Positions 1-64,000 of a DNA stretch of 64,000 bases are shown here, in pieces. The notes beneath the pieces are model-generated. The model saw nothing but the letters and a program-made list of their open reading frames with translations, made no database searches and had not been told where the DNA came from. The stretch is from NCBI RefSeq assembly GCF_025244865.1, contig NZ_CP104272.1, forward strand, positions 3,038,001 to 3,102,000, written 5' to 3'. The stretch is from Arthrobacter sp. zg-Y1110. GTDB taxonomy: Bacteria; Actinomycetota; Actinomycetes; Actinomycetales; Micrococcaceae. Position numbers and translations under genes: made by a program. How positions within the stretch are numbered: position 1 is the first letter of the stretch; every line of letters begins with the position of its first letter.

Positions 1-764
1 ACGAAACCTATGCCGGTCTCGGCGCCACGTACCGTCTCTTCAGCGATGCCTACGGACGTTCCTCGCTCGACGGCGCCGGGCGGGCATTGGAGGCCACCGT
101 CCACTATGGACGTGCCTACGACAACGCCTTCTGGGACGGTTCCCGGATGGTGCTCGGCGACGGCGACGGCGAGGTGTTTGAACGCTTCAGCAAATCCCTC
201 ACCGTGATCGGCCACGAGCTGACCCACGGCATCATCCAGTACACCGCGCAGCTGGACTACCGTGACCAGGCCGGGGCACTCAACGAATCAGTAGCGGATG
301 TCTTCGGCGTCCTGGTCGAGCAGAAACTGCTGGGACAGACAGCGGACCAGGCCAGCTGGCTGGTTGGTGAGGGCCTGTTCACGGACCTGGTGCAGGGGCA
401 TGCACTGCGGTCCCTGAAGGCACCGGGCACTGCCTACGACGACGACGTGCTTGGCAAGGATCCGCAGCCGGCGTCCATGGCGGACTTCGTGCAGACCGCG
501 GCGGACAACGGCGGTGTCCACATCAACTCCGGAATCCCCAACCGCGCCTTCTACCTGGTCGCTGAAGCCCTGGGCGGGTATGCCTGGGAACGAGCCGGCC
601 AGATCTGGTACGACACCATCACCGAACGCAATTTTCCCGCCGACGCCACCTTCGCCGTCTTTGCCGCCGCCACGCTCACCGCAGCGGAAAAACGGTACGG
701 AGCGGGAACGGAGGAAAGTACTGCTGTGCAGGCCGCATGGAAAGAGGTTAACGTCTTGGTATGA
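1..764 (+). CDS. M4 family neutral metalloprotease, C-terminal part (5' end outside window)
   Basis: This is the C-terminal catalytic part of a thermolysin/protealysin-type zinc endopeptidase. The reading frame is open from the window edge, so the start lies upstream. The zinc motif HELTH is encoded at about 213-227, and the third ligand Glu follows in NESVADVFG about 20 residues later. Further on comes GGVHINSGIPNRAFYL, which contains the active-site His expected in M4 peptidases. About 250 residues are visible, matching the C-terminal portion of the catalytic domain. Its stop overlaps the start of the next gene by four bases (ATGA), so protease and putative inhibitor are translationally coupled. 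Whether it has a short protealysin-like propeptide or a secretion signal cannot be seen. Confidence 0.93.
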   Translation, partial: ETYAGLGATYRLFSDAYGRSSLDGAGRALEATVHYGRAYDNAFWDGSRMVLGDGDGEVFERFSKSLTVIGHELTHGIIQYTAQLDYRDQAGALNESVADVFGVLVEQKLLGQTADQASWLVGEGLFTDLVQGHALRSLKAPGTAYDDDVLGKDPQPASMADFVQTAADNGGVHINSGIPNRAFYLVAEALGGYAWERAGQIWYDTITERNFPADATFAVFAAATLTAAEKRYGAGTEESTAVQAAWKEVNVLV

Positions 765-1051
765 GACTGGTTGTAGTGCGCAGCGGCGGCTTTGCGGGCA
801 TGCAGCGCACCTGGAGCACGCAGGTCAGCTCCGAAGAGGCACAGGAGCGGTGGCTGCCGCTCCTCAGCGATCCGCCCGAAGCCCCGGACAGCGAACCGGA
901 CCGGTTCACGTATGAGATCTCCGTGGGCCCGGCCGCCGTCACCATCCCGGAACGGCAGGTCAAGGGCAGGTGGCGCGAACTCGTGGAGCGGGCCCGGGCC
1001 GGCGCCGATTCCGAACCCGGCGAAGGCTCCGGCGAAGGCTCCGGAGACTAG
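761..1051 (+). CDS. Emfourin-type protealysin inhibitor
   Basis: This 96-residue protein opens with MRLVVVRSGGFAGM, has a VSVGP-like central strand region and ends in a low-complexity EGSGEGSGD tail. Emfourins are small proteinaceous inhibitors of M4 peptidases encoded beside protealysin-like protease genes. The start strand with RSGGFAG and the following T-W region resemble that family. The gene overlaps the protease by four bases (ATGA), giving coupled translation and probably balanced expression. There is no signal peptide, which suggests inhibition of the protease inside the cell. The family call rests on recognition of the N-terminal motif plus context, not on an alignment. Confidence 0.75.
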   Translation: MRLVVVRSGGFAGMQRTWSTQVSSEEAQERWLPLLSDPPEAPDSEPDRFTYEISVGPAAVTIPERQVKGRWRELVERARAGADSEPGEGSGEGSGD

Positions 1052-1168
1052 GCCGGCCGGTGCTTGGGCAACCAGTCCGGAAACCTTTCGGCAGCGCCCG
1101 CAAACGAATTAGGCAACCGGCAGGTTCCATGTAAAGTTAGGAGCTGTGCCGGATTCCTTCCGGACACT

Positions 1169-1242
1169 GCGGGCGTAGCTCAATGGTAGAGCGCTAGCTT
1201 CCCAAGCTTGATACGCGGGTTCGATTCCCGTCGCCCGCTCCA
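1169..1242 (+). tRNA. tRNA-Gly (anticodon CCC)
   Basis: The sequence folds as a cloverleaf. The acceptor arm is GCGGGCG/CGCCCGC, the D stem GCTC/GAGC, the anticodon loop TTCCCAA with CCC at 1201-1203, and the T arm GCGGG-TTCGATT-CCCGT. The discriminator base is T and CCA is encoded at 1240-1242. One T-T mismatch lies in the anticodon stem. Confidence 0.95.
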
Positions 1243-1355
1243 CTTCGGAGCAAGACTCCACCCATTCCCCCTGCACTGCGCCGCACTGCACTTTCGCTGT
1301 CAGCGTGTCAACCCCCTGCTCATAGTCCGGGGTATTCGGCGTAGACTTATCCGCG

Positions 1356-1817
1356 ATGAACCGGAAAATGTTTAAGTCCAAAATCCACCGCGCCACGGTG
1401 ACCCATGCCGACCTGCACTACGTGGGGTCCGTGACGGTTGACCTTGACCTCCTCGAAGCCGCGGACATCCTGCCCGGCGAGCTCGTCTCGATCGTCGACG
1501 TCGACAACGGCGCCCGGCTGGAGACGTACACCATCGCCGGCGAACGCGGCTCGGGAGTGCTGGGCATCAACGGTGCAGCGGCCCACCTGGTGCATGTGGG
1601 CGACACGGTCATCCTTATTACCTATGCCGATATGACCACCGATGAGGCCCGCTCCTTTGTGCCGACGGTTGTCCACGTTGATTCCGCCAACCGGATCCTG
1701 GAGCTGGGGACGGACCCGGCCGAGGCCGTGACGGAAGGCACCGAGCGTCCTCCGCTGGCCCTGGACAACACCCAGGTCATGGCCGGCAACCCGGGCGCCG
1801 CAGCCGAAGCCAGATAG
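1356..1817 (+). CDS. panD: Aspartate 1-decarboxylase precursor (PanD)
   Basis: PanD makes beta-alanine from aspartate for pantothenate and coenzyme A synthesis. It is a pyruvoyl enzyme that cleaves itself between Gly24 and Ser25, and both residues are present here in [10 protein letters not shown]. The [22 protein letters not shown] and [10 protein letters not shown] blocks are standard for the family. The protein has 153 residues, slightly longer than usual because of a C-terminal tail after about residue 125 ([11 protein letters not shown] region). No Shine-Dalgarno sequence is visible before the ATG, and TAGACT at about 1342 could be a -10 element of a leaderless transcript. No other pantothenate gene is adjacent. 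Confidence 0.95.
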
Positions 1818-1826
1818 CAGCATCCG

Positions 1827-2753
1827 GTGCTGGGGGTACTCACCGGATTCGCCGTTGTCTGGATCATCATCCTTACCGGGTATGCCATCGGCCGGCTCGG
1901 CGTACTTGGCGAAAACGCCCAGACCGTACTGAGCCGCCTGGCGTTCTTCGTTGCATCGCCGGCGCTCCTGCTCATAACCCTCAGCGATGCGGACCTGCCC
2001 ACGGTCTTCTCGTTTCCGCTGCTGGTGGCCGCCGTCAGCGCCGGAGCCACAGCGGTCCTCTATGTGCTCGTTACCCGCTGGTGGCTGCGCCGGCCGTTGC
2101 CGGAAATGCTCATTTCGGCGATGTCTTCGTCCCTGGTCAATGCCGCCAATCTTGGATTGCCCATCTGCGTGTACGTCCTCGGGGACGCTGCCTATATCGC
2201 GCCCGTGCTGATTTTCCAGCTCGCGTTCTTCACCCCGCTCTTCCTGATGATGATGGATTCGGCCACCAGCGGCCGGCGGACCTCAGTTCGGGTTTTTGCC
2301 GGGCAGGTGGTCCGCAACCCGATAATCGTAGGCTCACTGATCGGCCTGCTGTTGGCCGCCACCGGCACACAGCTGCCCGAAATCATCCATGAACCGGTGT
2401 CCCTGATCGGCGGTGCAGCGGTTCCCGCCATGCTGCTTGCCTTCGGGCTTTCGCTGGTGGGGTCGCGGCCCCTGAATGCCGACGGCGGCAGGCGGGCCGA
2501 CGTCGTCCTCGCCTCTGCCTTCAAGCTCCTTGTCCAGCCGCTGCTGGCTTTCCTGCTGGCCCGCTTCCTCCTGGGAATGGAAGGACACCTGCTTTTCGCC
2601 GTCGTGGTCACCGCCGCCCTTCCCACTGCCCAGAATGTCTTCGTTGCGGCTGCCCGCTACGAAGAAGGCGTGCTGGTGGCCAAGGACACCGTGCTGCTCA
2701 CCACCATTGCCTCGCTTCCCGTGCTGGTCCTGGCCGCAGCCCTGCTGACCTGA
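1827..2753 (+). CDS. AEC family transporter (auxin efflux carrier fold)
   Basis: This 308-residue hydrophobic protein has about ten membrane segments arranged as two five-helix halves. The halves begin at about residues 5 and 165 and are separated by a short charged linker (SGRRTSVRVFAGQ). The SSSLVNAANLGLPI segment is the conserved cross-over motif of AEC/BART transporters, which export organic acids or related anions. The start is GTG, nine bases after the panD stop, so the two genes are probably co-transcribed. The substrate cannot be told from sequence. In other bacteria relatives move malate or malonate. Confidence 0.85.
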   Translation: MLGVLTGFAVVWIIILTGYAIGRLGVLGENAQTVLSRLAFFVASPALLLITLSDADLPTVFSFPLLVAAVSAGATAVLYVLVTRWWLRRPLPEMLISAMSSSLVNAANLGLPICVYVLGDAAYIAPVLIFQLAFFTPLFLMMMDSATSGRRTSVRVFAGQVVRNPIIVGSLIGLLLAATGTQLPEIIHEPVSLIGGAAVPAMLLAFGLSLVGSRPLNADGGRRADVVLASAFKLLVQPLLAFLLARFLLGMEGHLLFAVVVTAALPTAQNVFVAAARYEEGVLVAKDTVLLTTIASLPVLVLAAALLT

Positions 2754-2766
2754 GGCAACACCCGCT

Positions 2767-2793
2767 TTGACCGGTATAAATGTGGCGTAAATT
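2767..2793 (+). promoter_or_regulatory. Candidate promoter of the trehalose importer operon
   Basis: TTGACC (2767-2772) and TAAATT (2788-2793) are separated by 15 bp, short for a vegetative promoter but in an unusually AT-rich patch ahead of lpqY. A 7-bp inverted pair, TTTGACC at 2766-2772 and GGTCAAA at 2809-2815, brackets the patch and could be bound by a regulator. This is weak, by-eye evidence. Confidence 0.3.
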
Positions 2794-2893
2794 ACGTTCA
2801 AGGCATATGGTCAAACCGAAGGCTGCTTAGTGTGCGGCCCGTCTCGTGCAAAGCCGCAGGGGACGCTTACGACGAGGTGGAGGCACAGTACCG

Positions 2894-4216
2894 ATGCCAA
2901 ACGACGCAAGATACTGGGGCCGTACCCGGAAAGGGGCACGGGCTGCGGCCGGCGTTGCTCTGGCCGTGGGTGCGACTCTCCTGACCGGCTGCGGAACCGA
3001 TGAGGGCGCAGCACCCACCTTGACCTGGTACATCAATCCGGATGCGGGCGGGCAAGCCGAACTGGCGAAGCAGTGCAGCGATGCCTCCGGGGGTGCGTAC
3101 ACCATCGAGACCTCCCTGCTGCCGAATGATGCCGCCTCCCAGCGCGAACAGCTGGCCCGGCGCCTCGCGGCCGGGGATAAGAGCATGGACATCATGAGCC
3201 TGGATCCGCCCAACGTTCCCGAGTATGCGGAGCCGGGTTACCTGGCGCCCGTACCCGACGACGTCGCGGAGCGCACCACCGAGGGTGTGCTGGAAGGCGC
3301 CCTCGCGGGAGCAAAGTGGAAAGACGAAGTGGTGGCCGTTCCCTTCTGGGCCAACACGCAGATCCTCTGGTACCGCAAGTCCGTTGCGCAGGCCGCAGGT
3401 CTTGACATGACCCAGCCGGTGACCTGGGACGACATAATTGCCGCGGCCGAGAGCCAGGACAAATACATCGGTGTGCAGGGCGCACGTGCCGAGTCCATGA
3501 CCGTGTGGGTCAATGCCCTGGTGGCATCTGCCGGCGGTGAAATCGTGCAGAACCCGGACGCATCGGCGGACGAACTGCAGCTGGGACTCGACTCCGAGGC
3601 CGGAAAGCAGGCGGCCGACGTCGTCTCCACGATCGGCAAGGAGGGCCTGGGCGGTCCCGGACTGCCCACCCAGACGGAAAACACCTCCATGATCCAGTTC
3701 CAGGGTGACCAGGGTTCGTTCATGGTCAACTACCCCTTCGTCTGGCCGGCCACCAACGCGTCGGTCGAGGAGGGTGCCTTGCCTGAGTCCCTCATCGAGG
3801 ACATCGGCTGGGCCCTCTACCCGGCCATGAACGAGGGCGAGGATACGGCTCCCCCGCTGGGCGGCATCAACCTCGGAGTGGGTTCCAACAGCGAGCACCC
3901 TGACCTGGCGTTCGAGGCCATCGAATGCATCGTCTCGCCCGAGAACCAGGCCCAGTACTTCACCACCAACGGCAACCCGCCGTCGAACGAAGAGGCCTAC
4001 AACGCACCGGGGATCGAAGAGACATTCCCGATGGCCCCGGTCATCCGGGACTCGCTGGAACTGGCCGTGCCGCGGCCGCAGACCCCGTACTACAACGAGA
4101 TCTCGACCGGCATCCAGCAGACCTGGACTCCGCCGAGCGACGTCAACCCCGATACCACCCCGGCCGAGAGCCAGGAATTCATTCTCGAAGTCCTTAGAGG
4201 GGAGAAACTGCTGTGA
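2894..4216 (+). CDS. lpqY: Trehalose-binding lipoprotein LpqY-like (ABC substrate-binding protein)
   Basis: This 440-residue family-1 solute-binding protein has a lipoprotein signal. After a basic N-terminus and hydrophobic stretch the lipobox LLTGC places the lipidated Cys at residue 33. The WYINPD, NDAASQREQLARRLAAGD and DIMSLDPPNVPEYAEPGYLAPVP segments closely resemble mycobacterial LpqY, the binding protein of the trehalose-recycling importer. The ATG at 2894 is preferred over an upstream in-frame ATG because it follows a GAGGTGGAGG Shine-Dalgarno and puts the signal peptide at the N-terminus. It overlaps sugA by four bases. A maltose or other disaccharide ligand remains possible. Confidence 0.85.
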   Translation: MPNDARYWGRTRKGARAAAGVALAVGATLLTGCGTDEGAAPTLTWYINPDAGGQAELAKQCSDASGGAYTIETSLLPNDAASQREQLARRLAAGDKSMDIMSLDPPNVPEYAEPGYLAPVPDDVAERTTEGVLEGALAGAKWKDEVVAVPFWANTQILWYRKSVAQAAGLDMTQPVTWDDIIAAAESQDKYIGVQGARAESMTVWVNALVASAGGEIVQNPDASADELQLGLDSEAGKQAADVVSTIGKEGLGGPGLPTQTENTSMIQFQGDQGSFMVNYPFVWPATNASVEEGALPESLIEDIGWALYPAMNEGEDTAPPLGGINLGVGSNSEHPDLAFEAIECIVSPENQAQYFTTNGNPPSNEEAYNAPGIEETFPMAPVIRDSLELAVPRPQTPYYNEISTGIQQTWTPPSDVNPDTTPAESQEFILEVLRGEKLL

Positions 4217-5175
4217 GCACTTCCGTCGAAGCGGTCCGGGACGCCCCGGCCAAGCCCACTCCGTCCAAACAGCCCCTCAGCGACCGCGCCAAAGCGGAGC
4301 GGCGGCTGGGTTTCTGGCTCGCCGGGCCCGCCTTCATCATCATGCTGGCGGTCACCGCCTATCCGATCCTCCTGGCGCTCTGGGAATCGCTGTTCAAATA
4401 CCGCCTGACCGCCCCGGCGGACCGGGAGTTCGTGGGACTGGGCAACTACGCGACCATCCTTTCGGACGGCCTGTTCTGGCGGGACCTGGGCGTCACGGTG
4501 CTGATCACGGTCATCACCGTCGTCATTGAGCTGATCCTCGGCTTTGCCCTGGCCCTGGTGATGAACAGCGCGTTGAAGGCCGTCCGCGGCTGGCTGCGCA
4601 CCGCGATCCTCGTGCCGTACGGCATCATCACCGTGGTTTCCGCCTTCGCCTGGTTCTATGCGTTCGACATCAACTCCGGGTACATCAACAGCTGGTTCAA
4701 CTGGGTGCCCGGTATCGACTCGGACCTGAACTGGTTCGCCGACACCTGGACGGCACTGTCCGTCATCATGGCTTCGGAAATCTGGAAGACCACCCCGTTC
4801 ATTTCCCTGCTGCTGCTGGCAGGCCTGGCCCAGGTTCCGGGCGAGCTGACGGAGGCCGCAGAGGTTGACGGCGCGTCCTGGTGGCAGCGGATGTCCAAGG
4901 TGATCATCCCGAACATGAAGGCCGCCATCATGGTCGCCGTCCTGTTCCGGGCACTGGACGCCTTCCGCATCTTCGACAACGTGTACATCATGACCAACGG
5001 CGCGTACGGCACCGAGGTGCTGTCGCTGCTGGCCTACCGGACCTCGATTACCCGCCTGGAAATCGGCATGGGCTCGGCCGTGTCGGTCCTCCTGTTCATC
5101 TGCGTCATCATCATCTGTTTCATCGCCATCAAACTGTTCAAAGTGGACCTTTCCGGCGCACGAGGGGGTAAATAA
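4213..5175 (+). CDS. sugA: ABC sugar permease SugA-like
   Basis: This 320-residue MalF-type inner-membrane permease has six or so membrane segments after a 35-residue cytoplasmic N-terminus rich in Pro and Lys. The EAA loop that docks on the ATPase is EAAEVDGASWWQRMSKVIIP at about residues 213-232. The start is GTG, overlapping the lpqY stop (GTGA), and the stop directly abuts sugB. It forms the membrane channel with SugB for the LpqY-bound sugar, most likely trehalose. Confidence 0.88.
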   Translation: MSTSVEAVRDAPAKPTPSKQPLSDRAKAERRLGFWLAGPAFIIMLAVTAYPILLALWESLFKYRLTAPADREFVGLGNYATILSDGLFWRDLGVTVLITVITVVIELILGFALALVMNSALKAVRGWLRTAILVPYGIITVVSAFAWFYAFDINSGYINSWFNWVPGIDSDLNWFADTWTALSVIMASEIWKTTPFISLLLLAGLAQVPGELTEAAEVDGASWWQRMSKVIIPNMKAAIMVAVLFRALDAFRIFDNVYIMTNGAYGTEVLSLLAYRTSITRLEIGMGSAVSVLLFICVIIICFIAIKLFKVDLSGARGGK

Positions 5176-6018
5176 GTGAAGTCCTCACCTGCCAAACGGC
5201 GGACGATTTGGACCATTATTTCGGTTCTGGTTGTCCTGTACGCGCTGTTCCCGGTGGCATCGATCCTGGCCACCTCGTTCAAGCTGCCCAGCGACCTGAC
5301 GTCCGGGACCTTCCTCCCGACCAACTGGTCGTGGAGCAACTACGAGCAGATCCTGGTCGGCGACGCGCAGGGGCTCTTCCTGAGCAGCCTGCGCAACTCC
5401 ATCGGCATCTGCCTGATCGCCACCTTCATCGCGGTCGTCCTGGCCACCCTGTGCGCCTATGCCATTGCCCGTCTGGACTTCCCGGGCAAGAAACTGGTTC
5501 TGACCACGGCGCTGGGTGTCTCGATCTTCCCGGTCATCTCCATCGTGACCCCGCTGTTCAACCTCTGGCGCAACATCGGACTCTACGACACGTGGCCCGG
5601 ACTCATCATCCCCTACCTGTCCCTGACGCTGCCGATCTCCATCTGGACCCTGGCTGCCTTCTTCCGGCAGATCCCCTGGGAGCTGGAGCAGGCAGCCCAG
5701 GTCGACGGCGCCACCACGTGGCAGGCGTTCCGCAAGGCCATCGTTCCCCTGGCGGCCCCCGGCGTCTTCACCACCGCGATCATTGCGTTCTTCATCGCCT
5801 GGAATGACTTCGTATACGGCATTTCGCTGACCTCCACCGAGGCGGCGCGGCCGGTACCGGCAGCCCTGGCGTTCTTCACCGGCGCTTCACAGTTCGAGGA
5901 GCCCACCGGAGCCATCTCCGCCGCGGCGATCATCGTCACCATTCCCGTAGTTGTCCTGGTGCTCGCGTTCCAGCGCCAAATCGTCTCCGGCCTAACCCAG
6001 GGCGCCGTCAAGGGCTAG
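5176..6018 (+). CDS. sugB: ABC sugar permease SugB-like
   Basis: This 280-residue MalG-type permease has a first membrane helix at about residues 12-32 and five more. The EAA motif EQAAQVDGATTWQAFRKAIV lies at about residues 172-191. GTG is the start, immediately after the sugA TAA, and GAGGGGG of the sugA 3' end serves as ribosome-binding site. It pairs with SugA to form the translocation path. The ATPase gene follows after a 39-base gap. Confidence 0.88.
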   Translation: MKSSPAKRRTIWTIISVLVVLYALFPVASILATSFKLPSDLTSGTFLPTNWSWSNYEQILVGDAQGLFLSSLRNSIGICLIATFIAVVLATLCAYAIARLDFPGKKLVLTTALGVSIFPVISIVTPLFNLWRNIGLYDTWPGLIIPYLSLTLPISIWTLAAFFRQIPWELEQAAQVDGATTWQAFRKAIVPLAAPGVFTTAIIAFFIAWNDFVYGISLTSTEAARPVPAALAFFTGASQFEEPTGAISAAAIIVTIPVVVLVLAFQRQIVSGLTQGAVKG

Positions 6019-6057
6019 TTCCCTTCGACACCCGGACTAAGAAAAGGATCCCTAACC

Positions 6058-7317
6058 ATGGCATCTATCACCCTCAACCACCTCGTCAAGAAGTACGGCG
6101 ACGGTTTTCCGGCCGTCAACGATGTCAGCCTGGACATTGCCGACGGCGAGTTCATCATCCTGGTGGGCCCGTCTGGCTGCGGCAAATCGACCCTCCTGCG
6201 CATGATCGTGGGACTGGAGGACATCACCTCCGGCGATCTGCTCATCAATGGAGAGCGCGTCAATGACAAGGCACCGCGCGACCGCAACCTGGCGATGGTG
6301 TTCCAGAACTATGCGCTCTACCCGCACCTCACGGTGTACGAGAACATCGCGTTCCCGCTGCGCCTGAACAAGGGAAAGTACAACGACGAGCAGGTCCGCA
6401 AGCTCGTGACCGATGCAGCCGCAACGCTGGAACTGACCGACCACCTGGACCGCAAGCCGGCCAACCTCTCGGGCGGCCAGCGGCAGCGGGTGGCCATGGG
6501 CCGCGCCATCGTCCGGCAGGCCGATGCGTTCCTCTTCGACGAGCCGCTTTCAAACCTGGACGCGAAGCTGCGCGGCCAGATGCGTTCGGAGATTGCGCAG
6601 ATGCAGCGCCGCCTGGGCACCACCAGCGTCTACGTCACCCACGACCAGACCGAGGCCATGACACTCGGTGACCGCGTGGCGGTGCTGAAGAAGGGCATCC
6701 TGCAGCAGGTCGCCTCCCCTCGTGAGCTTTACGAGCAGCCCATCAACCTCTTCGTGGCCGGCTTCATCGGATCCCCTTCCATGAACTTCCTGCCTGCAAC
6801 ACTGGAGAACGGAGTGCTGAAGACGGCCGTCGGCGACATCCGCGTCCCCGAAGACAAGGCCGCAAAGGCCGCCGGCAAACAGGTTGTCCTGGTGGGCATC
6901 CGCCCGGAGTTCTTCGAGGATGCCTCCCTGGTGGAGGAAAGCAAGCTGCAGCACGGTTCCACGTTCACGGCGCCGATCACGCACACGGAGTGGCTGGGCA
7001 ACGAGCAGTACGGGTACATCCACTTCGACCCCACCCCCGAGGTACGCGAGCTGCTGAACAACCTTGCCCGGGACATGGACGCCGACGAACTGCGCCCGCA
7101 GGTGGTGGTGACGCTCGACGCCGCCAGCCGAATCCGCGGCGGACGCGACGCCGAGCTGTGGCTGGACACCCGCAAGGTGCACCTCTTCGACCCGGAAAGC
7201 GGTGAAAACCTCACACGCGACGCTGCTGCGGGCGCCGAGCTCACCGAGGAAGCCAATGCCGCCCGTGCCGAGGAGATCGCCGCTGCACACGAGACCGCCC
7301 CGGCGGCAGCCTCCTAG
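6058..7317 (+). CDS. sugC: ABC importer ATPase SugC-like (UgpC/MsmK family)
   Basis: This 419-residue ATPase of the carbohydrate-uptake type 1 class powers the LpqY-SugAB importer. Walker A is GPSGCGKST at residues 37-45, the signature NLSGGQ is at about 136 and Walker B is LFDEPLSNLDA at about 157. The switch His follows in VTHDQTEAM. The C-terminal third is the MalK-like TOBE/OB regulatory domain, followed by an Ala/Glu-rich tail of about 40 residues that is longer than usual. The start ATG has AAGGATCC upstream. A strong hairpin follows the stop. Confidence 0.92.
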   Translation: MASITLNHLVKKYGDGFPAVNDVSLDIADGEFIILVGPSGCGKSTLLRMIVGLEDITSGDLLINGERVNDKAPRDRNLAMVFQNYALYPHLTVYENIAFPLRLNKGKYNDEQVRKLVTDAAATLELTDHLDRKPANLSGGQRQRVAMGRAIVRQADAFLFDEPLSNLDAKLRGQMRSEIAQMQRRLGTTSVYVTHDQTEAMTLGDRVAVLKKGILQQVASPRELYEQPINLFVAGFIGSPSMNFLPATLENGVLKTAVGDIRVPEDKAAKAAGKQVVLVGIRPEFFEDASLVEESKLQHGSTFTAPITHTEWLGNEQYGYIHFDPTPEVRELLNNLARDMDADELRPQVVVTLDAASRIRGGRDAELWLDTRKVHLFDPESGENLTRDAAAGAELTEEANAARAEEIAAAHETAPAAAS

Positions 7318-7360
7318 CAGCGGGACAACTGGTACAGCCCTCCCCCAGGGCACCTGACAC

Positions 7361-7392
7361 GAAGGCCGGAGCGGGAAACCGATCCGGCCTTC
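7361..7392 (+). terminator. Hairpin terminator after sugC
   Basis: A perfect 10-bp stem, GAAGGCCGGA (7361-7370) with TCCGGCCTTC (7383-7392), and a 12-nt loop lie 44 bases after sugC. The following sequence has no long T run, as is common for high-GC actinobacterial terminators. Confidence 0.65.
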
Positions 7393-7420
7393 GTCCGTCC
7401 GGGCAGGTAACGTAAGAGCA

Positions 7421-8398
7421 GTGCAGGGAACATCACCGGTAATCAAGGCAGTAGCCGCCTGGCTGCTTGCCCTCATGCTCACCATCGCGGCCGCCGTCGT
7501 CGTGATCTACTTCGTTAACGCCAAGACGTACGGCCCCGAGAAACACGTCGAGAGCTATCTGCAGAAGCTTGCCGACGGCGAGGGCGAACAGGCGCTGGGG
7601 ATGCTCAACGCCCAGGTCCCCGAAGCCAACGCCGCGCTGCTGGACGGCGACGCGCTCCGCGCCTCCGTGAAGGGGCAGCAGGTGCGCGGAATCGGCGACG
7701 CCGAGGAGATCGGCGGGGACCGCGTCGAGGTTGCGGTGGACTACGCCTACGGCGAGGCCGAGGGAACAACCAGGTTCGTGCTGGAAAACACCGGCAAACG
7801 CTGGCTCTTCTTCGACACCTGGGACTTTGTGCCGGCCACGCTGCCGACCGTTCAGGTCAACGCTCCGGCGCTGCGGGAAGCAAACCTCAACGGGGTCCGG
7901 GTAACGCTCCCGGAGGGCGCCAATACGTTCGCCGCCTTCCCTGCGTCGCGGGTGACGGCCTCTTATGACAGCCAGTACCTGGCCGCCGCGGAGCGGGAGG
8001 TCCTGGTTTCGGACGACGCCGAGCCGCAGCTCACGCTCGTGCCGGAGGCAACCAAGGAACTGGTTTCCAAGATCGATGCCGGTATCCGCGAGTTCCTCGA
8101 CGGCTGCACGGCCGCTGACCGTCTGGCACCTCCGGGCTGCCCGTTCTACCACCTCACCAACAACCGGGTGGACCAGCCCATCAGGTGGAGCATCACCGAC
8201 TACCCCGACGTTGAACTGACCCAGGCTGAGGGCGCCTGGGTGCTCAGCCCGCTGAGCGGCACCGCGCAGGTCACCGCCACCCAGGTCGACCTCTTCAGCG
8301 GCGACAAGAGCCCGCTGGTGGCCGATGAGCCCTTCACCTTCAGCGCTTCCCTCCGTGTGGACGGCGAAACCGTGACGCTGAGCCCGCAGGTCGACTAG
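7421..8398 (+). CDS. Membrane-anchored protein of unknown function
   Basis: This 325-residue protein starts at GTG. One N-terminal membrane helix lies at about residues 10-31 (AAWLLALMLTIAAAVVVIYF), with the rest predicted outside the cell. The outer part has a first domain (about 35-140) built like a small NTF2/DUF4878-type cone, with YLQKLADGEGEQALGML and a FVLENTGKRWLFFDTW ending. A second beta-rich region follows, containing a CTAADRLAPPGCPF pair of cysteines at about 228-240 that may form a disulfide. I do not recognise a catalytic motif. It is separated from sugC by a terminator, so it is its own unit. Confidence 0.8.
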   Translation: MQGTSPVIKAVAAWLLALMLTIAAAVVVIYFVNAKTYGPEKHVESYLQKLADGEGEQALGMLNAQVPEANAALLDGDALRASVKGQQVRGIGDAEEIGGDRVEVAVDYAYGEAEGTTRFVLENTGKRWLFFDTWDFVPATLPTVQVNAPALREANLNGVRVTLPEGANTFAAFPASRVTASYDSQYLAAAEREVLVSDDAEPQLTLVPEATKELVSKIDAGIREFLDGCTAADRLAPPGCPFYHLTNNRVDQPIRWSITDYPDVELTQAEGAWVLSPLSGTAQVTATQVDLFSGDKSPLVADEPFTFSASLRVDGETVTLSPQVD

Positions 8399-8413
8399 CA
8401 GCCCTTCAACAAA

Positions 8414-8453
8414 GCGCAGGCGGCGGCATGGATTCCCATGCCGCCGCCTGCGC
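8414..8453. terminator. Bidirectional terminator between convergent genes
   Basis: A perfect 18-bp stem (8414-8431 with 8436-8453) and a 4-nt ATTC loop lie between two convergent genes. It is among the longest perfect stems in the window. AAA precedes it on the left, giving a short U run for leftward transcripts. Confidence 0.85.
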
Positions 8454-8498
8454 CGTTAAGCAGATCCAGTCAGTACCGCCCCGTCAGGGAAGAGGTGC

Positions 8499-10454
8499 TC
8501 AGTCCAGTCCGCGCAGGTCCAGAACCAGCTCGGACTCGCCGCCGGCCTGCAGCACTACCGGAATGCCCCAGTCCTGCTGGTACATGTGGCAGGCCGCGTG
8601 GTCCGGGATCTCTCCGCCCGGCTCTCCGTCGCAGGCGGCAGCACGGGCGGTGATGTGGAGTACTCCATCCGTCACCTTGTCGGAGAGCACGAGGTCACGG
8701 GTCAGCCCCGTAGCCGTACCGCCGCCGGAAACGAGCAGTTCCTCCGGGGAGGCGGAGATCTTCAACTGCGTGGGATCGCCCCAGCGGTCATCCAGCTTCT
8801 GGCCCTTGGGGGCGGCAAAGCGCACCGTCAGGGACATCGGGCCGGCTTCCACGGGAGTCTTCGGCCGCTGCGTCTGCCGGGCCCCTTCATCCACGGACTG
8901 GGCTTCCTTTGGAATGGGCAGGCGGACCAGCTGGTGCCGGTTCGACTCGACCACAATCAGCAGCGGTTCGGCGGCACTGTTGTCCACCAGCACGTCCGAA
9001 GGCTCGGAGAGTCCACGGGCCAGGGTGGAGACGGTGCCCGTGACCGGATCGTAGCGCCGCACCGCACCGTTGTAGGTGTCCGCAACGGCCACGGAGCCGT
9101 CCGGCAGCACCGCTACGCCCAACGGGTGCTGCAGCCGGGCCTGGGAGGCCGCGCCGTCGCGGAAGCCAAAGTCGAACAGGCCGGTGCCGACGGCGGTTTC
9201 CACCTGGATGCCGGTGCCGTCCAGGAACAGCTTGCGCAGGGCGGACGTCTCGGAGTCGGCCACCCAGAGGTTGCCGTCGCTGTCTTCGGCCAGGCCCGAG
9301 GACTGGGCGAACCAGGCAGCGGAGGCACCGCCGTCGAGCAGGCCCTCCAGTCCCGTGCCGGCCAGGACGGCGACGGCCCCGGTCTCCGGGTCAAAGCTGA
9401 AGATCTGGTGGGTGCCGGCCATGGCGATGACCAGCCGCTGCAGCTTCGAGGACCAGACCAGGTCCCACGGCGAGGACAGGGAAATGTTGAGCGGTTCGGC
9501 GCCCAGCAGATCCGAGGAATCGGAGGGAGCATTGTCCCCAGCGGCGGCTTCACCGGATCCTGCGGATGCAGCACCCGCCTTGGTCTGGTTCCCGGCGTCC
9601 AGCAACCGCTGCACTCCGTTGCCGGCGATGGTCTGAACGGCACCGGTAGCGAGGTTCACCGAGCGCAGGCGGTGGTTGACCGTGTCCGCCACAACGACGT
9701 CGTACCCTGCCTTTTCGGCCACGTCGGCAGGTAGCAGGGCCACACCCTGGGGTTCGTTGAAGCGTGCCGTCCCGGCGTCGCCGTCCTGCCAGCCCTTGGT
9801 GCCGTCGCCGATGGTCCGGCGGACGCCCGTCAGGTCCGCTTCCAGCTCCACGAGGCGGTGGTGGCCCGTATCGGCGACCAGGAAGGTGCCCCCGGGCAGC
9901 GCGGTCACCTTTCCCGGGAACCGCAGGTCCCCGGCGGTGGGTTCTGCCGGAACGTAGGGGCCGTCGCCGCGGTGCAGTGTCCCCTTGGCCTCGTGTTCCT
10001 CCACCAGCTCGGCCACAAGCGATTCCAGGCCCGCTGCGTGCCCTTCACCGGACAGGTGCGCCACGATGTACCCCTCGGGGTCCAGGACCACCAGGGTAGG
10101 CCAGGCACGGGCGGTGTAGGCCTGCCAGGTGAGCAGCTCCGGGTCATCCAGTACGGGATGGTGGATTTCGTAGCGCTCCACGGCTGCGGCGAGGGCCACC
10201 GGGTCCGCTTCGTGTTCAAACTTCGGGGAATGGACTCCCACGGTGACCAGCACGTCGGAGAACTTTTCCTCCAGGGGCCGGAGCTCGTCCAGCACGTGCA
10301 GGCAGTTGATGCAGCAGAAAGTCCAGAAATCCAGCAACACGATCTTGCCGCGGAGATCCTCGAGGTTCAGCTGCCGGCCGCCGGTGTTCAGCCAGTTGCG
10401 GCCCTCAAGCTCCGAGGCCCGCACCCGGTATCCGGCGCGCACGGTTTCAGTCAT
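8499..10454 (-). CDS. Thioredoxin-like and NHL-repeat protein (NHLRC2-like)
   Basis: This 651-residue protein has a thioredoxin-like N-terminal domain (about 15-150) with the redox motif FCCINCLH, in which Cys48-Ile-Asn-Cys51 is the CxxC. An NHL beta-propeller follows (about 170-520), with repeats such as GTARFNEPQGVALLP and GAASQARLQHPLGVAVLP. A C-terminal beta domain completes it (about 540-650). This architecture matches NHLRC2 family proteins, whose biochemical role is not settled. There is no clear signal peptide. Its start overlaps by one base the stop of the CopD-CtaG gene, so a role in copper or disulfide chemistry of oxidase assembly is an inference from context. Confidence 0.85.
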   Translation of the reverse strand: MTETVRAGYRVRASELEGRNWLNTGGRQLNLEDLRGKIVLLDFWTFCCINCLHVLDELRPLEEKFSDVLVTVGVHSPKFEHEADPVALAAAVERYEIHHPVLDDPELLTWQAYTARAWPTLVVLDPEGYIVAHLSGEGHAAGLESLVAELVEEHEAKGTLHRGDGPYVPAEPTAGDLRFPGKVTALPGGTFLVADTGHHRLVELEADLTGVRRTIGDGTKGWQDGDAGTARFNEPQGVALLPADVAEKAGYDVVVADTVNHRLRSVNLATGAVQTIAGNGVQRLLDAGNQTKAGAASAGSGEAAAGDNAPSDSSDLLGAEPLNISLSSPWDLVWSSKLQRLVIAMAGTHQIFSFDPETGAVAVLAGTGLEGLLDGGASAAWFAQSSGLAEDSDGNLWVADSETSALRKLFLDGTGIQVETAVGTGLFDFGFRDGAASQARLQHPLGVAVLPDGSVAVADTYNGAVRRYDPVTGTVSTLARGLSEPSDVLVDNSAAEPLLIVVESNRHQLVRLPIPKEAQSVDEGARQTQRPKTPVEAGPMSLTVRFAAPKGQKLDDRWGDPTQLKISASPEELLVSGGGTATGLTRDLVLSDKVTDGVLHITARAAACDGEPGGEIPDHAACHMYQQDWGIPVVLQAGGESELVLDLRGLD

Positions 10455-12664
10455 TAACGATCTCCTTGATCCGGGGTCCCGGCATCACGCTGTGCCAGGT
10501 TTGCAAACATGTTGTTGTAAGCAGTCAGATCGGCGTCATTATTCCGCTCCGCTGCGCGGTCCAGCCGCCGGGTTTCCCGGGCGTCGCTCTTGGACCACTG
10601 ATAAGCCACCCCGATGGCCACGAACAGGGTCGGAATTTCACCGATGCCCCACATCAAAGACCCGCCCAGCTGCTGGTCCGCCAGGGCCGACAGTCCCCAT
10701 TCCCGGCCCATGTTCCCGAAGTAGGAAGCCTGGATCAGTGCCGTTCCGCCCATCACCGCCACTCCGAAGAAGGCGTGGAAAGCCATGGTGGCGAGCAGGA
10801 TCACCAAGCGCAGCGGGTACGGCGCGCGGCCGGGCAGCGGATCGATCCCGATCATCGTCAGGATGAAGATGTAGCCGGTCAGCAGGAAGTGCACCACCAT
10901 CAGCTCGTGCCCCACGTGCTCGCGCAGGGCCAGGCCGAAGAGGTCCGAATAGTAGAAGACCACGATGGAGCCGGCAAAGTTCACGGCGGCCACAATCGGG
11001 TTGGTGATGATCTTCGAGAAACGTGAATGCACCCCGATGAGGATCCATTCCCGGATCCCGCGGGTCCCGTCGGTGCGGGGCGTCAATGCCTTGAGCGCCA
11101 GGGTGACCGGTGCTCCGAGGACGAGGAACAGCGGCACCACCATGGTCAGGGCCATGTGCCCCAGCATGTGCGTGCTGAACAGGACCATGCCGTAAACCTG
11201 CGGCGCGCCGCAGGTGATGTAGCCGAGGGCCAGCAGGCCGACCAGCCAGCAGGCCGTGCGCCGGACCGGCCATCGATCTCCGCGGCGGCGGAGCCGCACC
11301 GCGCCGATGAGATAGGACGTGGCCAGGGTCAGGATGACGGCAACCCAGAGCCAGTCCGGCCGCCACTCGGTGAGGTAGCGTTCCGGGGTCAGCTCGGGCG
11401 GGAGGTCGTAGCCGGTCAGGATACGGGCCGGGGAGGCATCCTGGGGAAGCTCTTCGGAACGCGGCGGCGCGGTGCGGCCCAGGGCCACGGCCACGCCGGA
11501 CACTGCACCCATAACGGCCAGTTCCACGGCAATGAGCTGCCAGAGCACCCGCTGGGCCGACAGCCCGCCGGTGGGGACTGCTGTGCCGCCCGGCACCGGG
11601 GTACGGGACGGGTGGGAACCGGCGAGGCGCGGAATGATCCAGTTGCGGTGCATCAGCCCCAGGACGCCCAGGAGCAGCGTGAGCCCGGCTTTGGTGAGGA
11701 CCAGGCCGCCCCAAGGCGTCCCCAGCTGGTCCAGCGAATTGATCCGCAGGGACGCATTGACGACGCCGGAGAGGAACACCAGCGCGAAGGCGAAGCCGGC
11801 GAGGGCCGAGAACCGGGCCAGCACGACGCCGGTGATGGAGCCCAGCTGCCGGGACACGACGGCCAGGACAATGATTCCGCCGATCCAAAGGCACACGCCC
11901 AGCAGGTGCAGTCCGATCGAGTTCACCGCTGCGGCATGATCGTCACCCCCGGCGGAGTGCCCGATCAGGGCGGTGGGGAGCAGCGCGCCGACGGCGAGGA
12001 CCAGCGTGAAGGCCAGCATGCCGAGGGACCGCACGCCGAAGGACAGCGCGGTGACTACGGCCGCGATGATGCTCACTGCCAGCCAGGCACGCCCGGTGGA
12101 AAAGTCAGTCAGGAAGGACGCCAGGCCAGCCGTGTAAGTGGAGTCGGCGCCGAGCGGCAGCCCGGAAACATCAGAGTAAGTGAACACCATCACCGCCAGC
12201 GCGGAAAGGGTCCAGACGACCGCGGCAACCGAGGTCAGGGTCAGCGCACGGGTGAACGCAGGATGCTCGGGCTCAGCGGCTGCAGGCCGGCCGGACGCGT
12301 TTTTCCGCGCGCGTCGAAAATTCAGGCTTTTGGGCAGGATTGTCACGGCGAAAACAAGCGAGCCGATGACGGCAGCCATGGAAATATTCTGCACGGCCTT
12401 CGCTGCGGGGAGTGCCCAGCGGGTCAGCGATCCGGGGTCCCCCAGCTGCGACGCTCCGGCGGCACCGGTGAAAAGCATGGCCGCTGCCAGGGCGATGAAG
12501 ACGAGGGCGCCGGCAGCTGCAAGCCAGCCGGTGCGCACGGCGGGAACAGCACTGCGGCTCTCCCCTGCTGCGCTTGGATCGCTCCCGTTGCCGTGCTGCG
12601 GGAGCCGCGAACTGCCGGCGGGGCGTTCGGTCTGGGGTTTGACGGATTTTGGCACAGTACCCAT
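10454..12664 (-). CDS. CopD-CtaG fusion: copper transport/cytochrome c oxidase assembly protein
   Basis: This 736-residue polytopic membrane protein has a CopD-like N-terminal half (about 40-360), with GHSAGGDDHAAAVNSIGLHLLGVCLWIGG. The C-terminal half is CtaG-like (about 410-690), with QVYGMVLFSTHMLGHMALTMV and EHVGHELMVVHFLLTGY. Conserved His residues in membrane helices are the likely copper ligands. This fusion is typical of actinobacteria and is thought to supply copper to the aa3 oxidase. The N-terminal 40 residues are polar and cytoplasmic. The gene is transcribed leftward and coupled to the thioredoxin-NHL gene. Confidence 0.9.
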   Translation of the reverse strand: MGTVPKSVKPQTERPAGSSRLPQHGNGSDPSAAGESRSAVPAVRTGWLAAAGALVFIALAAAMLFTGAAGASQLGDPGSLTRWALPAAKAVQNISMAAVIGSLVFAVTILPKSLNFRRARKNASGRPAAAEPEHPAFTRALTLTSVAAVVWTLSALAVMVFTYSDVSGLPLGADSTYTAGLASFLTDFSTGRAWLAVSIIAAVVTALSFGVRSLGMLAFTLVLAVGALLPTALIGHSAGGDDHAAAVNSIGLHLLGVCLWIGGIIVLAVVSRQLGSITGVVLARFSALAGFAFALVFLSGVVNASLRINSLDQLGTPWGGLVLTKAGLTLLLGVLGLMHRNWIIPRLAGSHPSRTPVPGGTAVPTGGLSAQRVLWQLIAVELAVMGAVSGVAVALGRTAPPRSEELPQDASPARILTGYDLPPELTPERYLTEWRPDWLWVAVILTLATSYLIGAVRLRRRGDRWPVRRTACWLVGLLALGYITCGAPQVYGMVLFSTHMLGHMALTMVVPLFLVLGAPVTLALKALTPRTDGTRGIREWILIGVHSRFSKIITNPIVAAVNFAGSIVVFYYSDLFGLALREHVGHELMVVHFLLTGYIFILTMIGIDPLPGRAPYPLRLVILLATMAFHAFFGVAVMGGTALIQASYFGNMGREWGLSALADQQLGGSLMWGIGEIPTLFVAIGVAYQWSKSDARETRRLDRAAERNNDADLTAYNNMFANLAQRDAGTPDQGDR

Positions 12665-12778
12665 TCTCTACCCGCTGTAAAAATAGGGCCAATCATTGTT
12701 GCGGCTGTCACGGGTTTGCGGACTGTGCGGCGGCAGCGGCATTCGCCTGCGCTTCCCGGGAATCCCCTGAAAACACGG

Positions 12779-12809
12779 GAGGGCCGGCATCTTCGCGATG
12801 CCGGCCCTC
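12779..12809 (-). terminator. Terminator of the HU gene
   Basis: A perfect 13-bp stem (12779-12791 with 12797-12809) has a TTCGC loop. On the minus strand it is followed by GTGTTTTC, giving a short U run 35 bases after the HU stop. Confidence 0.85.
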
Positions 12810-12844
12810 TCAAATGCTGCGGCAGGGTTGCCGCTGGTGTTCTG

Positions 12845-13132
12845 CTACTTCTTGGTGGAGACGGCAGCCTTCAGCTTGGAGCCGGCGGTCAGCTTGACGC
12901 TGTGGCCTGCCGGGATCTGAATGGTTTCGCCGGTCTGCGGGTTGCGGCCCGTACGTGCAGCGCGGTCGGTGCGCTCAACTGCCAGCCAGCCCGGGATGGT
13001 GATCTTCTCGCCCTTGGAAACGGAATCAACGAAGATGTCGAAGACGGCATCCAGCACGCCGTTGACTGCGGTCTGGCTGTTGCCGGACTTTTCTGCAACT
13101 GCGGCAACAAGTTCACTGCGGTTCATAGCCAA
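12845..13132 (-). CDS. hup: HU family DNA-binding protein
   Basis: This 95-residue nucleoid protein bends and compacts DNA as a dimer. It starts MNRSELVAAVAEKSGNSQTAVNGVLDAVFD and carries the arm motif GRNPQTGETIQIPAG near residues 63-77. It lacks the long Lys/Ala-rich tail of mycobacterial HU. Two starts are possible: TTG at 13132, seven bases after GGAGG, or ATG at 13126, 13 bases after it. Spacing favours TTG, giving MAMNRSEL. A terminator follows and a long gene-free stretch lies upstream. Confidence 0.95.
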   Translation of the reverse strand: MAMNRSELVAAVAEKSGNSQTAVNGVLDAVFDIFVDSVSKGEKITIPGWLAVERTDRAARTGRNPQTGETIQIPAGHSVKLTAGSKLKAAVSTKK

Positions 13133-13508
13133 TTTATGTCCTCCTGGACTCTGGGGTAACTCGAGCGGAACGCGGATGCGAAACCGCCGCTGTTCGAAAA
13201 CTTACCAGCTTGGACCCCCAACTCCGGCAAAAACCCCTGCATTTAGCGGATTTTTCCCGATAATCAGGCCGAAAAGTGGCTTTTTGCCCTCAATAAGCAG
13301 TCAACTCGCGTGGAAGCTGGTCCCGTGATAAGCGGGTTGCCCGGCACCCGCGGGAGCCTGCCTCTGCACCGGCTGAATCCGGGGCGGGAGTGGATCTGCC
13401 GGCTCGCGCTGGGGGTTTATTGCACCCGGGGGGGCGACGCAGCTGGCTCCCCGCGGGTCTTACTCCTCCACCGCGAGGCCTCGGTCGGCCCCACCCCGCA
13501 TCCGGTGT

Positions 13509-13551
13509 GCAGATAACGGGCTTATCCGGGGGCCATAACCCCGATATCTGC
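13509..13551. repeat. Family B intergenic palindrome, copy 1
   Basis: The arms GCAGATAACGGGCTTAT and ATAACCCCGATATCTGC pair at 15 of 17 positions around a 9-nt loop, 43 nt in all. The same core occurs at 61.8 and 63.9 kb. Confidence 0.75.
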
Positions 13552-13719
13552 GCTATCAGCGCCGGACCGGCCTCCGGGCGGGTGGGATATCAAACCATTG
13601 TCACGGAATTCCGCCCTGTGATGCCGGACGGTAGAAGGGGCCACTTCAGCGCCAGCAGCGCGAGTGGTTGGGAATCCCTGCCCCGTGCGTGATTACAGCC
13701 TCGGATTCCGGCGTTCATA

Positions 13720-13766
13720 GTGCAGTAAATGCTGCCTGGCCCGTCCGCAGACAGCATCTACTGCAC
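13720..13766. repeat. Family A intergenic palindrome, copy 1
   Basis: The element is 47 nt long, with GTGCAGTAAATG at the left and CATCTACTGCAC at the right. The arms extend inward to about 16 paired bases. Identical length and nearly identical ends recur at 61736 and 63795, while the middle differs. Confidence 0.85.
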
Positions 13767-13834
13767 ACTCGGCCAGCCGAAGCCTCCTGATGCCCGTCCG
13801 AAGTAAAAGAATGGTCTCGGTTCAGTCCAGGCAT

Positions 13835-13858
13835 GCGACGGCGCGACGGCGCGACGGC
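13835..13858. repeat. Tandem repeat, 3 x 8 bp
   Basis: Three perfect copies of GCGACGGC stand end to end immediately before the degenerate family A palindrome. The copy number may vary between strains. Confidence 0.8.
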
Positions 13859-13903
13859 GTACAGCATGCTGCCCGGCCGTCCCGCAGGGAGCATCACCTG
13901 TAC
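13859..13903. repeat. Degenerate family A-like palindrome
   Basis: GTACAG...CATGCTGCC at the left pairs with GGGAGCATC..CTGTAC at the right, 45 nt in total. The inner GATGCTGCC-type core and the overall size match family A, while the outer arms changed together and still pair. Confidence 0.55.
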
Positions 13904-13977
13904 AGGAGGCAGCAAGGTAGCCCTTCCTCATCGGCAACGGCTGAAGAGGCCAGGGGGCAAAAGCGTGCTTAACAGCA

Positions 13978-14010
13978 AGAAGGACGGCCCCTTTGAGGGA
14001 CCGTCCTTCT
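13978..14010 (-). terminator. Terminator after rpsN
   Basis: A 14-bp stem with one mismatch (13978-13991 with 13997-14010) and loop TTTGA lies 18 bases after the rpsN stop on the minus strand. No strong U run follows. Confidence 0.7.
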
Positions 14011-14027
14011 AAAGCGGTAGGCAGTGC

Positions 14028-14333
14028 TTACCAGCTGGACTTCTTGATGCCCGGCAGTTCGCCTGCGTGGGCCATGTTGCGGAAACGCACACGCGAGATA
14101 CCGAACTTCTGGAGGGTACCGCGGGGGCGGCCGTCAATCTGGTCACGGTTGCGAAGGCGGACCGGGGAAGCGTTGCGCGGAAGCTTCTGCAGGCCGAGGC
14201 GTGCAGCTTCGCGGGCTTCGTCGGTAGCGTTTGCGTCGACCAGGGTCTTCTTCAGTTCGAGGCGCTTGGCAGCGTAACGCTCAACAATAACCTTGCGCTG
14301 CTCGTTGCGGGCAATCTTGGACTTCTTTGCCAT
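14028..14333 (-). CDS. rpsN: 30S ribosomal protein S14 (uS14), zinc-free form
   Basis: This 101-residue S14 opens [14 protein letters not shown] and ends [11 protein letters not shown]. It is the long form without the CxxC...CxxC zinc ribbon of the short S14, and it contains no cysteine at all. It is the last gene of rpmB-rpmG-rpsN, with only two bases between its start and the rpmG stop. In many actinobacteria this trio replaces zinc-binding paralogues when zinc is low. I see no clear Zur box here, so regulation by zinc is inferred only. Confidence 0.95.
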
Positions 14334-14335
14334 TC

Positions 14336-14503
14336 TTAGCGCTCCTCACGGAAATCGACGTGCTGGCGGATCTTGGGATCGTACTTCTTCAGAACCATAC
14401 GATCCGGATCGTTACGACGGTTCTTGCGAGTTACGTAGGTGTAGCCGGTGCCCGCAGTGGACTTCAGCTTGATGATCGGACGTACGTCCTTGTCCTTAGC
14501 CAC
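14336..14503 (-). CDS. rpmG: 50S ribosomal protein L33 (bL33), zinc-free form
   Basis: This 55-residue L33 reads from GTG ([18 protein letters not shown]) to VDFREER. The two CxxC pairs of zinc-binding L33 are absent: the first is replaced around [12 protein letters not shown] and the second in the YDPKIRQH region. The GTG start overlaps the rpmB TAG stop by one base, indicating translational coupling. The gene is too short for a simple length cut-off but is unmistakable. Confidence 0.95.
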
Positions 14504-14739
14504 TACAGCTTCACACCCTTCGCGATCAGATCGGTAACAACAGCGTCGATGCCGCGGATGTCAATCGTCTTGATGCCGCGTGCAGAAACCTGCAGCGTCA
14601 CGTTGCGGCGCAGGGACGGAACCCAGTAGCGCTTCTTCTGAATATTCGGGTCGAACCGACGCTTGTTGCGGCGGTGCGAGTGCGAAATGCTGTGACCAAA
14701 GCCGGGGATGGCTCCGGTTACCTGGCAGTAAGCTGCCAT
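14503..14739 (-). CDS. rpmB: 50S ribosomal protein L28 (bL28)
   Basis: This 78-residue L28 begins [22 protein letters not shown] and ends LIAKGVKL, with the family [18 protein letters not shown] core. The ATG at 14739 follows GGAGGAGAG; the in-frame extension upstream is not coding-like. It has a single Cys, so it is the zinc-free type. It is the first gene of rpmB-rpmG-rpsN. Confidence 0.95.
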
Positions 14740-15113
14740 GATCTCTCCTCCAGTTGTAGTAAATATGACGGTCCTCAAAAAACAGACACAAGGCGGAAGC
14801 GCCTAAGCACCTGCCATAAAGAGCGTCCCGCCACCAGTTTTGACACCGTTATTACTGCGACTTTCCGGAGGTTAACCTGGCGGGGTGAGATCCAGCCGAA
14901 GTGCCTCGCCGCGGGGAAGACGGTGAAGTTCAGGCAGCCGAACGGGAGAACCCGGCTCGACAGCCTTCAATTCTAGGTTTATACGGGTGGCCGTGCAAAT
15001 ACTCCCCTGCCCGCGCGGAGCGGAACAGGTTAACACACACACGACTTAACGCCTCTCTATCCTAGGGGCAACGGGCGTTTCGTTCAAACTCGGAGGTACC
15101 TGCGTGCCGGGTA
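14740..15113. other. Intergenic region upstream of rpmB and downstream of the GlgC-like gene
   Basis: Both flanking genes run leftward, so this region holds the rpmB promoter. A small hairpin, GGCG-GAAG-CGCC, lies at about 14793. AT-rich tracts occur at 14756-14788. I looked for a Zur-type AT-rich palindrome and did not find a convincing one. Nothing coding is visible. Confidence 0.55.
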
Positions 15114-16256
15114 TCACGACGACGGCGGGTCCGCCTTCGAATCGCGTCCCACCACGGCCACGCCGTTTTCCGGATCCAACTCCGCCCCGTCCAGTTTCCG
15201 CCCTCCGCCGATCACCGTCGTGGAGTCCACAATCAGGTTTGCGATACGCGCTCCGGACCGGACCACCACGCCGTCCAGCAGCACGCAGGAATCCACTTCG
15301 GCACCGGCCTCCACCACTGCGCCGGCGCTGAGAACGCTGCGGCGGACGCTGCCTTCGACCCGGGCACCGGGAGACAGCAGGCTCTCCGCGGCGATACCGT
15401 TCGGCCCGACATAGGCCGGCAGCCGCCGTGGGCTGGCGGAAAGGATCGGCCACTGCGGATCATCGAAATCCAGGCCGTTGCCCTCGATCAGGTCCAGGTG
15501 CGCCTGGTGGTAACTGCGCGGCGTGCCCATGTCCCGCCAGTATCCCGGCAGCCGGTATTCCACGACTTTTTCCTGTTCCACCAGGTAGGGAATGAGCTGG
15601 TCTCCGTAGTCCTCGAGCTGCCCGTCCCGCTGCACCAGGGTTTCCAGTGCGTTCAGCAGGACATCGGTGTCATAGAGGAAGATCTCCGCCGCCACCAGGT
15701 CCGTCTTCGGATCCTGGGGCTTGTACTCGAATCCGGTGACCAGCCCGTCGGTTACCTCGACCACTCCGTGGTCCCCCGGATTGTTGTTGATCTTCGTGGT
15801 GACCAGGGTCAGGGCCGCGCCGTTTGCCTGGTGGGTTTCGACGACGTCGCGGTAGTCCAGGCGGTAGAGATGGTCGGCGCTGAGCACCAGCACGAGGTCC
15901 GGGTCGAATTCGCGGATGTAATCCGCCTGGCGGTACAGGGCGTCCGCGTTGCCCTGGGCGAAGCCTTCGCCGTCGCCGCCCTGGAACGGCGGAAGCACCC
16001 GCAGCCCGCCCTGGGTGCGGTCAAGGTCCCAGGGCCGCCCGCTGACCATCTGGTCATTGAGCGACTGGGGCTTGTACTGCTCCACAATCCAGACATCGCC
16101 GAAGCCGCTGTTGTGCAGGTTGGAGAGGGAAATATCGATGAGGTTGTAGGACCCGGCGACCGGGATGGCCGGTTTCGCTCGGTGGTCCGTCAAGCTGCCC
16201 AACCGTCCGCCGGCACCGCCGGCGAGGACTACGGTCAGGATTCGGGGTACGCGCAT
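15114..16256 (-). CDS. Divergent glucose-1-phosphate adenylyltransferase-family protein
   Basis: This 380-residue sugar-phosphate nucleotidyltransferase has an N-terminal Rossmann-like domain. It carries the nucleotide-binding LAGGAGGRLGSLTDHRAKPA motif at residues 11-30, and Asp in LSADHLYRLD at about 126 for the metal/sugar phosphate. A left-handed beta-helix C-terminus follows (about 280-370, AYVGPNGIAAESLLSPGARV). It differs from standard GlgC in several blocks, such as VEQYKPQSLNDQM and GGLRVLPPFQGGDGEGFAQG, so it is probably a paralogue. ADP-glucose synthesis is plausible but unproven, and no glycogen gene is adjacent. Confidence 0.8.
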   Translation of the reverse strand: MRVPRILTVVLAGGAGGRLGSLTDHRAKPAIPVAGSYNLIDISLSNLHNSGFGDVWIVEQYKPQSLNDQMVSGRPWDLDRTQGGLRVLPPFQGGDGEGFAQGNADALYRQADYIREFDPDLVLVLSADHLYRLDYRDVVETHQANGAALTLVTTKINNNPGDHGVVEVTDGLVTGFEYKPQDPKTDLVAAEIFLYDTDVLLNALETLVQRDGQLEDYGDQLIPYLVEQEKVVEYRLPGYWRDMGTPRSYHQAHLDLIEGNGLDFDDPQWPILSASPRRLPAYVGPNGIAAESLLSPGARVEGSVRRSVLSAGAVVEAGAEVDSCVLLDGVVVRSGARIANLIVDSTTVIGGGRKLDGAELDPENGVAVVGRDSKADPPSS

Positions 16257-16351
16257 GCTGTGGTGCCTCTCATCGTGCCGTGGATATCGTGCGTTTGCTC
16301 GGTATCCACGCTAACAAGGGCAGGCACCCGGGCGACAAGTTGACTTTGGCG

Positions 16352-16846
16352 CTACGGGGACTGATTCGGCCCGAGAATGCCGTTGCCGGGGTCGAGGCGG
16401 GCGAGTATCTTCTTTCCCACCCGTTCCAGATCCGCAACGTCTTCGTCGGAGAGGCCGTCGAAAACCGCCTTCCGGACGGATTCAACATGTTCCGGCGCGA
16501 GTCCCTCGAGGGCGGCCATGCCTTCATCCGTCAGTGCCGCCGTCGTCACCCGGGCATCCGCAGGCGAGGGGGTCCGGGACATCCAGCCGCGCTGCTCAAG
16601 TTTCTTGACCACATGGGAAAGCCGGGACAGCGAAGCGTTGGAGCGCGCGGCCAGCTCACTCATCGGCAGGGACCTGCCTTCGGCCTCGGAGACCATGGCC
16701 AGGACGTGGTAATCGAAGAGGGTGATCCGCGCGCGGCGGAACAGATCGGCGTCGAGCGCGGCCGGGAGGAGGCCCGATACGGCGTACAGGGCCAACCAGG
16801 CCTGCCGTTCCGGGGCGCTTAGCCAGCGGGGGGTGCTCTCAGTCAT
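16352..16846 (-). CDS. MarR family transcriptional regulator
   Basis: This 164-residue winged-helix regulator contains the recognition segment LAARSNASLSRLSHVVKKLEQRGWMSRTPSPADARVTTAALTDEG, with the beta-wing DAR at about residues 95-97. MarR dimers usually repress nearby or divergent genes and release DNA on binding aromatic ligands. Here the gene lies downstream of an MHS transporter in the same direction, about 136 bases away, so the target is unclear. Confidence 0.9.
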   Translation of the reverse strand: MTESTPRWLSAPERQAWLALYAVSGLLPAALDADLFRRARITLFDYHVLAMVSEAEGRSLPMSELAARSNASLSRLSHVVKKLEQRGWMSRTPSPADARVTTAALTDEGMAALEGLAPEHVESVRKAVFDGLSDEDVADLERVGKKILARLDPGNGILGPNQSP

Positions 16847-16982
16847 CCCGGCGTTCCTCTCGTCAAAGCTTTAGGTTTCAATGATCGCAGGGTTCGGGCT
16901 GCGCTCCAACCGGTGCCAAACGGCAGGAGACGACCGGACGCGCGGGGCGTCCGGCCGGCTCCTGTGGCTGGCGGTATTGCGG

Positions 16983-18569
16983 TTAGCGGCTGACGCCGGG
17001 TTCCGCGCGGTTGTCAGCAGGCTCTGCAGCGGAGGGCGCCTGCTGGCTCCCCAGCGTGTCGAACGGCAGCGAATCGACGTCGAGCCGCGGGTTCTCGTCC
17101 TGGCCTGCCACCAGTTCACGTGCCTCGGCATGGGTGTCCACGCTCGGCATGGACCCGGGCATCGGCCGGTTGGCTGATTCCTTCATAACGCCTACGGCAA
17201 TGGCACCGGCCACGGAGGTGAACATCAGCCAGTAGGCCGGCATCATGTCGTTGTCCGTGAGGGTGATCAGGCCCTGCATGATCAGCGGCGCGGTGCCGCC
17301 GAAGATGGCAACGGCGAAGTTGTAGGAGATGCCCATGGCACCGTAGCGGCTGGCGGTCGGGAAGAGCGCCGGCAGTGCGGAGGCCAGGTTGGACACGTAG
17401 AAGGTCACCGGGATGGCCAGCAGCGCCAGGCCGAGCAGGGTCGTGGCAACCGGCCCCTGGTCAATCAGCCAGAAAGACGGAACAGCCAGGACGATGGTGG
17501 AGCCGGCACCCATCCACAGCACCGGACGGCGTCCGATGCGGTCGGAAAGCTTGCCGGTGAGCGGAATGCACAGGGCCATCAGAACCAGCACGGGGATGGT
17601 CAGCATGGTGCCGTGGACCGGATCGTAGCCCTTGGAATCCGTCAGGTAGGAGGGCATGTAGGACGTCAGCGCGTAGCCCACGGTGTTGGCGGCGGCCACG
17701 AGGACCATGGCCAGCACGATCGGACGCCAGTAGGCACGGAAAATGCCCATGGTGCCCAGCGACTCGGTTTCGTCGCCGCCCTTGGCGCCCGCTTCCTGTG
17801 CATCCAGGGTGGCCTGGAAGGCCGGGGATTCTTCGATCTTGAGCCGGAAGTAGATGGCTACGGCGCCCATCGGTCCCGCGACCAGGAACGGGATGCGCCA
17901 GCCCCAGTCCACCATGTCGGCGTCGGAGAGCAGCAGCTGCATCACCGAGACGACGGCTGCACCCAGGGCGAAGCCCAGGTAGCTGCCCAGGTCCAGGATG
18001 CTGGCGAGGAAGCCGCGCCGCTTGTCGGAGGCGTATTCGGTAACAAAGGTGGTGGCACCGGCGTACTCGCCGCCGGTGGAGAAGCCCTGCAGCAGCTTCA
18101 TAAGCACCAGCAGGATCGGAGCCCAGATGCCGATGGTGCCGTAGCTGGGCAGCAGGCCGATGACGAAAGTGGAACCGGCCATCATGATCAGCGTGATGGC
18201 CAGGGTCTTCTGCCGGCCCATGCGGTCGCCGAGGCGCCCGAAGACGACGCCGCCCAGCGGACGGGCGATGAAGGTGGCAGCGAAGACGCCGAGGCTGAAG
18301 AGCAGCTGTGCGTCCTTGTCGGCGTCGGACAGGAAGACGGCACCCATGGTGACGGCCAGGTAGCCGTAGACACCGACGTCGAACCATTCCATGGTGTTGC
18401 CGACGACGGTGCCGCCGACAGCCTTTTTCATCATGGACTTGTCGACGACATTTACGTCGTCCACCTCAAGTCGGCGGCGCCGCAGGGGGGACCTGCGGGT
18501 CTTGCGGGCCGCCGGTGTGGATGGTGAATCCGGGGTTCCGGAAACGCGGGGCGGTGCATCTTTCGGCAT
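16983..18569 (-). CDS. MFS transporter of the metabolite:H+ symporter (ProP-like) type
   Basis: This 528-residue protein has twelve membrane segments after an unusually long 55-residue basic N-terminus (TRRSPLRRRRLEVDDVNVV). The MHS signature appears as GNTMEWFDVGVYGYLAVTMGAVF, then RPLGGVVFGRLGDRMGRQ and a long-chain LQGFSTGGEYAGATTFVTEYA. The family includes the ProP osmoprotectant and citrate symporters. The start ATG at 18569 is chosen because GGGAAGG precedes it; a longer frame begins inside untranslated DNA. The substrate is unknown. Confidence 0.88.
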   Translation of the reverse strand: MPKDAPPRVSGTPDSPSTPAARKTRRSPLRRRRLEVDDVNVVDKSMMKKAVGGTVVGNTMEWFDVGVYGYLAVTMGAVFLSDADKDAQLLFSLGVFAATFIARPLGGVVFGRLGDRMGRQKTLAITLIMMAGSTFVIGLLPSYGTIGIWAPILLVLMKLLQGFSTGGEYAGATTFVTEYASDKRRGFLASILDLGSYLGFALGAAVVSVMQLLLSDADMVDWGWRIPFLVAGPMGAVAIYFRLKIEESPAFQATLDAQEAGAKGGDETESLGTMGIFRAYWRPIVLAMVLVAAANTVGYALTSYMPSYLTDSKGYDPVHGTMLTIPVLVLMALCIPLTGKLSDRIGRRPVLWMGAGSTIVLAVPSFWLIDQGPVATTLLGLALLAIPVTFYVSNLASALPALFPTASRYGAMGISYNFAVAIFGGTAPLIMQGLITLTDNDMMPAYWLMFTSVAGAIAVGVMKESANRPMPGSMPSVDTHAEARELVAGQDENPRLDVDSLPFDTLGSQQAPSAAEPADNRAEPGVSR

Positions 18570-18781
18570 GTGGGCCTTCCCTCGATCGAAGTCGGCTGCT
18601 GGAGACAGAAGCAACCACCCGAGCACCACACGGTGCCGGGCAGGCCTACAAGTTTATGAAATCTGCGGTGCATCCACCGAATCGAGGAACGTAATTTCCC
18701 TTGTCAGGGCAGGTGCCGGGACCGGTTTTGGTATACAAACAGCGTACTTATCACCGCATATGTGATTTCCCGCACGGGTGG

Positions 18782-19564
18782 CTACGAAGCGGGCAGCGGC
18801 GGGTGGGTCAGCTCCGGATAACGGGGGCTGAGGTTGTCCCCGGAAGACACTCCGCGGAGCCGGCGGCTCACCCACGGGCCCAGGTATTCGCGCGCCCATT
18901 GGGCGTCCTTGCGGAGCTGCTCCACCCGGTTGCGCGCAGGCAGCTCCTCCAGCTCCGGAGTGTTAATGGCGTCCGTTCCGCGGAGCACTTCCAGCACCTT
19001 CTTGGCGGTCAGCATGTGACCGGCCGGGGACATGTGCAGGCGGTCCACGGCCCAGTACCGTTCGTCCTGGAGGTTCTTCATGCGCCAGTAGTCCACCAGC
19101 ACGGCATCGTTCTTCTCCACTGCCTCGCGGACCAGTTCGTTGTAGATCGCCGTGCGTCCGCGGGTGCGTCCGAAGACCGGGGAATTGCCGGAATCGAATC
19201 CCGTGAAGACAAGCACCGCGGCACCGCTGGAGCACAGCTTCGCAATCCCGGCGTCGTAGGCGGCAACTATCGCGTCAATATCCACCTTGGGACGCAGGAT
19301 GTCATTGCCCCCTGCATAGATGGTCACCAGCGTGGGCGACAGCGCGATGGCGGCATCCACCTGCTCGTTCAGGACCTGGTGCAGCTTCTTGCCGCGGATG
19401 GCGAGGTTCGCATACCCCCAGGAGCTGTCCGCGAGCACCAGTTGCTCGGCCACGCGGTCCGCCCACCCGCGCACGCCGTTGGGACGGGTCTCATCCTCAT
19501 CCCCCACGCCTTCCGTAAACGAATCACCCAGGGCCACGTATCGCTGCTTGAAAGTCACCACCAC
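18782..19564 (-). CDS. SGNH/GDSL family hydrolase
   Basis: This 260-residue serine esterase/lipase-like protein has the GDSF block at residues 13-16 (catalytic Ser15). The GGND block is IYAGGNDILRP at about 90, and the C-terminal DRLHMSPAGH at about 190 carries the catalytic Asp and His. There is no signal peptide, so it acts in the cytoplasm. It is divergent from the lipid-kinase-like gene at 19688. The substrate is unknown. Confidence 0.9.
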   Translation of the reverse strand: MVVTFKQRYVALGDSFTEGVGDEDETRPNGVRGWADRVAEQLVLADSSWGYANLAIRGKKLHQVLNEQVDAAIALSPTLVTIYAGGNDILRPKVDIDAIVAAYDAGIAKLCSSGAAVLVFTGFDSGNSPVFGRTRGRTAIYNELVREAVEKNDAVLVDYWRMKNLQDERYWAVDRLHMSPAGHMLTAKKVLEVLRGTDAINTPELEELPARNRVEQLRKDAQWAREYLGPWVSRRLRGVSSGDNLSPRYPELTHPPLPAS

Positions 19565-19687
19565 AGATTACAAGCTTCCTCGAGAAACTCCCGTTCCAAG
19601 CCGGGTGCCGCACCAGCCACAGCCGGGCCCGGGACCGGGCTAGACTCAGAGCCGGACCATAGTTCGCATGCTTACGATAAGGACACC

Positions 19688-20650
19688 ATGACCAGCCCAG
19701 ACACCCAGTCGCGTCCCCGTGCCGCCGTCATTGTGAACCCCATCAAGAAGACGGATTTTGACGTCCGGGTGCGGGTGGCGGAAATCTGCGCCGACGAAGG
19801 CTGGGATGAGCCGTTGTTCTTCGACACCGAGGAAGCAGACCCGGGGCACTCCATGGCGCGCAAGGCCATGGAAGCCGGTGTCGACCTGGTGATTGCCGCC
19901 GGCGGAGACGGTACCGTGCGCTGCGTCGCCGCGGAGCTGGCCGGCACATCCTTCCCCATGGGCCTGCTGCCGCTGGGCACCGGCAACCTCCTGGCCCGCA
20001 ACCTGGACATCGGGGTCGATGATCCGGAGCAGGCAGTCCGCGCCGCCCTCAACGGCACGGAGCGGCGCATCGACGTCGTCCACGTCACCGTTGATGAAGC
20101 CGTGGACAGCGACACCTTCCTGGTGATGGCGGGGCTGGGCTACGACGCCGGCATGATGGCGGACACCAAGGACACGCTCAAGGACAAGATCGGCTGGCTG
20201 GCGTACGTCGACGCCGGCATCCGGAACCTTCCCGGCAAGCCCGTCAAGACCACCATCTCGATCGACGGCGGCAAGCCGATCCACCGCCGTCTCCGCAGCG
20301 TCATGGGTGGAAACTGCGGCAAGATCACCGGTGGCCTGGAGATTTTCCCGGGTGCCAAACTCGACGACGGGCTGCTGGACATCCTGACGCTGGCGCCCAA
20401 GGGCAAGCTGGGCTGGGTGGGCGTGGTGACCGGGCTGCTGCGCCGCGGCAAGGGCAGCAGCACCGCTGTGGAGTACTACCAGTGCAAGCGCGCCGAGGTG
20501 TGGGCCGAGTCCCCGCTGGACTTCGAAATGGACGGCGACCATCTGGGCAACGCCACCCATATCCTGTTCGAGATGGATGCCAGTGCGCTGCGCATCCGGA
20601 TGCCCTACGGCAAGAAGGACCCTGCGGTCCTCACCAACCCGGTGCCGTAA
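19688..20650 (+). CDS. Diacylglycerol kinase family lipid kinase
   Basis: This 320-residue protein has the DAGK catalytic fold. The nucleotide-binding GGDGT is at residues 72-76, and PLGTGNLLARNL at about 95-106 is the second conserved loop. It probably phosphorylates diacylglycerol or a related lipid (YegS/BmrU family) at the inner membrane. The ATG at 19688 follows GATAAGGACACC; the open frame extends far upstream, but that part overlaps the divergent hydrolase gene and is non-coding. A hairpin terminator follows. Confidence 0.9.
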   Translation: MTSPDTQSRPRAAVIVNPIKKTDFDVRVRVAEICADEGWDEPLFFDTEEADPGHSMARKAMEAGVDLVIAAGGDGTVRCVAAELAGTSFPMGLLPLGTGNLLARNLDIGVDDPEQAVRAALNGTERRIDVVHVTVDEAVDSDTFLVMAGLGYDAGMMADTKDTLKDKIGWLAYVDAGIRNLPGKPVKTTISIDGGKPIHRRLRSVMGGNCGKITGGLEIFPGAKLDDGLLDILTLAPKGKLGWVGVVTGLLRRGKGSSTAVEYYQCKRAEVWAESPLDFEMDGDHLGNATHILFEMDASALRIRMPYGKKDPAVLTNPVP

Positions 20651-20658
20651 CCCGTGAC

Positions 20659-20682
20659 CCGGGCCGTCTCCGGACGGCCCGG
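20659..20682. terminator. Bidirectional terminator between convergent genes
   Basis: CCGGGCCGTC (20659-20668) pairs perfectly with GACGGCCCGG (20673-20682) around a 4-nt loop. It sits between the convergent lipid kinase and M23 peptidase genes and touches the peptidase stop codon. Confidence 0.75.
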
Positions 20683-21684
20683 TTACAGCCAGCCCATCGG
20701 GTCTTCGTAGTCCCCGTGGCGCAGCACTTCGAAGTGCAGATGCGGCCCGGTGGAGTTGCCGGTGCTGCCGACTCCACCCACCACTGCGCCGGCGTCCACG
20801 GCCTGCCCCACACTCACGTCAATGCTGTTGAGGTGGTTGTAGGTGGTCTGCAGTCCGTCACCGTGGTCAACAACCACGCGCAGCCCGCCGCCGCCGGTGG
20901 TATGCCAGCCGGCTTCCGTGACGGTGCCGCCGAGCATGGCCTTCACCGGGGTTCCGGTCACCGCGCCGAAGTCCGTTCCGGTGTGGAATTCCAGGGCGCC
21001 CGGGGCGAGCGGGTTGTCCCGGTAGCCGAACGGAGACGTGACCACCATGTCGTCCACTGGAGGGACAGGTCCCGGGTCCGGTTCGGCAACCGGTTCCGGA
21101 GCAGGCTCGGGGGCCGGTTCCGCTGCAGCCGGTTCCGCCGCAGGTGCCGGTTCGGGAGCCTCCGCTGCGGGAGCACCGCCGTCCGTGCCGTCCCCGCCGT
21201 CCCCGCCGTGGACTGTGGGCAGCTCGGACACCACAACCTGGCGTTCAATCCGCAGGTCCGGTTCGGCTGATTCGGCCGTCCCGGTGACGAGCCCGCCGAT
21301 AGCGACGGCGGCGGCGATGGACAGCGCGCCGGTCCGCCGGTTGGGGGCATCGTTCTCCTGGATCCAGTTTCGAGCCCGTTCGCCCAGCCCTTTGGCGTGG
21401 GCCCCCAGTTCCTTTGCCCGGGCACCCGCTTCCCTGGCCGCACGGCCGCTCAGGTCTTCAGCCCGGGTACGGAGCGTTCCGGCCTGGGTGCGCAGGTCCT
21501 TCACGCGGGCCCGCACGCTTTCGGCGGAGATCCGGAGGTCAAGGGGATTCCGTTCGGGAGCCTGTTCTCCCGTCGGGCTCCCCGCCAGGGTCCGGTCCCG
21601 GATATTGGCGGGTGCGCGGAGCAGGGCCGAAGAGGAATCGGAGTTCTTTGAATGTGCGGAGTCTAAAAAGTGCTCGGTCAACAA
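20683..21684 (-). CDS. M23 family metallopeptidase (peptidoglycan hydrolase-like)
   Basis: This 333-residue protein has an N-terminal region (about 50-110) of repeated Arg/Ala heptads (RVKDLRTQAGTLRTRAEDL), likely helical. A membrane segment follows at about 118-135 (LSIAAAVAIGGLVTG), then a Pro/Ala/Glu linker at about 165-205. The C-terminal M23 domain (about 210-333) has zinc ligands in FHTGTDFGA and HLHFEV. It likely cleaves or remodels peptidoglycan outside the membrane. The linker is low complexity and could vary in length between strains. Confidence 0.9.
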   Translation of the reverse strand: MLTEHFLDSAHSKNSDSSSALLRAPANIRDRTLAGSPTGEQAPERNPLDLRISAESVRARVKDLRTQAGTLRTRAEDLSGRAAREAGARAKELGAHAKGLGERARNWIQENDAPNRRTGALSIAAAVAIGGLVTGTAESAEPDLRIERQVVVSELPTVHGGDGGDGTDGGAPAAEAPEPAPAAEPAAAEPAPEPAPEPVAEPDPGPVPPVDDMVVTSPFGYRDNPLAPGALEFHTGTDFGAVTGTPVKAMLGGTVTEAGWHTTGGGGLRVVVDHGDGLQTTYNHLNSIDVSVGQAVDAGAVVGGVGSTGNSTGPHLHFEVLRHGDYEDPMGWL

Positions 21685-21990
21685 TCACCTCAGTGTGCGT
21701 TGGTCAAGGACTCTTCCGTGATCCGGACTTTCTGCCGTCCGTTGCGTTCCGGGCCCGGGCAGCCTTCACCGGGTTCCCTGGAGCGCTGAAGCCGGACTGG
21801 AACGTATCTGCGGGACCATCCCGGTCCTCCGCCTGGCAATCCGGCCCGGTTTTAATTCTAGAAACCGGCAGGCCGCCGGTCTCCCTTTTGTGGCCAATCC
21901 CAACACACCCGGTGACCCATGTCCGGCACCCCCGTGTCAGAGGTCTCGCCAACACCCGGGCCCACGGTCGGTCCGGCTCAGGGCACGTGC
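21685..21990. other. Intergenic region between the siderophore operon and the M23 gene
   Basis: Both flanking genes are on the minus strand. A small stem, ACCGGC/GCCGGT (21864-21869 with 21875-21880), followed leftward by TTTC, may end the siderophore operon. A second imperfect stem spans the operon's last stop codon (about 21981-22003). The M23 promoter must lie in the lower part. No gene is seen. Confidence 0.5.
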
Positions 21991-23055
21991 TCAGAGCACG
22001 CCCTTTCGTGCTTCCCCGAACAAGAGGTACCCCAGATAGAGGCTGCCCAGGGCCGCAGTGAAGATGCCCACGGGCAGGGCTGCGCCGACGTCGATCTGCT
22101 GCACGGTGAAGTCGGACAGCGTCAGTACCAGCGCGCCCACCAGCGCCGGTGCAGCAACACCGGGTGAGGAAACCCCGAGCAGGCGCAGCGCGATCTGCGG
22201 GGCAACCAGGGCCACGAACGCCACGGGCCCGCACACGCTGACAGCCGCGGCAGCCAACACCACCGCGAGGAGGATGGCGATCGTACGGGTACGCACCACC
22301 CGGACGCCGAGCCCGGCGGCTATGTCATCGCCGAGGGACACCAGGTTCAACTGCCGCTGCAGCGCGGCCGCGGCGGGCAGTGCGAGGACGAGGGCGACGG
22401 CGATCGTGGCCACATGGGACCAGGACCGGGAAGCCAGGGACCCGTTGAGGTAGAACGCCAGCGTCTGCGCCTGCTGCTCCCCCACGGTCGTCATTGCCAG
22501 CGAGGTCAAGGCGGTTGCTACGGCGGAAATGCCGATGCCGGCCACAATCAGTTTCCCGGGCCGCGCGAACCCGCGGCCGGTGCTGAGCCAGACCAGTCCC
22601 ACAGCCACGGCACCACCCAGGATCGCGGCGACGGGCACCGGCAGGTAGCCCGGCCAAAGCGTGGTTGCGGCGGCTCCGGCAGCCGCACCGCTGGTCAACC
22701 CAACCACCTCCGGGCTGCCCAGCGGGTTGCGGGTAACCGTCTGGAAGAGGGAGCCGGCCACACCGAACGCGATACCCGCGCCCACTGCGGTCAGGAACCG
22801 CGGCCCGCGCAGCCGTTCGAGTACAAAGGAAGCGCTTCCCTCCGGCGGCGAGACGGCAAGTCCGAACAACTCACGCCAGGTCAGCCCCAGCTCCCCGGCG
22901 GTCAGCGTGAATGCTCCCGCCAGGATCAGTGCGACGGTCAGGAGGAGGCAGATCAGGAGGCTGCGCCTGCGGTACTGGAAGCTCAAGCGCTTGCCCAGGC
23001 GGACGGTGCGGGTTCCCGGCACGCGGTTCCCGGGCACGGTGCGGACGCCGCTCAT
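21991..23055 (-). CDS. Iron-siderophore ABC permease (FecCD family), second pair, distal
   Basis: This 354-residue permease has about nine to ten membrane segments. Family motifs include RLRGPRFLTAVGAGIAFGVAGSLFQTVTRNPLGSPEVVG (near 70-110) and GPVAFVALVAPQIA near 270, the cytoplasmic coupling loop. The ATG at 23055 overlaps the upstream permease stop by four bases; a longer frame of 86 extra residues is rejected because it only reads through that gene. It is the last gene of the seven-gene operon and pairs with the preceding permease. Confidence 0.9.
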   Translation of the reverse strand: MSGVRTVPGNRVPGTRTVRLGKRLSFQYRRRSLLICLLLTVALILAGAFTLTAGELGLTWRELFGLAVSPPEGSASFVLERLRGPRFLTAVGAGIAFGVAGSLFQTVTRNPLGSPEVVGLTSGAAAGAAATTLWPGYLPVPVAAILGGAVAVGLVWLSTGRGFARPGKLIVAGIGISAVATALTSLAMTTVGEQQAQTLAFYLNGSLASRSWSHVATIAVALVLALPAAAALQRQLNLVSLGDDIAAGLGVRVVRTRTIAILLAVVLAAAAVSVCGPVAFVALVAPQIALRLLGVSSPGVAAPALVGALVLTLSDFTVQQIDVGAALPVGIFTAALGSLYLGYLLFGEARKGVL

Positions 23056-24167
23056 GCCACCGCCCGCATCCGGCGGACGGCCAGGATCAGCAGCGGTGCG
23101 CCCAGCAGGGCGGTGATGACGCCGGTGAGCATTTCCCCGGGCTGCGCCACGAGGCGGCCTGCAACGTCCGCAAACAGGAGCAGGGCAGGCCCGAGAATCG
23201 CGCTCAGGACCAGCAGCCAGCGGTGGTCCGGGCCGGTAAAGCTGCGCACGATGTGCGGCACTGCGAGGCCGACAAAGCCGATGGGCCCGACGGCGGCGGT
23301 CGCCGAGGCGCACAGGAGAGCGGCGGCCAGCGCGCCGGTGACCTTGGCGGTCTGCGGCCGCAGGCCGAGCGATGCCGCGGCTTCCTCGCCCAGTGCCAGG
23401 GCGTTCAGGGTCCGCCCGGTGGCGAGGGCGGCGACCAGTCCCACCAGGAAGAACGGCAGGACGTCATAGGCCTGCTCCATGGTCCGTCCGCTCAGGGACC
23501 CCACTGCCCAGAACCGGTACATGGTGAACACATCCGGGCGGGTCAGGGCAATGGCTTGGATATAGGAGAGCAGCACCGCGGAGATCACGGTGCCGGCCAG
23601 GACCAGCCGGACCGGCGTCGAACCGCGCCGGCCGGAGGCGAGGCCGTACACCACCAGCACGGTGAGCAGGGCACCGGGCAGGGCTACCCAGACATTCGCG
23701 CTCGTGGCGCCGAGGCCGAAGAACGCCATTCCCGTGACCATGGCGGCTGCGGCTCCCGCGTTGACGCCCAGGATGCCCGGATCCGCGAGCGGATTGCGGG
23801 TCAGGCCCTGCATGATTACCCCGGCCACGGCCAGGGCGGCGCCGGCCACCATGCCCAGGACGGTCCGCGGCATCCGGCTGGCCACCACGTCATCGGCATA
23901 GGTGCTGCCGGTGCCGCTGATTTCCGTCCACAGCGACGCCGCGACCTCCGCCGGGCTCAGCTGGTGGGCGCCGACGGCGAGGCTGGTGATGACGGCGAGG
24001 AACAGCATACCCAGCCCTGCGGCCAGCAGTGCCGTCCCGCGCCCGGCGCCCAGCAGCGGACGCCGCGGAGCGGCCGGTGCACCTGCACCGGCCGCTCCCG
24101 GGTTTCCGGCCTGCGCCGGAACCAAGCCAGGCGTCGAATTAGTCGACCTTGGCAACTGCTTCTTCAA
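23052..24167 (-). CDS. Iron-siderophore ABC permease (FecCD family), second pair, proximal
   Basis: This 371-residue permease carries SRMPRTVLGMVAGAALAVAGVIMQGLTRNPLADPGILGVNAGA, the FecCD substrate-path motif. GPIGFVGLAVPHIVRSFTGPDHR is the ATPase coupling region at about 285-310. The first 45 residues are Ala/Pro-rich and cytoplasmic. It overlaps the binding-protein gene upstream by 29 bases, so a somewhat later start is possible. With its partner it forms a heterodimeric channel. Confidence 0.9.
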   Translation of the reverse strand: MKKQLPRSTNSTPGLVPAQAGNPGAAGAGAPAAPRRPLLGAGRGTALLAAGLGMLFLAVITSLAVGAHQLSPAEVAASLWTEISGTGSTYADDVVASRMPRTVLGMVAGAALAVAGVIMQGLTRNPLADPGILGVNAGAAAAMVTGMAFFGLGATSANVWVALPGALLTVLVVYGLASGRRGSTPVRLVLAGTVISAVLLSYIQAIALTRPDVFTMYRFWAVGSLSGRTMEQAYDVLPFFLVGLVAALATGRTLNALALGEEAAASLGLRPQTAKVTGALAAALLCASATAAVGPIGFVGLAVPHIVRSFTGPDHRWLLVLSAILGPALLLFADVAGRLVAQPGEMLTGVITALLGAPLLILAVRRMRAVA

Positions 24168-25167
24168 TCATCGGCTCGAACCGATCCAGGACCCACGGAA
24201 CGCTCAACGGTGTCAGGAAGCTGGAGGCCATGCCGACCTGGCGGTCCAGGCTGCGCACCACGGAGTCGCGTTCAACCGCGGGGATCTGCGCGAAAAGCCG
24301 CTGCTCTTCGGTGCGCTGCTGCTCCGCTTCGTCGTTGTACCAGGTGAACAGCACGTCGACGTCGTTCAGCTTGCCGGCGTTCTCCAGCCCCAGGTCCGAG
24401 GTGAAGCTTCCCTCGCTCGAGGGAATGTCCTGCACCTCGGGGGCCACGGTCATGCCCAGCGCGGTGAGGATATCCACGCGTGCGTCACCCTCGTTGTAAA
24501 GCACCAGGGAGCCCGGGGCGCCGCCGCCCCAGACGTAGGCGAAGGTCTTTCCGGCAAACTCGGGATGCTCGGCCGCGCTGTCCGCCAGGGACTGCCCGAT
24601 GCCGTCAACTGCATCCTGTGCTGCCTCCGGTTCGCCAAGGGCCTTGCCGATGAGCGCAATCTGGTCATCCCAGCTGATGTTCCAGGCCTGCTCCGGGTAG
24701 GCCACTGTGGGAGCGAGATCGTTGAGGATGTCGAAGTCCTCCTGGGTGATGCCGGAGTTCGGGGCCAGGATCAGGTCCGGTTCCAAGGCAACAATGGCAT
24801 CAATGTCAATGTCCTGTCCCCCGGTGAAGGTGGTCGGGAAATCGTCGCCGCGTTCCTCGATGGCTTCGCTGACCCACGGGTAGTTGCCGTGTTCGTCGTT
24901 GCCCCAGGTGACTTCTTCGACGCCCACCGGCGTGGTGCCCAGCGCGACGGCGGTGTCCGCGGAGCCCCAGCCGATGGTGACCACGCGTTCGGGCTTTTCC
25001 TCAACCACGGCCTGCCCCAGGGCGGAGTCGATGGTTACCGGAAAGTGCTCCGACCCTGCAGTGCTTGCCCCGGCCTCCGGGCTGTCCCCCGCGTCTGCAC
25101 CGCAGCCGCTCAGGGCCAGCAGGACCGCAGGGACCGCCAGCGCAGCGGCAATCGGAGTTCTTTTCAT
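24139..25167 (-). CDS. Iron-siderophore-binding lipoprotein
   Basis: This 342-residue class III solute-binding protein is lipidated: the lipobox LALSGC places the Cys at residue 22. The first lobe has ERVVTIGWGSADTAVALGTTPVGV, then ALEPDLILAPNSGITQEDFD. It should deliver ferric siderophore to the permeases encoded on either side. It lies in the middle of the operon, between the reductase-like SIP gene and the second permease pair. The ligand type (hydroxamate or other) is not evident. Confidence 0.9.
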   Translation of the reverse strand: MKRTPIAAALAVPAVLLALSGCGADAGDSPEAGASTAGSEHFPVTIDSALGQAVVEEKPERVVTIGWGSADTAVALGTTPVGVEEVTWGNDEHGNYPWVSEAIEERGDDFPTTFTGGQDIDIDAIVALEPDLILAPNSGITQEDFDILNDLAPTVAYPEQAWNISWDDQIALIGKALGEPEAAQDAVDGIGQSLADSAAEHPEFAGKTFAYVWGGGAPGSLVLYNEGDARVDILTALGMTVAPEVQDIPSSEGSFTSDLGLENAGKLNDVDVLFTWYNDEAEQQRTEEQRLFAQIPAVERDSVVRSLDRQVGMASSFLTPLSVPWVLDRFEPMIEEAVAKVD

Positions 25168-25185
25168 GGTTCTTCCTCTCAGGAG

Positions 25186-25213
25186 GACGGGCCCGCCGTA
25201 TGGCAGGCCCGTC
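25186..25213 (-). promoter_or_regulatory. Hairpin between the SIP and binding-protein genes
   Basis: GACGGGCC (25186-25193) pairs with GGCCCGTC (25206-25213) inside the operon, just before the binding-protein Shine-Dalgarno. With TTTTTTATTA upstream on the minus strand, it looks more like an mRNA-stability or attenuation element that raises binding-protein output than a full terminator. Its function is inferred. Confidence 0.45.
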
Positions 25214-25238
25214 TAATAAAAAATCAGGTGCGGATTCG

Positions 25239-26345
25239 CTAGGAAAGTTCGGCTCGGCCCTTGCGCCAGTAGCCCATAAAGGCCACCTGCTTGCGGTCGA
25301 TCCCGACGTCGCGCACCAGGTAGCGGCGCAGTCCGCGCACCACGGCGGCCTCGCCGGCGATCCAGGCATAGAAGGGAAGGGCGCCGGACGGGGCGTGCGG
25401 ATTCCGCGAGGCTTCCACCACGGCGGGATCCAGCCGCTGCGGGGTTTCCCACAGGATGGCCTCGTCCACGTTGACTTCCTCGGGTTCCCGCAGGGTGGGG
25501 CTGGGGCGGAACGGTGCGCCGTCGGCCGTCTCCACCGATGCCCAGCCCGGCAGTGCCACGACCTGCCGCACCGCGGCGTCGAGCAGTTCGCCGTGCGGCC
25601 GGGAACCGCGGGCCAGCCAGATCATCTGCACGCCGGAGTTGGTGCTGACCTCCTGGCGGTCGCCGCTGGACGGAATTTCCATCAGGGCGTGGCCGGTGAC
25701 GTCTTCGGGCAGCGACTCCAGGATCGCGGTGATGGCCGGTACGGCGGTTTCATCCCCGGCGAGCAGCACGTGCCGGGCCATGCCGGGACGCCATTCGATG
25801 CCGCCGTAGGACTCGGCGGTGACGCACTGGGCAACGTTCGGTCCAATGATGCAGACCCGGTCCCCCGGTTCCGCGGAAGCCGCCCAGCTGGAAGCCGGTC
25901 CGCCCTTGCCGTCCTCGTCGAAGTGCATCACGAAGTCGACGTCGATCTCCGGTTCGGACCCGGAGCAGCGGGCATCGCGGACGGTGTAGGTTCGCATGCA
26001 GCCGCGGGTGGCCGGATCCAGCTTCAGCCAGTCCTGGTACCAGCCGGCGTCGAGCGTGGAGAGGTCCGGCAGCGGCAGGGAAGTGCCGTCCGCGTCGACG
26101 CAGGGCACAATCACCTTGATCCGCAGATCGTGGGTCAGTCCCTGCACGCCGAAGTCGGCCAGGCAGGGGCCGGCGAAGGTGACTCGCTGGAAGTTGGTGC
26201 CCACCCGGGCAATCCGTTTGACCTCAACGTCGAAGGACATCACGGCGCCGGCGCTGCGGGCACGGCGGCCGTGGCGGGCCGGAACGGTTGCGGCGGTTGC
26301 GGCGGAAGCCGCAGTTGCCCCGTTGGCGGAGCGGACGTGCGTCAT
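25239..26345 (-). CDS. Siderophore-interacting protein (FAD ferric-siderophore reductase)
   Basis: This 368-residue cytoplasmic flavoprotein of the ViuB/SIP family releases iron from imported ferric siderophores by reduction. After an Ala-rich N-terminus of about 35 residues, the FAD-binding barrel contains RTYTVRDAR, the flavin phosphate motif, at about residues 120-128. The NAD(P)-binding-like part has HVLLAGDETAVPAITAILESLP at about 195. It overlaps the ATPase gene by four bases, so it is tightly coupled to uptake. Confidence 0.92.
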   Translation of the reverse strand: MTHVRSANGATAASAATAATVPARHGRRARSAGAVMSFDVEVKRIARVGTNFQRVTFAGPCLADFGVQGLTHDLRIKVIVPCVDADGTSLPLPDLSTLDAGWYQDWLKLDPATRGCMRTYTVRDARCSGSEPEIDVDFVMHFDEDGKGGPASSWAASAEPGDRVCIIGPNVAQCVTAESYGGIEWRPGMARHVLLAGDETAVPAITAILESLPEDVTGHALMEIPSSGDRQEVSTNSGVQMIWLARGSRPHGELLDAAVRQVVALPGWASVETADGAPFRPSPTLREPEEVNVDEAILWETPQRLDPAVVEASRNPHAPSGALPFYAWIAGEAAVVRGLRRYLVRDVGIDRKQVAFMGYWRKGRAELS

Positions 26346-27247
26346 GATGCGGCCTCCATGGGCTCGTTGATGCCGGACCGGCGCTGGCCGTCCCCCGGAT
26401 TGGGCAGGTAGCCCTGTGGTTTTTCCGGTTCCGGTTCCGGTTCCGGTTCCGGTTCGGCGCTGTGGTGGCGGCCCAGCGGGACGACCATCGGCGTGCCGGA
26501 GACCGGGTCCGGGATAACGCGGGAGGCCAGCCCGAAGACGGCGCCCACCAGTTCCTCGGTCACGACGTCGGCCGGGGCGCCTTCTGCGGCAATCTTCCCG
26601 TCCTTCATGGCCACCAGGTGGTCCGCGTAACGGGCGGCCAGGTTCAAATCGTGCAGCACGATGGCCACGGTGGTGCCGGCCCGCCGGTTGAGGTCGGTAA
26701 TCAGGTCCAGGACTTCGATCTGGTGGGTGACGTCCAGGAAGGTGGTGGGTTCGTCCAGCAGCAGGATGTCCGTTTCCTGTGCCAGGGCCATGGCAATCCA
26801 GACCCGCTGGCGCTGGCCGCCGGAAAGCTCATCCACGCTGCGTCCGGCCAGGTCCACCGTGTCGGTGGCGGCCAGCGCGGCGGCCACCGCGTCGTCGTCG
26901 GCGGAGGTCCACTGCCGGAACCAGCCCTGGTGGGGGTAGCGGCCGCGGCCCACCAGATCCGCCACCGTGATCCCCTCGGGGGCGGTGGGTGTCTGCGGAA
27001 GCAGTCCGAGCGTGCGCGCCACCTGCCGGCTGGGCACGGCGGAGATATCCTTGCCGTTCAGGTAGACGGTGCCGGCGGTGGGCTTCAGCAGCCGGGCCAG
27101 GCCCCGCAGCAGGGTGGACTTTCCGCAGGCATTGGCACCGACGATGATCGTGATTTTTCCGGCGGGGAGGGTGAGCGAAAGCGAGTCCACCACTTTGCGC
27201 TCGTCGTATCCGAGCTCCAGCTTTTCAGCGGAAAGCAGGTTCTCCAT
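26342..27247 (-). CDS. Iron-siderophore ABC transporter ATPase (FecE family)
   Basis: This 301-residue ATPase has Walker A GANACGKST at residues 37-45, signature ELSGGQRQR at about 140, and Walker B DILLLDEPTTFLD. The H-loop His is in IVLHDLN. It is the only ATPase in an operon with four permeases, so it probably serves both pairs. The C-terminus carries an (EP)n tract from a hexanucleotide tandem repeat, which is unusual for FecE proteins. Confidence 0.92.
   Translation of the reverse strand: MENLLSAEKLELGYDERKVVDSLSLTLPAGKITIIVGANACGKSTLLRGLARLLKPTAGTVYLNGKDISAVPSRQVARTLGLLPQTPTAPEGITVADLVGRGRYPHQGWFRQWTSADDDAVAAALAATDTVDLAGRSVDELSGGQRQRVWIAMALAQETDILLLDEPTTFLDVTHQIEVLDLITDLNRRAGTTVAIVLHDLNLAARYADHLVAMKDGKIAAEGAPADVVTEELVGAVFGLASRVIPDPVSGTPMVVPLGRHHSAEPEPEPEPEPEKPQGYLPNPGDGQRRSGINEPMEAAS
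26423..26452. repeat. Hexanucleotide tandem repeat inside the ATPase gene
   Basis: Five perfect copies of TTCCGG (minus strand CCGGAA) encode alternating Glu-Pro near the ATPase C-terminus. The repeat length is a multiple of three, so slippage would change the tail length without frameshift. Confidence 0.9.
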
Positions 27248-27248
27248 G

Positions 27249-28322
27249 TCAGCCTCCTTGGCCTACGCGGTTTGACGTGACCAGCAGCCACAGAAGAAAA
27301 GGGGCCCCGAGGGCACCGGTCACCACGCCCACGGGCAGGGTGACGCCGGGGATGAGGTTGGCACCGACGAAGTCTGCTGCCAGGACGATGCAGGCGCCGA
27401 CCAGTCCGGCGGTGAGCAGAGTGCCCTCCCCGCCCATCAGCCGGCGGGCGATGGGTCCGGAGAGGAACGCGATGAAGGCCACCGGGCCGGCTGCCGCGGT
27501 GGCGACGGCGGCCAGGCCTACGCCGACGATGATCAGGGCCAGCCGTGCCGATTCGACGCGGATACCGAGGCCGGCAGCGGCGTCGTCACCGAGTTCCAGT
27601 CCGCGCAGGCTGCGGGAGAGCACGGCCGCAGCGGGAAGCAGCACCAGCAGGAAGGCGGCCAGGACCGCTGCACGGTCCCAGCTGCTGTTGTTCAGGGAAC
27701 CGTTCAGCCACACGAGCGCCTCGGAGGCGGTGCGGATATCCGTCCGGGTCAGCAGGAAACTCACCAGTGCCTGCATCACGGCGGCGAAGCCGATGCCCAC
27801 CAGCACCAGCCGGTAACCCGCCGCACCGCCGCGGCGGGAAAGCAGGTAGATGGCCAGGGCCACCACCAGCGCTCCCACCAGCGCGACGACGGACACCGTG
27901 GTCCCGGCGGCGCCGAACAGCACGATTGCGCTCACCGCGCTGGCACTGGCGCCGTAGCTGATGCCGATGATGTCGGGGCTGGCCAGGGGGTTGCGCAGCA
28001 GGGTCTGGAATACCGCCCCGGCTATCCCGAACCCCACCCCGATCAAGGTGCCGATGACTGCCCGGGGAAGCTTGCTCTCCATCAGGATGTAGGTTGCACC
28101 GGGGATCTGCTCCCCGAACAGGATCCGGAAGAAATCCGGGATGGTGAAGGTATAGGTGCCCAGCAGGACGTAGACCGCGAACAGCACGAACACCGCGGCG
28201 GCCAGCAGCGACGGCACCAGCACCCGGCGTCGTCGTCCTTGTCGCCGGGCAGCCCGAACCGCTTCTGCCGCGCCGGCGGGTGCGGTGCGGGGGCCGCGGG
28301 GAGTCTCGACGGCGGCGCTCAC
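27249..28322 (-). CDS. Iron-siderophore ABC permease (FecCD family), first pair, second gene
   Basis: This 357-residue permease has SKLPRAVIGTLIGVGFGIAGAVFQTLLRNPLASPDIIGISYG, the FecCD signature, and GPVAFIAFLSGPIARRL, the coupling loop. The start is GTG at 28322, overlapping the TGA of the preceding gene (GTGA). The 30-residue N-terminus is basic (RAARRQGRRRRV). It follows its partner permease and precedes the ATPase by one base. Confidence 0.9.
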   Translation of the reverse strand: MSAAVETPRGPRTAPAGAAEAVRAARRQGRRRRVLVPSLLAAAVFVLFAVYVLLGTYTFTIPDFFRILFGEQIPGATYILMESKLPRAVIGTLIGVGFGIAGAVFQTLLRNPLASPDIIGISYGASASAVSAIVLFGAAGTTVSVVALVGALVVALAIYLLSRRGGAAGYRLVLVGIGFAAVMQALVSFLLTRTDIRTASEALVWLNGSLNNSSWDRAAVLAAFLLVLLPAAAVLSRSLRGLELGDDAAAGLGIRVESARLALIIVGVGLAAVATAAAGPVAFIAFLSGPIARRLMGGEGTLLTAGLVGACIVLAADFVGANLIPGVTLPVGVVTGALGAPFLLWLLVTSNRVGQGG

Positions 28323-29458
28323 AGTTCGGCCAGCTTCCGGCGCCGCACGAGCCAGATGAAGACCGGCGCGCCGATCACTGCGGTAGTGACCCCGACGGGG
28401 ATTTCCCCCGGCGGCAGCAGGACCCGGCCCACCACGTCGGCGGTGACCAGCAGTGCCGGGGCGAGGAGCATGGAGAAGGGCAGAATCCAGCGGTAATCCG
28501 GGCCGGTGAAACTGCGCACCACGTGCGGGATGACCAGGCCGATGAACGCGATGGGTCCGGCGGCTGCAGTGGCAGCACCGCACAGCAGCACCACCCCCAG
28601 CGCCGTGATCCCCCGTGTGAGTCCCACGCGCTGGCCGAGCCCGCGGGCAACGTCGTCGCCCAGGCTCAGGCCGTTCAGGGCCCGGCCGGCGAAGACGGAA
28701 ATCAGGGCACCTGCCGCCAGGAACGGCAGCACCGCGACGATGGTGTCCCAGTTCCGTCCGGACACGCTGCCCACCTGCCAGAAGCGAAAGGTATCCAGGG
28801 TCTGCTGGCTGGAGACCAGCACGGCGCTGAGCAGGGACATCAATCCGGCGCTGAGCGCTGCGCCGGCCAGGGCCAGTTTGACGGGCGTGGCGCCTTCCCG
28901 GCCGAGGCTCGCCACCAGATAAACGACGACGGCGGCTCCCGCAGCGCCGGCTAAGGCAAACCAGATGTAGCCGTTGAGGTTGGTGACGCCGAAGATGTAG
29001 ATGCCCAGCACCACCGCGAACGCCGCACCGGCGTTGACACCCAGGATGCCGGGGTCTGCCAGCGGATTACGGGCCACGCCCTGCATGGCCGCACCGGCCA
29101 GGCCGAGCGCGGCGCCGGTGACCAGGCCCAGGACCGTCCGCGGAACGCGGGAGTGGACCACCGCATGGTCTCCGTTGGCCGGGTCGAAGGCGGTAAAGGC
29201 CTCCCAGACGGTGCCGGGGGCAACCGGCCGGGCGCCGATGGCCACGGACGCGGCACATGCCACGGCAAGGAACGCAAGGGTCAGGAGGAGCAGGCCGAAA
29301 CGTCGTCCGGATCCTCGGTTTCCGGCGGATTCCGGCCGGGAAACGGCAGGTTCAGTGCCGGGACCGGTGGTCTTGCCCGCGGAGGAAGCCGCTTCGGTGA
29401 GGTGCACGCGGGAGCCGCGCTGGCGGGGAACGCCTGACGGGCGTGCGGCAACGCTCAC
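28319..29458 (-). CDS. Iron-siderophore ABC permease (FecCD family), first pair, first gene
   Basis: This 379-residue permease has a 50-residue polar N-terminus and then about nine membrane segments. SRVPRTVLGLVTGAALGLAGAAMQGVARNPLADPGILGVNAGA is the family motif and GPIAFIGLVIPHVVRSFTGPDYR the coupling loop. It is the first gene of the seven-gene operon, 33 bases downstream of a DtxR-type iron box. It is most like the proximal permease of the second pair, which suggests that the pairs arose by duplication. Confidence 0.92.
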   Translation of the reverse strand: MSVAARPSGVPRQRGSRVHLTEAASSAGKTTGPGTEPAVSRPESAGNRGSGRRFGLLLLTLAFLAVACAASVAIGARPVAPGTVWEAFTAFDPANGDHAVVHSRVPRTVLGLVTGAALGLAGAAMQGVARNPLADPGILGVNAGAAFAVVLGIYIFGVTNLNGYIWFALAGAAGAAVVVYLVASLGREGATPVKLALAGAALSAGLMSLLSAVLVSSQQTLDTFRFWQVGSVSGRNWDTIVAVLPFLAAGALISVFAGRALNGLSLGDDVARGLGQRVGLTRGITALGVVLLCGAATAAAGPIAFIGLVIPHVVRSFTGPDYRWILPFSMLLAPALLVTADVVGRVLLPPGEIPVGVTTAVIGAPVFIWLVRRRKLAEL

Positions 29459-29490
29459 GTAGGCACCTCCCTAGAGCAACAGGCAATTTC

Positions 29491-29509
29491 TTAAGTAAGG
29501 CTAGCCTAT
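29491..29509 (-). promoter_or_regulatory. DtxR/IdeR-type iron box of the siderophore operon
   Basis: TTAAGTAAGGCTAGCCTAT matches 16 of 19 positions of the actinobacterial consensus TWAGGTWAGSCTWACCTWA. It lies 33 bases upstream of the first permease start, where iron-loaded DtxR-type repressor would block transcription. Confidence 0.8.
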
Positions 29510-29562
29510 GGTTACTGCCTTTAAGAAACGTTTATGTTGCGTATTAGGACGCCTGCCGCTGG

Positions 29563-30621
29563 TTAGTTGTCGGCGCCGTGTCCGGGGGCAACCCGTTCCG
29601 ATTTCCGCACCGGTCCGGGTGGGGTTCCGTCGCCGAAGGGCCGGCCTCCCAGCTCCTCGCGGCCGTGCTCCGAAAGCCAGTTGGACAGGTCCGGACCTTT
29701 GGGCACAATCCCGGTGGGGTTAATGTCCTCGTGGACGATGTAGTAGTGCGCCTTGATCTGCTCGAAGTCCACGGTGTCCCCGAAGCCGGGTGTCTGGAAC
29801 AGGTCCCGCGCGTACCCCCACAGGGCGGGCATCTCGGTCAGCTTGTTCCGGTTGCATTTGAAGTGCCCGTGATAGACGGGATCGAAGCGCACCAGGGTGG
29901 TGAACAGCCGGACGTCCGCCTCGGTGATGGTGTCCCCCACCAGGTAGCGCTGCGTCGAAAGCCGGTCCTCCAGCCAGTCCATCGCAGCCCACAGACGGTC
30001 ATAGGCCGCGTTGTAGGCCTCCTGCGAGCCGGCGAATCCACACCGGTACACCCCGTTGTTCACCTCGGTGAAGATCCGTTTATTGACCTGTTCCATTTCC
30101 GCCAGATGCTCGGCCGGCAGCAGGTCCGGAGCACCCTCGCGGTGGAACTCCTTCCACTCGGTGGAGAAGTCCAGGGTGATCTGCGGGAAGTTGTTGGTCA
30201 CCACGGCACCGGTGGGAACGTCCACGATCGCCGGGACGGTAATCCCGCGCTGATAGCCGGGGACGCGGCGGAAGAAGGCCTCCTGCAGCCGTTCAATGCC
30301 CAGCACCGGGTCCCGTCCGTCCGGATCCAGGTCGAAGGTCCAGCTGCGGGCGTCATGGGTGGGCCCGGGCAGGCCCAGCGAGATGGCATCCTCCAGGCCC
30401 AGCAGCCGCCGGACAATGATGGTCCGGTTGGCCCACGGGCAGGCGCGGGCTGCGACCAGCCGGTAGCGTCCGGCCTCCACCGGGTAGCCGTCCCGGCCAT
30501 CTCGGGTGATTCGGGTTTCGATGTAGTTCGTGTCCCGCGTGTATTCGGTGCCGCCGGTGACATAGGCGCCTTTGGTGCTATGCGCGGAGCTGTCCGCCGG
30601 GGCTGATCCCTGTGATGTCAT
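29563..30621 (-). CDS. Glutathione S-transferase family protein (glutathionyl-hydroquinone reductase type)
   Basis: This 352-residue protein of the Xi-class GST family has the catalytic Cys in RACPWANRT at about residues 60-68. A C-terminal helical domain begins near YLVGDTITEADVRLF. The family reduces thiol-conjugated hydroquinones. Since actinobacteria use mycothiol rather than glutathione, the natural thiol may be mycothiol. The start ATG at 30621 was chosen because the longer frame runs into the divergent gene. It is divergent from the epimerase gene with a 127-base shared promoter region. Confidence 0.9.
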   Translation of the reverse strand: MTSQGSAPADSSAHSTKGAYVTGGTEYTRDTNYIETRITRDGRDGYPVEAGRYRLVAARACPWANRTIIVRRLLGLEDAISLGLPGPTHDARSWTFDLDPDGRDPVLGIERLQEAFFRRVPGYQRGITVPAIVDVPTGAVVTNNFPQITLDFSTEWKEFHREGAPDLLPAEHLAEMEQVNKRIFTEVNNGVYRCGFAGSQEAYNAAYDRLWAAMDWLEDRLSTQRYLVGDTITEADVRLFTTLVRFDPVYHGHFKCNRNKLTEMPALWGYARDLFQTPGFGDTVDFEQIKAHYYIVHEDINPTGIVPKGPDLSNWLSEHGREELGGRPFGDGTPPGPVRKSERVAPGHGADN

Positions 30622-30748
30622 GCCCAACAGACTAACGCGTTGCGCCCGGCCGCGGGGGCCTGCCGCTGCCTTCGGGGCTGCCGGAAAACGGGCGCGGCGG
30701 TAGAGTCGAATCCAACGCCGGCAGCAGTTCAACGGAAGGAACTGGACC

Positions 30749-31795
30749 ATGCGAGTAGCGGTTATCGGAGCAACCGGAAACGTTGGAACGGCGATCCTGC
30801 GCCGGCTTGCCGACGCCCGCAGCGAACGCGGCGATCTGGAGGTGGTGGGGATTGCCCGCCGGATTCCGGATACCTCGCTGCCTCCGTACAACGACGTCGA
30901 GTGGCACAGCATCGACGTCGGCGACGCCGCCAACGTGGACAAGTTGGCCGAGGCGCTCCGCGGGTCCGATGCGGTCATCCACCTTGCCTGGCTGATCCAG
31001 CCCAACCGTGACGAAGCCGAGCTGCACCGGGTCAACGTCAAGGGTACGGAAAATGCGCTGGCCGCGGCGGCCGCCGCGGGGGTCCGGCAGTTTGTCTGCG
31101 CCTCCTCTGTGGGTGCGTACAGCCCGGCTCCGAAGGACCGGCTGACGGATGAATCCTGGCCGGCGCGCGGCATCGCCAGTTCGCACTACAGCAGGCACAA
31201 GGGCGAGCAGGAAGCGCTCCTGGACCGGTTCGAACTGGAGTACCCGGAGATCGCCGTGGCCCGGCTGCGGCAGGGGCTGGTCTTCTCCTCCGACGCCGGA
31301 AGCGAGGTCGGCGTCTACTTTGTGGGCCGGGTGATCCCCAAGTTCATCCTCAACAAGCTCCGCTTGCCGTTGATCCCCCTGCCCAGCGAGTTTGTTTTCC
31401 AGGCGGTCCACGCCGATGACATGGCCGACGCCTACTGGCGCGTGGTGGACCAGCGCGCGGAGGGCGCCTTCAACATTGCCGCCGATCCGGTCATCACGCC
31501 CGAGCTCCTGGCCGGGGTGCTGGGCGCCAAGCGGGTCCTGAACGTGCCGGTGAAGCTGGTGCGCGCCGTCGTCGGCCTGACCTGGGCGGCGCACCTGCAG
31601 GCCTCGGATCCGGGCTGGATCGACTTGGCCGCCGGTGTGCCGGTAATGGACACCGCCCGGGCGCGCGAAGAGCTGGGCTGGCAGCCGCGGCGCACCTCGC
31701 TGGAATCCCTGCAGTTCGTGCTGGACGGGATGAGCGCCGGCGACGGTGTGGCCGGCTCTCCGCTGCTGGCACCCCGCAGCCGGGTGCGCCGCTAG
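30749..31795 (+). CDS. NAD-dependent epimerase/dehydratase family protein
   Basis: This 348-residue extended SDR protein has the Rossmann motif GATGNVG at residues 7-13 and an active-site pattern SHYSRHK with Tyr and Lys (YxxxK) near 150. It binds NAD(P) and acts on a nucleotide sugar or another carbonyl substrate that sequence cannot specify. The ATG at 30749 follows GGAAGGAACTGGACC. It ends seven bases before the convergent reductase gene. Confidence 0.88.
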   Translation: MRVAVIGATGNVGTAILRRLADARSERGDLEVVGIARRIPDTSLPPYNDVEWHSIDVGDAANVDKLAEALRGSDAVIHLAWLIQPNRDEAELHRVNVKGTENALAAAAAAGVRQFVCASSVGAYSPAPKDRLTDESWPARGIASSHYSRHKGEQEALLDRFELEYPEIAVARLRQGLVFSSDAGSEVGVYFVGRVIPKFILNKLRLPLIPLPSEFVFQAVHADDMADAYWRVVDQRAEGAFNIAADPVITPELLAGVLGAKRVLNVPVKLVRAVVGLTWAAHLQASDPGWIDLAAGVPVMDTARAREELGWQPRRTSLESLQFVLDGMSAGDGVAGSPLLAPRSRVRR

Positions 31796-31802
31796 CCGGC
31801 AC

Positions 31803-32780
31803 CTAGACCGCTTCGCGCAGGTCCGCTGTTTCCACCATGCCTGCTGCCGGGCGTGCGGCGGCGACCGCCAGCCCGAGATCCTCTTCGAGCAGCTTGGCGT
31901 TGACCACCACTGCCAGCCGGTACGCGTCGCCGGCGGCGGCGACCACCTGGGCGGACGGATCGGTGGCATTGCCCACGGCCCAGATCCGCTCCTGGCTGGT
32001 GCGTCCCATTTCGTCGGTGACAATGCAGCCGTCGTCGTCCACGTCCAGATGCTCGGTCAGCCCGGTGTCCATCTCGGCGTCAGGCTCCAGGAACAGCGCT
32101 TCGCAGGGAACGGTCTGCCCGTCGGCCAGCACCAGGGCCGCCAAGGCATCGTTCTCGACGCTCAGCTCCGCCACAGTGCCCTCCACCACCCGGATCCCCA
32201 TGGCGGCAAGGCCGGACGCGTCCTCTTCACTGAGGGAAATGTCCTCGTGCAGCACCAGCACCACATGCTCCGAGAAACTGCGGACCAGCTGTGCCTGCTG
32301 GATGGAGGTTTCCCCGGTTCCCAGCACGGCCAGCTTTTTGTCGATTGTTTCGTAGCCGTGGCAGTAGGGGCACTGCAGCACGTCGCGGCCCCAGCGGGAG
32401 CGGAGGCCCTCGATGTCCGGCAGGACGTCCCGCAGCCCGGTGGCAAGGATCAGCTGCCGGCCGCGGAACTCGCCGCCGTCGCCGGTCCTGACCGTGCCGG
32501 AGGGTTCCACAGCGGCCACCGTGGCCTCCGCCAGTTCCACTCCGTAGCCGCGGACCTCGGTGCGGGCGAGCTCAAGCAGTTCGGCCGGCGGCATGCCGTC
32601 ACGTGTGGGGAAACCATGCACATGGCCGGCAGGCGCGTTGCGCGGGGACCCGGCGTCGAGCACCGCCACCCGGCGGCGAGCCCGCCCCAGGACCAGCGCA
32701 GCGGTGAGGCCGGCTATGCCGCCGCCCACGATCACCACGTCGTACTCGGGAACAGGAGGGGAAGATTCAGGACTGGTCAT
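31803..32780 (-). CDS. NAD(P)/FAD-dependent thioredoxin reductase-like oxidoreductase
   Basis: This 325-residue low-molecular-weight thioredoxin-reductase-like flavoprotein has an N-terminal FAD motif, VVIVGGGIAGLTAALVLGRA, at residues 15-34. The redox pair CPYC sits in LQCPYCHGYE at about 136. The second dinucleotide motif is modified (LGTGETSIQQA), suggesting weak or altered NADPH binding. The C-terminus has IWAVGNATDP. It is not next to a thioredoxin gene, so the redox partner is unknown. Confidence 0.88.
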   Translation of the reverse strand: MTSPESSPPVPEYDVVIVGGGIAGLTAALVLGRARRRVAVLDAGSPRNAPAGHVHGFPTRDGMPPAELLELARTEVRGYGVELAEATVAAVEPSGTVRTGDGGEFRGRQLILATGLRDVLPDIEGLRSRWGRDVLQCPYCHGYETIDKKLAVLGTGETSIQQAQLVRSFSEHVVLVLHEDISLSEEDASGLAAMGIRVVEGTVAELSVENDALAALVLADGQTVPCEALFLEPDAEMDTGLTEHLDVDDDGCIVTDEMGRTSQERIWAVGNATDPSAQVVAAAGDAYRLAVVVNAKLLEEDLGLAVAAARPAAGMVETADLREAV

Positions 32781-32846
32781 AGCTACTTTTTACAGGATCC
32801 GGTGGAAATCATCAGCATTCTTAGTATGTTGTCTAGACTTTTCCGC

Positions 32847-34229
32847 ATGGAAGAAACCACGCAGGAAAAGCCTGCCTCCAAACTCAAGCAGGGCATCACC
32901 GGCCCCATGCTGTATCTGTTCATTCTCGGCGACGTACTTGGTGCGGGTATCTATGCCCTGGTGGGCGAGGTTTCGGGCCAAGTGGGCGGTGCCATCTGGG
33001 TGCCGCTGCTGGTTGCCCTGGTGCTTGCGCTGCTGACCGCCGCCTCCTATGCCGAGCTGGTGACGAAGTACCCGAAGGCCGGCGGTGCCGCGGTGTTCGC
33101 CCAGCGTGCCTTCAAGGTGCCGGCCATTTCGTTCCTGGTCGGTTTCGCCATGCTCGCCGCCGGCGTGACCAGTGCGGCCGGACTGGCGCTGGCGTTCACC
33201 GGTGACTACCTGAGTCCGTTCCTGGACGTCCCCCCGGTCCCCGCGGCCATCGTGTTCCTGTTGCTCGTGGCGCTGCTGAACGCCCGCGGCATCACGGAAT
33301 CGGTGCGCAGCAACGTGGTCATGACCATTATCGAGCTCTCCGGGCTGGTCCTGGTGATCGTGCTGGTGGGCCTCATGCTGGGTAAGGGTGAAGGCTTCAC
33401 GGAGCAGATCACCCAGTTCCCGGTAGGCGTGAATCCGGGCACGGCGGTCCTCGCCGCGTCCGTAATTGCCTACTACTCCTTCGTGGGCTTCGAAGTTTCC
33501 GCCAACATCGCCGAGGAAGTCCGCGATGTCCGCCGGGTCTATCCGAAGGCCATCTTCGGGGCAATGCTCACCGCAGGATTCGTCTACGTCCTGATCGGAC
33601 TGGCGGCATCCATTGCCCTGCCCACTGAGGACCTCGCCGGGTCCTCGGGGCCGCTGCTCGACGTCGTCAGCGCCACCGGGTTCGGCATTCCGGACTGGCT
33701 CTTCAGCCTGGTGGCCCTGGTCGCCGTGGCCAACGGTGCGCTGCTGACCATGATCATGTCCTCGCGGCTGACCTACGGCATGTCGGAACAGGGCCTGCTT
33801 CCCGCCGTGTTCGGCCGGGTGCTGCCTCGCCGGAAAACCCCGTGGGTGGCCATCATCGCCACCACCGCCGTCGCCATGATCCTGACCATGACCGGAGGAC
33901 TGGCCTCGCTGGCCGAGACCGTGGTCCTCCTGCTGCTCTTCGTCTTCCTGAGCACCAACCTCGCAGTGATTGTGCTGCGCAAGGACAAGGTGGAGGAGAA
34001 GCACTTCAAGGCTCCGATTGTGGTGCCGTACCTCGCTATCGCCTCCTGCCTGCTGCTCCTGACCCAGCAGGACGGCACCGTCTGGCTGCGGGCCGGCGCG
34101 CTGATGGCCATCGGGCTCCTGCTGTTCGGAGCCCGGTTCCTGGCCAAGGGCAAGAACCTCGGTGCCAAGACCCGCCGCGGTGCGGGCAAGCCGAAGGAAA
34201 GCAGCACCGAAACCACGCAGGAGCGGTAG
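32847..34229 (+). CDS. APC family amino acid permease
   Basis: This 460-residue protein has about twelve membrane segments. It opens MEETTQEKPASKLKQGITGPMLYLFILGDVLGAGIYALVG, with the APC substrate-binding GAGIY in helix 1. SFVGFEVSANIAEEVRDVRR lies near residue 213 and AVANGALLTMIMSSRLTYGMS near 293. The substrate is probably an amino acid or amine. ATG at 32847 is preferred; an ATG at 32826 in the same frame is possible and neither has a clear ribosome-binding site. The long upstream extension of the frame is antisense to the reductase gene and is rejected. Confidence 0.88.
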   Translation: MEETTQEKPASKLKQGITGPMLYLFILGDVLGAGIYALVGEVSGQVGGAIWVPLLVALVLALLTAASYAELVTKYPKAGGAAVFAQRAFKVPAISFLVGFAMLAAGVTSAAGLALAFTGDYLSPFLDVPPVPAAIVFLLLVALLNARGITESVRSNVVMTIIELSGLVLVIVLVGLMLGKGEGFTEQITQFPVGVNPGTAVLAASVIAYYSFVGFEVSANIAEEVRDVRRVYPKAIFGAMLTAGFVYVLIGLAASIALPTEDLAGSSGPLLDVVSATGFGIPDWLFSLVALVAVANGALLTMIMSSRLTYGMSEQGLLPAVFGRVLPRRKTPWVAIIATTAVAMILTMTGGLASLAETVVLLLLFVFLSTNLAVIVLRKDKVEEKHFKAPIVVPYLAIASCLLLLTQQDGTVWLRAGALMAIGLLLFGARFLAKGKNLGAKTRRGAGKPKESSTETTQER

Positions 34230-34277
34230 GCGCTGCACTCTCGTTCCGGGAATCCCGGCAGCCGCGCCCCGCACGCA

Positions 34278-34313
34278 AAAACCGCCCCGGACCAGCTGGT
34301 CCGGGGCGGTTTT
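34278..34313. terminator. Bidirectional terminator between convergent genes
   Basis: A perfect 36-bp palindrome with AAAACC at one end and GGTTTT at the other is centred between 34295 and 34296. It gives each strand a stem followed by a U run, serving the APC permease and the YihY-like gene. Confidence 0.95.
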
Positions 34314-34344
34314 GGGTTTGCGCGGCTTTGCAGTGCGCTAGCGG

Positions 34345-35418
34345 TTACTCGTGCAGGTCGTCGTCGTAGTCCTTGCCGGCATGCTGCTGGCGCAGCTTCC
34401 GGCCCTCGGCGATGTCCTTCTCTTCCTGTTCCTGCCGCTTCTCCGTCTGGCGGGTGTCACGCGGGGGAAGCTGCACGGATTCCTCGGCCTGGATGCCTGC
34501 CTGCAGTTCGCGGCCGCGCTCCACCTCGGCGTCGAACTCCGCACCGAAGAGCAGGGACACATTGGCCAGCCAGATCCACAGCAGCAGGACAATGACGCCG
34601 CCGATGGCGCCGTAGGTGGCGTTGTAGTTGCCGAAGTTGGCGACGTAGAAGCTGAAGCCAAGGGTCACGATCGCCAGGATCACGAGGGCGATCAGCGAGC
34701 CCATGCTCATCCAGCGGAACTTGGGCTGCTTGACGTTCGGGGTGGTGTAGTAGAGGACTGCGATGATCAGCACCGCGAAGATCACCATGATTGGCCACTT
34801 GGCGATATTCCAGATGGTTACCGCTTCACTGCCCAGACCGATGACATTGCCGATCGCTTCGGCGATCGGGCCTGAAATCACCAGCATCAGCATCAGTGCG
34901 GCAGCCATCAGGACCAGCACCAGGGTCACGAGCAGCTGCGTGGGAAGCAGCTTCCAGGCGGGCCGGCCTTCCTCAACTTCGTAAATGCGGTTCAGGGAAC
35001 GGCCAAACGCCTTCACGAAGCCGGAGGCGGACCACAGGGCGCCCAGGATACCGACGATCAACGCGAGCCCTGCGGTGGAGGAGGAGGTCAGCTGCTCGAT
35101 GGGCCCTTCAATGACCTTGACCGCGTCCGCGGGGGCAAACTGCCGCACCAGGTCCAGCAGTGCGTTGGTGGTGCTTTCCGCCTGGCCCACCAAACCCAGG
35201 ATGGACACCAGCGCCAGCAGGGCCGGGAAGATCGCCAGGACGGTGTAGTAGGTCAGGGCCGCGGCCAGATCGGTGCACTGGTCCTTGGAAAACTCGCGGA
35301 CGGTCTTCTTGAGGATGTATTTCCAGCTGGGCTTGGATACCTCGGTGGGTTTATCGGGCTTGCTGGCATCGTCCGGACTGGGTGCGGTCTCGGCTTTGCT
35401 GTTCGTTTCCTGCGCCAC
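34345..35418 (-). CDS. YihY/virulence factor BrkB family membrane protein
   Basis: This 357-residue protein has about six membrane segments between residues 55 and 295 and hydrophilic ends. The charged C-terminal tail is rich in Gln, Glu and Lys (QTEKRQEQEEKDIAEGRKLRQQ). The conserved first helix contains KDQCTDLAAALTYYTVLAIFPALLAL. The family is often called ribonuclease BN in error; it is an inner-membrane protein of unknown function. GTG at 35418 is chosen over upstream starts because GGAGG lies five bases before it. Confidence 0.88.
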   Translation of the reverse strand: MAQETNSKAETAPSPDDASKPDKPTEVSKPSWKYILKKTVREFSKDQCTDLAAALTYYTVLAIFPALLALVSILGLVGQAESTTNALLDLVRQFAPADAVKVIEGPIEQLTSSSTAGLALIVGILGALWSASGFVKAFGRSLNRIYEVEEGRPAWKLLPTQLLVTLVLVLMAAALMLMLVISGPIAEAIGNVIGLGSEAVTIWNIAKWPIMVIFAVLIIAVLYYTTPNVKQPKFRWMSMGSLIALVILAIVTLGFSFYVANFGNYNATYGAIGGVIVLLLWIWLANVSLLFGAEFDAEVERGRELQAGIQAEESVQLPPRDTRQTEKRQEQEEKDIAEGRKLRQQHAGKDYDDDLHE

Positions 35419-35515
35419 TGCGGCCTCCTGCTGGGATGGATGTTCTGCCCCCATGCTATTAGTAAGCGTTCTTACCAACAAAGAGATACCGCTGATGCAC
35501 CCGGATCCGCGGAAG

Positions 35516-35827
35516 TCAGCGGAGCCGGTAATAGTCCATCAGGACGGCCTCTTCGCCGGGGCTTAGCGGGTTCTCCGGATTGGCCCCGGGTGAGTGCGCC
35601 ACCTGGTCCCTGGAGTAGTTCACGAAGATGTCCTGCCCGTCGCGGCGGGCACCGGTCAGCGGAACATAATGGTTCTCGGTTTCGAACAGGCCCAGGTCAA
35701 CCGTGATCCAGACAGGCTCTGCGGTGGCGCGGTCCAGGTGCACTTCGCCCACCAGCCCCAGCCGCTCGCCGTCGTTCGCCCAGACGCTGGAGCCCTGGAT
35801 TTCGTGCAGCGTAAATGCATCCGCCAT
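35516..35827 (-). CDS. PRC-barrel domain protein
   Basis: This 103-residue soluble protein has a PRC-barrel-like domain: the SSVWANDGERLGLVGEVHLDRATAEPVWITVDLGLF stretch is the characteristic beta strand pattern. The C-terminus holds ALMDYYRLR. The family binds RNA or membranes, or acts in stress adaptation; no catalytic residues are known. The ATG at 35827 follows GAAGGGACGAG, and the longer frame is not coding-like. Confidence 0.8.
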   Translation of the reverse strand: MADAFTLHEIQGSSVWANDGERLGLVGEVHLDRATAEPVWITVDLGLFETENHYVPLTGARRDGQDIFVNYSRDQVAHSPGANPENPLSPGEEAVLMDYYRLR

Positions 35828-35936
35828 GTCTCGTCCCTTCGCCGGCCCGGCCGAACTGGCCGGGTTCTTATTGCCGCCCGACGCAGGGCCTGCTGTCAAC
35901 ACCTGTGCGCGTGCCGTCCGGCGGGGAACGGGGAAG

Positions 35937-37172
35937 TCAGCGCGGCTCGCCGTCGACGGCGTTTTCCTCCCGTTCGGCGAAGACCTCTTCACCGGGGCCG
36001 GAGAAGTTCACCCGGCGTTCCACGGCATCGATGCTTCCAGTGAAGAACTGCGAGTCGCTGGTGTCCTCGTTGCGGGGCGCCGATGCGGCACGCGGGCCGC
36101 TGTGCACCATGCTGCCGGCGGGGCGGACCTCTTCCCAGCGCTGGCGCGGCAGGGCATCCGGATGCCATTCCTGGAGATAGGCGACCATGCTTTCGCGGAT
36201 AAGGCAGCGCAGGTCGAACAGGGTGCCGCTGTCCACCGCGCTGACGAGGATGCGGATCCGCACCAGGCCCTTCACGGCGTCCGTCACCTGCAGCACGCCG
36301 GTGCGCTGGTCCCACAGGTCGGTGTCCGCGAGGATTTCCTTCAGCAGGGTGCGCAGGTCCCCCACCGGCACACGCCAGTCCAGGTCCAGTTCCACCGTGC
36401 CCAGGATGTCCGACTGGCGGCGGGTCCAGTTCTGGAACGGCGTGGTGGTGAAGTAGGTGGAGGGCAGGATCAGGCGCCGGTCGTCCCAGATGTGGAGCAC
36501 CACGTAGGTCATGGTGATTTCCTCGATGGTGCCCCATTCGCCTTCCACCACAACGACGTCGTCCACCCGGATCGCGTCAGTGAAGGCCAGCTGCATCCCG
36601 GCAAACACGTTGGTCAGCGTCCCCTGCACGGCGAGGCCCGCCACAATGGACAGCACGCCGGCGGAGGCGAGGATACCGGCACCGAGTGCGCGGACCTCGG
36701 GGATGGTCAGCAGCACGCAGGCAACGGCAATGGTGATCAGCACGGCTATGCCCACCCTCCTGCCCAGGATCACCTGGGTTTTCAGGCGCCGCAGCCGGCG
36801 GTTGTCCCGGGTGTCCGTGCTGTACTTCGTGAGGATCATGGCCTCGATCACCAGCAGCAGGACCACGCCCAGCCACGCCACGGCGCCGATCAGTCCCAGC
36901 ACCAGCACGTAGTCGACCGCCGGCAGCCACGAGGCACCGGCAGCGGTGGCTCCGAGGGCAATCCGCGCGCCGATCAGCGAGAGTCCCAGCCGCAGCGGGT
37001 TCCGGGCCTTGACGGAGATCTCCCGGATGCCCGGTGTCTTGCGGAATGCCCGGTGGACCACTTCCCGCAGGATCCGGGCCACGATCAGGGCCACACCCAC
37101 TGCCACCAGCACGGCAAAGAGCGGTTTAAAGCTGACAGCAAGCGAGAGCAGGTCTTCCATACCTTCGATCAT
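35937..37172 (-). CDS. Mechanosensitive ion channel family protein (MscS-like)
   Basis: This 411-residue protein has four or five membrane helices. The MscS pore/TM3-like stretch is GAGILASAGVLSIVAGLAVQGTLTNVFAGMQLAFTDAIRVDDVVVVEGEWG, near residues 180-235, followed by a beta domain (TYVVLHIWDDRRLILPSTYF). MscS channels open under membrane tension to release solutes during osmotic downshift. An ATG at 37160 is an alternative start 12 bases downstream; the TTG further upstream has little support. Confidence 0.88.
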   Translation of the reverse strand: MIEGMEDLLSLAVSFKPLFAVLVAVGVALIVARILREVVHRAFRKTPGIREISVKARNPLRLGLSLIGARIALGATAAGASWLPAVDYVLVLGLIGAVAWLGVVLLLVIEAMILTKYSTDTRDNRRLRRLKTQVILGRRVGIAVLITIAVACVLLTIPEVRALGAGILASAGVLSIVAGLAVQGTLTNVFAGMQLAFTDAIRVDDVVVVEGEWGTIEEITMTYVVLHIWDDRRLILPSTYFTTTPFQNWTRRQSDILGTVELDLDWRVPVGDLRTLLKEILADTDLWDQRTGVLQVTDAVKGLVRIRILVSAVDSGTLFDLRCLIRESMVAYLQEWHPDALPRQRWEEVRPAGSMVHSGPRAASAPRNEDTSDSQFFTGSIDAVERRVNFSGPGEEVFAEREENAVDGEPR

Positions 37173-37249
37173 TGCAAACAGCCGTGGGTGGCTGTCCAAT
37201 CAGGTCTCGCGGCGGGACCGTGCGGAGCCTGCCCGCCGGGCGGTTAAAA

Positions 37250-37285
37250 CAGCGGACACCCCGGAGGATTCCGGGGTGTCCGCTG
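37250..37285 (-). terminator. Terminator of the second siderophore-binding protein gene
   Basis: A perfect 16-bp stem (37250-37265 with 37270-37285) and GGAT loop lie 31 bases after the gene. On the minus strand it is followed by GTTTTAACC. Confidence 0.9.
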
Positions 37286-37316
37286 CGCCTTCCGGAGAAG
37301 GCGGAGGTAACGGGTC

Positions 37317-38366
37317 CTACTTCGCGTCGTCGGCTGCCGTTGCGGCGTCGGCGATCATCGGCACCACGTTGTCCAGGGCGTAGGGGATGCTGAGCACGTT
37401 GATGGCCGAGGTGGAGAAGACGCGCGTCGGGTCGGCGTCGGCCACGAGGCCGCCGTTCTTCACAGCGGGGATCTGCCCCAGCAGCGGATCGGAGGCAATG
37501 CTGTCGGCAACCTCTTCGCTGGCCACCCAGCTGACAAAGATGTCGGAATCCAGCTGGTTGAGGTTTTCATCCGACCAGGGGATGTAGAACTCGTCTCCCT
37601 TGGTGTTTTCCGCTACCACCGGCGCCATGGTGAGGCCCAGGGATTCCATGAACTTGGGCCGGTTGTCCAGGGCGGTGTAGACAGAGTTCTCCGCACCCGG
37701 GGCGAGGTTGCCGTAGATGAAGGACTTGCCCTCGAGCTGCGGGTATTCGTCCGCCTTCTCGGTGATGGCCTGCTCGGTGTCCGCCACCAGTTGCTCGGCT
37801 TCGTCGCTCTTGCCGAGGGCTTCGCCGATCATGGTGGCGGTGTCCTGCCAGGAGGTGCCCCACGCGGTTTCGGGGTAGGCGACCACGGGAGCGATCTTGC
37901 TCAGCTTGTCGTAGTCCTCCTGGGACAATCCGGAGTACGCGGCGAGGATGACGTCGGGGTCGGTGGCGGCGACGTCGTCGAAGGCAATGCCGTCAGCCTC
38001 GGAGTACTGCACCGGAGCGTTTTCCGATCCGATGGATGCGTCGAGGTCTTCGAGTGCCTCGTCAATCCAGGGGGTGGTGCCCTGGTCATTGCCGCCGAAT
38101 TCGATCAGCGGCATCCCCACGGGAACCACGTCCAGTGCCAGCGCGGTTTCTGCGTTGGCCCAGGCCACGGCGGCTACCCGTTCGGGAACCCCTTCGATGG
38201 TGGTCTCACCGAAGGCATGCTTGATGGTCACGGGAAACTGGTCTTCCGCCGCTGCAGCGCTGCCGGAGGATTCGTTTTCCCCCGCGGCACCGGTGGAGCA
38301 GGCGGAAAGGGACAGAACGGCGACGGCGGCCGCAGCGGCGACGCGGCGCATCCGGGACAGGGCCAT
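37317..38366 (-). CDS. Iron-siderophore-binding lipoprotein, stand-alone
   Basis: This 349-residue class III solute-binding protein is a second paralogue of the one in the 22-29 kb operon, sharing its lobe arrangement. The lipobox LSAC places the Cys at residue 23. Substrate-lobe motifs include PERVAAVAWANAETALALDVVPVGMP and EDYDKLSKIAPVVAYPETAWGTSW. It has its own iron box and terminator and no permease nearby, so it probably feeds the permeases encoded elsewhere, perhaps those at 22-29 kb. Confidence 0.9.
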   Translation of the reverse strand: MALSRMRRVAAAAAVAVLSLSACSTGAAGENESSGSAAAAEDQFPVTIKHAFGETTIEGVPERVAAVAWANAETALALDVVPVGMPLIEFGGNDQGTTPWIDEALEDLDASIGSENAPVQYSEADGIAFDDVAATDPDVILAAYSGLSQEDYDKLSKIAPVVAYPETAWGTSWQDTATMIGEALGKSDEAEQLVADTEQAITEKADEYPQLEGKSFIYGNLAPGAENSVYTALDNRPKFMESLGLTMAPVVAENTKGDEFYIPWSDENLNQLDSDIFVSWVASEEVADSIASDPLLGQIPAVKNGGLVADADPTRVFSTSAINVLSIPYALDNVVPMIADAATAADDAK

Positions 38367-38425
38367 GTTGGGCTCCTTGGATCACTAAACGAACGGAACG
38401 GACCCAGCGGTCGCGGATCCAAAAG

Positions 38426-38444
38426 TAAGGTTAGCCTAGGTTTT
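38426..38444 (-). promoter_or_regulatory. DtxR/IdeR-type iron box of the second binding protein
   Basis: TAAGGTTAGCCTAGGTTTT matches about 15 of 19 consensus positions, 60 bases before the start. A further half-like sequence, GCTAACCTTTCG, lies at 38460-38471, so a second repressor dimer may bind. Confidence 0.75.
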
Positions 38445-38524
38445 CCCTAATTACGCAACGCTAACCTTTCGTAATCCATCCGGGGGGCCGGAAATGCCTC
38501 CGGACCCCGCGTCCGCCGGCTGTT

Positions 38525-39802
38525 TCAGGCCTTCCCGCGGGCCAGCCGGCGCAGGTCGACAGCCGGGTCCTGCAGCTGCGCCGGGTCGAGGATCCGGCCG
38601 GACTCAATGAGCTTCCGGGCTGCCCGGACAGCGGTTCCGCCGTCGACGGCGGCCGCTCCCGCCAGCTCTCCGTCCCGGCCCAGCAGGAACACCATAAATC
38701 CGGAGCCGGGCTCGCCGCGGAGCACGGTCTGCCCCGGGACGGCCATGCTGCCGGCCACTTCCAGGTGCACGCCGTAGCGGTCGGACCAGAACCAGTCCGC
38801 CGTGCCGGCCGGAGGTTCGGCGCCGAGCATTCCGGCAGCGGCCGCTTCGCCGGTGCGGCGGGCCGCATCCCAGTGTTCAAACCGGCGGCCGGGCACGCCG
38901 TCGGGGCCGATGCTGCGGGAGGAATCACCGGCGGCGAAAATGCGCGGATGGGAGGTTCGGCCGGATGCATCCACCAGCAGGCCGCCGTCCACGGCGAGTC
39001 CTGCGGCTTCGGCGAGCGCCGTTTCGGGCTCGCTGCCCGCGGCGACCAGGACGGCGGTGCCGGACAGCCTGCCGCCGTCCGCCAGTTCCACCCGCAGGAC
39101 GTTCCCGTCCGAGGTGATCGCTGCCGCCGTGCCCCGCACATGCTCCGTCCCGTGCGCAGCGTGGAGGTGATGCAGATAGCCGGCCATGGCGGGGCCCACG
39201 GCCTGCGCGAACGGCAGTTCGGCGGGATCCACCAAAGTGACGCCGGCTCCCAGTGCGCGGGCCGTTCCCGCCACCTCGGCACCGATCAGTCCCGCGCCGA
39301 GGATCACCAAGTGGGCGCCGGCAGCCAAGTGCCCCTGCAGTGCCAGGGCATCGTCGGCGCTGCGCAGGGTGAAGACTCCGGGCAGGTCCATGCCGGGCAA
39401 CGGCAGCCGGCGGGCCCGGGCGCCGGTGGCGAGCAGGACGACGTCGGCGGCGAGGTCCCTGCCCGAGGCCAGCTTGAGGACGGGCGCCTCGGTGCCGTTC
39501 CCGGCGTCGAGCTTGTCCACGGTGTCGGCGAGCACCGTGATGCCGTTGTCGTCGTACCACTGTTCCGGGGCAAGCTGCAGGCGGAGCCGGTCCAGGGTTC
39601 CGGCGAGGAACGCCTTACTCAGCGGCGGCCGGTCATAAGGCAGCCCGGCCGGGTCCACCAGGAAGAGGGTGCCGGCGAAGCCGCGCCGCCGGAGTTCACG
39701 GACGGCGCTGAAGCCGGCGATTCCGCCGCCCGCCACAGCGATGGACGCGGGGGCTGCAAGGGACGTCAAACGTTGAGGGGGCTCTCGTTCGGGTAGAGCC
39801 AC
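38525..39802 (-). CDS. FAD-dependent ferredoxin reductase-like protein
   Basis: This roughly 425-residue oxidoreductase has an N-terminal FAD motif, IAVAGGGIAGFSAVRELRRRGFAG, at about residues 21-44. PYDRPPLSKAFL at about 55 is typical of ferredoxin-NAD(P) reductases, and a second dinucleotide motif is VILGAGLIGAEVAG at about 165. It transfers electrons from NAD(P)H to the neighbouring Rieske ferredoxin. The GTG at 39802 overlaps the ferredoxin gene by 37 bases; TTG at 39769 (four-base overlap) would give 414 residues and is equally plausible. Confidence 0.88.
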   Translation of the reverse strand: MALPEREPPQRLTSLAAPASIAVAGGGIAGFSAVRELRRRGFAGTLFLVDPAGLPYDRPPLSKAFLAGTLDRLRLQLAPEQWYDDNGITVLADTVDKLDAGNGTEAPVLKLASGRDLAADVVLLATGARARRLPLPGMDLPGVFTLRSADDALALQGHLAAGAHLVILGAGLIGAEVAGTARALGAGVTLVDPAELPFAQAVGPAMAGYLHHLHAAHGTEHVRGTAAAITSDGNVLRVELADGGRLSGTAVLVAAGSEPETALAEAAGLAVDGGLLVDASGRTSHPRIFAAGDSSRSIGPDGVPGRRFEHWDAARRTGEAAAAGMLGAEPPAGTADWFWSDRYGVHLEVAGSMAVPGQTVLRGEPGSGFMVFLLGRDGELAGAAAVDGGTAVRAARKLIESGRILDPAQLQDPAVDLRRLARGKA

Positions 39803-40110
39803 ACGGCTCCGTCGCGCACGTCAACGCGGTGCGCCTTGGTGCTGATGAGGGCCGGCAGGCACAAGGCTTCACCGGTGCGGAGGCAGAAGCGCGCGGAGTG
39901 GACGGGGCATTCCACCTCGTCCCCTTCGATCCACCCGTCGGCAAGGGAGGCATCCTCGTGCGTGCAGGTGTCATTGAGCGCATAGAAGCGTCCGTTGTCG
40001 CTGTGGAAAACGGCAATATCATCCGAGGTGCCCGCAGTTTCGGCGTCCACCGTCAGGGCTTCACCCTCGTCTATCTCGTCAACATCGGCAACGCGGATAC
40101 CCTCGCTCAT
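39766..40110 (-). CDS. Rieske [2Fe-2S] ferredoxin
   Basis: This 114-residue Rieske protein has both cluster motifs, CTHEDASL and CPVHSARF, giving the 2-Cys/2-His ligand set. The ATG at 40110 follows AAGGAAGGGC. It matches ferredoxin subunits of non-heme iron oxygenases, yet no oxygenase is adjacent. It overlaps the reductase gene, so the two form an electron-transfer pair. Confidence 0.93.
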   Translation of the reverse strand: MSEGIRVADVDEIDEGEALTVDAETAGTSDDIAVFHSDNGRFYALNDTCTHEDASLADGWIEGDEVECPVHSARFCLRTGEALCLPALISTKAHRVDVRDGAVWLYPNESPLNV

Positions 40111-40163
40111 GCCCTTCCTTCCCCGGCACCAGGCCAATAACGTGCTGCTCTTAGGTCAACACG

Positions 40164-40664
40164 TTACCCCGGCAGCGGAGGCTCGGAGGCCGCCGCCAGC
40201 GGGGAGCCGTTCTGCTCCACCCCGGCCAGGGGTGGTGCAGGCCGCTGCTGCTTGCCGCGCTCGAGGCCGCGGATAAGCGTGATCAACTCCGATCGCAGCT
40301 CCGGACCGATTCCGGCCGTGGAATTGTCCTGCTCCAGGTTTTCGGCGTCGGCCAGCAGCTTCTGCCCGCGCTCGGAGATGGCCATCCATCGTCCGGAGCG
40401 GCCGACGGTCTCGGCCGACACCTCTTCCACGAGACCTTGCGCGGCCATGCTCACCAGCGCCGTACCCAGGGTCTGCGCGGTGACGCGCAGGCGCCTGGCC
40501 AGCTCCGCGCGCCGCATGGGCCCCTCCGCCAGGAGCACCCGCAGCACTGTCACGCGCTCCTGCGTCAGCCCCACGGCACGGAGCTTGTTATCTACTTCTC
40601 GTCTTACCAGTCTTGCAGCCGTTGAGAGCAGCCGCACGGGTTCCCAGTCCCCCTCGTTCTGCAT
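40164..40664 (-). CDS. MarR family transcriptional regulator
   Basis: This 166-residue MarR protein has a winged helix in MRRAELARRLRVTAQTLGTALVSMAAQGLVEEVSAETVGRSGRWMAISERG, with a C-terminal dimerisation helix. ATG at 40664 is preferred because GGGAAGCAGGAAG precedes it. It lies 54 bases upstream of the Rieske gene on the same strand and may regulate that pair. The tail is Lys/Gln/Pro-rich. Confidence 0.85.
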   Translation of the reverse strand: MQNEGDWEPVRLLSTAARLVRREVDNKLRAVGLTQERVTVLRVLLAEGPMRRAELARRLRVTAQTLGTALVSMAAQGLVEEVSAETVGRSGRWMAISERGQKLLADAENLEQDNSTAGIGPELRSELITLIRGLERGKQQRPAPPLAGVEQNGSPLAAASEPPLPG

Positions 40665-40772
40665 CTTCCTGCTTCCCTGATACGTCATTGGTAGGCGGTT
40701 CTGCTCCGCTGAAACAATCAGTGTGCTTACTATTTCAACGGCAATGAGGGGGTACTTGTCAAGCGGGTGAAG

Positions 40773-41402
40773 TTAGCGGGCGGCCCACTGGCGGAATGCC
40801 CGGACCGTGTCACCCCCGCCTTCGATGCTCACATTGGCCGCCGCACGCCTTCCCATGGCGTGCAGGGCGAGATCCACCACGTCTCCGGAAATCAGCACCG
40901 ACGGGGTGCCGCCCTTGACCCGGCGCCGGCCGGAACCGGGCACTGCCAGTTCCACGCCCACCGGGCTGCCGCGGTAGCCCATCCGGGCCATGAGGCCCAG
41001 CTGCTTCCACAGGGCCTGCTGCTGACCCGCGGGAAGCTCCCGCGGCGCTGCCATTGATTCCCCGCGGCGGATGTCCTCGTGGTGGACGACGTATTCCACG
41101 AGGTTCGCCGCGTCCAGCCGGAACGGGGAAAAACGGGCCGGACCGGCGGCAAACCGGTCCACCAATGCGGCATAGCCTTCGGGGGTGCCGGCAGCGGCGG
41201 CCTCGGCACCCAGCTGCTTCTCCTGCCCTGGTTTGGTCCGTTGCACCGCATCGGCGGCAATCCTCCAGGGCGCGTGCTCCCGCAGCACCAGATGGGCCAG
41301 CAGCCGGCGCACATCCCATCCCTCACACAGCGTCGGCGCCAGCGGATCCGCCTCCCGCAGCGTCCGGACCAATTCCGCGCGTTCCGTTTCCACCCATGCC
41401 AT
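40773..41402 (-). CDS. TIGR03085 family metal-binding protein (mycothiol-dependent isomerase fold)
   Basis: This 209-residue protein of the DinB/mycothiol-dependent maleylpyruvate isomerase superfamily has a helical domain with a putative metal ligand set: LCEGWDVRRLLAHLVLREH at about residues 27-45 and VEYVVHHEDIRRG at about 108. The function is unknown. The ATG at 41402 follows AAGGAG five bases upstream. The gene is transcribed leftward and is divergent from the acyl-CoA dehydrogenase. Confidence 0.82.
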   Translation of the reverse strand: MAWVETERAELVRTLREADPLAPTLCEGWDVRRLLAHLVLREHAPWRIAADAVQRTKPGQEKQLGAEAAAAGTPEGYAALVDRFAAGPARFSPFRLDAANLVEYVVHHEDIRRGESMAAPRELPAGQQQALWKQLGLMARMGYRGSPVGVELAVPGSGRRRVKGGTPSVLISGDVVDLALHAMGRRAAANVSIEGGGDTVRAFRQWAAR

Positions 41403-41602
41403 GTCGATCTCCTTCACGTTGAACCCCGCCGGTTTTCTCCCTTTTCCGGGAGCTTCCCTCCGGCTTTACGGCCTGCGGCCAACATTAGCCACCGCACCCC
41501 CTTTACCCCTACCTACTGACGCGTAGCATGGTCCCCACAGTGGGCTGCGAGGCCGGACACGGTGCCGGATTTACGGTGCAGCCATGACGGAGGAGAAATC
41601 CC

Positions 41603-43576
41603 ATGAGCACCACTGATGTTTCCCAAGACGCCGGCCGCAACCGAAGTGCCCGCAGAATCAAAGAGCGCGTGGTCACCGAACAGGATGCCCGCAACGCCAC
41701 CGAAGCAGCACGCGATACCGGGGAATCCCGCCCGAGCTTCGCCAAGGGGATCTACCTCGGCAATTACAACCTGGACCTGGTCGGTTCCCTGCCGCCGGCG
41801 GACCTCGACGAGGAGGCCCGCGCCCAACTGTTCCTGGAAGCCTTGACCGAGTACTGCCGGACCATGGACGGACTGGCAATTGAACGCACCGGGGTGATTC
41901 CGGACGAGAACCTGCGCGGACTTGCGGACCTGGGGGTGTTCGGCATCAAGATCCCCCAGCACTACGGCGGGCTCGGACTGTCCCTGCTGAACTACGGACG
42001 CGCCCTGATGCTCCTGGGCAGCGTGCACCCCAGCCTGGGGGCACTGGTCTCGGCCCATCAGTCCATCGGCGTGCCGGAGCCGGTGAAGGTCTTCGGGAAC
42101 GACGCACAGAAGGAGGAGTACCTGCCGCGCTGCGCCGCCGGGGCAGTGACCGCCTTCCTGCTCACCGAGCCCGACGTCGGATCGGACCCGGCGCGGCTGC
42201 GCACCACCGCCATCCCCTCCGAAGACGGCAGCGAATACGTGATTGACGGCGTCAAGCTGTGGACCACCAACGGCGTGATTGCCGAACTGGTGGTGGTGAT
42301 GGCCGCCGTTCCGCCGCACGGCGGTTCCAAGGGCGGCATCAGCGCGTTCGTGGTGGAAATGTCCTCCCCCGGCATCACGGTGGAGAACCGCAACAACTTC
42401 ATGGGCCTGCGCGGCATCGAGAACGGGGTCACCCGCTTCACCAACGTCCGCGTTCCGGCGGCCAACCGGCTGGGCCGCGAAGGCCAGGGCCTGAAGATTG
42501 CCCTGACCACGCTGAACACCGGCCGCCTCTCCATTCCGGCCATGTGCGCGGCCTCCGGGAAATGGTCGCTGAAGATTGCCCGCGGCTGGTCCGGTGCCAG
42601 GGAACAGTGGGGCCGGCCGATCGGCCGGCACGAGGCCGTGGCCAAGAAACTCGCCTACATTGCGGCTACCAGCTTCGCACTGGAGGCGGTCTTCGAACTC
42701 TCCGCCCAGCTCGCCGACGCCGGCACCAAGGACATCCGCATCGAGGCGGCCCTGGCGAAGCTCTGGGCCAGTGAAATGGCCTACAACGTTGCCGACGAGC
42801 TGGTGCAGGTGCGCGGTGGACGCGGTTTCGAGACCGCAGATTCCCTCGCCGCCCGCGGCGAGCGCGCGGTCCCGGCCGAACAGCAGCTGCGGGACCTGCG
42901 TATCAACCGGGTATTCGAGGGTTCCACCGAAATCATGCACCTGTTCATTGCGCGGGAAGCCGTGGACGCGCACCTGTCCGCGGCCGGGGACCTGGCGGTG
43001 GCGGACGCCCCGGTGGGCGCCAAGGCACGGGCTGCACTGAAGGCCAGCGGTTTTTACGGCAAGTGGCTGCCGACGCTCGCTGCGGGCAAGGGCAACGTCC
43101 CCACGTCCTACGCCGAGTTCGGCCTGCTGGCCCGGCACCTGCGCTACGCCGAGCGGGCCTCCCGCCGGCTGGCCCGGTCCACCTTCCTCGGCATGGCCCG
43201 CTGGCAGGCGGGGCTGGAACACCACCAGGTCTTCCTGGGCCGGATTGTGGACATCGGCGCGGAAATCTTTGCGATCTCGGCCTCGTGCGTCCGCGCCCTG
43301 AACATCCGGCGCGAGGATCCGGCGGAGGGTGCAAGCGCGTTCGAGCTCGCGGACGCCTTCAGCCGGCAGTCCCGGGTGCGGATCGAGTCCCTGTTCGACG
43401 GCCTGTGGCACAACTCCGACGAGTCGGACCGGAAGCTGTCCAAGGGAGTCCTGGACGGACGCTACACCTGGCAGGAGGAAGGTGTGCTGGATGCGTCCGA
43501 GGGGACGGGCCCGTGGATCTCGGAGACGGCCCGCGGCGACGAACCGAAGGAGAACCTGCACCGCCGGTACCGGTGA
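41603..43576 (+). CDS. Acyl-CoA dehydrogenase, long (VLCAD/ACAD9-like architecture)
   Basis: This 657-residue flavoprotein oxidises acyl-CoA to enoyl-CoA in beta-oxidation. An N-terminal leader of about 50 residues precedes SFAKGIYLGNYNLDLV. The dehydrogenase core (about 70-440) has LTEPDVGSD and the C-terminal base Glu in FEGSTEIMHLF near 440. An extra helical C-terminal domain (about 470-657) is like that of very-long-chain dehydrogenases. Typical short enzymes have about 385 residues. The ATG follows GGAGGAG. It is convergent with the TetR gene, three bases away. Confidence 0.92.
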   Translation: MSTTDVSQDAGRNRSARRIKERVVTEQDARNATEAARDTGESRPSFAKGIYLGNYNLDLVGSLPPADLDEEARAQLFLEALTEYCRTMDGLAIERTGVIPDENLRGLADLGVFGIKIPQHYGGLGLSLLNYGRALMLLGSVHPSLGALVSAHQSIGVPEPVKVFGNDAQKEEYLPRCAAGAVTAFLLTEPDVGSDPARLRTTAIPSEDGSEYVIDGVKLWTTNGVIAELVVVMAAVPPHGGSKGGISAFVVEMSSPGITVENRNNFMGLRGIENGVTRFTNVRVPAANRLGREGQGLKIALTTLNTGRLSIPAMCAASGKWSLKIARGWSGAREQWGRPIGRHEAVAKKLAYIAATSFALEAVFELSAQLADAGTKDIRIEAALAKLWASEMAYNVADELVQVRGGRGFETADSLAARGERAVPAEQQLRDLRINRVFEGSTEIMHLFIAREAVDAHLSAAGDLAVADAPVGAKARAALKASGFYGKWLPTLAAGKGNVPTSYAEFGLLARHLRYAERASRRLARSTFLGMARWQAGLEHHQVFLGRIVDIGAEIFAISASCVRALNIRREDPAEGASAFELADAFSRQSRVRIESLFDGLWHNSDESDRKLSKGVLDGRYTWQEEGVLDASEGTGPWISETARGDEPKENLHRRYR

Positions 43577-43579
43577 GCC

Positions 43580-44191
43580 TTACGTCGCGCCCACCGCACC
43601 GCGGCAGATCTGCACATAGCGCACCGCTAGTTCCTCCGGGCTGAGCGGACCTCCGGCGCGGTACCACTGGGACACTCCGGTGCACATGGTGGTGACCGCC
43701 CGGCTGGCGTCCTTGGGATAGCCGGTGGCGAAGCGGCCGCTGCTGACCGCTGCTGACACCACGTCATCCAGGAGTTTCTGCTGCCGGTCCCGGGCCGCGA
43801 TGTGCCCGGCCCGGGCCGCACCCTCCAGGCTGCGGATCTCGCTGGCGGCGATGAACGCGTGTTCCCAGCGGTAGGCGTGCACCAGGACAAGGCACTCGAT
43901 CAGCAGGGCAAAGCGGTCCTCGACGTCCTCCCCCGCCTCGGCGAGGGCAGCGGTGCTCCGGACGTAGAGATCCGCCATCGCGGATTCGGCTATCCCCACC
44001 AGCAGCGCCTGTTTGGACGGATAGTGGTGGTAGAGCCCGGGCACGGACAAGCCGGCCCGGGTGGCCACGGTGCGGATGCTGGTCCCGTGGTAGCCGTGCT
44101 CCACAAAGCAGTCCAGCGCGTTGCGCAGCAGCGGCGGCAGGGCGGGCACGGAGAAGTCCCGCCAGTCGGGCTGCGTACGGACTGCGGTCAT
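43580..44191 (-). CDS. TetR family transcriptional regulator
   Basis: This 203-residue repressor has the N-terminal helix-turn-helix GTSIRTVATRAGLSVPGLYHHYPSKQALL at residues 35-63 and a ligand-binding helical C-terminus. It is divergent from the SDR-ACAD-phosphotransferase operon, and a 9-2-9 palindrome lies in the shared promoter region. It likely represses that operon until an acyl-CoA or related ligand binds. It is also convergent with the long acyl-CoA dehydrogenase. Confidence 0.9.
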   Translation of the reverse strand: MTAVRTQPDWRDFSVPALPPLLRNALDCFVEHGYHGTSIRTVATRAGLSVPGLYHHYPSKQALLVGIAESAMADLYVRSTAALAEAGEDVEDRFALLIECLVLVHAYRWEHAFIAASEIRSLEGAARAGHIAARDRQQKLLDDVVSAAVSSGRFATGYPKDASRAVTTMCTGVSQWYRAGGPLSPEELAVRYVQICRGAVGAT

Positions 44192-44262
44192 GGCGTCCCC
44201 TCGTTGGTCGAATACCCGGTTGTGATCCTTGACACTTTACGGGGCCTGCACCAGACTAACCG

Positions 44263-44282
44263 TACCGAGCGGTCGCTCGGTA
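44263..44282. promoter_or_regulatory. Probable TetR operator
   Basis: TACCGAGCGGTCGCTCGGTA has perfect 9-bp inverted arms around a GT spacer, between the divergent TetR gene (71 bases away) and the SDR gene (29 bases away). It is the only such site in the window. Confidence 0.8.
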
Positions 44283-44311
44283 GTGGTTGGAGACGGAAGT
44301 TGGCGGAGCAC

Positions 44312-45100
44312 ATGACCGAACCGGAGCAGCCTGCAGGCGGGCGACGCCTCAAGGGCAAAACAGCCATTGTCACCGGAGCCAGCCGCGGTATCGGGCTGGC
44401 GATCGCACACCGCCTGGCCGCCGAAGGGGCGAAGGTCTGCATCACTGCCCGCAACATCGGACCGTTGAAGGAAGCCGCCGCCGAGTTCCCGGAAGGCACG
44501 GTGCTGGCGATAGCCGGCAAATCCGATGACCCGGACCACCGCACCGAGGTGCTGGACACCGTGGCCGAGACCTGGGGCCGGCTGGACATCCTCGTCAACA
44601 ACGCCGGCGTGAACCCGGTGTACGGGCCCCTGAGCAAGCTGGACCCGGAGGCCGCCCGCCGGATCCTGGACGTCAACGTGCTGGGCACCCTCGCCTGGGT
44701 TTCCGCCGTCTGCGCGCACGAGGCACTGGATTTCCTCGGCCGCGGCGGATCGGTGCTGAACCTCTCCTCGGTCTCGGCGCAGACCCCGGCCGCCGGCATC
44801 GGCTTCTACGGCATCAGCAAGGCCGCCGTGGAACAGCTCACCCGCACCCTCGCCGTCGAGCTGGCCCCAACGGTGCGCGTGAACGCGCTGGCGCCCGCCG
44901 TCGTCAAGACCCAGTTTGCGCGCGCCCTGTATGAGGGCCGCGAAGAAAAAGTCAGCTCCACCTACCCGCTGAAGCGGCTCGGCACCCCGGAGGACGTAGC
45001 CGGTGCGGCCGCCTTCCTGGCTTCCGACGACGCCGCCTGGATCACCGGGCAGATCATCAACCTCGACGGCGGCCTGCTCGTGGCCGGCGGCTCGGCCTGA
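44312..45100 (+). CDS. SDR family oxidoreductase
   Basis: This 262-residue classical short-chain dehydrogenase has the cofactor motif TGASRGIG at residues 21-28, NNAG at about 95 and catalytic YGISK at about 165, with Ser in NLSSVS. It reduces or oxidises an alcohol/ketone. The ATG at 44312 follows a GGAG. It heads the operon with the acyl-CoA dehydrogenase (31 bases on) and the phosphotransferase, matching the oxidoreductase component (LvaD-like) of hydroxyacid catabolism. The substrate is inferred from context. Confidence 0.9.
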   Translation: MTEPEQPAGGRRLKGKTAIVTGASRGIGLAIAHRLAAEGAKVCITARNIGPLKEAAAEFPEGTVLAIAGKSDDPDHRTEVLDTVAETWGRLDILVNNAGVNPVYGPLSKLDPEAARRILDVNVLGTLAWVSAVCAHEALDFLGRGGSVLNLSSVSAQTPAAGIGFYGISKAAVEQLTRTLAVELAPTVRVNALAPAVVKTQFARALYEGREEKVSSTYPLKRLGTPEDVAGAAAFLASDDAAWITGQIINLDGGLLVAGGSA

Positions 45101-45131
45101 CCGCTCCCACCGCATCCCCTAAGGACCCCTC

Positions 45132-46397
45132 ATGAGCACTGTTTCCCTGCCTCCGGAAATCGAAGACCTCCGCCTGCGCACCCGCGAGTTCATCCGCGGC
45201 ACGGTGATGCCCGCAGAACCGCGGCCGGGCGCCGTCGTTCCGGAGGCGCTGCTGGAGGAACTGCGCGCCGCCGCGAAGGCCGCCGGCGTCTTCGCCCCGC
45301 ACGCACCGCGCGAATACGGCGGGCAGGGGGTGCCGCTCGAGTACTGGTCCCCCGTCTTCCAGGAGGCCGGCTATTCGCTGATCGGCCCCTCGGCACTGAA
45401 CTGCATGGCCCCGGATGAGGGGAACATGCACATGCTGCACCTGATCGGCAGCGAGGAACAGAAGCGCCGCTACCTCGCCCCGCTGGTCTCCGGCGAGGCC
45501 CGATCCTGCTTCGGTATGACCGAGCCGCACCCGGGTGCCGGATCGGACCCCGCCGCCCTGCGCAGCAGCGCCGCGAAGGTGGACGGCGGCTGGCTGATCA
45601 ACGGGCACAAGCGCTTCACCAGCGGAGCCAACAACGCCACCTTCTGCATTGCCATGGTGCGCACCGACGCGGTGGACGGCGCGCCCGCCGGGGCCACCAT
45701 GCTCCTGGTGGACATGGACGCCCCCGGGGTGCGGATCGGCGAGCAGCTGCACACCATGGACCGGGCGATCGGGGGCGGGCATCCACACGTGCACTTCGAG
45801 GACGTGTTTGTGCCGGACGCCGCCGTGCTCGGCGCACCCGGGGAAGGCTTCCGGTACGCGCAGGTCCGGCTTGGTCCGGCCCGGCTGACCCACTGCATGC
45901 GCTGGCTCGGCCTGGCCCGGCGGTCCCTGGACATCGCGTTGGACCGCACCAACCGGCGGGAGATCTTCGGATCGGTGATGAACGAACTCGGCCTGGCCCA
46001 GGAGATGATCGCGCAGTCCGTCATCGATATTGAAACTTCCGACGCCATCATCACCAAGACCGCTGCCCTGCTGGAAACCGATGCCAAGGCCGGTTCCGCC
46101 CTGTCCTCGGTGGCCAAGGCCCACACCTCGGAGGCGGTGTACCGGGTGATCGACCGGAGCCTGCAGCTGTGCGGAGGCGACGGCGTCACCGACCGGCTGC
46201 CGCTGGCCTCCTACCTCAACGAGGTCCGCGCCTTCCGCATCTATGACGGCTCCAACGAAACGCATAAGTGGGCCATTGCCCGCCGCGCTTCCTCCGGCCG
46301 CCGCCGGGAAACGGAGCGCGGCGCTCCGGATCTTGCCGATGTGTCCCGCCCGGCGTCCGCGGACGACGCCGGATCCCCCGCCGAAGCGAAAGCCTGA
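45132..46397 (+). CDS. Acyl-CoA dehydrogenase family protein (ACAD10/11-LvaC-like)
   Basis: This 421-residue flavoprotein has FGMTEPHPGAGSD at about 128-140 and an RAFRIYDGSNETHKWAIARRA block near 375. In that block the usual catalytic Glu (YEG) is replaced by Asp (YDG). The DGxxExH form resembles ACAD10/11 and LvaC, which act on phosphorylated 4-hydroxyacyl-CoA. The Ser/Arg-rich tail after residue 385 is variable. The next gene starts five bases downstream, so the two are coupled. Simple beta-oxidation remains a possible role. Confidence 0.88.
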   Translation: MSTVSLPPEIEDLRLRTREFIRGTVMPAEPRPGAVVPEALLEELRAAAKAAGVFAPHAPREYGGQGVPLEYWSPVFQEAGYSLIGPSALNCMAPDEGNMHMLHLIGSEEQKRRYLAPLVSGEARSCFGMTEPHPGAGSDPAALRSSAAKVDGGWLINGHKRFTSGANNATFCIAMVRTDAVDGAPAGATMLLVDMDAPGVRIGEQLHTMDRAIGGGHPHVHFEDVFVPDAAVLGAPGEGFRYAQVRLGPARLTHCMRWLGLARRSLDIALDRTNRREIFGSVMNELGLAQEMIAQSVIDIETSDAIITKTAALLETDAKAGSALSSVAKAHTSEAVYRVIDRSLQLCGGDGVTDRLPLASYLNEVRAFRIYDGSNETHKWAIARRASSGRRRETERGAPDLADVSRPASADDAGSPAEAKA

Positions 46398-46402
46398 ACC
46401 CC

Positions 46403-47500
46403 ATGCACACCACTGCCGACGGCACCGAAGTTGTAGCCACCCGTTCCCAGGCCGAGGCCTTGGCCTCCCCTCCGCTGCTGATCCTGGATGAAGTGACCGC
46501 GTTCTTCGACGCGCACGGACTGGGTTCGGGGCCGCTGTCATGGGCGCAGATCGGGGACGGGCAGTCCAACATCACCTACCGGATCCGGCGCGGAGACGAT
46601 GACTTTGTGCTGCGCCGCGGCCCGCGCCCGCCGCTGCCCCGCTCCACCCATGACATGGTCCGCGAAGCCCGGATCCAGCAGCTGCTGCGCGTGCAGGGTG
46701 TGCCGGTGCCGGAAATCCTGGCCCTCTGCGAAGACGAGTCGGTGCTCGGGGTGCCGTTCTACGTGATGGGCTTCCTCGACGGACTGGTCATCACCAACAC
46801 CATCCCGACCGCACTGTCCGCAATGGAGGACCGCCGGGCAACCAGCGCCGCCGTCGTCGACGCCTTGGTCCGCATCCATTCCGTGGATGTCAGCAGCGGG
46901 GACCTGGCCTCCTTCGGCAAACCGGAGGGGTACCTGCAGCGGCAGGTGGCCCGGTTCTCCGGGTTGTGGGAGGTCAACACCATGCGCAATCTTCCCGAGG
47001 TGGGCAGGATCGGCAGCTGGCTGGCGGACAACGTGCCGGACAGCCAGGCCGCCTCGGTGCTGCACGGGGATTACCGGCCCGGGAACCTGATGTTCGCCCC
47101 GCAGTCCCCCGCCAGAGTGATTGCCGTCCTGGACTGGGAAATGTCCGCCATCGGCGATCCATTGGCCGATCTTGGCTACCTCACCGCCACCTACTCCGAG
47201 CCGGGCAGCGTCGCTACGCCCCTGGAGCTCACCGGAGTGACCCGCAACCCAGGCTATTACACCCGGGAGGATGTGATTGAGGCCTACCGGCAGCGGATGG
47301 ACCTGGATCTGGAAGCGCTGCCCTGGTACCAGACCCTGGCCCTGTGGAAGGCATCGATCTTCTGCGAGGCCATCTATACCCGCTGGCTCAAGGGCGAGCG
47401 CCCCAACGACCGGATATTCGCCCCGTCGCTGGAGGCCGGGGTGCCGCAGCTGCTGCGGTCCGCCGCCGGGTTCGCCGGGCTGGCACCGGCGCCGCTGTAA
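46403..47500 (+). CDS. Phosphotransferase family protein (APH fold, LvaA-like)
   Basis: This 365-residue kinase-like protein has a nucleotide-binding N-lobe (DGQSNITYRI, DFVLRRGP) and catalytic VLHGDYRPGNLMF (HGDxxxxN) near 222, then metal-binding DWEMSAIGDPLADLG. It is the bacterial counterpart of the kinase domain fused to ACAD10/11 and of LvaA, which phosphorylates a 4-hydroxyacyl-CoA. No resistance role is implied. It is the last gene of the operon, convergent with the alcohol dehydrogenase gene. Confidence 0.88.
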   Translation: MHTTADGTEVVATRSQAEALASPPLLILDEVTAFFDAHGLGSGPLSWAQIGDGQSNITYRIRRGDDDFVLRRGPRPPLPRSTHDMVREARIQQLLRVQGVPVPEILALCEDESVLGVPFYVMGFLDGLVITNTIPTALSAMEDRRATSAAVVDALVRIHSVDVSSGDLASFGKPEGYLQRQVARFSGLWEVNTMRNLPEVGRIGSWLADNVPDSQAASVLHGDYRPGNLMFAPQSPARVIAVLDWEMSAIGDPLADLGYLTATYSEPGSVATPLELTGVTRNPGYYTREDVIEAYRQRMDLDLEALPWYQTLALWKASIFCEAIYTRWLKGERPNDRIFAPSLEAGVPQLLRSAAGFAGLAPAPL

Positions 47501-47549
47501 CTCCCGGCGGCGCTGTAACTTCGGCAGCGCTGCAGCTTCCGCGCCGGAG

Positions 47550-48587
47550 TTACGGCACGACGACGGCGCGGCCGATCAGCTGGTTGTTCTTCAGCTTCTC
47601 GTAGGCCGCCGGGGCCTCGTCCAGGCTGAAGACCTCGGTATGCACGTTGATGCCTTCGCCCCGGGCCAGGTCCAGCACCTCGAACAGCTCCGACCGCGAA
47701 CCCCAGTACGGGGCACGGATGGAGGTTTCCCAGGCGGCTGTGGCAGCCAGGCCCACCGACACGGTGCCCGACCCGACCCCCACCAGCACCTGGTCGCCCT
47801 GCGATCCCACCATCGCCTGGCCCAGGTCCAGGGTGGCCTGGTTGGTCACGAAGTCAAAGACAGCGTCCACTCCCCTGCCGCCAGTCAGGTCCCGGACCAG
47901 GTCCGCTGCGCCCGGCTCGGACGGGAAGGTGTAGTGCGCGCCGACGTCGGTGGCGAGGTTCAGTTTCGCCTCGTCGATATCCAGCGCCACCACGGTGGCT
48001 GCGGTCATGGCGCGCAGGATCTGCACGGCCACGTGCCCCAGCCCGCCCACTCCGATGACGACGGCGGTGGCACCGGAGGGCAGCTTCTCCAGGGAGCCTT
48101 TGATCGCGTGGTACGGCGTGAGCCCGGCGTCGGTCAGGGACACATTCTGCACCGGATCCAGGTCCCCGAGGGGAAGCAGATGGCGGGGGCTGTCCACAAT
48201 CAGGTATTCGGCCATGGCCCCGGGTGCGCCGAGTCCGGGCGGGACAATGCCGAACTTCGCGGCGTTGCGGCAGTAGTTCTCCCGGCCGCTGGAGCACTCG
48301 TAGCAAATCCCGCAGCCCCACGGCCCGTAGACGGCCATGGACGTGCCCTCTTCGATGTACTGCACGCCGTCGCCCACCCGGTCCACCACGCCGGCACCCT
48401 CGTGTCCCAGCGTCAGGGGCAGACCGTAGATGTACTCCTCCTCAGGGAGACTCATGATGAATTCGTCCGAGTGGCAGACCCCGGCGGCGGTGACCTTCAG
48501 GCGGACCTGCCCGGGGCCGGGTTCGGGGGTATCAATCTCCACCACTTCGGGCGGCTGGCCAATGGCGCGGTATTGAAGGGCCTTCAT
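47550..48587 (-). CDS. Zinc-dependent alcohol dehydrogenase, ADH-A type
   Basis: This 345-residue MDR enzyme has catalytic zinc ligands in GVCHSDEF and GHEGAG, structural zinc cysteines in CGICYECSSGRENYC, and a Rossmann motif VIGVGGLGHV at about 170. The LTDAGLTPYHAI and YGPWGCG blocks closely match Rhodococcus ADH-A, a secondary alcohol dehydrogenase. The ATG at 48587 follows AGGAG; upstream in-frame codons are not used. It is convergent with the phosphotransferase gene. It may serve hydroxyacid or alcohol catabolism. Confidence 0.9.
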   Translation of the reverse strand: MKALQYRAIGQPPEVVEIDTPEPGPGQVRLKVTAAGVCHSDEFIMSLPEEEYIYGLPLTLGHEGAGVVDRVGDGVQYIEEGTSMAVYGPWGCGICYECSSGRENYCRNAAKFGIVPPGLGAPGAMAEYLIVDSPRHLLPLGDLDPVQNVSLTDAGLTPYHAIKGSLEKLPSGATAVVIGVGGLGHVAVQILRAMTAATVVALDIDEAKLNLATDVGAHYTFPSEPGAADLVRDLTGGRGVDAVFDFVTNQATLDLGQAMVGSQGDQVLVGVGSGTVSVGLAATAAWETSIRAPYWGSRSELFEVLDLARGEGINVHTEVFSLDEAPAAYEKLKNNQLIGRAVVVP

Positions 48588-48711
48588 GGCATACTCCTGC
48601 TCTCCGCACCGAGAGTGATCCGCCACGGCGCGATGGATGGATTTTGCACTTCAATCGTTGCACCGCGTTCCCGGTTCCACAGCCCCTCCGGCGGCAGGTA
48701 CCGTGTGGGCC

Positions 48712-49218
48712 ATGAAGAATCTTCCGCTGTCACTCACGATTGCCGCTGCCGTCGGCGGTTTTACCCTGTCACGGCCGGCCGACTGGTCCCCGGGATTGCG
48801 CCGCGCCTATGTTCTTGTACCGGGCGCAGCCGTGGGCACCATCGGCGTCGTAGCCCTCAGCAGGGGCATGCGAAAAGGGAGGGAGCTGGCCGCCGCCGGA
48901 ACGGTTGACCTTGTCACCCCGTTCACGGTCAGGGCCGGGGGCGATTCCGCAACCGCCCCTTCCTACGTGCGTGCAGCCGGGCCCCGGACGCGGATGCCGG
49001 GAACTGCGCTGACGGGTCTGGCTGTGCTGATGGGCTCAGCCGTCAGCGGGATCACGGCACTGAGCCTCGTCCTGGATGAGGCTGTCGAAGCGTGGCTGGT
49101 CCGACGCGGAGTGGCCCGGCCCCGTCCCGTCATGGCAATGGCAGCGGTGCTCTATTCCCTGGTCATGGACCAGGTGATGGACTCGAAGGACGCCAAGGTT
49201 TCGAAGCCCCGTCAGTAG
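48712..49218 (+). CDS. Small membrane protein of unknown function
   Basis: This 168-residue protein has about four hydrophobic stretches (residues 5-20, 30-50, 100-120, 140-155) and a basic C-terminus (MDSKDAKVSKPRQ). No domain is recognised. ATG at 48712 is used; longer readings lack support. It is divergent from the alcohol dehydrogenase and ends seven bases into the convergent gene at 49212. Confidence 0.65.
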   Translation: MKNLPLSLTIAAAVGGFTLSRPADWSPGLRRAYVLVPGAAVGTIGVVALSRGMRKGRELAAAGTVDLVTPFTVRAGGDSATAPSYVRAAGPRTRMPGTALTGLAVLMGSAVSGITALSLVLDEAVEAWLVRRGVARPRPVMAMAAVLYSLVMDQVMDSKDAKVSKPRQ

Positions 49219-49634
49219 AGCCGCCGCACCGCCTCCGCGATGACCGGATAGGCCCCCGTGACGTAGGCGGGTCCGTCGAAGTGGGGTATGCCTCCCACCT
49301 CATCGATCTTTTCGTTCAGCCGCCGCCACAGGGCTTCATCCGAGGTGATCCCTGCAGGCCGGGCCAGGAACCAGACGTATCCGCGCGGGACGGGCGGAAT
49401 GCCGACCAGCGCCAGATAGTCATTGGTCATTTGGTAGACCCATTCCTCGTCCTCGGGGGCAAACAGCTCCTGGGTGGGCAGGGTTTCATAGAGCGTGCCG
49501 GGATGGCGGTAGGTGTGCTGCACCCTCGCCGCCCATCCCATCATGAGGAACCAGCCCGTGAACGGCAGCTGGGTATAGGCGTCCGGCCGCGCTTCCGGCG
49601 GCAGGAGCCGAACCTCATTCCAGCTGCCGGCCAT
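49212..49634 (-). CDS. Hypothetical protein linked to the OFA transporter
   Basis: This 140-residue soluble protein has a Trp/Tyr-rich composition (PFTGWFLMMGWAARVQHTYRHPG) and no known motif. It lies 35 bases after the 33-residue small gene, in the same direction as the OFA transporter, so it is probably expressed with them. The start at 49634 is the first well-placed ATG. Its function is unknown. Confidence 0.65.
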   Translation of the reverse strand: MAGSWNEVRLLPPEARPDAYTQLPFTGWFLMMGWAARVQHTYRHPGTLYETLPTQELFAPEDEEWVYQMTNDYLALVGIPPVPRGYVWFLARPAGITSDEALWRRLNEKIDEVGGIPHFDGPAYVTGAYPVIAEAVRRLY

Positions 49635-49669
49635 GTCCTGCCCCACACCCGTGATCCGCGGTGCCTCGG

Positions 49670-49771
49670 TCAGCCGAAGAGCGCCGCGGCCCGGGTCAGG
49701 GTCTGGAACACCCCGTAGGCCAGGGGGACCCCCACCAGCAGCCAGCTCACCGTCAACTTTGCCTTGGTCAT
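49670..49771 (-). CDS. Small hydrophobic protein, candidate MFS transporter small subunit
   Basis: The reading frame gives a 33-residue peptide, MTKAKLTVSWLLVGVPLAYG followed by VFQTLTRAAALFG, with one membrane helix at about 8-25. It overlaps the transporter stop by one base (TGATG). Short proteins of this kind occur next to OFA-type transporters and are named MFS transporter small subunits. The resemblance is from memory and context, without alignment. Confidence 0.72.
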   Translation of the reverse strand: MTKAKLTVSWLLVGVPLAYGVFQTLTRAAALFG

Positions 49772-51177
49772 CAGCGTTCTCCGTCCTGGGTAGCGGCCTG
49801 GGCCGGGGCGGCCGGCTCGGATTTCGCGGGTTCATGGTAGCGGGACGCAACCGGCGTCACCAGCAGGTTGGCGATGAAGCCAACCACCAGCAGTCCCACC
49901 ATGGTCAGCAGGGCCGGATAGTACGCCGCTGCCGTCAGCTCCCCCGGGGTGCCTTGGGCGTCCAGGAAGGAGTTGACGATCAGCGGACCGGCAATGCCGG
50001 CAGCGGACCAGGCCGTGAGGAGGCGGCCGTGGATGGCACCGACCTGGAAGGTGCCGAAGAGGTCCCGCAGGTAAGCGGGAACCGTGGCAAACCCGCCGCC
50101 GTAGAAGGACAGGATCACGAACGCCAAGGCCACGTAGAGGATGGTGGACGTGTCCCCGAAGAAGGACAGCAGGGTGTACAGGACAGCGCCGGCACCGAGG
50201 TAGATCATGTAGATGCGCTTGCGGCCGATCAGGTCCGAGGTGGCGGACCAGACAAAGCGCCCGCCCATGTTGCCGATCGAGAGCAGGCCGACGAAACCGC
50301 CGGCGACGGCGGCCGTCACCAGCGAGGCGCCGTCGGGCTGGCGGAAGAAGTCCTGGATCATGGGCGCTGCCTGTTCCAGGATGCCGATGCCCGCGGTGAC
50401 GTTGCAGAAGAGCACAATCCAGACCAGCCAGAACTGTCGGGTTTTGATGGCGTTGGCGGCCGAGACGTGGTTGGTGGTGACCAGGGACTTGGAGGCGACG
50501 GTGGAGGGGTCAAAGCCCTCGGGCTTCCAATCCGCCGCCGGCACCCGGATGCTCCAGGCGCCGTAGAGCATGTACACCAGGTAGAGGGCGCCCAGGGTGA
50601 GGAACAGCTTGCCCACGGCGTCGCCGCTCGCCACCCAGCCGGGGGTGCCGGATTCAGGGTCAAAGAAGGTCAGCAGGGCCGAGGAGAGCGGGCTGGCGAT
50701 CAGCGCACCGCCGCCGAAGCCCATGATGGCCATGCCCGTGGCGAGGCCGGGCCGGTCGGGGAACCATTTGATCAGGGTGGAGACCGGGGAAATGTAGCCG
50801 ATGCCCAGGCCGATACCGCCGATGAAGCCGTACCCCAGGTACAGCAGCCAGAGCTGCCCGGTGAAGATGCCCAAGGCCCCAATGAGGAAGCCGCTCACCC
50901 AGAACATGGCCGAAACGAACATGGCCTTGCGGGGTCCGTTGGCATCCACCCAGGTGCCCATCACAGCGGCGGAGAGCCCGAGCATCACGATGGCGATGGA
51001 GAAGATGACGCCGATCTGGGTGAGGCTGGCGCCGAAGTATTCCACGAGCGCCGTCTTGTAGACGCTGGTGGCGTAGACCTGTCCGATGCAAAGGTGTACC
51101 GCCAGCGCCGCCGGCGGGATCAGCCATCGATTGAATCCGGGCGGGGCGATGGTGCGGTCGCGGTCCAGCCAGCTCAT
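49771..51177 (-). CDS. OFA family MFS transporter (oxalate/formate antiporter type)
   Basis: This 468-residue major facilitator has twelve membrane segments. It opens with a hydrophilic segment containing NRWLIPPAALAVHLCIGQVYATSVYKTALVEYFGASLTQIG. Other OFA blocks are GIGLGIGYISPVSTLIKWFPDRPGLATGMAIMGFGGGALI and GGRFVWSATSDLIGRKRIY. OFA members move oxalate, formate or pyruvate. A tail of about 20 residues is rich in Ala/Pro. It heads the unit of transporter, small subunit and hypothetical protein. Confidence 0.9.
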   Translation of the reverse strand: MSWLDRDRTIAPPGFNRWLIPPAALAVHLCIGQVYATSVYKTALVEYFGASLTQIGVIFSIAIVMLGLSAAVMGTWVDANGPRKAMFVSAMFWVSGFLIGALGIFTGQLWLLYLGYGFIGGIGLGIGYISPVSTLIKWFPDRPGLATGMAIMGFGGGALIASPLSSALLTFFDPESGTPGWVASGDAVGKLFLTLGALYLVYMLYGAWSIRVPAADWKPEGFDPSTVASKSLVTTNHVSAANAIKTRQFWLVWIVLFCNVTAGIGILEQAAPMIQDFFRQPDGASLVTAAVAGGFVGLLSIGNMGGRFVWSATSDLIGRKRIYMIYLGAGAVLYTLLSFFGDTSTILYVALAFVILSFYGGGFATVPAYLRDLFGTFQVGAIHGRLLTAWSAAGIAGPLIVNSFLDAQGTPGELTAAAYYPALLTMVGLLVVGFIANLLVTPVASRYHEPAKSEPAAPAQAATQDGER

Positions 51178-51500
51178 ACAGACTCCCTCATTTCACGCCG
51201 ATCCTGTCTGCACTCAACGATGCCCGGTGTGAGCTGGGTTACGCGGGTTCGACACGCTGGTGACCATTAGCGCACCAAAACATACCGCGCAACCTACTCA
51301 TCAGTAACTAATTTCGAAAAAGCCTTGCTTTGTTACCCGCGGGTAGCTTAGATGTAACAGACATCACACTGGTCTTGACCGATTACGTCTCAACGTAGCG
51401 ACGGACCCGGTCACCTTGCATCCGCGGAGGCTGCGCCCATAGGCGTGCTGCTCGCCGCTTAGTCAGTCTCGAATCGTAAGAAGCAGAAGAAGGATATTCA
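51178..51500. other. Divergent promoter region of the OFA transporter and heptad-repeat protein genes
   Basis: 323 bases with no gene. A perfect 12-bp palindrome, TACCCGCGGGTA, is at 51334-51345. An AT-rich patch at about 51301-51330 may be the promoter zone. AAGGATATTCA precedes the heptad-repeat protein ATG. No riboswitch is seen. Confidence 0.55.
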
Positions 51501-53096
51501 ATGACGAGTTCCACGTCCGGGCGCGCTTCCAGCCGCCCACACACACTTTTGACCGTACTTTTGGCGTTGTTCCTGGTCCTCCTCCTCGCCTTCTTCGTCC
51601 TCTTTACTGGCAAGGTTGCCAGCGGGGCAACGGAGCTGAGCGACGGCGCGGAACGCGCCTCCACCGGCGCAGGAGACCTGAAGGCCGGCGCCGAGAAGGC
51701 GCAGACCGGAGCCAAGGACCTCTCTGCGGGCACCGAAAAGGTTGACGCGGGCGCCAACACCCTGGCGAAGGGCATCGGCTCCGCCAAGGCGGGCGTCACC
51801 ACCCTGAAGGAAGGCGCCACCACGCTGGATGAAGGAGCCGTCAAGCTCCTCACCGGCGCGGAAGCAGCCAACGAGGGTGCCAACAAGCTTGCTGCCGGTG
51901 CCACCAACGCCCGGACGGGTGCAGGCACGCTGGCTGCCGGCGCGAGCAGCGCCTCACAGGGCGCCAGCACGCTGGCCGCAGGCGCAACGACGGCGCGTCA
52001 GGGCTCCGACAGGCTGGCCACCGGTGCGAACGAGCTTTACACGAAGATGGAACCGTTGGTCGGAGGCTCGAAGGAACTCGCAGCCGGTGCAGACGCCGCT
52101 GTTGCAGGCATTTCCGAGCTGGCCCCGGGCGCGGCTGCGGTTGACGGTGGGGTAGAGAGCATTTATGCGGGCATCAACAGCACCCCCGGCAAGGACGGGA
52201 AAACCGCTTACCAGAACATCTCGGCAGACTTCGCCAAGACAGGCAGTTCTTACGGCCCGGAAGGCGTTTCAGCAGGCGCCGCCCAACTCCGCATGCTGGC
52301 CCAGGCGCAGGTAATTCCGGGCGCCAGGGAAGGCATACTCGATGCAGCGGACAAGCTGGAGGGTCTCGAACGGCTGGTCGCTGGAATAGACGTCGGCCTC
52401 AAAGGCAACGGCACTCCCCAGAACCCTGGCCTCGTCTATGGTGCCGACGCCGTATCCGGTGGCCTGACGGAGCTGAACGGCAAGGCTCCCGCATTGGCTG
52501 CAGGCGCCCACTCGGCAGCCGACGGCGTCGCGCAGCTTTACACCGGCGCCGGAACCCTTTCCGCAGGCGCTTCCGAGCTGAACACCGGCCTGAAGACCCT
52601 CGAAACCGGCGCCTACACCCTGGCCGAAGGCAACGGCAAGCTCGCCACCGGCGCAGGAACCCTGGCCACCGGCCTGGACACCCTGGAAACCGGCGCTTAC
52701 ACGCTGGCCGACGGCAACTACAAGATCTACGACGGCACCATCAGCCTCTCCGACGGCACCAGCCGCCTGGTCACCGGCACCGAGTCCCTGGACGAGGGCG
52801 TTGTGAAGCTCGACGACGGCGGCAAGACGCTGACCGCCGGCACGAGCGACCTGAAGGAAGGCGCCAAGAAGCTGGCCGACGGCAACACCGAACTGGCCGA
52901 AGGCAGCAAGACCCTGGCCGACGGCAACGGCAAGATCTCCGAAGGTGCGGACACCATGCGGGCCAGCACCACGGCGCTGACCCCGGGCGAAATCCTCACC
53001 TCCCCGAAGATCCTGGCCGTACTCATCCCGCTGCTCCTGCTGCTGGTTCCGATCGGCATGCTGATCGCCGGCACCCGCCGCGGCACCCAGCACTAG
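51501..53096 (+). CDS. X-X-X-Leu-X-X-Gly heptad-repeat membrane protein
   Basis: This 531-residue protein has one membrane helix near each end (about 14-36 and 504-522), with about 460 residues between them on one side of the membrane. The interior is a long run of heptads of the form xxLxxGA (AGANTLAKG, EGANKLAAG and many more), broken by a non-repetitive insert at about 215-320. This matches the TIGR03057 heptad repeats otherwise seen in YhgE/Pip export-type proteins. Two nearly identical blocks, TLETGAYTLA(E/D)GN, recur 35 residues apart. Function is unknown. A terminator follows. Confidence 0.85.
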   Translation: MTSSTSGRASSRPHTLLTVLLALFLVLLLAFFVLFTGKVASGATELSDGAERASTGAGDLKAGAEKAQTGAKDLSAGTEKVDAGANTLAKGIGSAKAGVTTLKEGATTLDEGAVKLLTGAEAANEGANKLAAGATNARTGAGTLAAGASSASQGASTLAAGATTARQGSDRLATGANELYTKMEPLVGGSKELAAGADAAVAGISELAPGAAAVDGGVESIYAGINSTPGKDGKTAYQNISADFAKTGSSYGPEGVSAGAAQLRMLAQAQVIPGAREGILDAADKLEGLERLVAGIDVGLKGNGTPQNPGLVYGADAVSGGLTELNGKAPALAAGAHSAADGVAQLYTGAGTLSAGASELNTGLKTLETGAYTLAEGNGKLATGAGTLATGLDTLETGAYTLADGNYKIYDGTISLSDGTSRLVTGTESLDEGVVKLDDGGKTLTAGTSDLKEGAKKLADGNTELAEGSKTLADGNGKISEGADTMRASTTALTPGEILTSPKILAVLIPLLLLLVPIGMLIAGTRRGTQH

Positions 53097-53147
53097 GGAC
53101 CGGGCACTTCACAGCTAGATCACACCGCATCACCTCGCATCACTGAG

Positions 53148-53185
53148 AAAAGGGCAGGTACCGCAGCCGCGGCACCTGCCCTTTT
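53148..53185. terminator. Terminator between heptad-repeat and IclR genes
   Basis: A 17-bp stem with one mismatch (53148-53164 with 53169-53185) starts AAAA and ends TTTT, so it works for both converging transcripts. Confidence 0.9.
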
Positions 53186-53228
53186 CCGTGCCCCGGAGGG
53201 CTGCCCAAAAAGGCTCTCGGGAAATGTC

Positions 53229-53984
53229 CTAGCGGTTCAGCTCGGCGGAGATCCGCTCCACGGCTGCGCGCAGCAGCGGCACCGCACGGTCCGCGAAGGC
53301 TCCATCCACGCGCGAGACCGGCCCCGAGACGGACACCGCCGACGGTGTGGGCGCGTTGGGGACGGCCATGGCGAAGCAGCGCACCCCGAGCTCCTGTTCC
53401 TGCTCGTCCACGGAGTAGCCGCGCTCCCGGATGCCTTCCAGATCAGCCAGGAGCGCATCGACGCTGCCCAGGCTGTGCCCGGTGGGGGTGGGCATTCCCG
53501 CCCTGCCCACGATGCTGCGGACCTGTTCATCCGGCAGCTGCGCCAGGATCGCCTTGCCGACGCCGGTGTCATGGGTATGCACCCGGCGGCCGACTTCCGT
53601 GAACATCCGCATTGAATGGCGCGAGGGAACCTGGGCCACGTAGACCACCATGTCGGCGTCGAGCACTGCCATGTTGGAGGTCTCGCCCAGATCATCCGCG
53701 AGACCCTTGAGCTGCGGCATCGCCAGCGCGCCGAGCTGCAGGTTGGCGCCTTCCCCGAGCCGGATCAGTTTCGGCCCCAGGGCGTAACGCCGGTTGGGCA
53801 GCTGCCGCGCATAACCCCGGCCCACGAGGGTGCGCAGCAGCCGGTGGATGGTGGGCAGGGGCAGGGAGGTGGAGGCGGCAAGTTCGCTCAGCGTCACTGC
53901 CCCGCCGGCGTCGGCAATCAGCTCCAGCAGTTCAAAGACCCGTTCCACCGACTGCACGCCGGATCCGGCGGCCCGTTCAGCCAT
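53229..53984 (-). CDS. IclR family transcriptional regulator
   Basis: This 251-residue regulator has the N-terminal winged helix LSELAASTSLPLPTIHRLLRTLVGRGYARQLPNRRYALG at about residues 35-75 and an effector-binding domain ending DRAVPLLRAAVERISAELNR. IclR proteins control catabolic genes for acids and sugars. The nearest genes are the heptad-repeat protein and the DHFR-like protein, so the target is unclear. Confidence 0.9.
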   Translation of the reverse strand: MAERAAGSGVQSVERVFELLELIADAGGAVTLSELAASTSLPLPTIHRLLRTLVGRGYARQLPNRRYALGPKLIRLGEGANLQLGALAMPQLKGLADDLGETSNMAVLDADMVVYVAQVPSRHSMRMFTEVGRRVHTHDTGVGKAILAQLPDEQVRSIVGRAGMPTPTGHSLGSVDALLADLEGIRERGYSVDEQEQELGVRCFAMAVPNAPTPSAVSVSGPVSRVDGAFADRAVPLLRAAVERISAELNR

Positions 53985-54064
53985 GATTGCCCCTCCCCAC
54001 GAATTGCCCCCACTTTATCGCAGAGCGGAAAACTTCTTCCTTATTTCGGCAGGACTGAACAGCA

Positions 54065-54694
54065 TCAGACGGACATTCCGGGGCCGGCTTCGGATCCCGT
54101 TTCGGCCGGCAGCGCCGCGGGGTGCAGCGTCACGCAGATGGCACCGGAGCGGGTGGTCTGCGGCTGGGAGACGCTGTAGGAGGCGGCCTCGCGGATGTCT
54201 TCGAAGAGCCGCTTGCCCTGGCCGACCACCACCGGGAAGATCAGCAGCCGGTACGCGTCCACCAGCCCCGCCGCCGCCAGCGCCTGCACCAGCTGATAGC
54301 TGCCGTGCACCTGGAGTTCGCCGCTGCGCCGGGACTTCAGCCGTTCCACGCTCGAGACCAGTTCCCCTTCGAGCAGAAACGTGTTGTGCCAGGGCACCGG
54401 CGGCATTGTGGCGGAGACCAGATACTTCGGCAGGCGGTTCAATGCTGTGGCAATGAAGTCGCCGGGTTGGTTCGCGGCCTCCCAATAGGGCTGCATCATG
54501 TCGTACGTGTTGCGCCCCAGCAGCAGTGCATCGGCCATGCCGTACCACTCGGAGACAATCTGCTCCAGGTCAGGATCAGCAAGCGGAGTCAGCCACCCGC
54601 CGCCGGTGAAACCGCCGGACGGGTCCTCCTCCACGCTGCCCGGAGCCTGCATCACGCCGTTCAACGTCAGGAAAGTGTTGACCGTCAGCTTCAC
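54065..54694 (-). CDS. Dihydrofolate reductase family (RibD C-terminal-like) protein
   Basis: This 209-residue protein has a RibD-C/DHFR-like fold, with LLLGRNTYDMMQPYW at about 76-90 and GSYQLVQALAAAGLVDAYRLLIFPVVVGQGKRLF at about 130-163. It probably binds NADPH and reduces an unknown substrate. It is a stand-alone gene, separated by about 80 bases from the IclR gene on the same strand. Confidence 0.85.
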   Translation of the reverse strand: MKLTVNTFLTLNGVMQAPGSVEEDPSGGFTGGGWLTPLADPDLEQIVSEWYGMADALLLGRNTYDMMQPYWEAANQPGDFIATALNRLPKYLVSATMPPVPWHNTFLLEGELVSSVERLKSRRSGELQVHGSYQLVQALAAAGLVDAYRLLIFPVVVGQGKRLFEDIREAASYSVSQPQTTRSGAICVTLHPAALPAETGSEAGPGMSV

Positions 54695-54790
54695 CGAGCA
54701 CCCCGTTCCTAGGTCCCCCTGCTTCTAGGTTCGGCCCGGCATCCGGGGGTGTCAACGGTCCCCGGCAACGCCCGGGGGCGGGAGCTCCGC

Positions 54791-55339
54791 TTAGGCCCAG
54801 GTGTGCGGAGCGGGGCGGCGGGTGCTCGGCAGCGCGACGGCGGCACGCCACTCGTTGATCCACTCCGGCAGTTCCAGGTCCGACGGCGGGACGGCGCCCA
54901 CGGCCTCGAAGATCTCCTCGTTGCTCACCGGGCCCTTCTTGGATACCAGGCGGGTGCAGATGACGGCGCTGGCATAGATCTCGCCGTCCGCCACCATGCG
55001 CTGCTCGATGTAGATGGCCCGTTCATCAAACCCGATGACCCGGGTTTCAATGCTGTACTGCTGGTGCAGCTGCAGGGATTTACGGAAGCTGATGGTTTCG
55101 TTGTTCGCCACCGGGCTCCAGCCGCGCTTTTTCATGATGTCCCAGACGCCGCTGCGGACCAGCAGGTCAAACCGGCCCAGGTCCATCAGCGAGAAGTACA
55201 TGCCGTTGTTCAGGTGCATCGCAAAGTCGATGTCCGTGACCAGGACCTTCATGGGCACTGAGGAGGTCTCGAAGAAGCCCAGCTTGGGCCGGCGTCGGGC
55301 GCGGAACAGGGTCAGGATGGTGCGCAGAATGAGGTGCAT
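54791..55339 (-). CDS. Hotdog-fold thioesterase family protein
   Basis: This 182-residue acyl-CoA thioesterase-like protein of the 4HBT/THEM6 type contains the TDIDFAMHLNNGMYFSLMDLGR block (about 35-56) and a VADGEIYASAVICTRLVSKKGPVS stretch. The N-terminus (MHLILRTILTLFRARRRP) has a short hydrophobic run and may anchor it to membrane. It probably hydrolyses acyl thioesters; the substrate is unknown. Confidence 0.85.
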   Translation of the reverse strand: MHLILRTILTLFRARRRPKLGFFETSSVPMKVLVTDIDFAMHLNNGMYFSLMDLGRFDLLVRSGVWDIMKKRGWSPVANNETISFRKSLQLHQQYSIETRVIGFDERAIYIEQRMVADGEIYASAVICTRLVSKKGPVSNEEIFEAVGAVPPSDLELPEWINEWRAAVALPSTRRPAPHTWA

Positions 55340-55473
55340 GCCCGCTATATTACCGCTCAGTAACTTAGTGTCGAGGTGCGCCGCGGAATTTTCTTTTCCC
55401 GGTCCGCTGGCGCGCGAACCGGTACCGGCCCCCGCAGTGCGGCGCCCGTCAGCGCCAGGCCCTCAGCGCCGCG

Positions 55474-56565
55474 TCAGCGCCAGGGCTGGACCATGGCCTT
55501 GAGCGCGCCCGGTTCCTGCCCGGCGTCGAGCGCCTCCCGCACCTGGCCGAGCCCGAACTCATGGGTGACCAGTACGTCCAGGTCCACCTTGCCCTCTGCC
55601 ACCAGCGCGATCGCCGTCGGCCAGGTATTGGCGTAGCGGAAGACGCCGGTGAGCCAGATTTCGCGGTTCTGGATCACGCCGACCGGCAGTTCGACGTCCT
55701 CGGCGCCCATGCCCACCAACACTGCCCGGCCGCCCGGGGCCACCGCCCGGATGCCTGCGCGGACCGCACTGGGAGCTCCGGACGCGTCGATGAACGCATC
55801 CACCCCCAGCCCGTCCACCGGCTGCGAGGCATGCAGGGTGTGCGTGGCTCCGTGCCGGGCGGCGAAGTCCAGCCGGTCCTGCGCGATGTCACTGATGTAC
55901 ACGGTGCTGGCACCGAAAGCGCGGGCCACCTGGGCAATAACCACGCCGATCGGCCCGGCCCCGGCTACCAGCACCCGCTGTCCGGGCCCGATACCGGCCT
56001 TCCGGCAGGCCCAGATGCCCACCGAGAGCGGCTCCATCAGGGCGGCGGCTTCGTCCGAAACGGTGTCCGGAACGGCGTGGGCGAAATCGGACTCGATCGC
56101 CACGTATTCGGCAAAGGCGCCGTCGACCGGCGGGGTGGCGTAGAAGGCCATGTCCGGGCACAGGTTGTAGCGGCCCTGCTTGCACTGCTCGCAGCGGCGG
56201 CAGGGTTTCTGCGGCTCGATGGACACGCGCTGGCCGATCCGGACCGGGTCCACGGCGGCGCCGACGGCGGCAATCGTCCCGGACGCTTCGTGCCCCAGCA
56301 CCAGCGGCTCCTCCACGACAAACTGCCCGATCCGCCCGTGCCGGAAATAGTGCACGTCGCTACCGCAGACGCCGACGGCGGCCACCCGGACCAGCACCTC
56401 GTTCGGTGCCAACTGCGGAAGCGGGCGTTCATCGACGGAGAGCTGGTTGGGTGCTTCGCTGCCGGCGTTGCCGTCCGCGGCAGACGGGACCCGCAGGACC
56501 GAGACGCGCATGCTGTCCGGAAGCTCCGGCGTCGGCGTCGCGGCTGGGCTGGTGGAAAGTGACAT
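55474..56565 (-). CDS. Zinc-dependent polyol/sorbitol dehydrogenase-like MDR enzyme
   Basis: This 363-residue medium-chain dehydrogenase has catalytic zinc ligands in VCGSDVHYF and GHEASG, structural-zinc cysteines in CRRCEQCKQGRYNLC (about 110-124), and the coenzyme motif VAGAGPIGVV at about 198. It fits the sorbitol/xylitol (L-iditol) dehydrogenase branch. No sugar transporter is nearby. Confidence 0.88.
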   Translation of the reverse strand: MSLSTSPAATPTPELPDSMRVSVLRVPSAADGNAGSEAPNQLSVDERPLPQLAPNEVLVRVAAVGVCGSDVHYFRHGRIGQFVVEEPLVLGHEASGTIAAVGAAVDPVRIGQRVSIEPQKPCRRCEQCKQGRYNLCPDMAFYATPPVDGAFAEYVAIESDFAHAVPDTVSDEAAALMEPLSVGIWACRKAGIGPGQRVLVAGAGPIGVVIAQVARAFGASTVYISDIAQDRLDFAARHGATHTLHASQPVDGLGVDAFIDASGAPSAVRAGIRAVAPGGRAVLVGMGAEDVELPVGVIQNREIWLTGVFRYANTWPTAIALVAEGKVDLDVLVTHEFGLGQVREALDAGQEPGALKAMVQPWR

Positions 56566-56698
56566 GGCGGTTTCCTCTTCGTTGCGGGTCCGCGGGCATG
56601 GCGGCCCGACGTACTGAGGACTCTAGTCCGGTGCGGGACTGCCTGTCCTTAACGGCGCCGCCCTGTTCCCTCGCAACCAGCCGCGTTACCTTTTCTGC

Positions 56699-56995
56699 AT
56701 GCACACCCTCGTTGTTTTGTTCCGGCAACCGGTGGACCCGGCTGCCTTCCGGCGGCACTACCGCAACGTGCACCTGCCGCTGGTGCGCAACATTCCCGGC
56801 CTCCGCGACCTGCGGGCGTCCGAGGAGCTGAGGTCCGCGGAGGAGCGGCCGCCGTATTTTGCACTGTTTGAAGCCGATTTCGACGACGAATCGGCCATGC
56901 AGGAGTCACTGACCACCGCCGAGGGCCAGGCCGCCAACGCCGATATTCCTCGTTTCGCGACCGGCGGGCTGACCGTGTTCACCTACCGGAACTAG
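56699..56995 (+). CDS. EthD family protein
   Basis: This 98-residue ferredoxin-like-fold protein has the EthD pattern LVVLFRQPVDPAAFRRHYRNVHLPLVRNIPGLRDLR. EthD proteins accompany or support degradation of ethers and aromatics; catalytic activity is uncertain. It stands alone between two leftward genes, and its ATG lacks a strong ribosome-binding site. Confidence 0.85.
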   Translation: MHTLVVLFRQPVDPAAFRRHYRNVHLPLVRNIPGLRDLRASEELRSAEERPPYFALFEADFDDESAMQESLTTAEGQAANADIPRFATGGLTVFTYRN

Positions 56996-57026
56996 GCGCC
57001 GGCGTCTTCCGCGTACCCCGGAAATT

Positions 57027-57722
57027 TCAGTCGTCGTCGCCCGGCGCCGCCCGGAACCCGCGCTGCTTGGCGTCCATCCACAGCACCACGTCCATGGCCC
57101 GCAGCCTGGAAACCCGGACGGGCAGGGCCGCCCGGTCCTGGACCGCGTCCAGGCGCCGGACCAGTTCCCGGTCATTGGCGGTGAGCAGCGCATGCCATTG
57201 CTCCCACTGCGTGAGGGAGGTACCCGCCCCGATGCTGCGGGCCACCATCGAATCCCAGATCGGAATCAGTTTCGGCCGCTTGCGGGCCAGCAGCTTGCTG
57301 GTTTTCATGGGGCCCATCTTCCACTGCCCGCCCCGGTAGCCCCGGAACACGTCCCAGAGCAGCCACGCCGGACTGTCCTTGCCGAGGACGTGGACGTATT
57401 CGACGCCGGTAACGTCCGCCAGCTCCAGGTTCACCGGAATCAGTTCCAGCAGCTCGCCGATCTCCGGGGCCTTGGTCTCGAGCAGCCCCACCACCGCCGG
57501 TCCCTTGATTTCCTCGCCCAGCAGGGCCAGTGCAAGCAGGTCGTCAGCGGTGATCCGGTTGGCGGCCCCCGGGGAGTCTCCGCCGCCGGCCCAGGTGTCG
57601 AACCTCGCCCCGGTCCGCACATGCCCCGAGGTCAGTTTCTGCGTGTAGTAGCGGTGCAGCAGGGCGGCGGCGTCGTCGACGTGGCCGGCGTCGAGGATGG
57701 CTGGAAGGTCCACGGGGTCCAC
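57027..57722 (-). CDS. DUF6308 family protein
   Basis: This 231-residue cytoplasmic protein matches DUF6308, with ARFDTWAGGGDSPGAANRITADDLLALALLGEEI at about residues 39-72. The function is unknown. It starts with GTG one base after the binding-protein stop, so it is translated with the betaine-importer operon. Confidence 0.8.
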   Translation of the reverse strand: MDPVDLPAILDAGHVDDAAALLHRYYTQKLTSGHVRTGARFDTWAGGGDSPGAANRITADDLLALALLGEEIKGPAVVGLLETKAPEIGELLELIPVNLELADVTGVEYVHVLGKDSPAWLLWDVFRGYRGGQWKMGPMKTSKLLARKRPKLIPIWDSMVARSIGAGTSLTQWEQWHALLTANDRELVRRLDAVQDRAALPVRVSRLRAMDVVLWMDAKQRGFRAAPGDDD

Positions 57723-57723
57723 C

Positions 57724-58725
57724 TCACTCGGGAGCGGTAATCAGGCCCTTCTCGACCATCCAGTCGAAGGCGACGTCGGCGGGCTCCTGGCCGTAGACGT
57801 CTACGGCAAGGTTCATCTTGCGCAGTTCCTCGTCCGTTAGCAACGGGGACACCTGCGCGAAGATGTCTACCAGCTCCGGATATTCCTCCAGCGCGTCGGT
57901 GTTGAAGACCGGCGCCGCGTTGTAGGCCGGGAAGTAGGCCAGGTCATCCACGAGCACGGTCAGGCCCAGCGAATCGATCCGTCCGTCCGTGGCAAAGACC
58001 TCGCCGAAGTTGCACTCCCCGGCGTCGGTGGCCGAATACACGGCACCGGTGTCATAGATGCCGATATTGGCGTCCGGCACGCCGTTGGGCGCCCCGCGCG
58101 GTATGCCGTACTTTTCCAGCAGCGGGTTCATGCCGTCCGGACGCGAGTTGAACTCGGCCTCGAGGCAGAACGTGCGCTCCTCCACCGGCAGGTTGGCGAT
58201 GTCGGAGATGCTGTCCACCCCCAGTTCCTCGCCCGCTTCGCTGCGGATGGCCATGGCGTAGGTGTTGTTCAGCGGTGCCGGATCGCCCCACGTGACGCCG
58301 TTGGCAAGGTCCGCGTCATGCACGGCCTGCCATTGTTCCTGCTTGTCGGGGATGCCTTCGCTCTGCCCGAGGTAGGCGATCCACCCGGTGCCGGTGTATT
58401 CCCACGTCATGCCTGCCTGCCCCGATAGGAGCAGCTCCCGGGCCGGCTGGCTGCCGGGCACGTTGGTCAGGTCGGTGACGTCGAAGCCGGCTACCTTGGT
58501 GGCCAGCACCGCGATCTTGCCCAGGATGAGTTGTTCGGTGAAGTTCTTGCTGGTGACGGTGAGTTTCGCGTCGTCGGGCAGGCCCTCAACCGGCTGGATC
58601 AGGCCGGGGTCCGCCTCCGGCACGTAGGAGGCGGCGGGCTGCAGTCCGCAGCCTGCAAGCAGCAGGCCGACGGCGGCGGCTCCTGCGGCAGCGAGGCGGA
58701 CGCGTGCGTTTGGCTGCTTTTTCAT
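57724..58725 (-). CDS. opuCC: Compatible-solute-binding lipoprotein (OpuCC-like)
   Basis: This 333-residue glycine betaine/choline-type binding protein has lipobox LLAGC, Cys at residue 26. VTSKNFTEQLILGKIAVLATKVAG at about 52-75 and WEYTGTGWIAYLGQ at about 110 match the OpuAC/ProX-like fold. Substrates may be glycine betaine, choline or carnitine. It is last of the four transporter genes, overlapping the permease stop by one base. Confidence 0.88.
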   Translation of the reverse strand: MKKQPNARVRLAAAGAAAVGLLLAGCGLQPAASYVPEADPGLIQPVEGLPDDAKLTVTSKNFTEQLILGKIAVLATKVAGFDVTDLTNVPGSQPARELLLSGQAGMTWEYTGTGWIAYLGQSEGIPDKQEQWQAVHDADLANGVTWGDPAPLNNTYAMAIRSEAGEELGVDSISDIANLPVEERTFCLEAEFNSRPDGMNPLLEKYGIPRGAPNGVPDANIGIYDTGAVYSATDAGECNFGEVFATDGRIDSLGLTVLVDDLAYFPAYNAAPVFNTDALEEYPELVDIFAQVSPLLTDEELRKMNLAVDVYGQEPADVAFDWMVEKGLITAPE

Positions 58726-59504
58726 TAGAGTCCCTTCGGCCGGGCGATGTGCTCGACCAGACGGCCGATCCAGTCGACCACCAGGGCCAGCAGCGCCACC
58801 AGCAGGGCTCCGGCCACCAGCACCGTGGTCAGGTTCAGGTTCACGCCGGTGGTGATGAGGATCCCCAGCCCGCCGCCGTTGACGAACGTGGCCAGGGTGG
58901 CAGTGCCCACCAGGAGCACCAGGGCGGTCCGGACGCCGGAGAGCATCACGGGCACCGCGAGCGGCAGTTCCAGCCGAAACAGCACCTGGGCGTTGCTCAT
59001 GCCGACGCCGCGGCCGGCCTCGACGATGCGCGGGTCCACCTGCTGCAGGCCCACCATCGTGTTCCGCATAACCGGCAGCAGGGCGTAGACCACCAGCGCG
59101 CCGATGGCGGCCCGGAAGCCGAACCCGACCCAGAAGGCCAGCAGCACCAGCAGCCCGATGGCCGGCGCGGCCTGGCCGATGTTGGCCAGCGCCATGATCG
59201 GTCCGGTGACCCGGCGCATCCGTCCGCGGGTGAGCAGCACGCCCAGCGGGATGGCGACCACCAGCACGATCACGGCGGACACCCCGGTGAGCAGGAGGTG
59301 CTGGACGGTGTATTCCCACAGTGCTGCGGGGTCCAGCGTGGTGCGCTCGGTGACGCTGAGCTCGGCGGTGGTCAGCCAGAGCATCAGGAGTCCGAAGGCC
59401 ACCGCGATGCCGGCCAGCTGCAGCAGCAGCGGGCGCCACGACGTCGGGCCGGCACCGCTTTCGGCTTCGGTCCGGGCCTGCGCAGCCGTCGAAACGGCGG
59501 TCAT
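58725..59504 (-). CDS. Compatible-solute ABC permease (OpuCB/D-like), second
   Basis: This 259-residue permease has about five to six membrane segments, with EAA-type motif EAGRGVGMSNAQVLFRLELPLAVPVMLSGVR at about residues 165-195. A polar N-terminus of about 30 residues precedes the first helix. Its start overlaps the ATPase stop by four bases. Confidence 0.88.
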   Translation of the reverse strand: MTAVSTAAQARTEAESGAGPTSWRPLLLQLAGIAVAFGLLMLWLTTAELSVTERTTLDPAALWEYTVQHLLLTGVSAVIVLVVAIPLGVLLTRGRMRRVTGPIMALANIGQAAPAIGLLVLLAFWVGFGFRAAIGALVVYALLPVMRNTMVGLQQVDPRIVEAGRGVGMSNAQVLFRLELPLAVPVMLSGVRTALVLLVGTATLATFVNGGGLGILITTGVNLNLTTVLVAGALLVALLALVVDWIGRLVEHIARPKGL

Positions 59505-60784
59505 CGGGTGCCCTGGCCGGCGGCAGCACCGGCGTCGTCCTGCACCGCTGCCTGGGCGTCTGTCTCGGTGCCGCGTCGGATGGCGCCGCTGTTGAGGCCC
59601 ACCGGTGCGCCGGAGGAGCCCTGCTGCGCGGCGTCGTTCGCTGCCGTGATCGCCTCCATCACGGTCTGGACGGTGATCAGGCCGAGGAACCGGTCCCGCG
59701 GCCCCGTCACCAGGGCGGCGCCGGTGCTGGAAACCAGCATGGTGTCCAGCGCGTCATTGAGGGTGGACTGGTTCCCGATCACCGGAAGCTTGGGATCGAC
59801 GATGTCGGTGTGCCGGTCCAGGCGGCTGAGCTGGCGGCGGGAGAGCCACTGGATGGGCCGCTCGCGTTCGTCCAGCACCACGGCGTTCTGCTCGCCGGCG
59901 CCCTGCAGCCGGGAGAGGGTGTCACTGGCGAGGTCTCCGATGGCGGCCGTAATCGGGGACGTCAGCTCCACCTCGTTCACCCGGGTCAGGGTGAGCTGCT
60001 TCAGGCCCGCGCCGGAGCCGATGAAGTTCTCCACGAACTCGTTGGCAGGATTGGCCAGGATCCGTTCCGGGGAGTCGTACTGGACCAGCTGGGCGCCCTC
60101 GTCGAAGATGGCGATCCAGTCCCCCAGCTTCACCGCTTCGTCGAAGTCATGGGTGACGCAGACGATGGTCTTGTGCAGTTCGGACTGGATGTGCAGCAGT
60201 TCGTCCTGCAGCCGCTGGCGGGTGATCGGATCCACGGCGCCGAACGGTTCATCCATGAGCAGCACGGGCGGATCGGCGGCCAGCGCACGGGCCACCCCCA
60301 CGCGCTGCTGCTGCCCGCCGGACAGCTCCTTCGGGTAGCGGTCCCGGTACAGGGCCGGATCCAGGGAGACCAGTTCGAGCAGCTCGTCCACCCGCGCCTG
60401 GATGCGGTCCTTGTCCCAGTTGAGCATCTTGGGCACGACGGCGATGTTCGCCCCCACGGTCATGTGCGGAAAGAGCCCGCCGGCCTGGATGACGTAGCCG
60501 ATCCCGCGGCGCAGCTGGTCGCCGTCGATCCCGGTGACGTCTTCGCCGTCGAGGATGATCCGTCCGCTGGTGGGCTCGATGAGCCGGTTGATCATCTTCA
60601 GCGTGGTGGTCTTGCCGCAGCCCGACGGGCCAACCAGCATCACGATGCTGCCCCGCGGAATCTCCATGGTCAGGCCGCCGACAGCCGGCTTGCCCTGCCC
60701 GGGGAAGCGCTTGGTGACGTCTTCGAGCAGGATGCCGGTGGCGGTGCCTTTGGCGCCGGTGGTTGGGGAAAGAGTCTCAGACAC
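59501..60784 (-). CDS. Compatible-solute ABC transporter ATPase with CBS domains (OpuCA-like)
   Basis: This 427-residue ATPase has Walker A GPSGCGKTT at about residues 51-59, signature ELSGGQQQR at about 150 and Walker B VLLMDEPFGAVDP. CBS-type domains follow at about 270-400, with FLGLITVQTVMEAI near the end; they sense ionic strength in OpuA-type importers. GTG at 60784 is chosen because GAGG lies upstream, giving an eight-base overlap with the preceding permease. Confidence 0.9.
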   Translation of the reverse strand: MSETLSPTTGAKGTATGILLEDVTKRFPGQGKPAVGGLTMEIPRGSIVMLVGPSGCGKTTTLKMINRLIEPTSGRIILDGEDVTGIDGDQLRRGIGYVIQAGGLFPHMTVGANIAVVPKMLNWDKDRIQARVDELLELVSLDPALYRDRYPKELSGGQQQRVGVARALAADPPVLLMDEPFGAVDPITRQRLQDELLHIQSELHKTIVCVTHDFDEAVKLGDWIAIFDEGAQLVQYDSPERILANPANEFVENFIGSGAGLKQLTLTRVNEVELTSPITAAIGDLASDTLSRLQGAGEQNAVVLDERERPIQWLSRRQLSRLDRHTDIVDPKLPVIGNQSTLNDALDTMLVSSTGAALVTGPRDRFLGLITVQTVMEAITAANDAAQQGSSGAPVGLNSGAIRRGTETDAQAAVQDDAGAAAGQGTR

Positions 60785-61418
60785 GGATACCTCGCGGGGT
60801 TGTGAGCCGGCCGAGGCCGACCAGGAGAAGGTCAAGGATCAGGGCCAGCAGGATGACGCCGACGACGCCGACCACCACGGACTCGAGGGAGTTGGCCCCG
60901 CCCAGGCGGGACAGGCCGGTGAAGATGAAGCCGCCCAGTCCCGGCCCGAGGGCGTAGGCCGCGATGGCGGCAATACCCATCACCATCTGGGCGGACACCC
61001 GCACGCCGGCCAGGATGACCGGCCAGGCCAGCGGCAGTTCGATGCGCAGCAGCGTGCGCAGCCGGCTCATGCCGACACCGCGGGCGGATTCAACAACGGT
61101 CGGGGAAATTCCGGCCAGGCCCACCACCGCGTTGCGCAGGATGGGCAGGGTGGCATAGAACGCCACCACGATCACGGCCGGCACGGCACCGAACCCGAAG
61201 GGTGCGATCAGCAGGCCGATCAGGGCGAAGGACGGGAGCGTCAGGCCAACTGCGGAGACGCCGTTGGCCACTCCGCTGAGGGTCTTATTGCGGTAAACCA
61301 GGGCCGCGATAACCACGGCTATGACCGTGGCGAGGATCAGGCACTGGACAACTAGGCTGAAGTGCTGCCATCCGGCGAACAGGATCTGCTGATACCGGTC
61401 CGCCACGAATTCCCACAC
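60777..61418 (-). CDS. Compatible-solute ABC permease (OpuCB/D-like), first
   Basis: This 213-residue permease has ESARGVGMSRLRTLLRIELPLAWPVILAGVRVSAQ, the EAA-like motif, at about residues 110-144. About five membrane segments are present. It is the first gene of the operon, and the promoter must lie in the 61419-61640 stretch. Confidence 0.88.
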   Translation of the reverse strand: MWEFVADRYQQILFAGWQHFSLVVQCLILATVIAVVIAALVYRNKTLSGVANGVSAVGLTLPSFALIGLLIAPFGFGAVPAVIVVAFYATLPILRNAVVGLAGISPTVVESARGVGMSRLRTLLRIELPLAWPVILAGVRVSAQMVMGIAAIAAYALGPGLGGFIFTGLSRLGGANSLESVVVGVVGVILLALILDLLLVGLGRLTTPRGIRV

Positions 61419-61735
61419 ATCAAGACCTCTTCACTTTGGTTGCGTATGTTCCTTGTCGCCGCCCGGCGTTGGTGTCCGAGCTTGGAGTCCGAGCTTGGTG
61501 CCCGAGCGAAAACTACCAAGCAACCTTACCGTTACCTGCCTCACAAAGCGCTCCGGGAAGCTCCAAACCCGTACAACATGGTGTTTTTGCTGCGGGCGGA
61601 GTTAGTGCTGGCCGGCCTGGCCGTCGGCGTGGCCTCACACTCTCTGGAACTCTGGTGGCTGCGGTTGTTACACCGGGAACACCAGCCACACTGGATGGGG
61701 TTTTCTGCCGGCTTCAGTGGCCGGACGCGTTCATA

Positions 61736-61782
61736 GTGCAGTAGATGTCGCCTCACCTGCCCGCGGGCAGCATCTACTGCAC
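61736..61782. repeat. Family A intergenic palindrome, copy 2
   Basis: It spans GTGCAGTAGATG to CATCTACTGCAC, 47 nt. Pairing extends outside the unit (TTCATA against TCTGAA), so the outer stem is about 18 bp with one mismatch. Confidence 0.88.
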
Positions 61783-61808
61783 TCTGAACGTGCGGGCGCG
61801 GGCTCTGG

Positions 61809-61885
61809 TGAGCAGATAACGGGGTTTAGCCGGATCCAGTGAGCAGATAACGGGGTTATTCCACGGAGATAACCCCGCTATCTAC
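61809..61885. repeat. Family B intergenic palindromes, copy 2
   Basis: GTGAGCAGATAACGGGGTT occurs twice in direct orientation (61809-61827 and 61840-61858), 31 bases apart. The second copy pairs with ATAACCCCGCTATCTAC, giving a 43-nt hairpin at 61843-61885. Confidence 0.8.
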
Positions 61886-61900
61886 TCAGTAGACGGATTT

Positions 61901-61957
61901 CCAGGGGAAGGTGCTGCGTCGGGGCGCACGCCAGGGGCAAGGTGCTGCGTCGGGGCG
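61901..61957. repeat. Direct duplication, 2 x about 27 bp
   Basis: CCAGGGG(C)AAGGTGCTGCGT plus CGGGGCG occurs at 61901-61926 and again at 61931-61957, period 30, with one inserted base. Confidence 0.85.
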
Positions 61958-62022
61958 TGCACCGGGACGTCGCCAGCCTCGCGACCGCCGACATCGTTCC
62001 ACCGCTCCTATCCAAATCAGCC

Positions 62023-63459
62023 CTACCGCGCGCCGGACCGGAGCCGGGCAAGGACGTGCTCCTCGGCGTCGGGCCCTGCCTTGATGCCCGCCGGCACCCG
62101 GAAGAAGAAGACCAGGCCGACCACCCACCACGCAGCGAACAGGACCCACGGCTCAAGCCCCAACGCCGCTGGCATGCCCGGCATGTAGAGGCTGAACAGG
62201 GCCAGACCAAAGACCGCGGCGGCAATACCGATGACGATGCCGCCGTTACCGCGCCCGCCGATCCGCAGCGGCCGGTCCATAGCCGGTTCGCGCCGGCGCA
62301 GGATGAGGAATGAAATCGCCACCAGGGTGTAGGCCAGCACGATGCTCGGTGCCCCGGAGTCCACCAGCCAGCCGAGCATCTCCGCGCCGCCGAACGGGGC
62401 GAGGAAACTCAGCGCCCCGATGAACAGCAGTGCGTTGTGCGGGGTGTGGTACTTCGGATGCAGGCGGCCGAACCATGCCGGGAGCATGCCTGAACGGGCC
62501 AGGGAATACATCAGCCGGGACGCACCCATCAGCAGCGAGTTCCACGAGGTGAGGATGCCTGCGATGCCGCCGGCAATCAGGATCTTGGCCATGATGTCCG
62601 AGCCGAACATGGCTCCGACGGCGTCCGCCGTCGCAATATCCGTCTGCGCCAGGTCTCCGGCGGACATGGCCGAAGAGGTGGTCAGCACCACCATGAGGTA
62701 CCAAATGGTTGCCAGCACCACGGAGACAACTACGAGCTTGCCGATCTGCTTGGCGGGGATGTTCACTTCCTCGGCGGACTGCGGAATCACGTCGAAGCCG
62801 ATAAACAGGAAGGGCACCACCACCAGGACCGCGAAGAACCCGGTCATGCCGTTGTTAATCCACGGCTCCATGTTGGCCACGGACCCTCCGGTGAACGAAC
62901 CGGCAATCATCACCAGCCCGATGGCCAGCAGGAAAAGCACCACGAAGGTCTGCACCACGCCCGCTTCCTTCACGCCGCGGATGTTGATCCAGGTGATGAC
63001 GACGGCGGCAGCCGCACCTACCAGCGCCCAGGTCAGGTGCACGTCGAAGCCCGCCACGGTCCACAGGTGAATCTGGCTCAGGTCCGGGAAGATGTACTGC
63101 ACCGTGCGGGGCAGGGCCACGGCTTCGAACGCCACAATGGTCACATAGCCGCCGATGATGGCCCAGGATCCCACGAAGGAAGTCCGCGGGCCCATGGCGC
63201 GCATGATGTAGTTGTGCTCGCCGCCGGCCTTTGGCATCGCCGCGCACAGCTCGGCGTAGGTCAGTCCGACCACCGCCATGATGACGCCGCCGGTAACCAT
63301 GGCCAGCACCGAGCCGAGGGTGCCGGCATTGATCAGCCAGTCGCCGGTGAGCACCACCCAGCCGAAACCGATCATTGCGCCGAAACCTAGGGCCAGGACG
63401 TCGATCCGGCCGAGGACTTTCTTGAGCGAGGGCTCGGTTTCGTGGAGCGAGGTTCCCAC
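62023..63459 (-). CDS. APC family amino acid permease
   Basis: This 478-residue protein has about twelve membrane segments, starting LKKVLGRIDVLALGFGAMIGFGWVVLTGDWLINAG, with GFGWV in helix 1. The YAELCAAMPKAGGEHNYIMRAMG block at about 75-97 is typical of APC permeases. The C-terminal tail has PDAEEHVLARLRSGAR. GTG at 63459 follows AAGGGGTGCC; an upstream reading is rejected. The substrate is unknown. The gene is bracketed by direct copies of a repeat element. Confidence 0.88.
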   Translation of the reverse strand: MGTSLHETEPSLKKVLGRIDVLALGFGAMIGFGWVVLTGDWLINAGTLGSVLAMVTGGVIMAVVGLTYAELCAAMPKAGGEHNYIMRAMGPRTSFVGSWAIIGGYVTIVAFEAVALPRTVQYIFPDLSQIHLWTVAGFDVHLTWALVGAAAAVVITWINIRGVKEAGVVQTFVVLFLLAIGLVMIAGSFTGGSVANMEPWINNGMTGFFAVLVVVPFLFIGFDVIPQSAEEVNIPAKQIGKLVVVSVVLATIWYLMVVLTTSSAMSAGDLAQTDIATADAVGAMFGSDIMAKILIAGGIAGILTSWNSLLMGASRLMYSLARSGMLPAWFGRLHPKYHTPHNALLFIGALSFLAPFGGAEMLGWLVDSGAPSIVLAYTLVAISFLILRRREPAMDRPLRIGGRGNGGIVIGIAAAVFGLALFSLYMPGMPAALGLEPWVLFAAWWVVGLVFFFRVPAGIKAGPDAEEHVLARLRSGAR

Positions 63460-63611
63460 CCGGCACCCCTTTCCATGTCGTGCCGCCCTAAAGGGGCAAG
63501 TGATGACGCAGTGTGGACACGGAGAGTGGCTCCGGCTGCGTTGACGGAAGAACAACGCTAATGCACTTTGTGTTTGCGGTCACATTCTTACGTCATGAGA
63601 GCTCACCTCGT

Positions 63612-63651
63612 GTACGGGTGATGCTGCCTGGCGTGGTTCCGGGCGGCATCA
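63612..63651. repeat. Degenerate family A-like palindrome
   Basis: GTACGGGTGATGCTGCC at the left pairs by its inner part with GGGCGGCATCA (63641-63651). It resembles the 13.86-kb relative, whose arm is GTACAG with the same TGATGCTGCC-like core. Confidence 0.5.
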
Positions 63652-63794
63652 GCCGGACAGGAGCGGCGCTTTGGACCGGTCCTGCATGATTTCCCATGAA
63701 CTGTGATGGCTCTGGCTGTAGTTGTCACACCAGGAACAGGAGCACCAGTGGGTGGGAAGTTCTGCGGCGTTTCATCGGCCCGGACGCGTTCAGA

Positions 63795-63841
63795 GTGCAG
63801 TAGATGTCGTCTGGCCGGTCCGGAGGCAGCATCTACTGCAC
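63795..63841. repeat. Family A intergenic palindrome, copy 3
   Basis: GTGCAGTAGATG...CATCTACTGCAC, 47 nt, arms identical to copy 2. Outside it TTCAGA and AGTGAA pair further. Confidence 0.88.
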
Positions 63842-63860
63842 AGTGAACGTGCGGGCGGGG

Positions 63861-63892
63861 GGTTATTCGGTGGCGATAAGCCCTTTATCTGC
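63861..63892. repeat. Family B palindrome, degraded copy 3
   Basis: GGTTAT...GATAAGCCCTTTATCTGC retains the right arm and part of the left one. CTCAGTAGA follows the arm, as in copy 2. Confidence 0.55.
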
Positions 63893-63914
63893 TCAGTAGA
63901 TGCACTTTGAGGGG

Positions 63915-64000
63915 CTAAGCCTCTTCGTCTTCCCGGGCCGGGTCCAGGGCCGCGGTTGGGGCCGGTCGAGTGGCAGTCGACCCGCCGCCGTCGTCGTCAC
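63915..64000 (-). CDS. Possible C-terminus of a gene running in from beyond the window
   Basis: The minus strand has an open frame of about 28 codons to the window edge, ending DPAREDEEA before TAG (63915-63917). The tail is Asp/Glu/Gly/Ala/Pro-rich, like the acidic ends of actinobacterial membrane or secreted proteins. No domain is visible. Confidence 0.4.
   Translation of the reverse strand, partial: DDDGGGSTATRPAPTAALDPAREDEEA

Follow-up and report, generated by a model that had tools for sequence, protein, structure and literature searches.

Palindromic Units in the Window

The stretch of 64 kb analysed here (the window), from Arthrobacter sp. zg-Y1110 (genome G000), carries three 47-nt palindromes of one family, A, at 13720-13766, 61736-61782 and 63795-63841, all with the constant arms attributed to them in a preliminary description of the sequence. 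Pairing exceeded that described there, comprising 18-bp arms and an 11-nt loop, and in many copies the outer pairs GTTCATA...TATGAAC enlarge the unit to 63 nt. The three units lie on the forward strand at 13712-13774 (genome position 3051712; 71.4 bits with model R1), 61728-61790 (78.4 bits) and 63787-63849 (77.8 bits), and gave fold z values of -3.3, -6.7 and -6.5 as single-stranded DNA. The 12-nt arm, allowing up to two mismatches, was found 18 times in the window vs. 4.3 expected (0/100 shuffles).

Units of a sibling family, B, were located on the same strand at 13499-13561 (GTGCAGATAACGGG..., in the same 63-nt frame as A; genome 3051499; R2 53.3 bits; DNA fold z -2.2) and at 61833-61895 (GAGCAGATAACGGGG...CCCCGCTATCTACTC; genome 3099833; R2 50.7 bits, also detected by the hairpin scan; DNA fold z -4.4). 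An extra B left half-unit at 61810-61840 (forward strand), found in the sequence and as repeat family D4, stands 31 nt before the B core as a direct repeat, and a B right half survives as a remnant (ATAAGCCCTTTATCTGCTCAGTAGATG) at 63862-63902 (forward strand), recognised from the sequence alone and missed by the models. Two relatives with altered arms had been described as still pairing at least in part. One of them, 63612-63651, is a real hairpin of sibling type and belongs to a D-type unit with changed arms at 63604-63666 (forward strand; R1 28.9 bits; R2 32.1 bits; DNA fold z -5.9). The other, 13859-13903, is a weak, decayed relative (13858-13904, forward strand; R1 17.1 bits, E 0.0025) whose DNA fold was equalled in 137 of 200 shuffles (z +0.5).

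The palindromes are intergenic and occur in modular arrays. Family C of the array falls outside the best explanation given below. Derivation of the array from a phage or plasmid was discarded: at E 0.01 the interval 63595-63925 matched nothing in the two collections. At gathering scores, Rfam reported only one tRNA in the whole window; the palindromes, which had been placed in no known family, matched no catalogued RNA family.

Copies in the Genome and Change Between Genomes

More copies occur genome-wide, a first pattern giving seven and a second one ten (≤3 mismatches), and 13 of the 15 model matches in the genome were intergenic according to a simple, purpose-made gene caller based on codon usage; the two exceptions were weak (32 and 23 bits). 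Copies in the zg-Y1110 genome were found between tandem, convergent and divergent genes alike. The earlier picture of a fixed-length, intergenic and mobile-like family was borne out, with further copies genome-wide. Model matches in other genera were not read as members of family A, since many long hairpins of other sequences turned up when 20 stretches, each of 20 kb, were surveyed in three other genera. A DUF6308 gene adjoining some arrays was taken as a coincidence of one neighbourhood.

At one site beside a tRNA-Ser gene, palindromes were gained, lost or changed in type between genomes, with half-units repeated in G008; neither a target-site duplication nor a clean footprint of insertion was recognised at this site, the only one compared, where gain or loss was seen. 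The loci L027 and L034 differed at 10/63 sites within the unit and 13/354 in the flanks, corresponding to a swapped unit centre. Stems varied less than flanks between species (16/216 vs. 386/2006 in six pairs; 35/396 vs. 730/3627 in all 11 pairs run, which overlap).

Paired Change and the RNA Level

The sibling families A, B and D fit one common frame of 63 columns, with pairing kept between them. The paired change proposed earlier was not found inside family A and was not clear inside D; it was detected within B and between families. When 3' arms were swapped (66 units in all), the 30 A copies showed 75.5% observed pairing vs. a mean of 76.1%, with 732 of 1000 swaps at least as high, the corresponding figures being 120/1000 in D and 2/1000 in B. 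Between families, pairing reached 75.8% vs. a swapped mean of 57.8% (maximum 63.2 in 500). In alignment A3, which comprises 64 units (one minus-strand unit and one other absent), two of five covariation measures stayed within shuffles (both-side changes 177/500; pair types 253/500).

Selection on an RNA fold, one of the forms of selection suggested at first, was not favoured because G-U and A-C mismatches were about equally frequent in the stems (107 vs. 103; 26 vs. 29 in oriented A units). Visual inspection showed palindromes ending in CATCTACTGCAC, without the T-run of an intrinsic terminator.

A Nuclease Gene Bracketed by A Palindromes

A RAYT-like transposase had been considered as a possible partner of the palindromes. 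The Y1 transposase family PF01797 was not detected in any of the 29 genomes of the genus, that of zg-Y1110 included, whereas a control search was positive in 5 of 14 known genomes. A different partner was encountered outside the window, where a nuclease gene at G000 C1:1,072,439-1,073,398, the only one of its type found by profile in this genome, has an A palindrome on either side (68.1 and 73.6 bits). The second of these palindromes contains the TAG stop codon of the gene; the neighbouring genes are presumably accC-like and maf-like, and no AbiEii nucleotidyltransferase toxin gene adjoins the nuclease gene in G000.

The encoded protein has an AbiEi-like part at its N terminus and, at its C terminus, a nuclease part of the Vsr/EDxHD type (DUF559, REase_MTES_1575). 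PADLOC AbiEi models matched all 27 homologues and Pfam AbiEi_4 matched one of the 27; the G000 and G053 proteins scored below the curated cut-offs of PF18741 and PF04480. In the predicted model (pLDDT 92.5), the catalytic part resembled the homing endonuclease I-Bth0305I (3r3p; probability 0.98, target TM 0.62, E 0.061) and the DUF559-like 3hrl in a Foldseek search that gave no match at E ≤ 0.001 and in which the best E-values belonged to chains of ribosomes and viruses with low TM. Residues E207, D240, H257 and D266 were invariant in the 27 homologues, and we take them to be those of the EDxHD family motif. The model combines a Vsr-like fold with conserved catalytic residues, and the protein is predicted to cleave DNA.

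A first motif scan for the nuclease found nothing and a second one found it in seven loci from two genomes. Of 119 genomes searched, 96 contained genes of the AbiEi/DUF559 type, that of zg-Y1110 among them. The nuclease gene is carried by all 29 genomes of the genus, including those that lack A palindromes, and it rarely moves, since accC and maf are its neighbours in 17 of 25 loci of the genus.

Palindromes Beside Homologous Nuclease Genes

The search profile was built from two proteins in loci that had been retrieved for their palindromes. Among 99 nuclease loci in relatives (59 in a first sample and 40 in a second), long palindromes were present on both sides in 33, on one side in 31 and on neither in 35 by the criterion used. 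Of the 59, 29 came from 12 genomes picked for model matches, the other 30 and the 40 of the second sample not being palindrome-picked; strands of the 59 were set by tblastn, 21 being on the other strand. Palindrome density in the first sample was 72 per 46.6 kb beside the gene vs. 10 per 132.4 kb farther out in the same loci, and in the second 31 per 31.6 kb vs. 2 per 34.0 kb; an unselected survey gave 39 per 400 kb. The match started 84-138 nt after 18 of the 29 upstream palindromes.

Furthermore, the palindromes flanking one gene shared their arms (identity at ≥14 of 18 positions) in 32 of 33 pairs vs. 41 of 624 cross-pairs. This was seen in each sample (23/24 vs. 40/552 and 9/9 vs. 1/72), and a permutation test in the first gave 0/10,000. 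Palindrome similarity also tracked protein identity (Mantel r 0.50, 0/2000), in a test of 22 plus-strand loci, with the mis-framed proteins of L213, L214 and L241 left out, that ignores shared descent. Within the genus, the type of palindrome adjoining the gene differs between species and is A, B or D, the same types as in the window.

Additionally, the palindrome beside the nuclease gene of G005 was used as a query, in a search where one palindrome can match on two strands. At least 60 matches were obtained in G005, at least 62 in both G022 and G025, at least 61 in G016, 32 in G023 and two in G006, with zero in the other 23 of the 29 genus genomes; in terms of copies, four genomes have some 30 or more each, two have fewer and 23 have none. 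In G025, G016 and G023 this palindrome was absent beside the nuclease genes examined (two, one and two loci, respectively). In G152, from which 12 GTTTTTGTACAG palindromes were retrieved, this sequence also lies on both sides of a nuclease gene. G000, G005, G022 and G152 are the best-tested cases in which the dispersed palindromes share the sequence of the gene-side one. A comparison of the dispersed palindromes of eight genomes with the gene palindromes (14/18) was mixed, some genes matching other genomes equally often.

Discussion

These results point to family A as dispersed copies of the palindrome that brackets the nuclease gene, in a system that would work like REP and RAYT with an unrelated enzyme, a reading to which we give a probability of roughly two in three. 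The AbiEi-like part may bind the palindrome as an operator-like inverted repeat with predicted half-sites of 12 bp, 23 nt apart; such binding would explain the fixed length of 47 nt. The nuclease part would nick or cut the palindrome or its cruciform, and repair or copying could then put palindromes at new intergenic sites.

Some of the same observations would suit a system with nothing mobile, in which the palindromes are operators of an AbiEi-like regulator together with dispersed regulatory or self-marking sites, and the nuclease restricts or regulates. The inverted repeats of AbiEi in its own promoter have a similar geometry (PMC3985639), the distance of most upstream palindromes from the match start is a possible operator position, and the stems vary less than the flanks between species. 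Nevertheless, we consider this unlikely: an operator needs no copy downstream of a stop codon, the copies of G000 occur in tandem, convergent and divergent arrangements alike, and copy numbers near 30, with the type change at one site, look like spread. Less probable again is that the palindromes spread otherwise, by replication slippage or gene conversion, and that the nuclease gene homes into or inserts beside them. The repeated half-units of G008, the swapped centre of L027/L034 and the palindrome-rich genomes G025, G016 and G023, whose examined nuclease genes lack the G005 palindrome, would be accommodated by such homing, but a gene that keeps its accC-maf position in 17 of 25 genus loci hardly moves. 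Arms matched on both sides, and their agreement with the protein, call instead for a specific link.

That the hairpins act as RNA, as terminators or structured 3' UTR elements, is very improbable: some copies in G000 do directly follow stop codons or separate convergent genes, but one lies between divergent genes, and the missing T-run, the balance of G-U and A-C mismatches and the absence of an Rfam match argue against it. Least probable of all is that these are classical REP elements that have lost their RAYT. Their position between genes, in modular arrays, would fit, but PF01797 was not found in the 29 genus genomes under a positive control (5/14), no unpaired GTAG tag was seen and the units measure 47-63 nt.

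Beyond the copies of the nuclease-bracketing palindrome themselves, the recurrence of the palindrome-nuclease pairing with other repeat sequences in relatives suggests an undescribed kind of self-spreading palindrome. In the broadest form, for which and against which we see even chances, these would be selfish palindromes of Arthrobacter and its relatives, for which a homing-type (EDxHD/Vsr) nuclease, joined to a DNA-binding AbiEi domain, would recognise and cut its own operator-like palindrome and spread copies of it, and occasionally of the gene, through the genome. If true, REP/RAYT would have an independent counterpart, a candidate explanation for the spread of palindromic repeats that lack a RAYT, and a role could also be assigned to AbiEi/DUF559-type genes of unknown function. 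One set of dispersed palindromes now has a candidate gene partner that is specific and testable, and in a literature search the nuclease class of this partner was not seen linked to REPs.

Comparison with Known Systems

The closest described arrangement is that of REPtrons, in which a RAYT gene lies between two palindromes, with dispersed copies, palindromes matching the protein and modular arrays (PMC2817692). Here too the gene of a putative DNA-cutting enzyme is bracketed by palindromes with dispersed intergenic copies. Bracketing on both sides was seen in only 33 of 99 loci. In contrast to REP/RAYT, no Y1/HUH enzyme was found in the genus and the partner combines AbiEi with a Vsr-like nuclease; the Arthrobacter unit measures 47-63 nt rather than 20-40, and by eye the aligned units carry no unpaired tag, either GTAG or CGTC. 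CGTC REPs are dispersed palindromes without a known dedicated transposase (PMC3733652, whose main text does not mention Arthrobacter or Actinobacteria). The palindromes described here resemble them and other transposase-orphan REPs in being dispersed without a dedicated transposase, and differ from them in showing no CGTC tag and in having a candidate partner gene.

The AbiEi operator consists of inverted repeats of 11 bp separated by N27 in its own promoter, which extend to 23 bp with four mismatches (PMC3985639). An AbiEi-like domain accompanied by inverted repeats is shared with the AbiE type IV toxin-antitoxin system (11 + 27 + 11 nt in AbiE), whereas the protein here is fused to a nuclease, no AbiEii adjoins it in G000 and the palindromes stand on both sides of the gene and across the genome. 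With the EDxHD/Vsr-type homing endonuclease I-Bth0305I, the protein shares the predicted fold of its catalytic part and the invariant E, D, H and D, although its gene is free-standing between palindromes.

Family A palindromes and their pairing

The three 47-nt family A palindromes reported in the preliminary description were present at positions 13720-13766, 61736-61782 and 63795-63841 of the window, and a hairpin scan detected 13 long hairpins in the window versus 0-1 in three block shuffles. The 3.9-Mb source genome (G000, with the window at C1:3038001-3102000) contained 7 copies, all exactly 47 nt long though 11 to 35 nt were allowed between the arms, and a second pattern tolerating up to 3 mismatches recovered 10. 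A model built from 10 copies gave 15 matches in this genome at E ≤ 0.1. The intergenic placement proposed earlier was confirmed for 13 of them, the two inside open frames being weak. The A unit consisted of an 18-bp stem and an 11-nt loop, and many copies were extended outward by GTTCATA/TATGAAC to a 63-nt unit. Family A was patchy, with a model match at E ≤ 0.001 in 31 of 119 genomes; the matches inspected outside the genus were mostly long hairpins of other sequence.

Hairpins of two other types, B (GAGCAGATAACGGGG or GTACAGATAACGGGG) and D (CTTCTGTACAGCTGATGCTG), surrounded the A palindromes. Units of A (n = 30), B (n = 22) and D (n = 14) fell into one common ungapped frame of 63 columns, in which CAG and CTG kept constant positions. 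A superfamily model built on these units found 19 units in the source genome at E ≤ 0.001; at E ≤ 1e-5, 23 of the 248 genomes searched from the order (Micrococcales) had a match.

In an alignment of 64 of the 66 units, the helix was paired in 83.8% of cells, versus 69.5% in shuffles (0/500) and 25-44% in slid versions, and the covariation score was 0.478 versus 0.236 in shuffles (0/500). In these 64 units, neither the pairs changed on both sides (177/500) nor the number of pair types (253/500) exceeded the shuffles. Compensatory change within family A, suggested previously, was not borne out, since swapping 3' arms among A copies had no effect on pairing (732/1000); such swaps had no clear effect in the D family (120/1000) and did alter pairing in the B family (2/1000). 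When the same sites were compared between species in six pairs, the stem changed least (16/216; flanks 386/2006, loop 15/65); all 11 pairs, which overlap, gave 35/396, 730/3627 and 29/120 for stem, flanks and loop. Stem mismatches of the G-U and A-C kinds were about equally frequent, which did not favour a constraint acting on RNA from one strand.

A putative nuclease gene bracketed by matching palindromes

The RAYT-like partner suggested for the palindromes was sought in 29 genomes of the genus Arthrobacter, and none of them yielded a Y1 transposase. A gene of about 320 codons in the source genome (C1:1072439-1073401; L077:4940-5902) was bracketed by A palindromes at 1,072,311 and 1,073,385, its stop codon lying inside the downstream one (TAG of GTGCAG-TAG-ATG). 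G053, which belongs to another genus, encodes a protein 39% identical to this one between two mutually matching palindromes of different sequence. The AbiEi-like part matched a PADLOC AbiEi model in 27/27 homologues, and the Vsr-like nuclease part matched PF18741 in 18/27 and DUF559 in 12/27, with E207, D240, H257 and D266 invariant among the 27. By sequence, the nuclease part matched PDB 3hrl (E 0.006). For the predicted structure (pLDDT 92.5), Foldseek gave probabilities of 0.98 for 3r3p and 0.97 for 3hrl, with no E-value below 0.001 and with unrelated chains of low TM in the top rows by E-value.

A search profile made from these two proteins found homologues in 96 of 119 genomes, including all 29 of the genus. 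Long palindromes lay on both, one and no side of the gene at 10, 14 and 6 of the 30 loci best by protein score, at 14, 5 and 10 of 29 loci from 12 genomes chosen for having model matches, and at 9, 12 and 19 of 40 later loci taken in list order, minus places already taken or cut by a contig end. The first 59 loci had 72 long palindromes per 46.6 kb beside the gene versus 10 per 132.4 kb further out in the same loci (about 20-fold), and the 40 later loci 31 per 31.6 kb versus 2 per 34.0 kb (about 17-fold); an unselected survey gave 39 per 400 kb. At two-sided loci, the arms of the flanking palindromes matched in 32/33 cases versus 41/624 cross-pairs. Palindrome similarity increased with protein identity (Mantel r 0.50, 0/2000; 22 loci, shared descent not corrected). 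The gene lay between accC and maf at 17 of 25 loci of the genus. The source protein was only 53-57% identical to ten orthologues of the genus (G002, G008, G009, G012, G015, G018, G020, G026, G027 and G028), and the AccC and Maf matches of these genomes were 94-99% identical.

The palindrome downstream of the G005 nuclease gene was used as a query against the 29 genomes of the genus, where each place can match on two strands. At least 60, 62, 62 and 61 matches were obtained in G005, G022, G025 and G016, that is, about 30 places or more in each, counting the gene's own palindromes; G023 gave 32, G006 gave 2 and the other 23 genomes none. This palindrome type adjoined a nuclease gene in G005 and G022. 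The examined nuclease loci of G025, G023 and G016 had other palindromes or none, contrary to the prediction of the simplest form of the idea. In G152, first noted for 12 examined GTTTTTGTACAG palindromes, the best nuclease locus carried a GTTTTTGTACAG palindrome on both sides. A looser comparison with dispersed palindromes over eight genomes had a mixed outcome.

Arrays, gain and loss, and a possible exchange of units

In relatives, the units frequently followed the order D-C-A-B, with A and B centres commonly 102-105 nt apart and in others about 31 or 62 nt more. Family C, a third, longer palindromic repeat (like TCCCACCCGGTGGTGCTGTT...AACAGCACCACTGGGTGGGA), lay between D and A at about 61635-61715 and 63690-63766 of the window and in L005-L007 and L060; no partner gene was found for it. 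B half-units were repeated 31 nt apart at window positions 61810 and 61841.

A site between a gene and tRNA-Ser carried A in G000 and G009 and D in G015 and G020. In G008, the D palindrome at this site had about six extra right half-units behind it, each 32 nt long (L137, right of position 1220). In G027, G012, G018 and G013, the spacer measured 63-80 nt and contained no unit of these kinds. Between loci L027 (G015) and L034 (G028), the A unit centre (position 1501-1563) differed at 10/63 sites and the flanks at 13/354, and the G028 centre was identical to that of G027 (L059). This contrast indicates that part of the palindrome was swapped or converted locally. A natural A/B hybrid with an A-like loop and B-like paired arms (GTGCAGATAA...TTATCTGCAC) was seen in G002 (L107:692-754). 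A DUF6308 gene adjoined arrays (L083:8220-8930 in G009; L055; L057); it seems to have been duplicated together with them in G009, and the source genome seems to keep only a 3' remnant, near 63915-63940 of the window.

Three genomes of other genera (L110-L129) were rich in long hairpins built from other repeats, such as GCGAGATCACCCC in G053, and these are perhaps further systems of the same kind.

Proposed mechanism and comparison with known systems

It was observed directly that the palindromes bracket the gene with matching arms, follow the protein lineage and also occur as dispersed copies, that the protein has the domain make-up described, and that a search found no RAYT. In the mechanism proposed, the AbiEi-like part would bind the palindrome, the nuclease part would cut, and the palindrome would spread through repair or copying. 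The fixed length of 47 nt would follow from two half-sites at a set spacing. Among the open-licence papers that literature searches brought up, none showed a connection between palindromic repeats and genes of the AbiEi, DUF559 or Vsr-like kinds. As published, AbiEi binds an inverted repeat of 11-N27-11, extending to 23 bp (PMC3985639); the family A palindrome has the form 12-N23-12.
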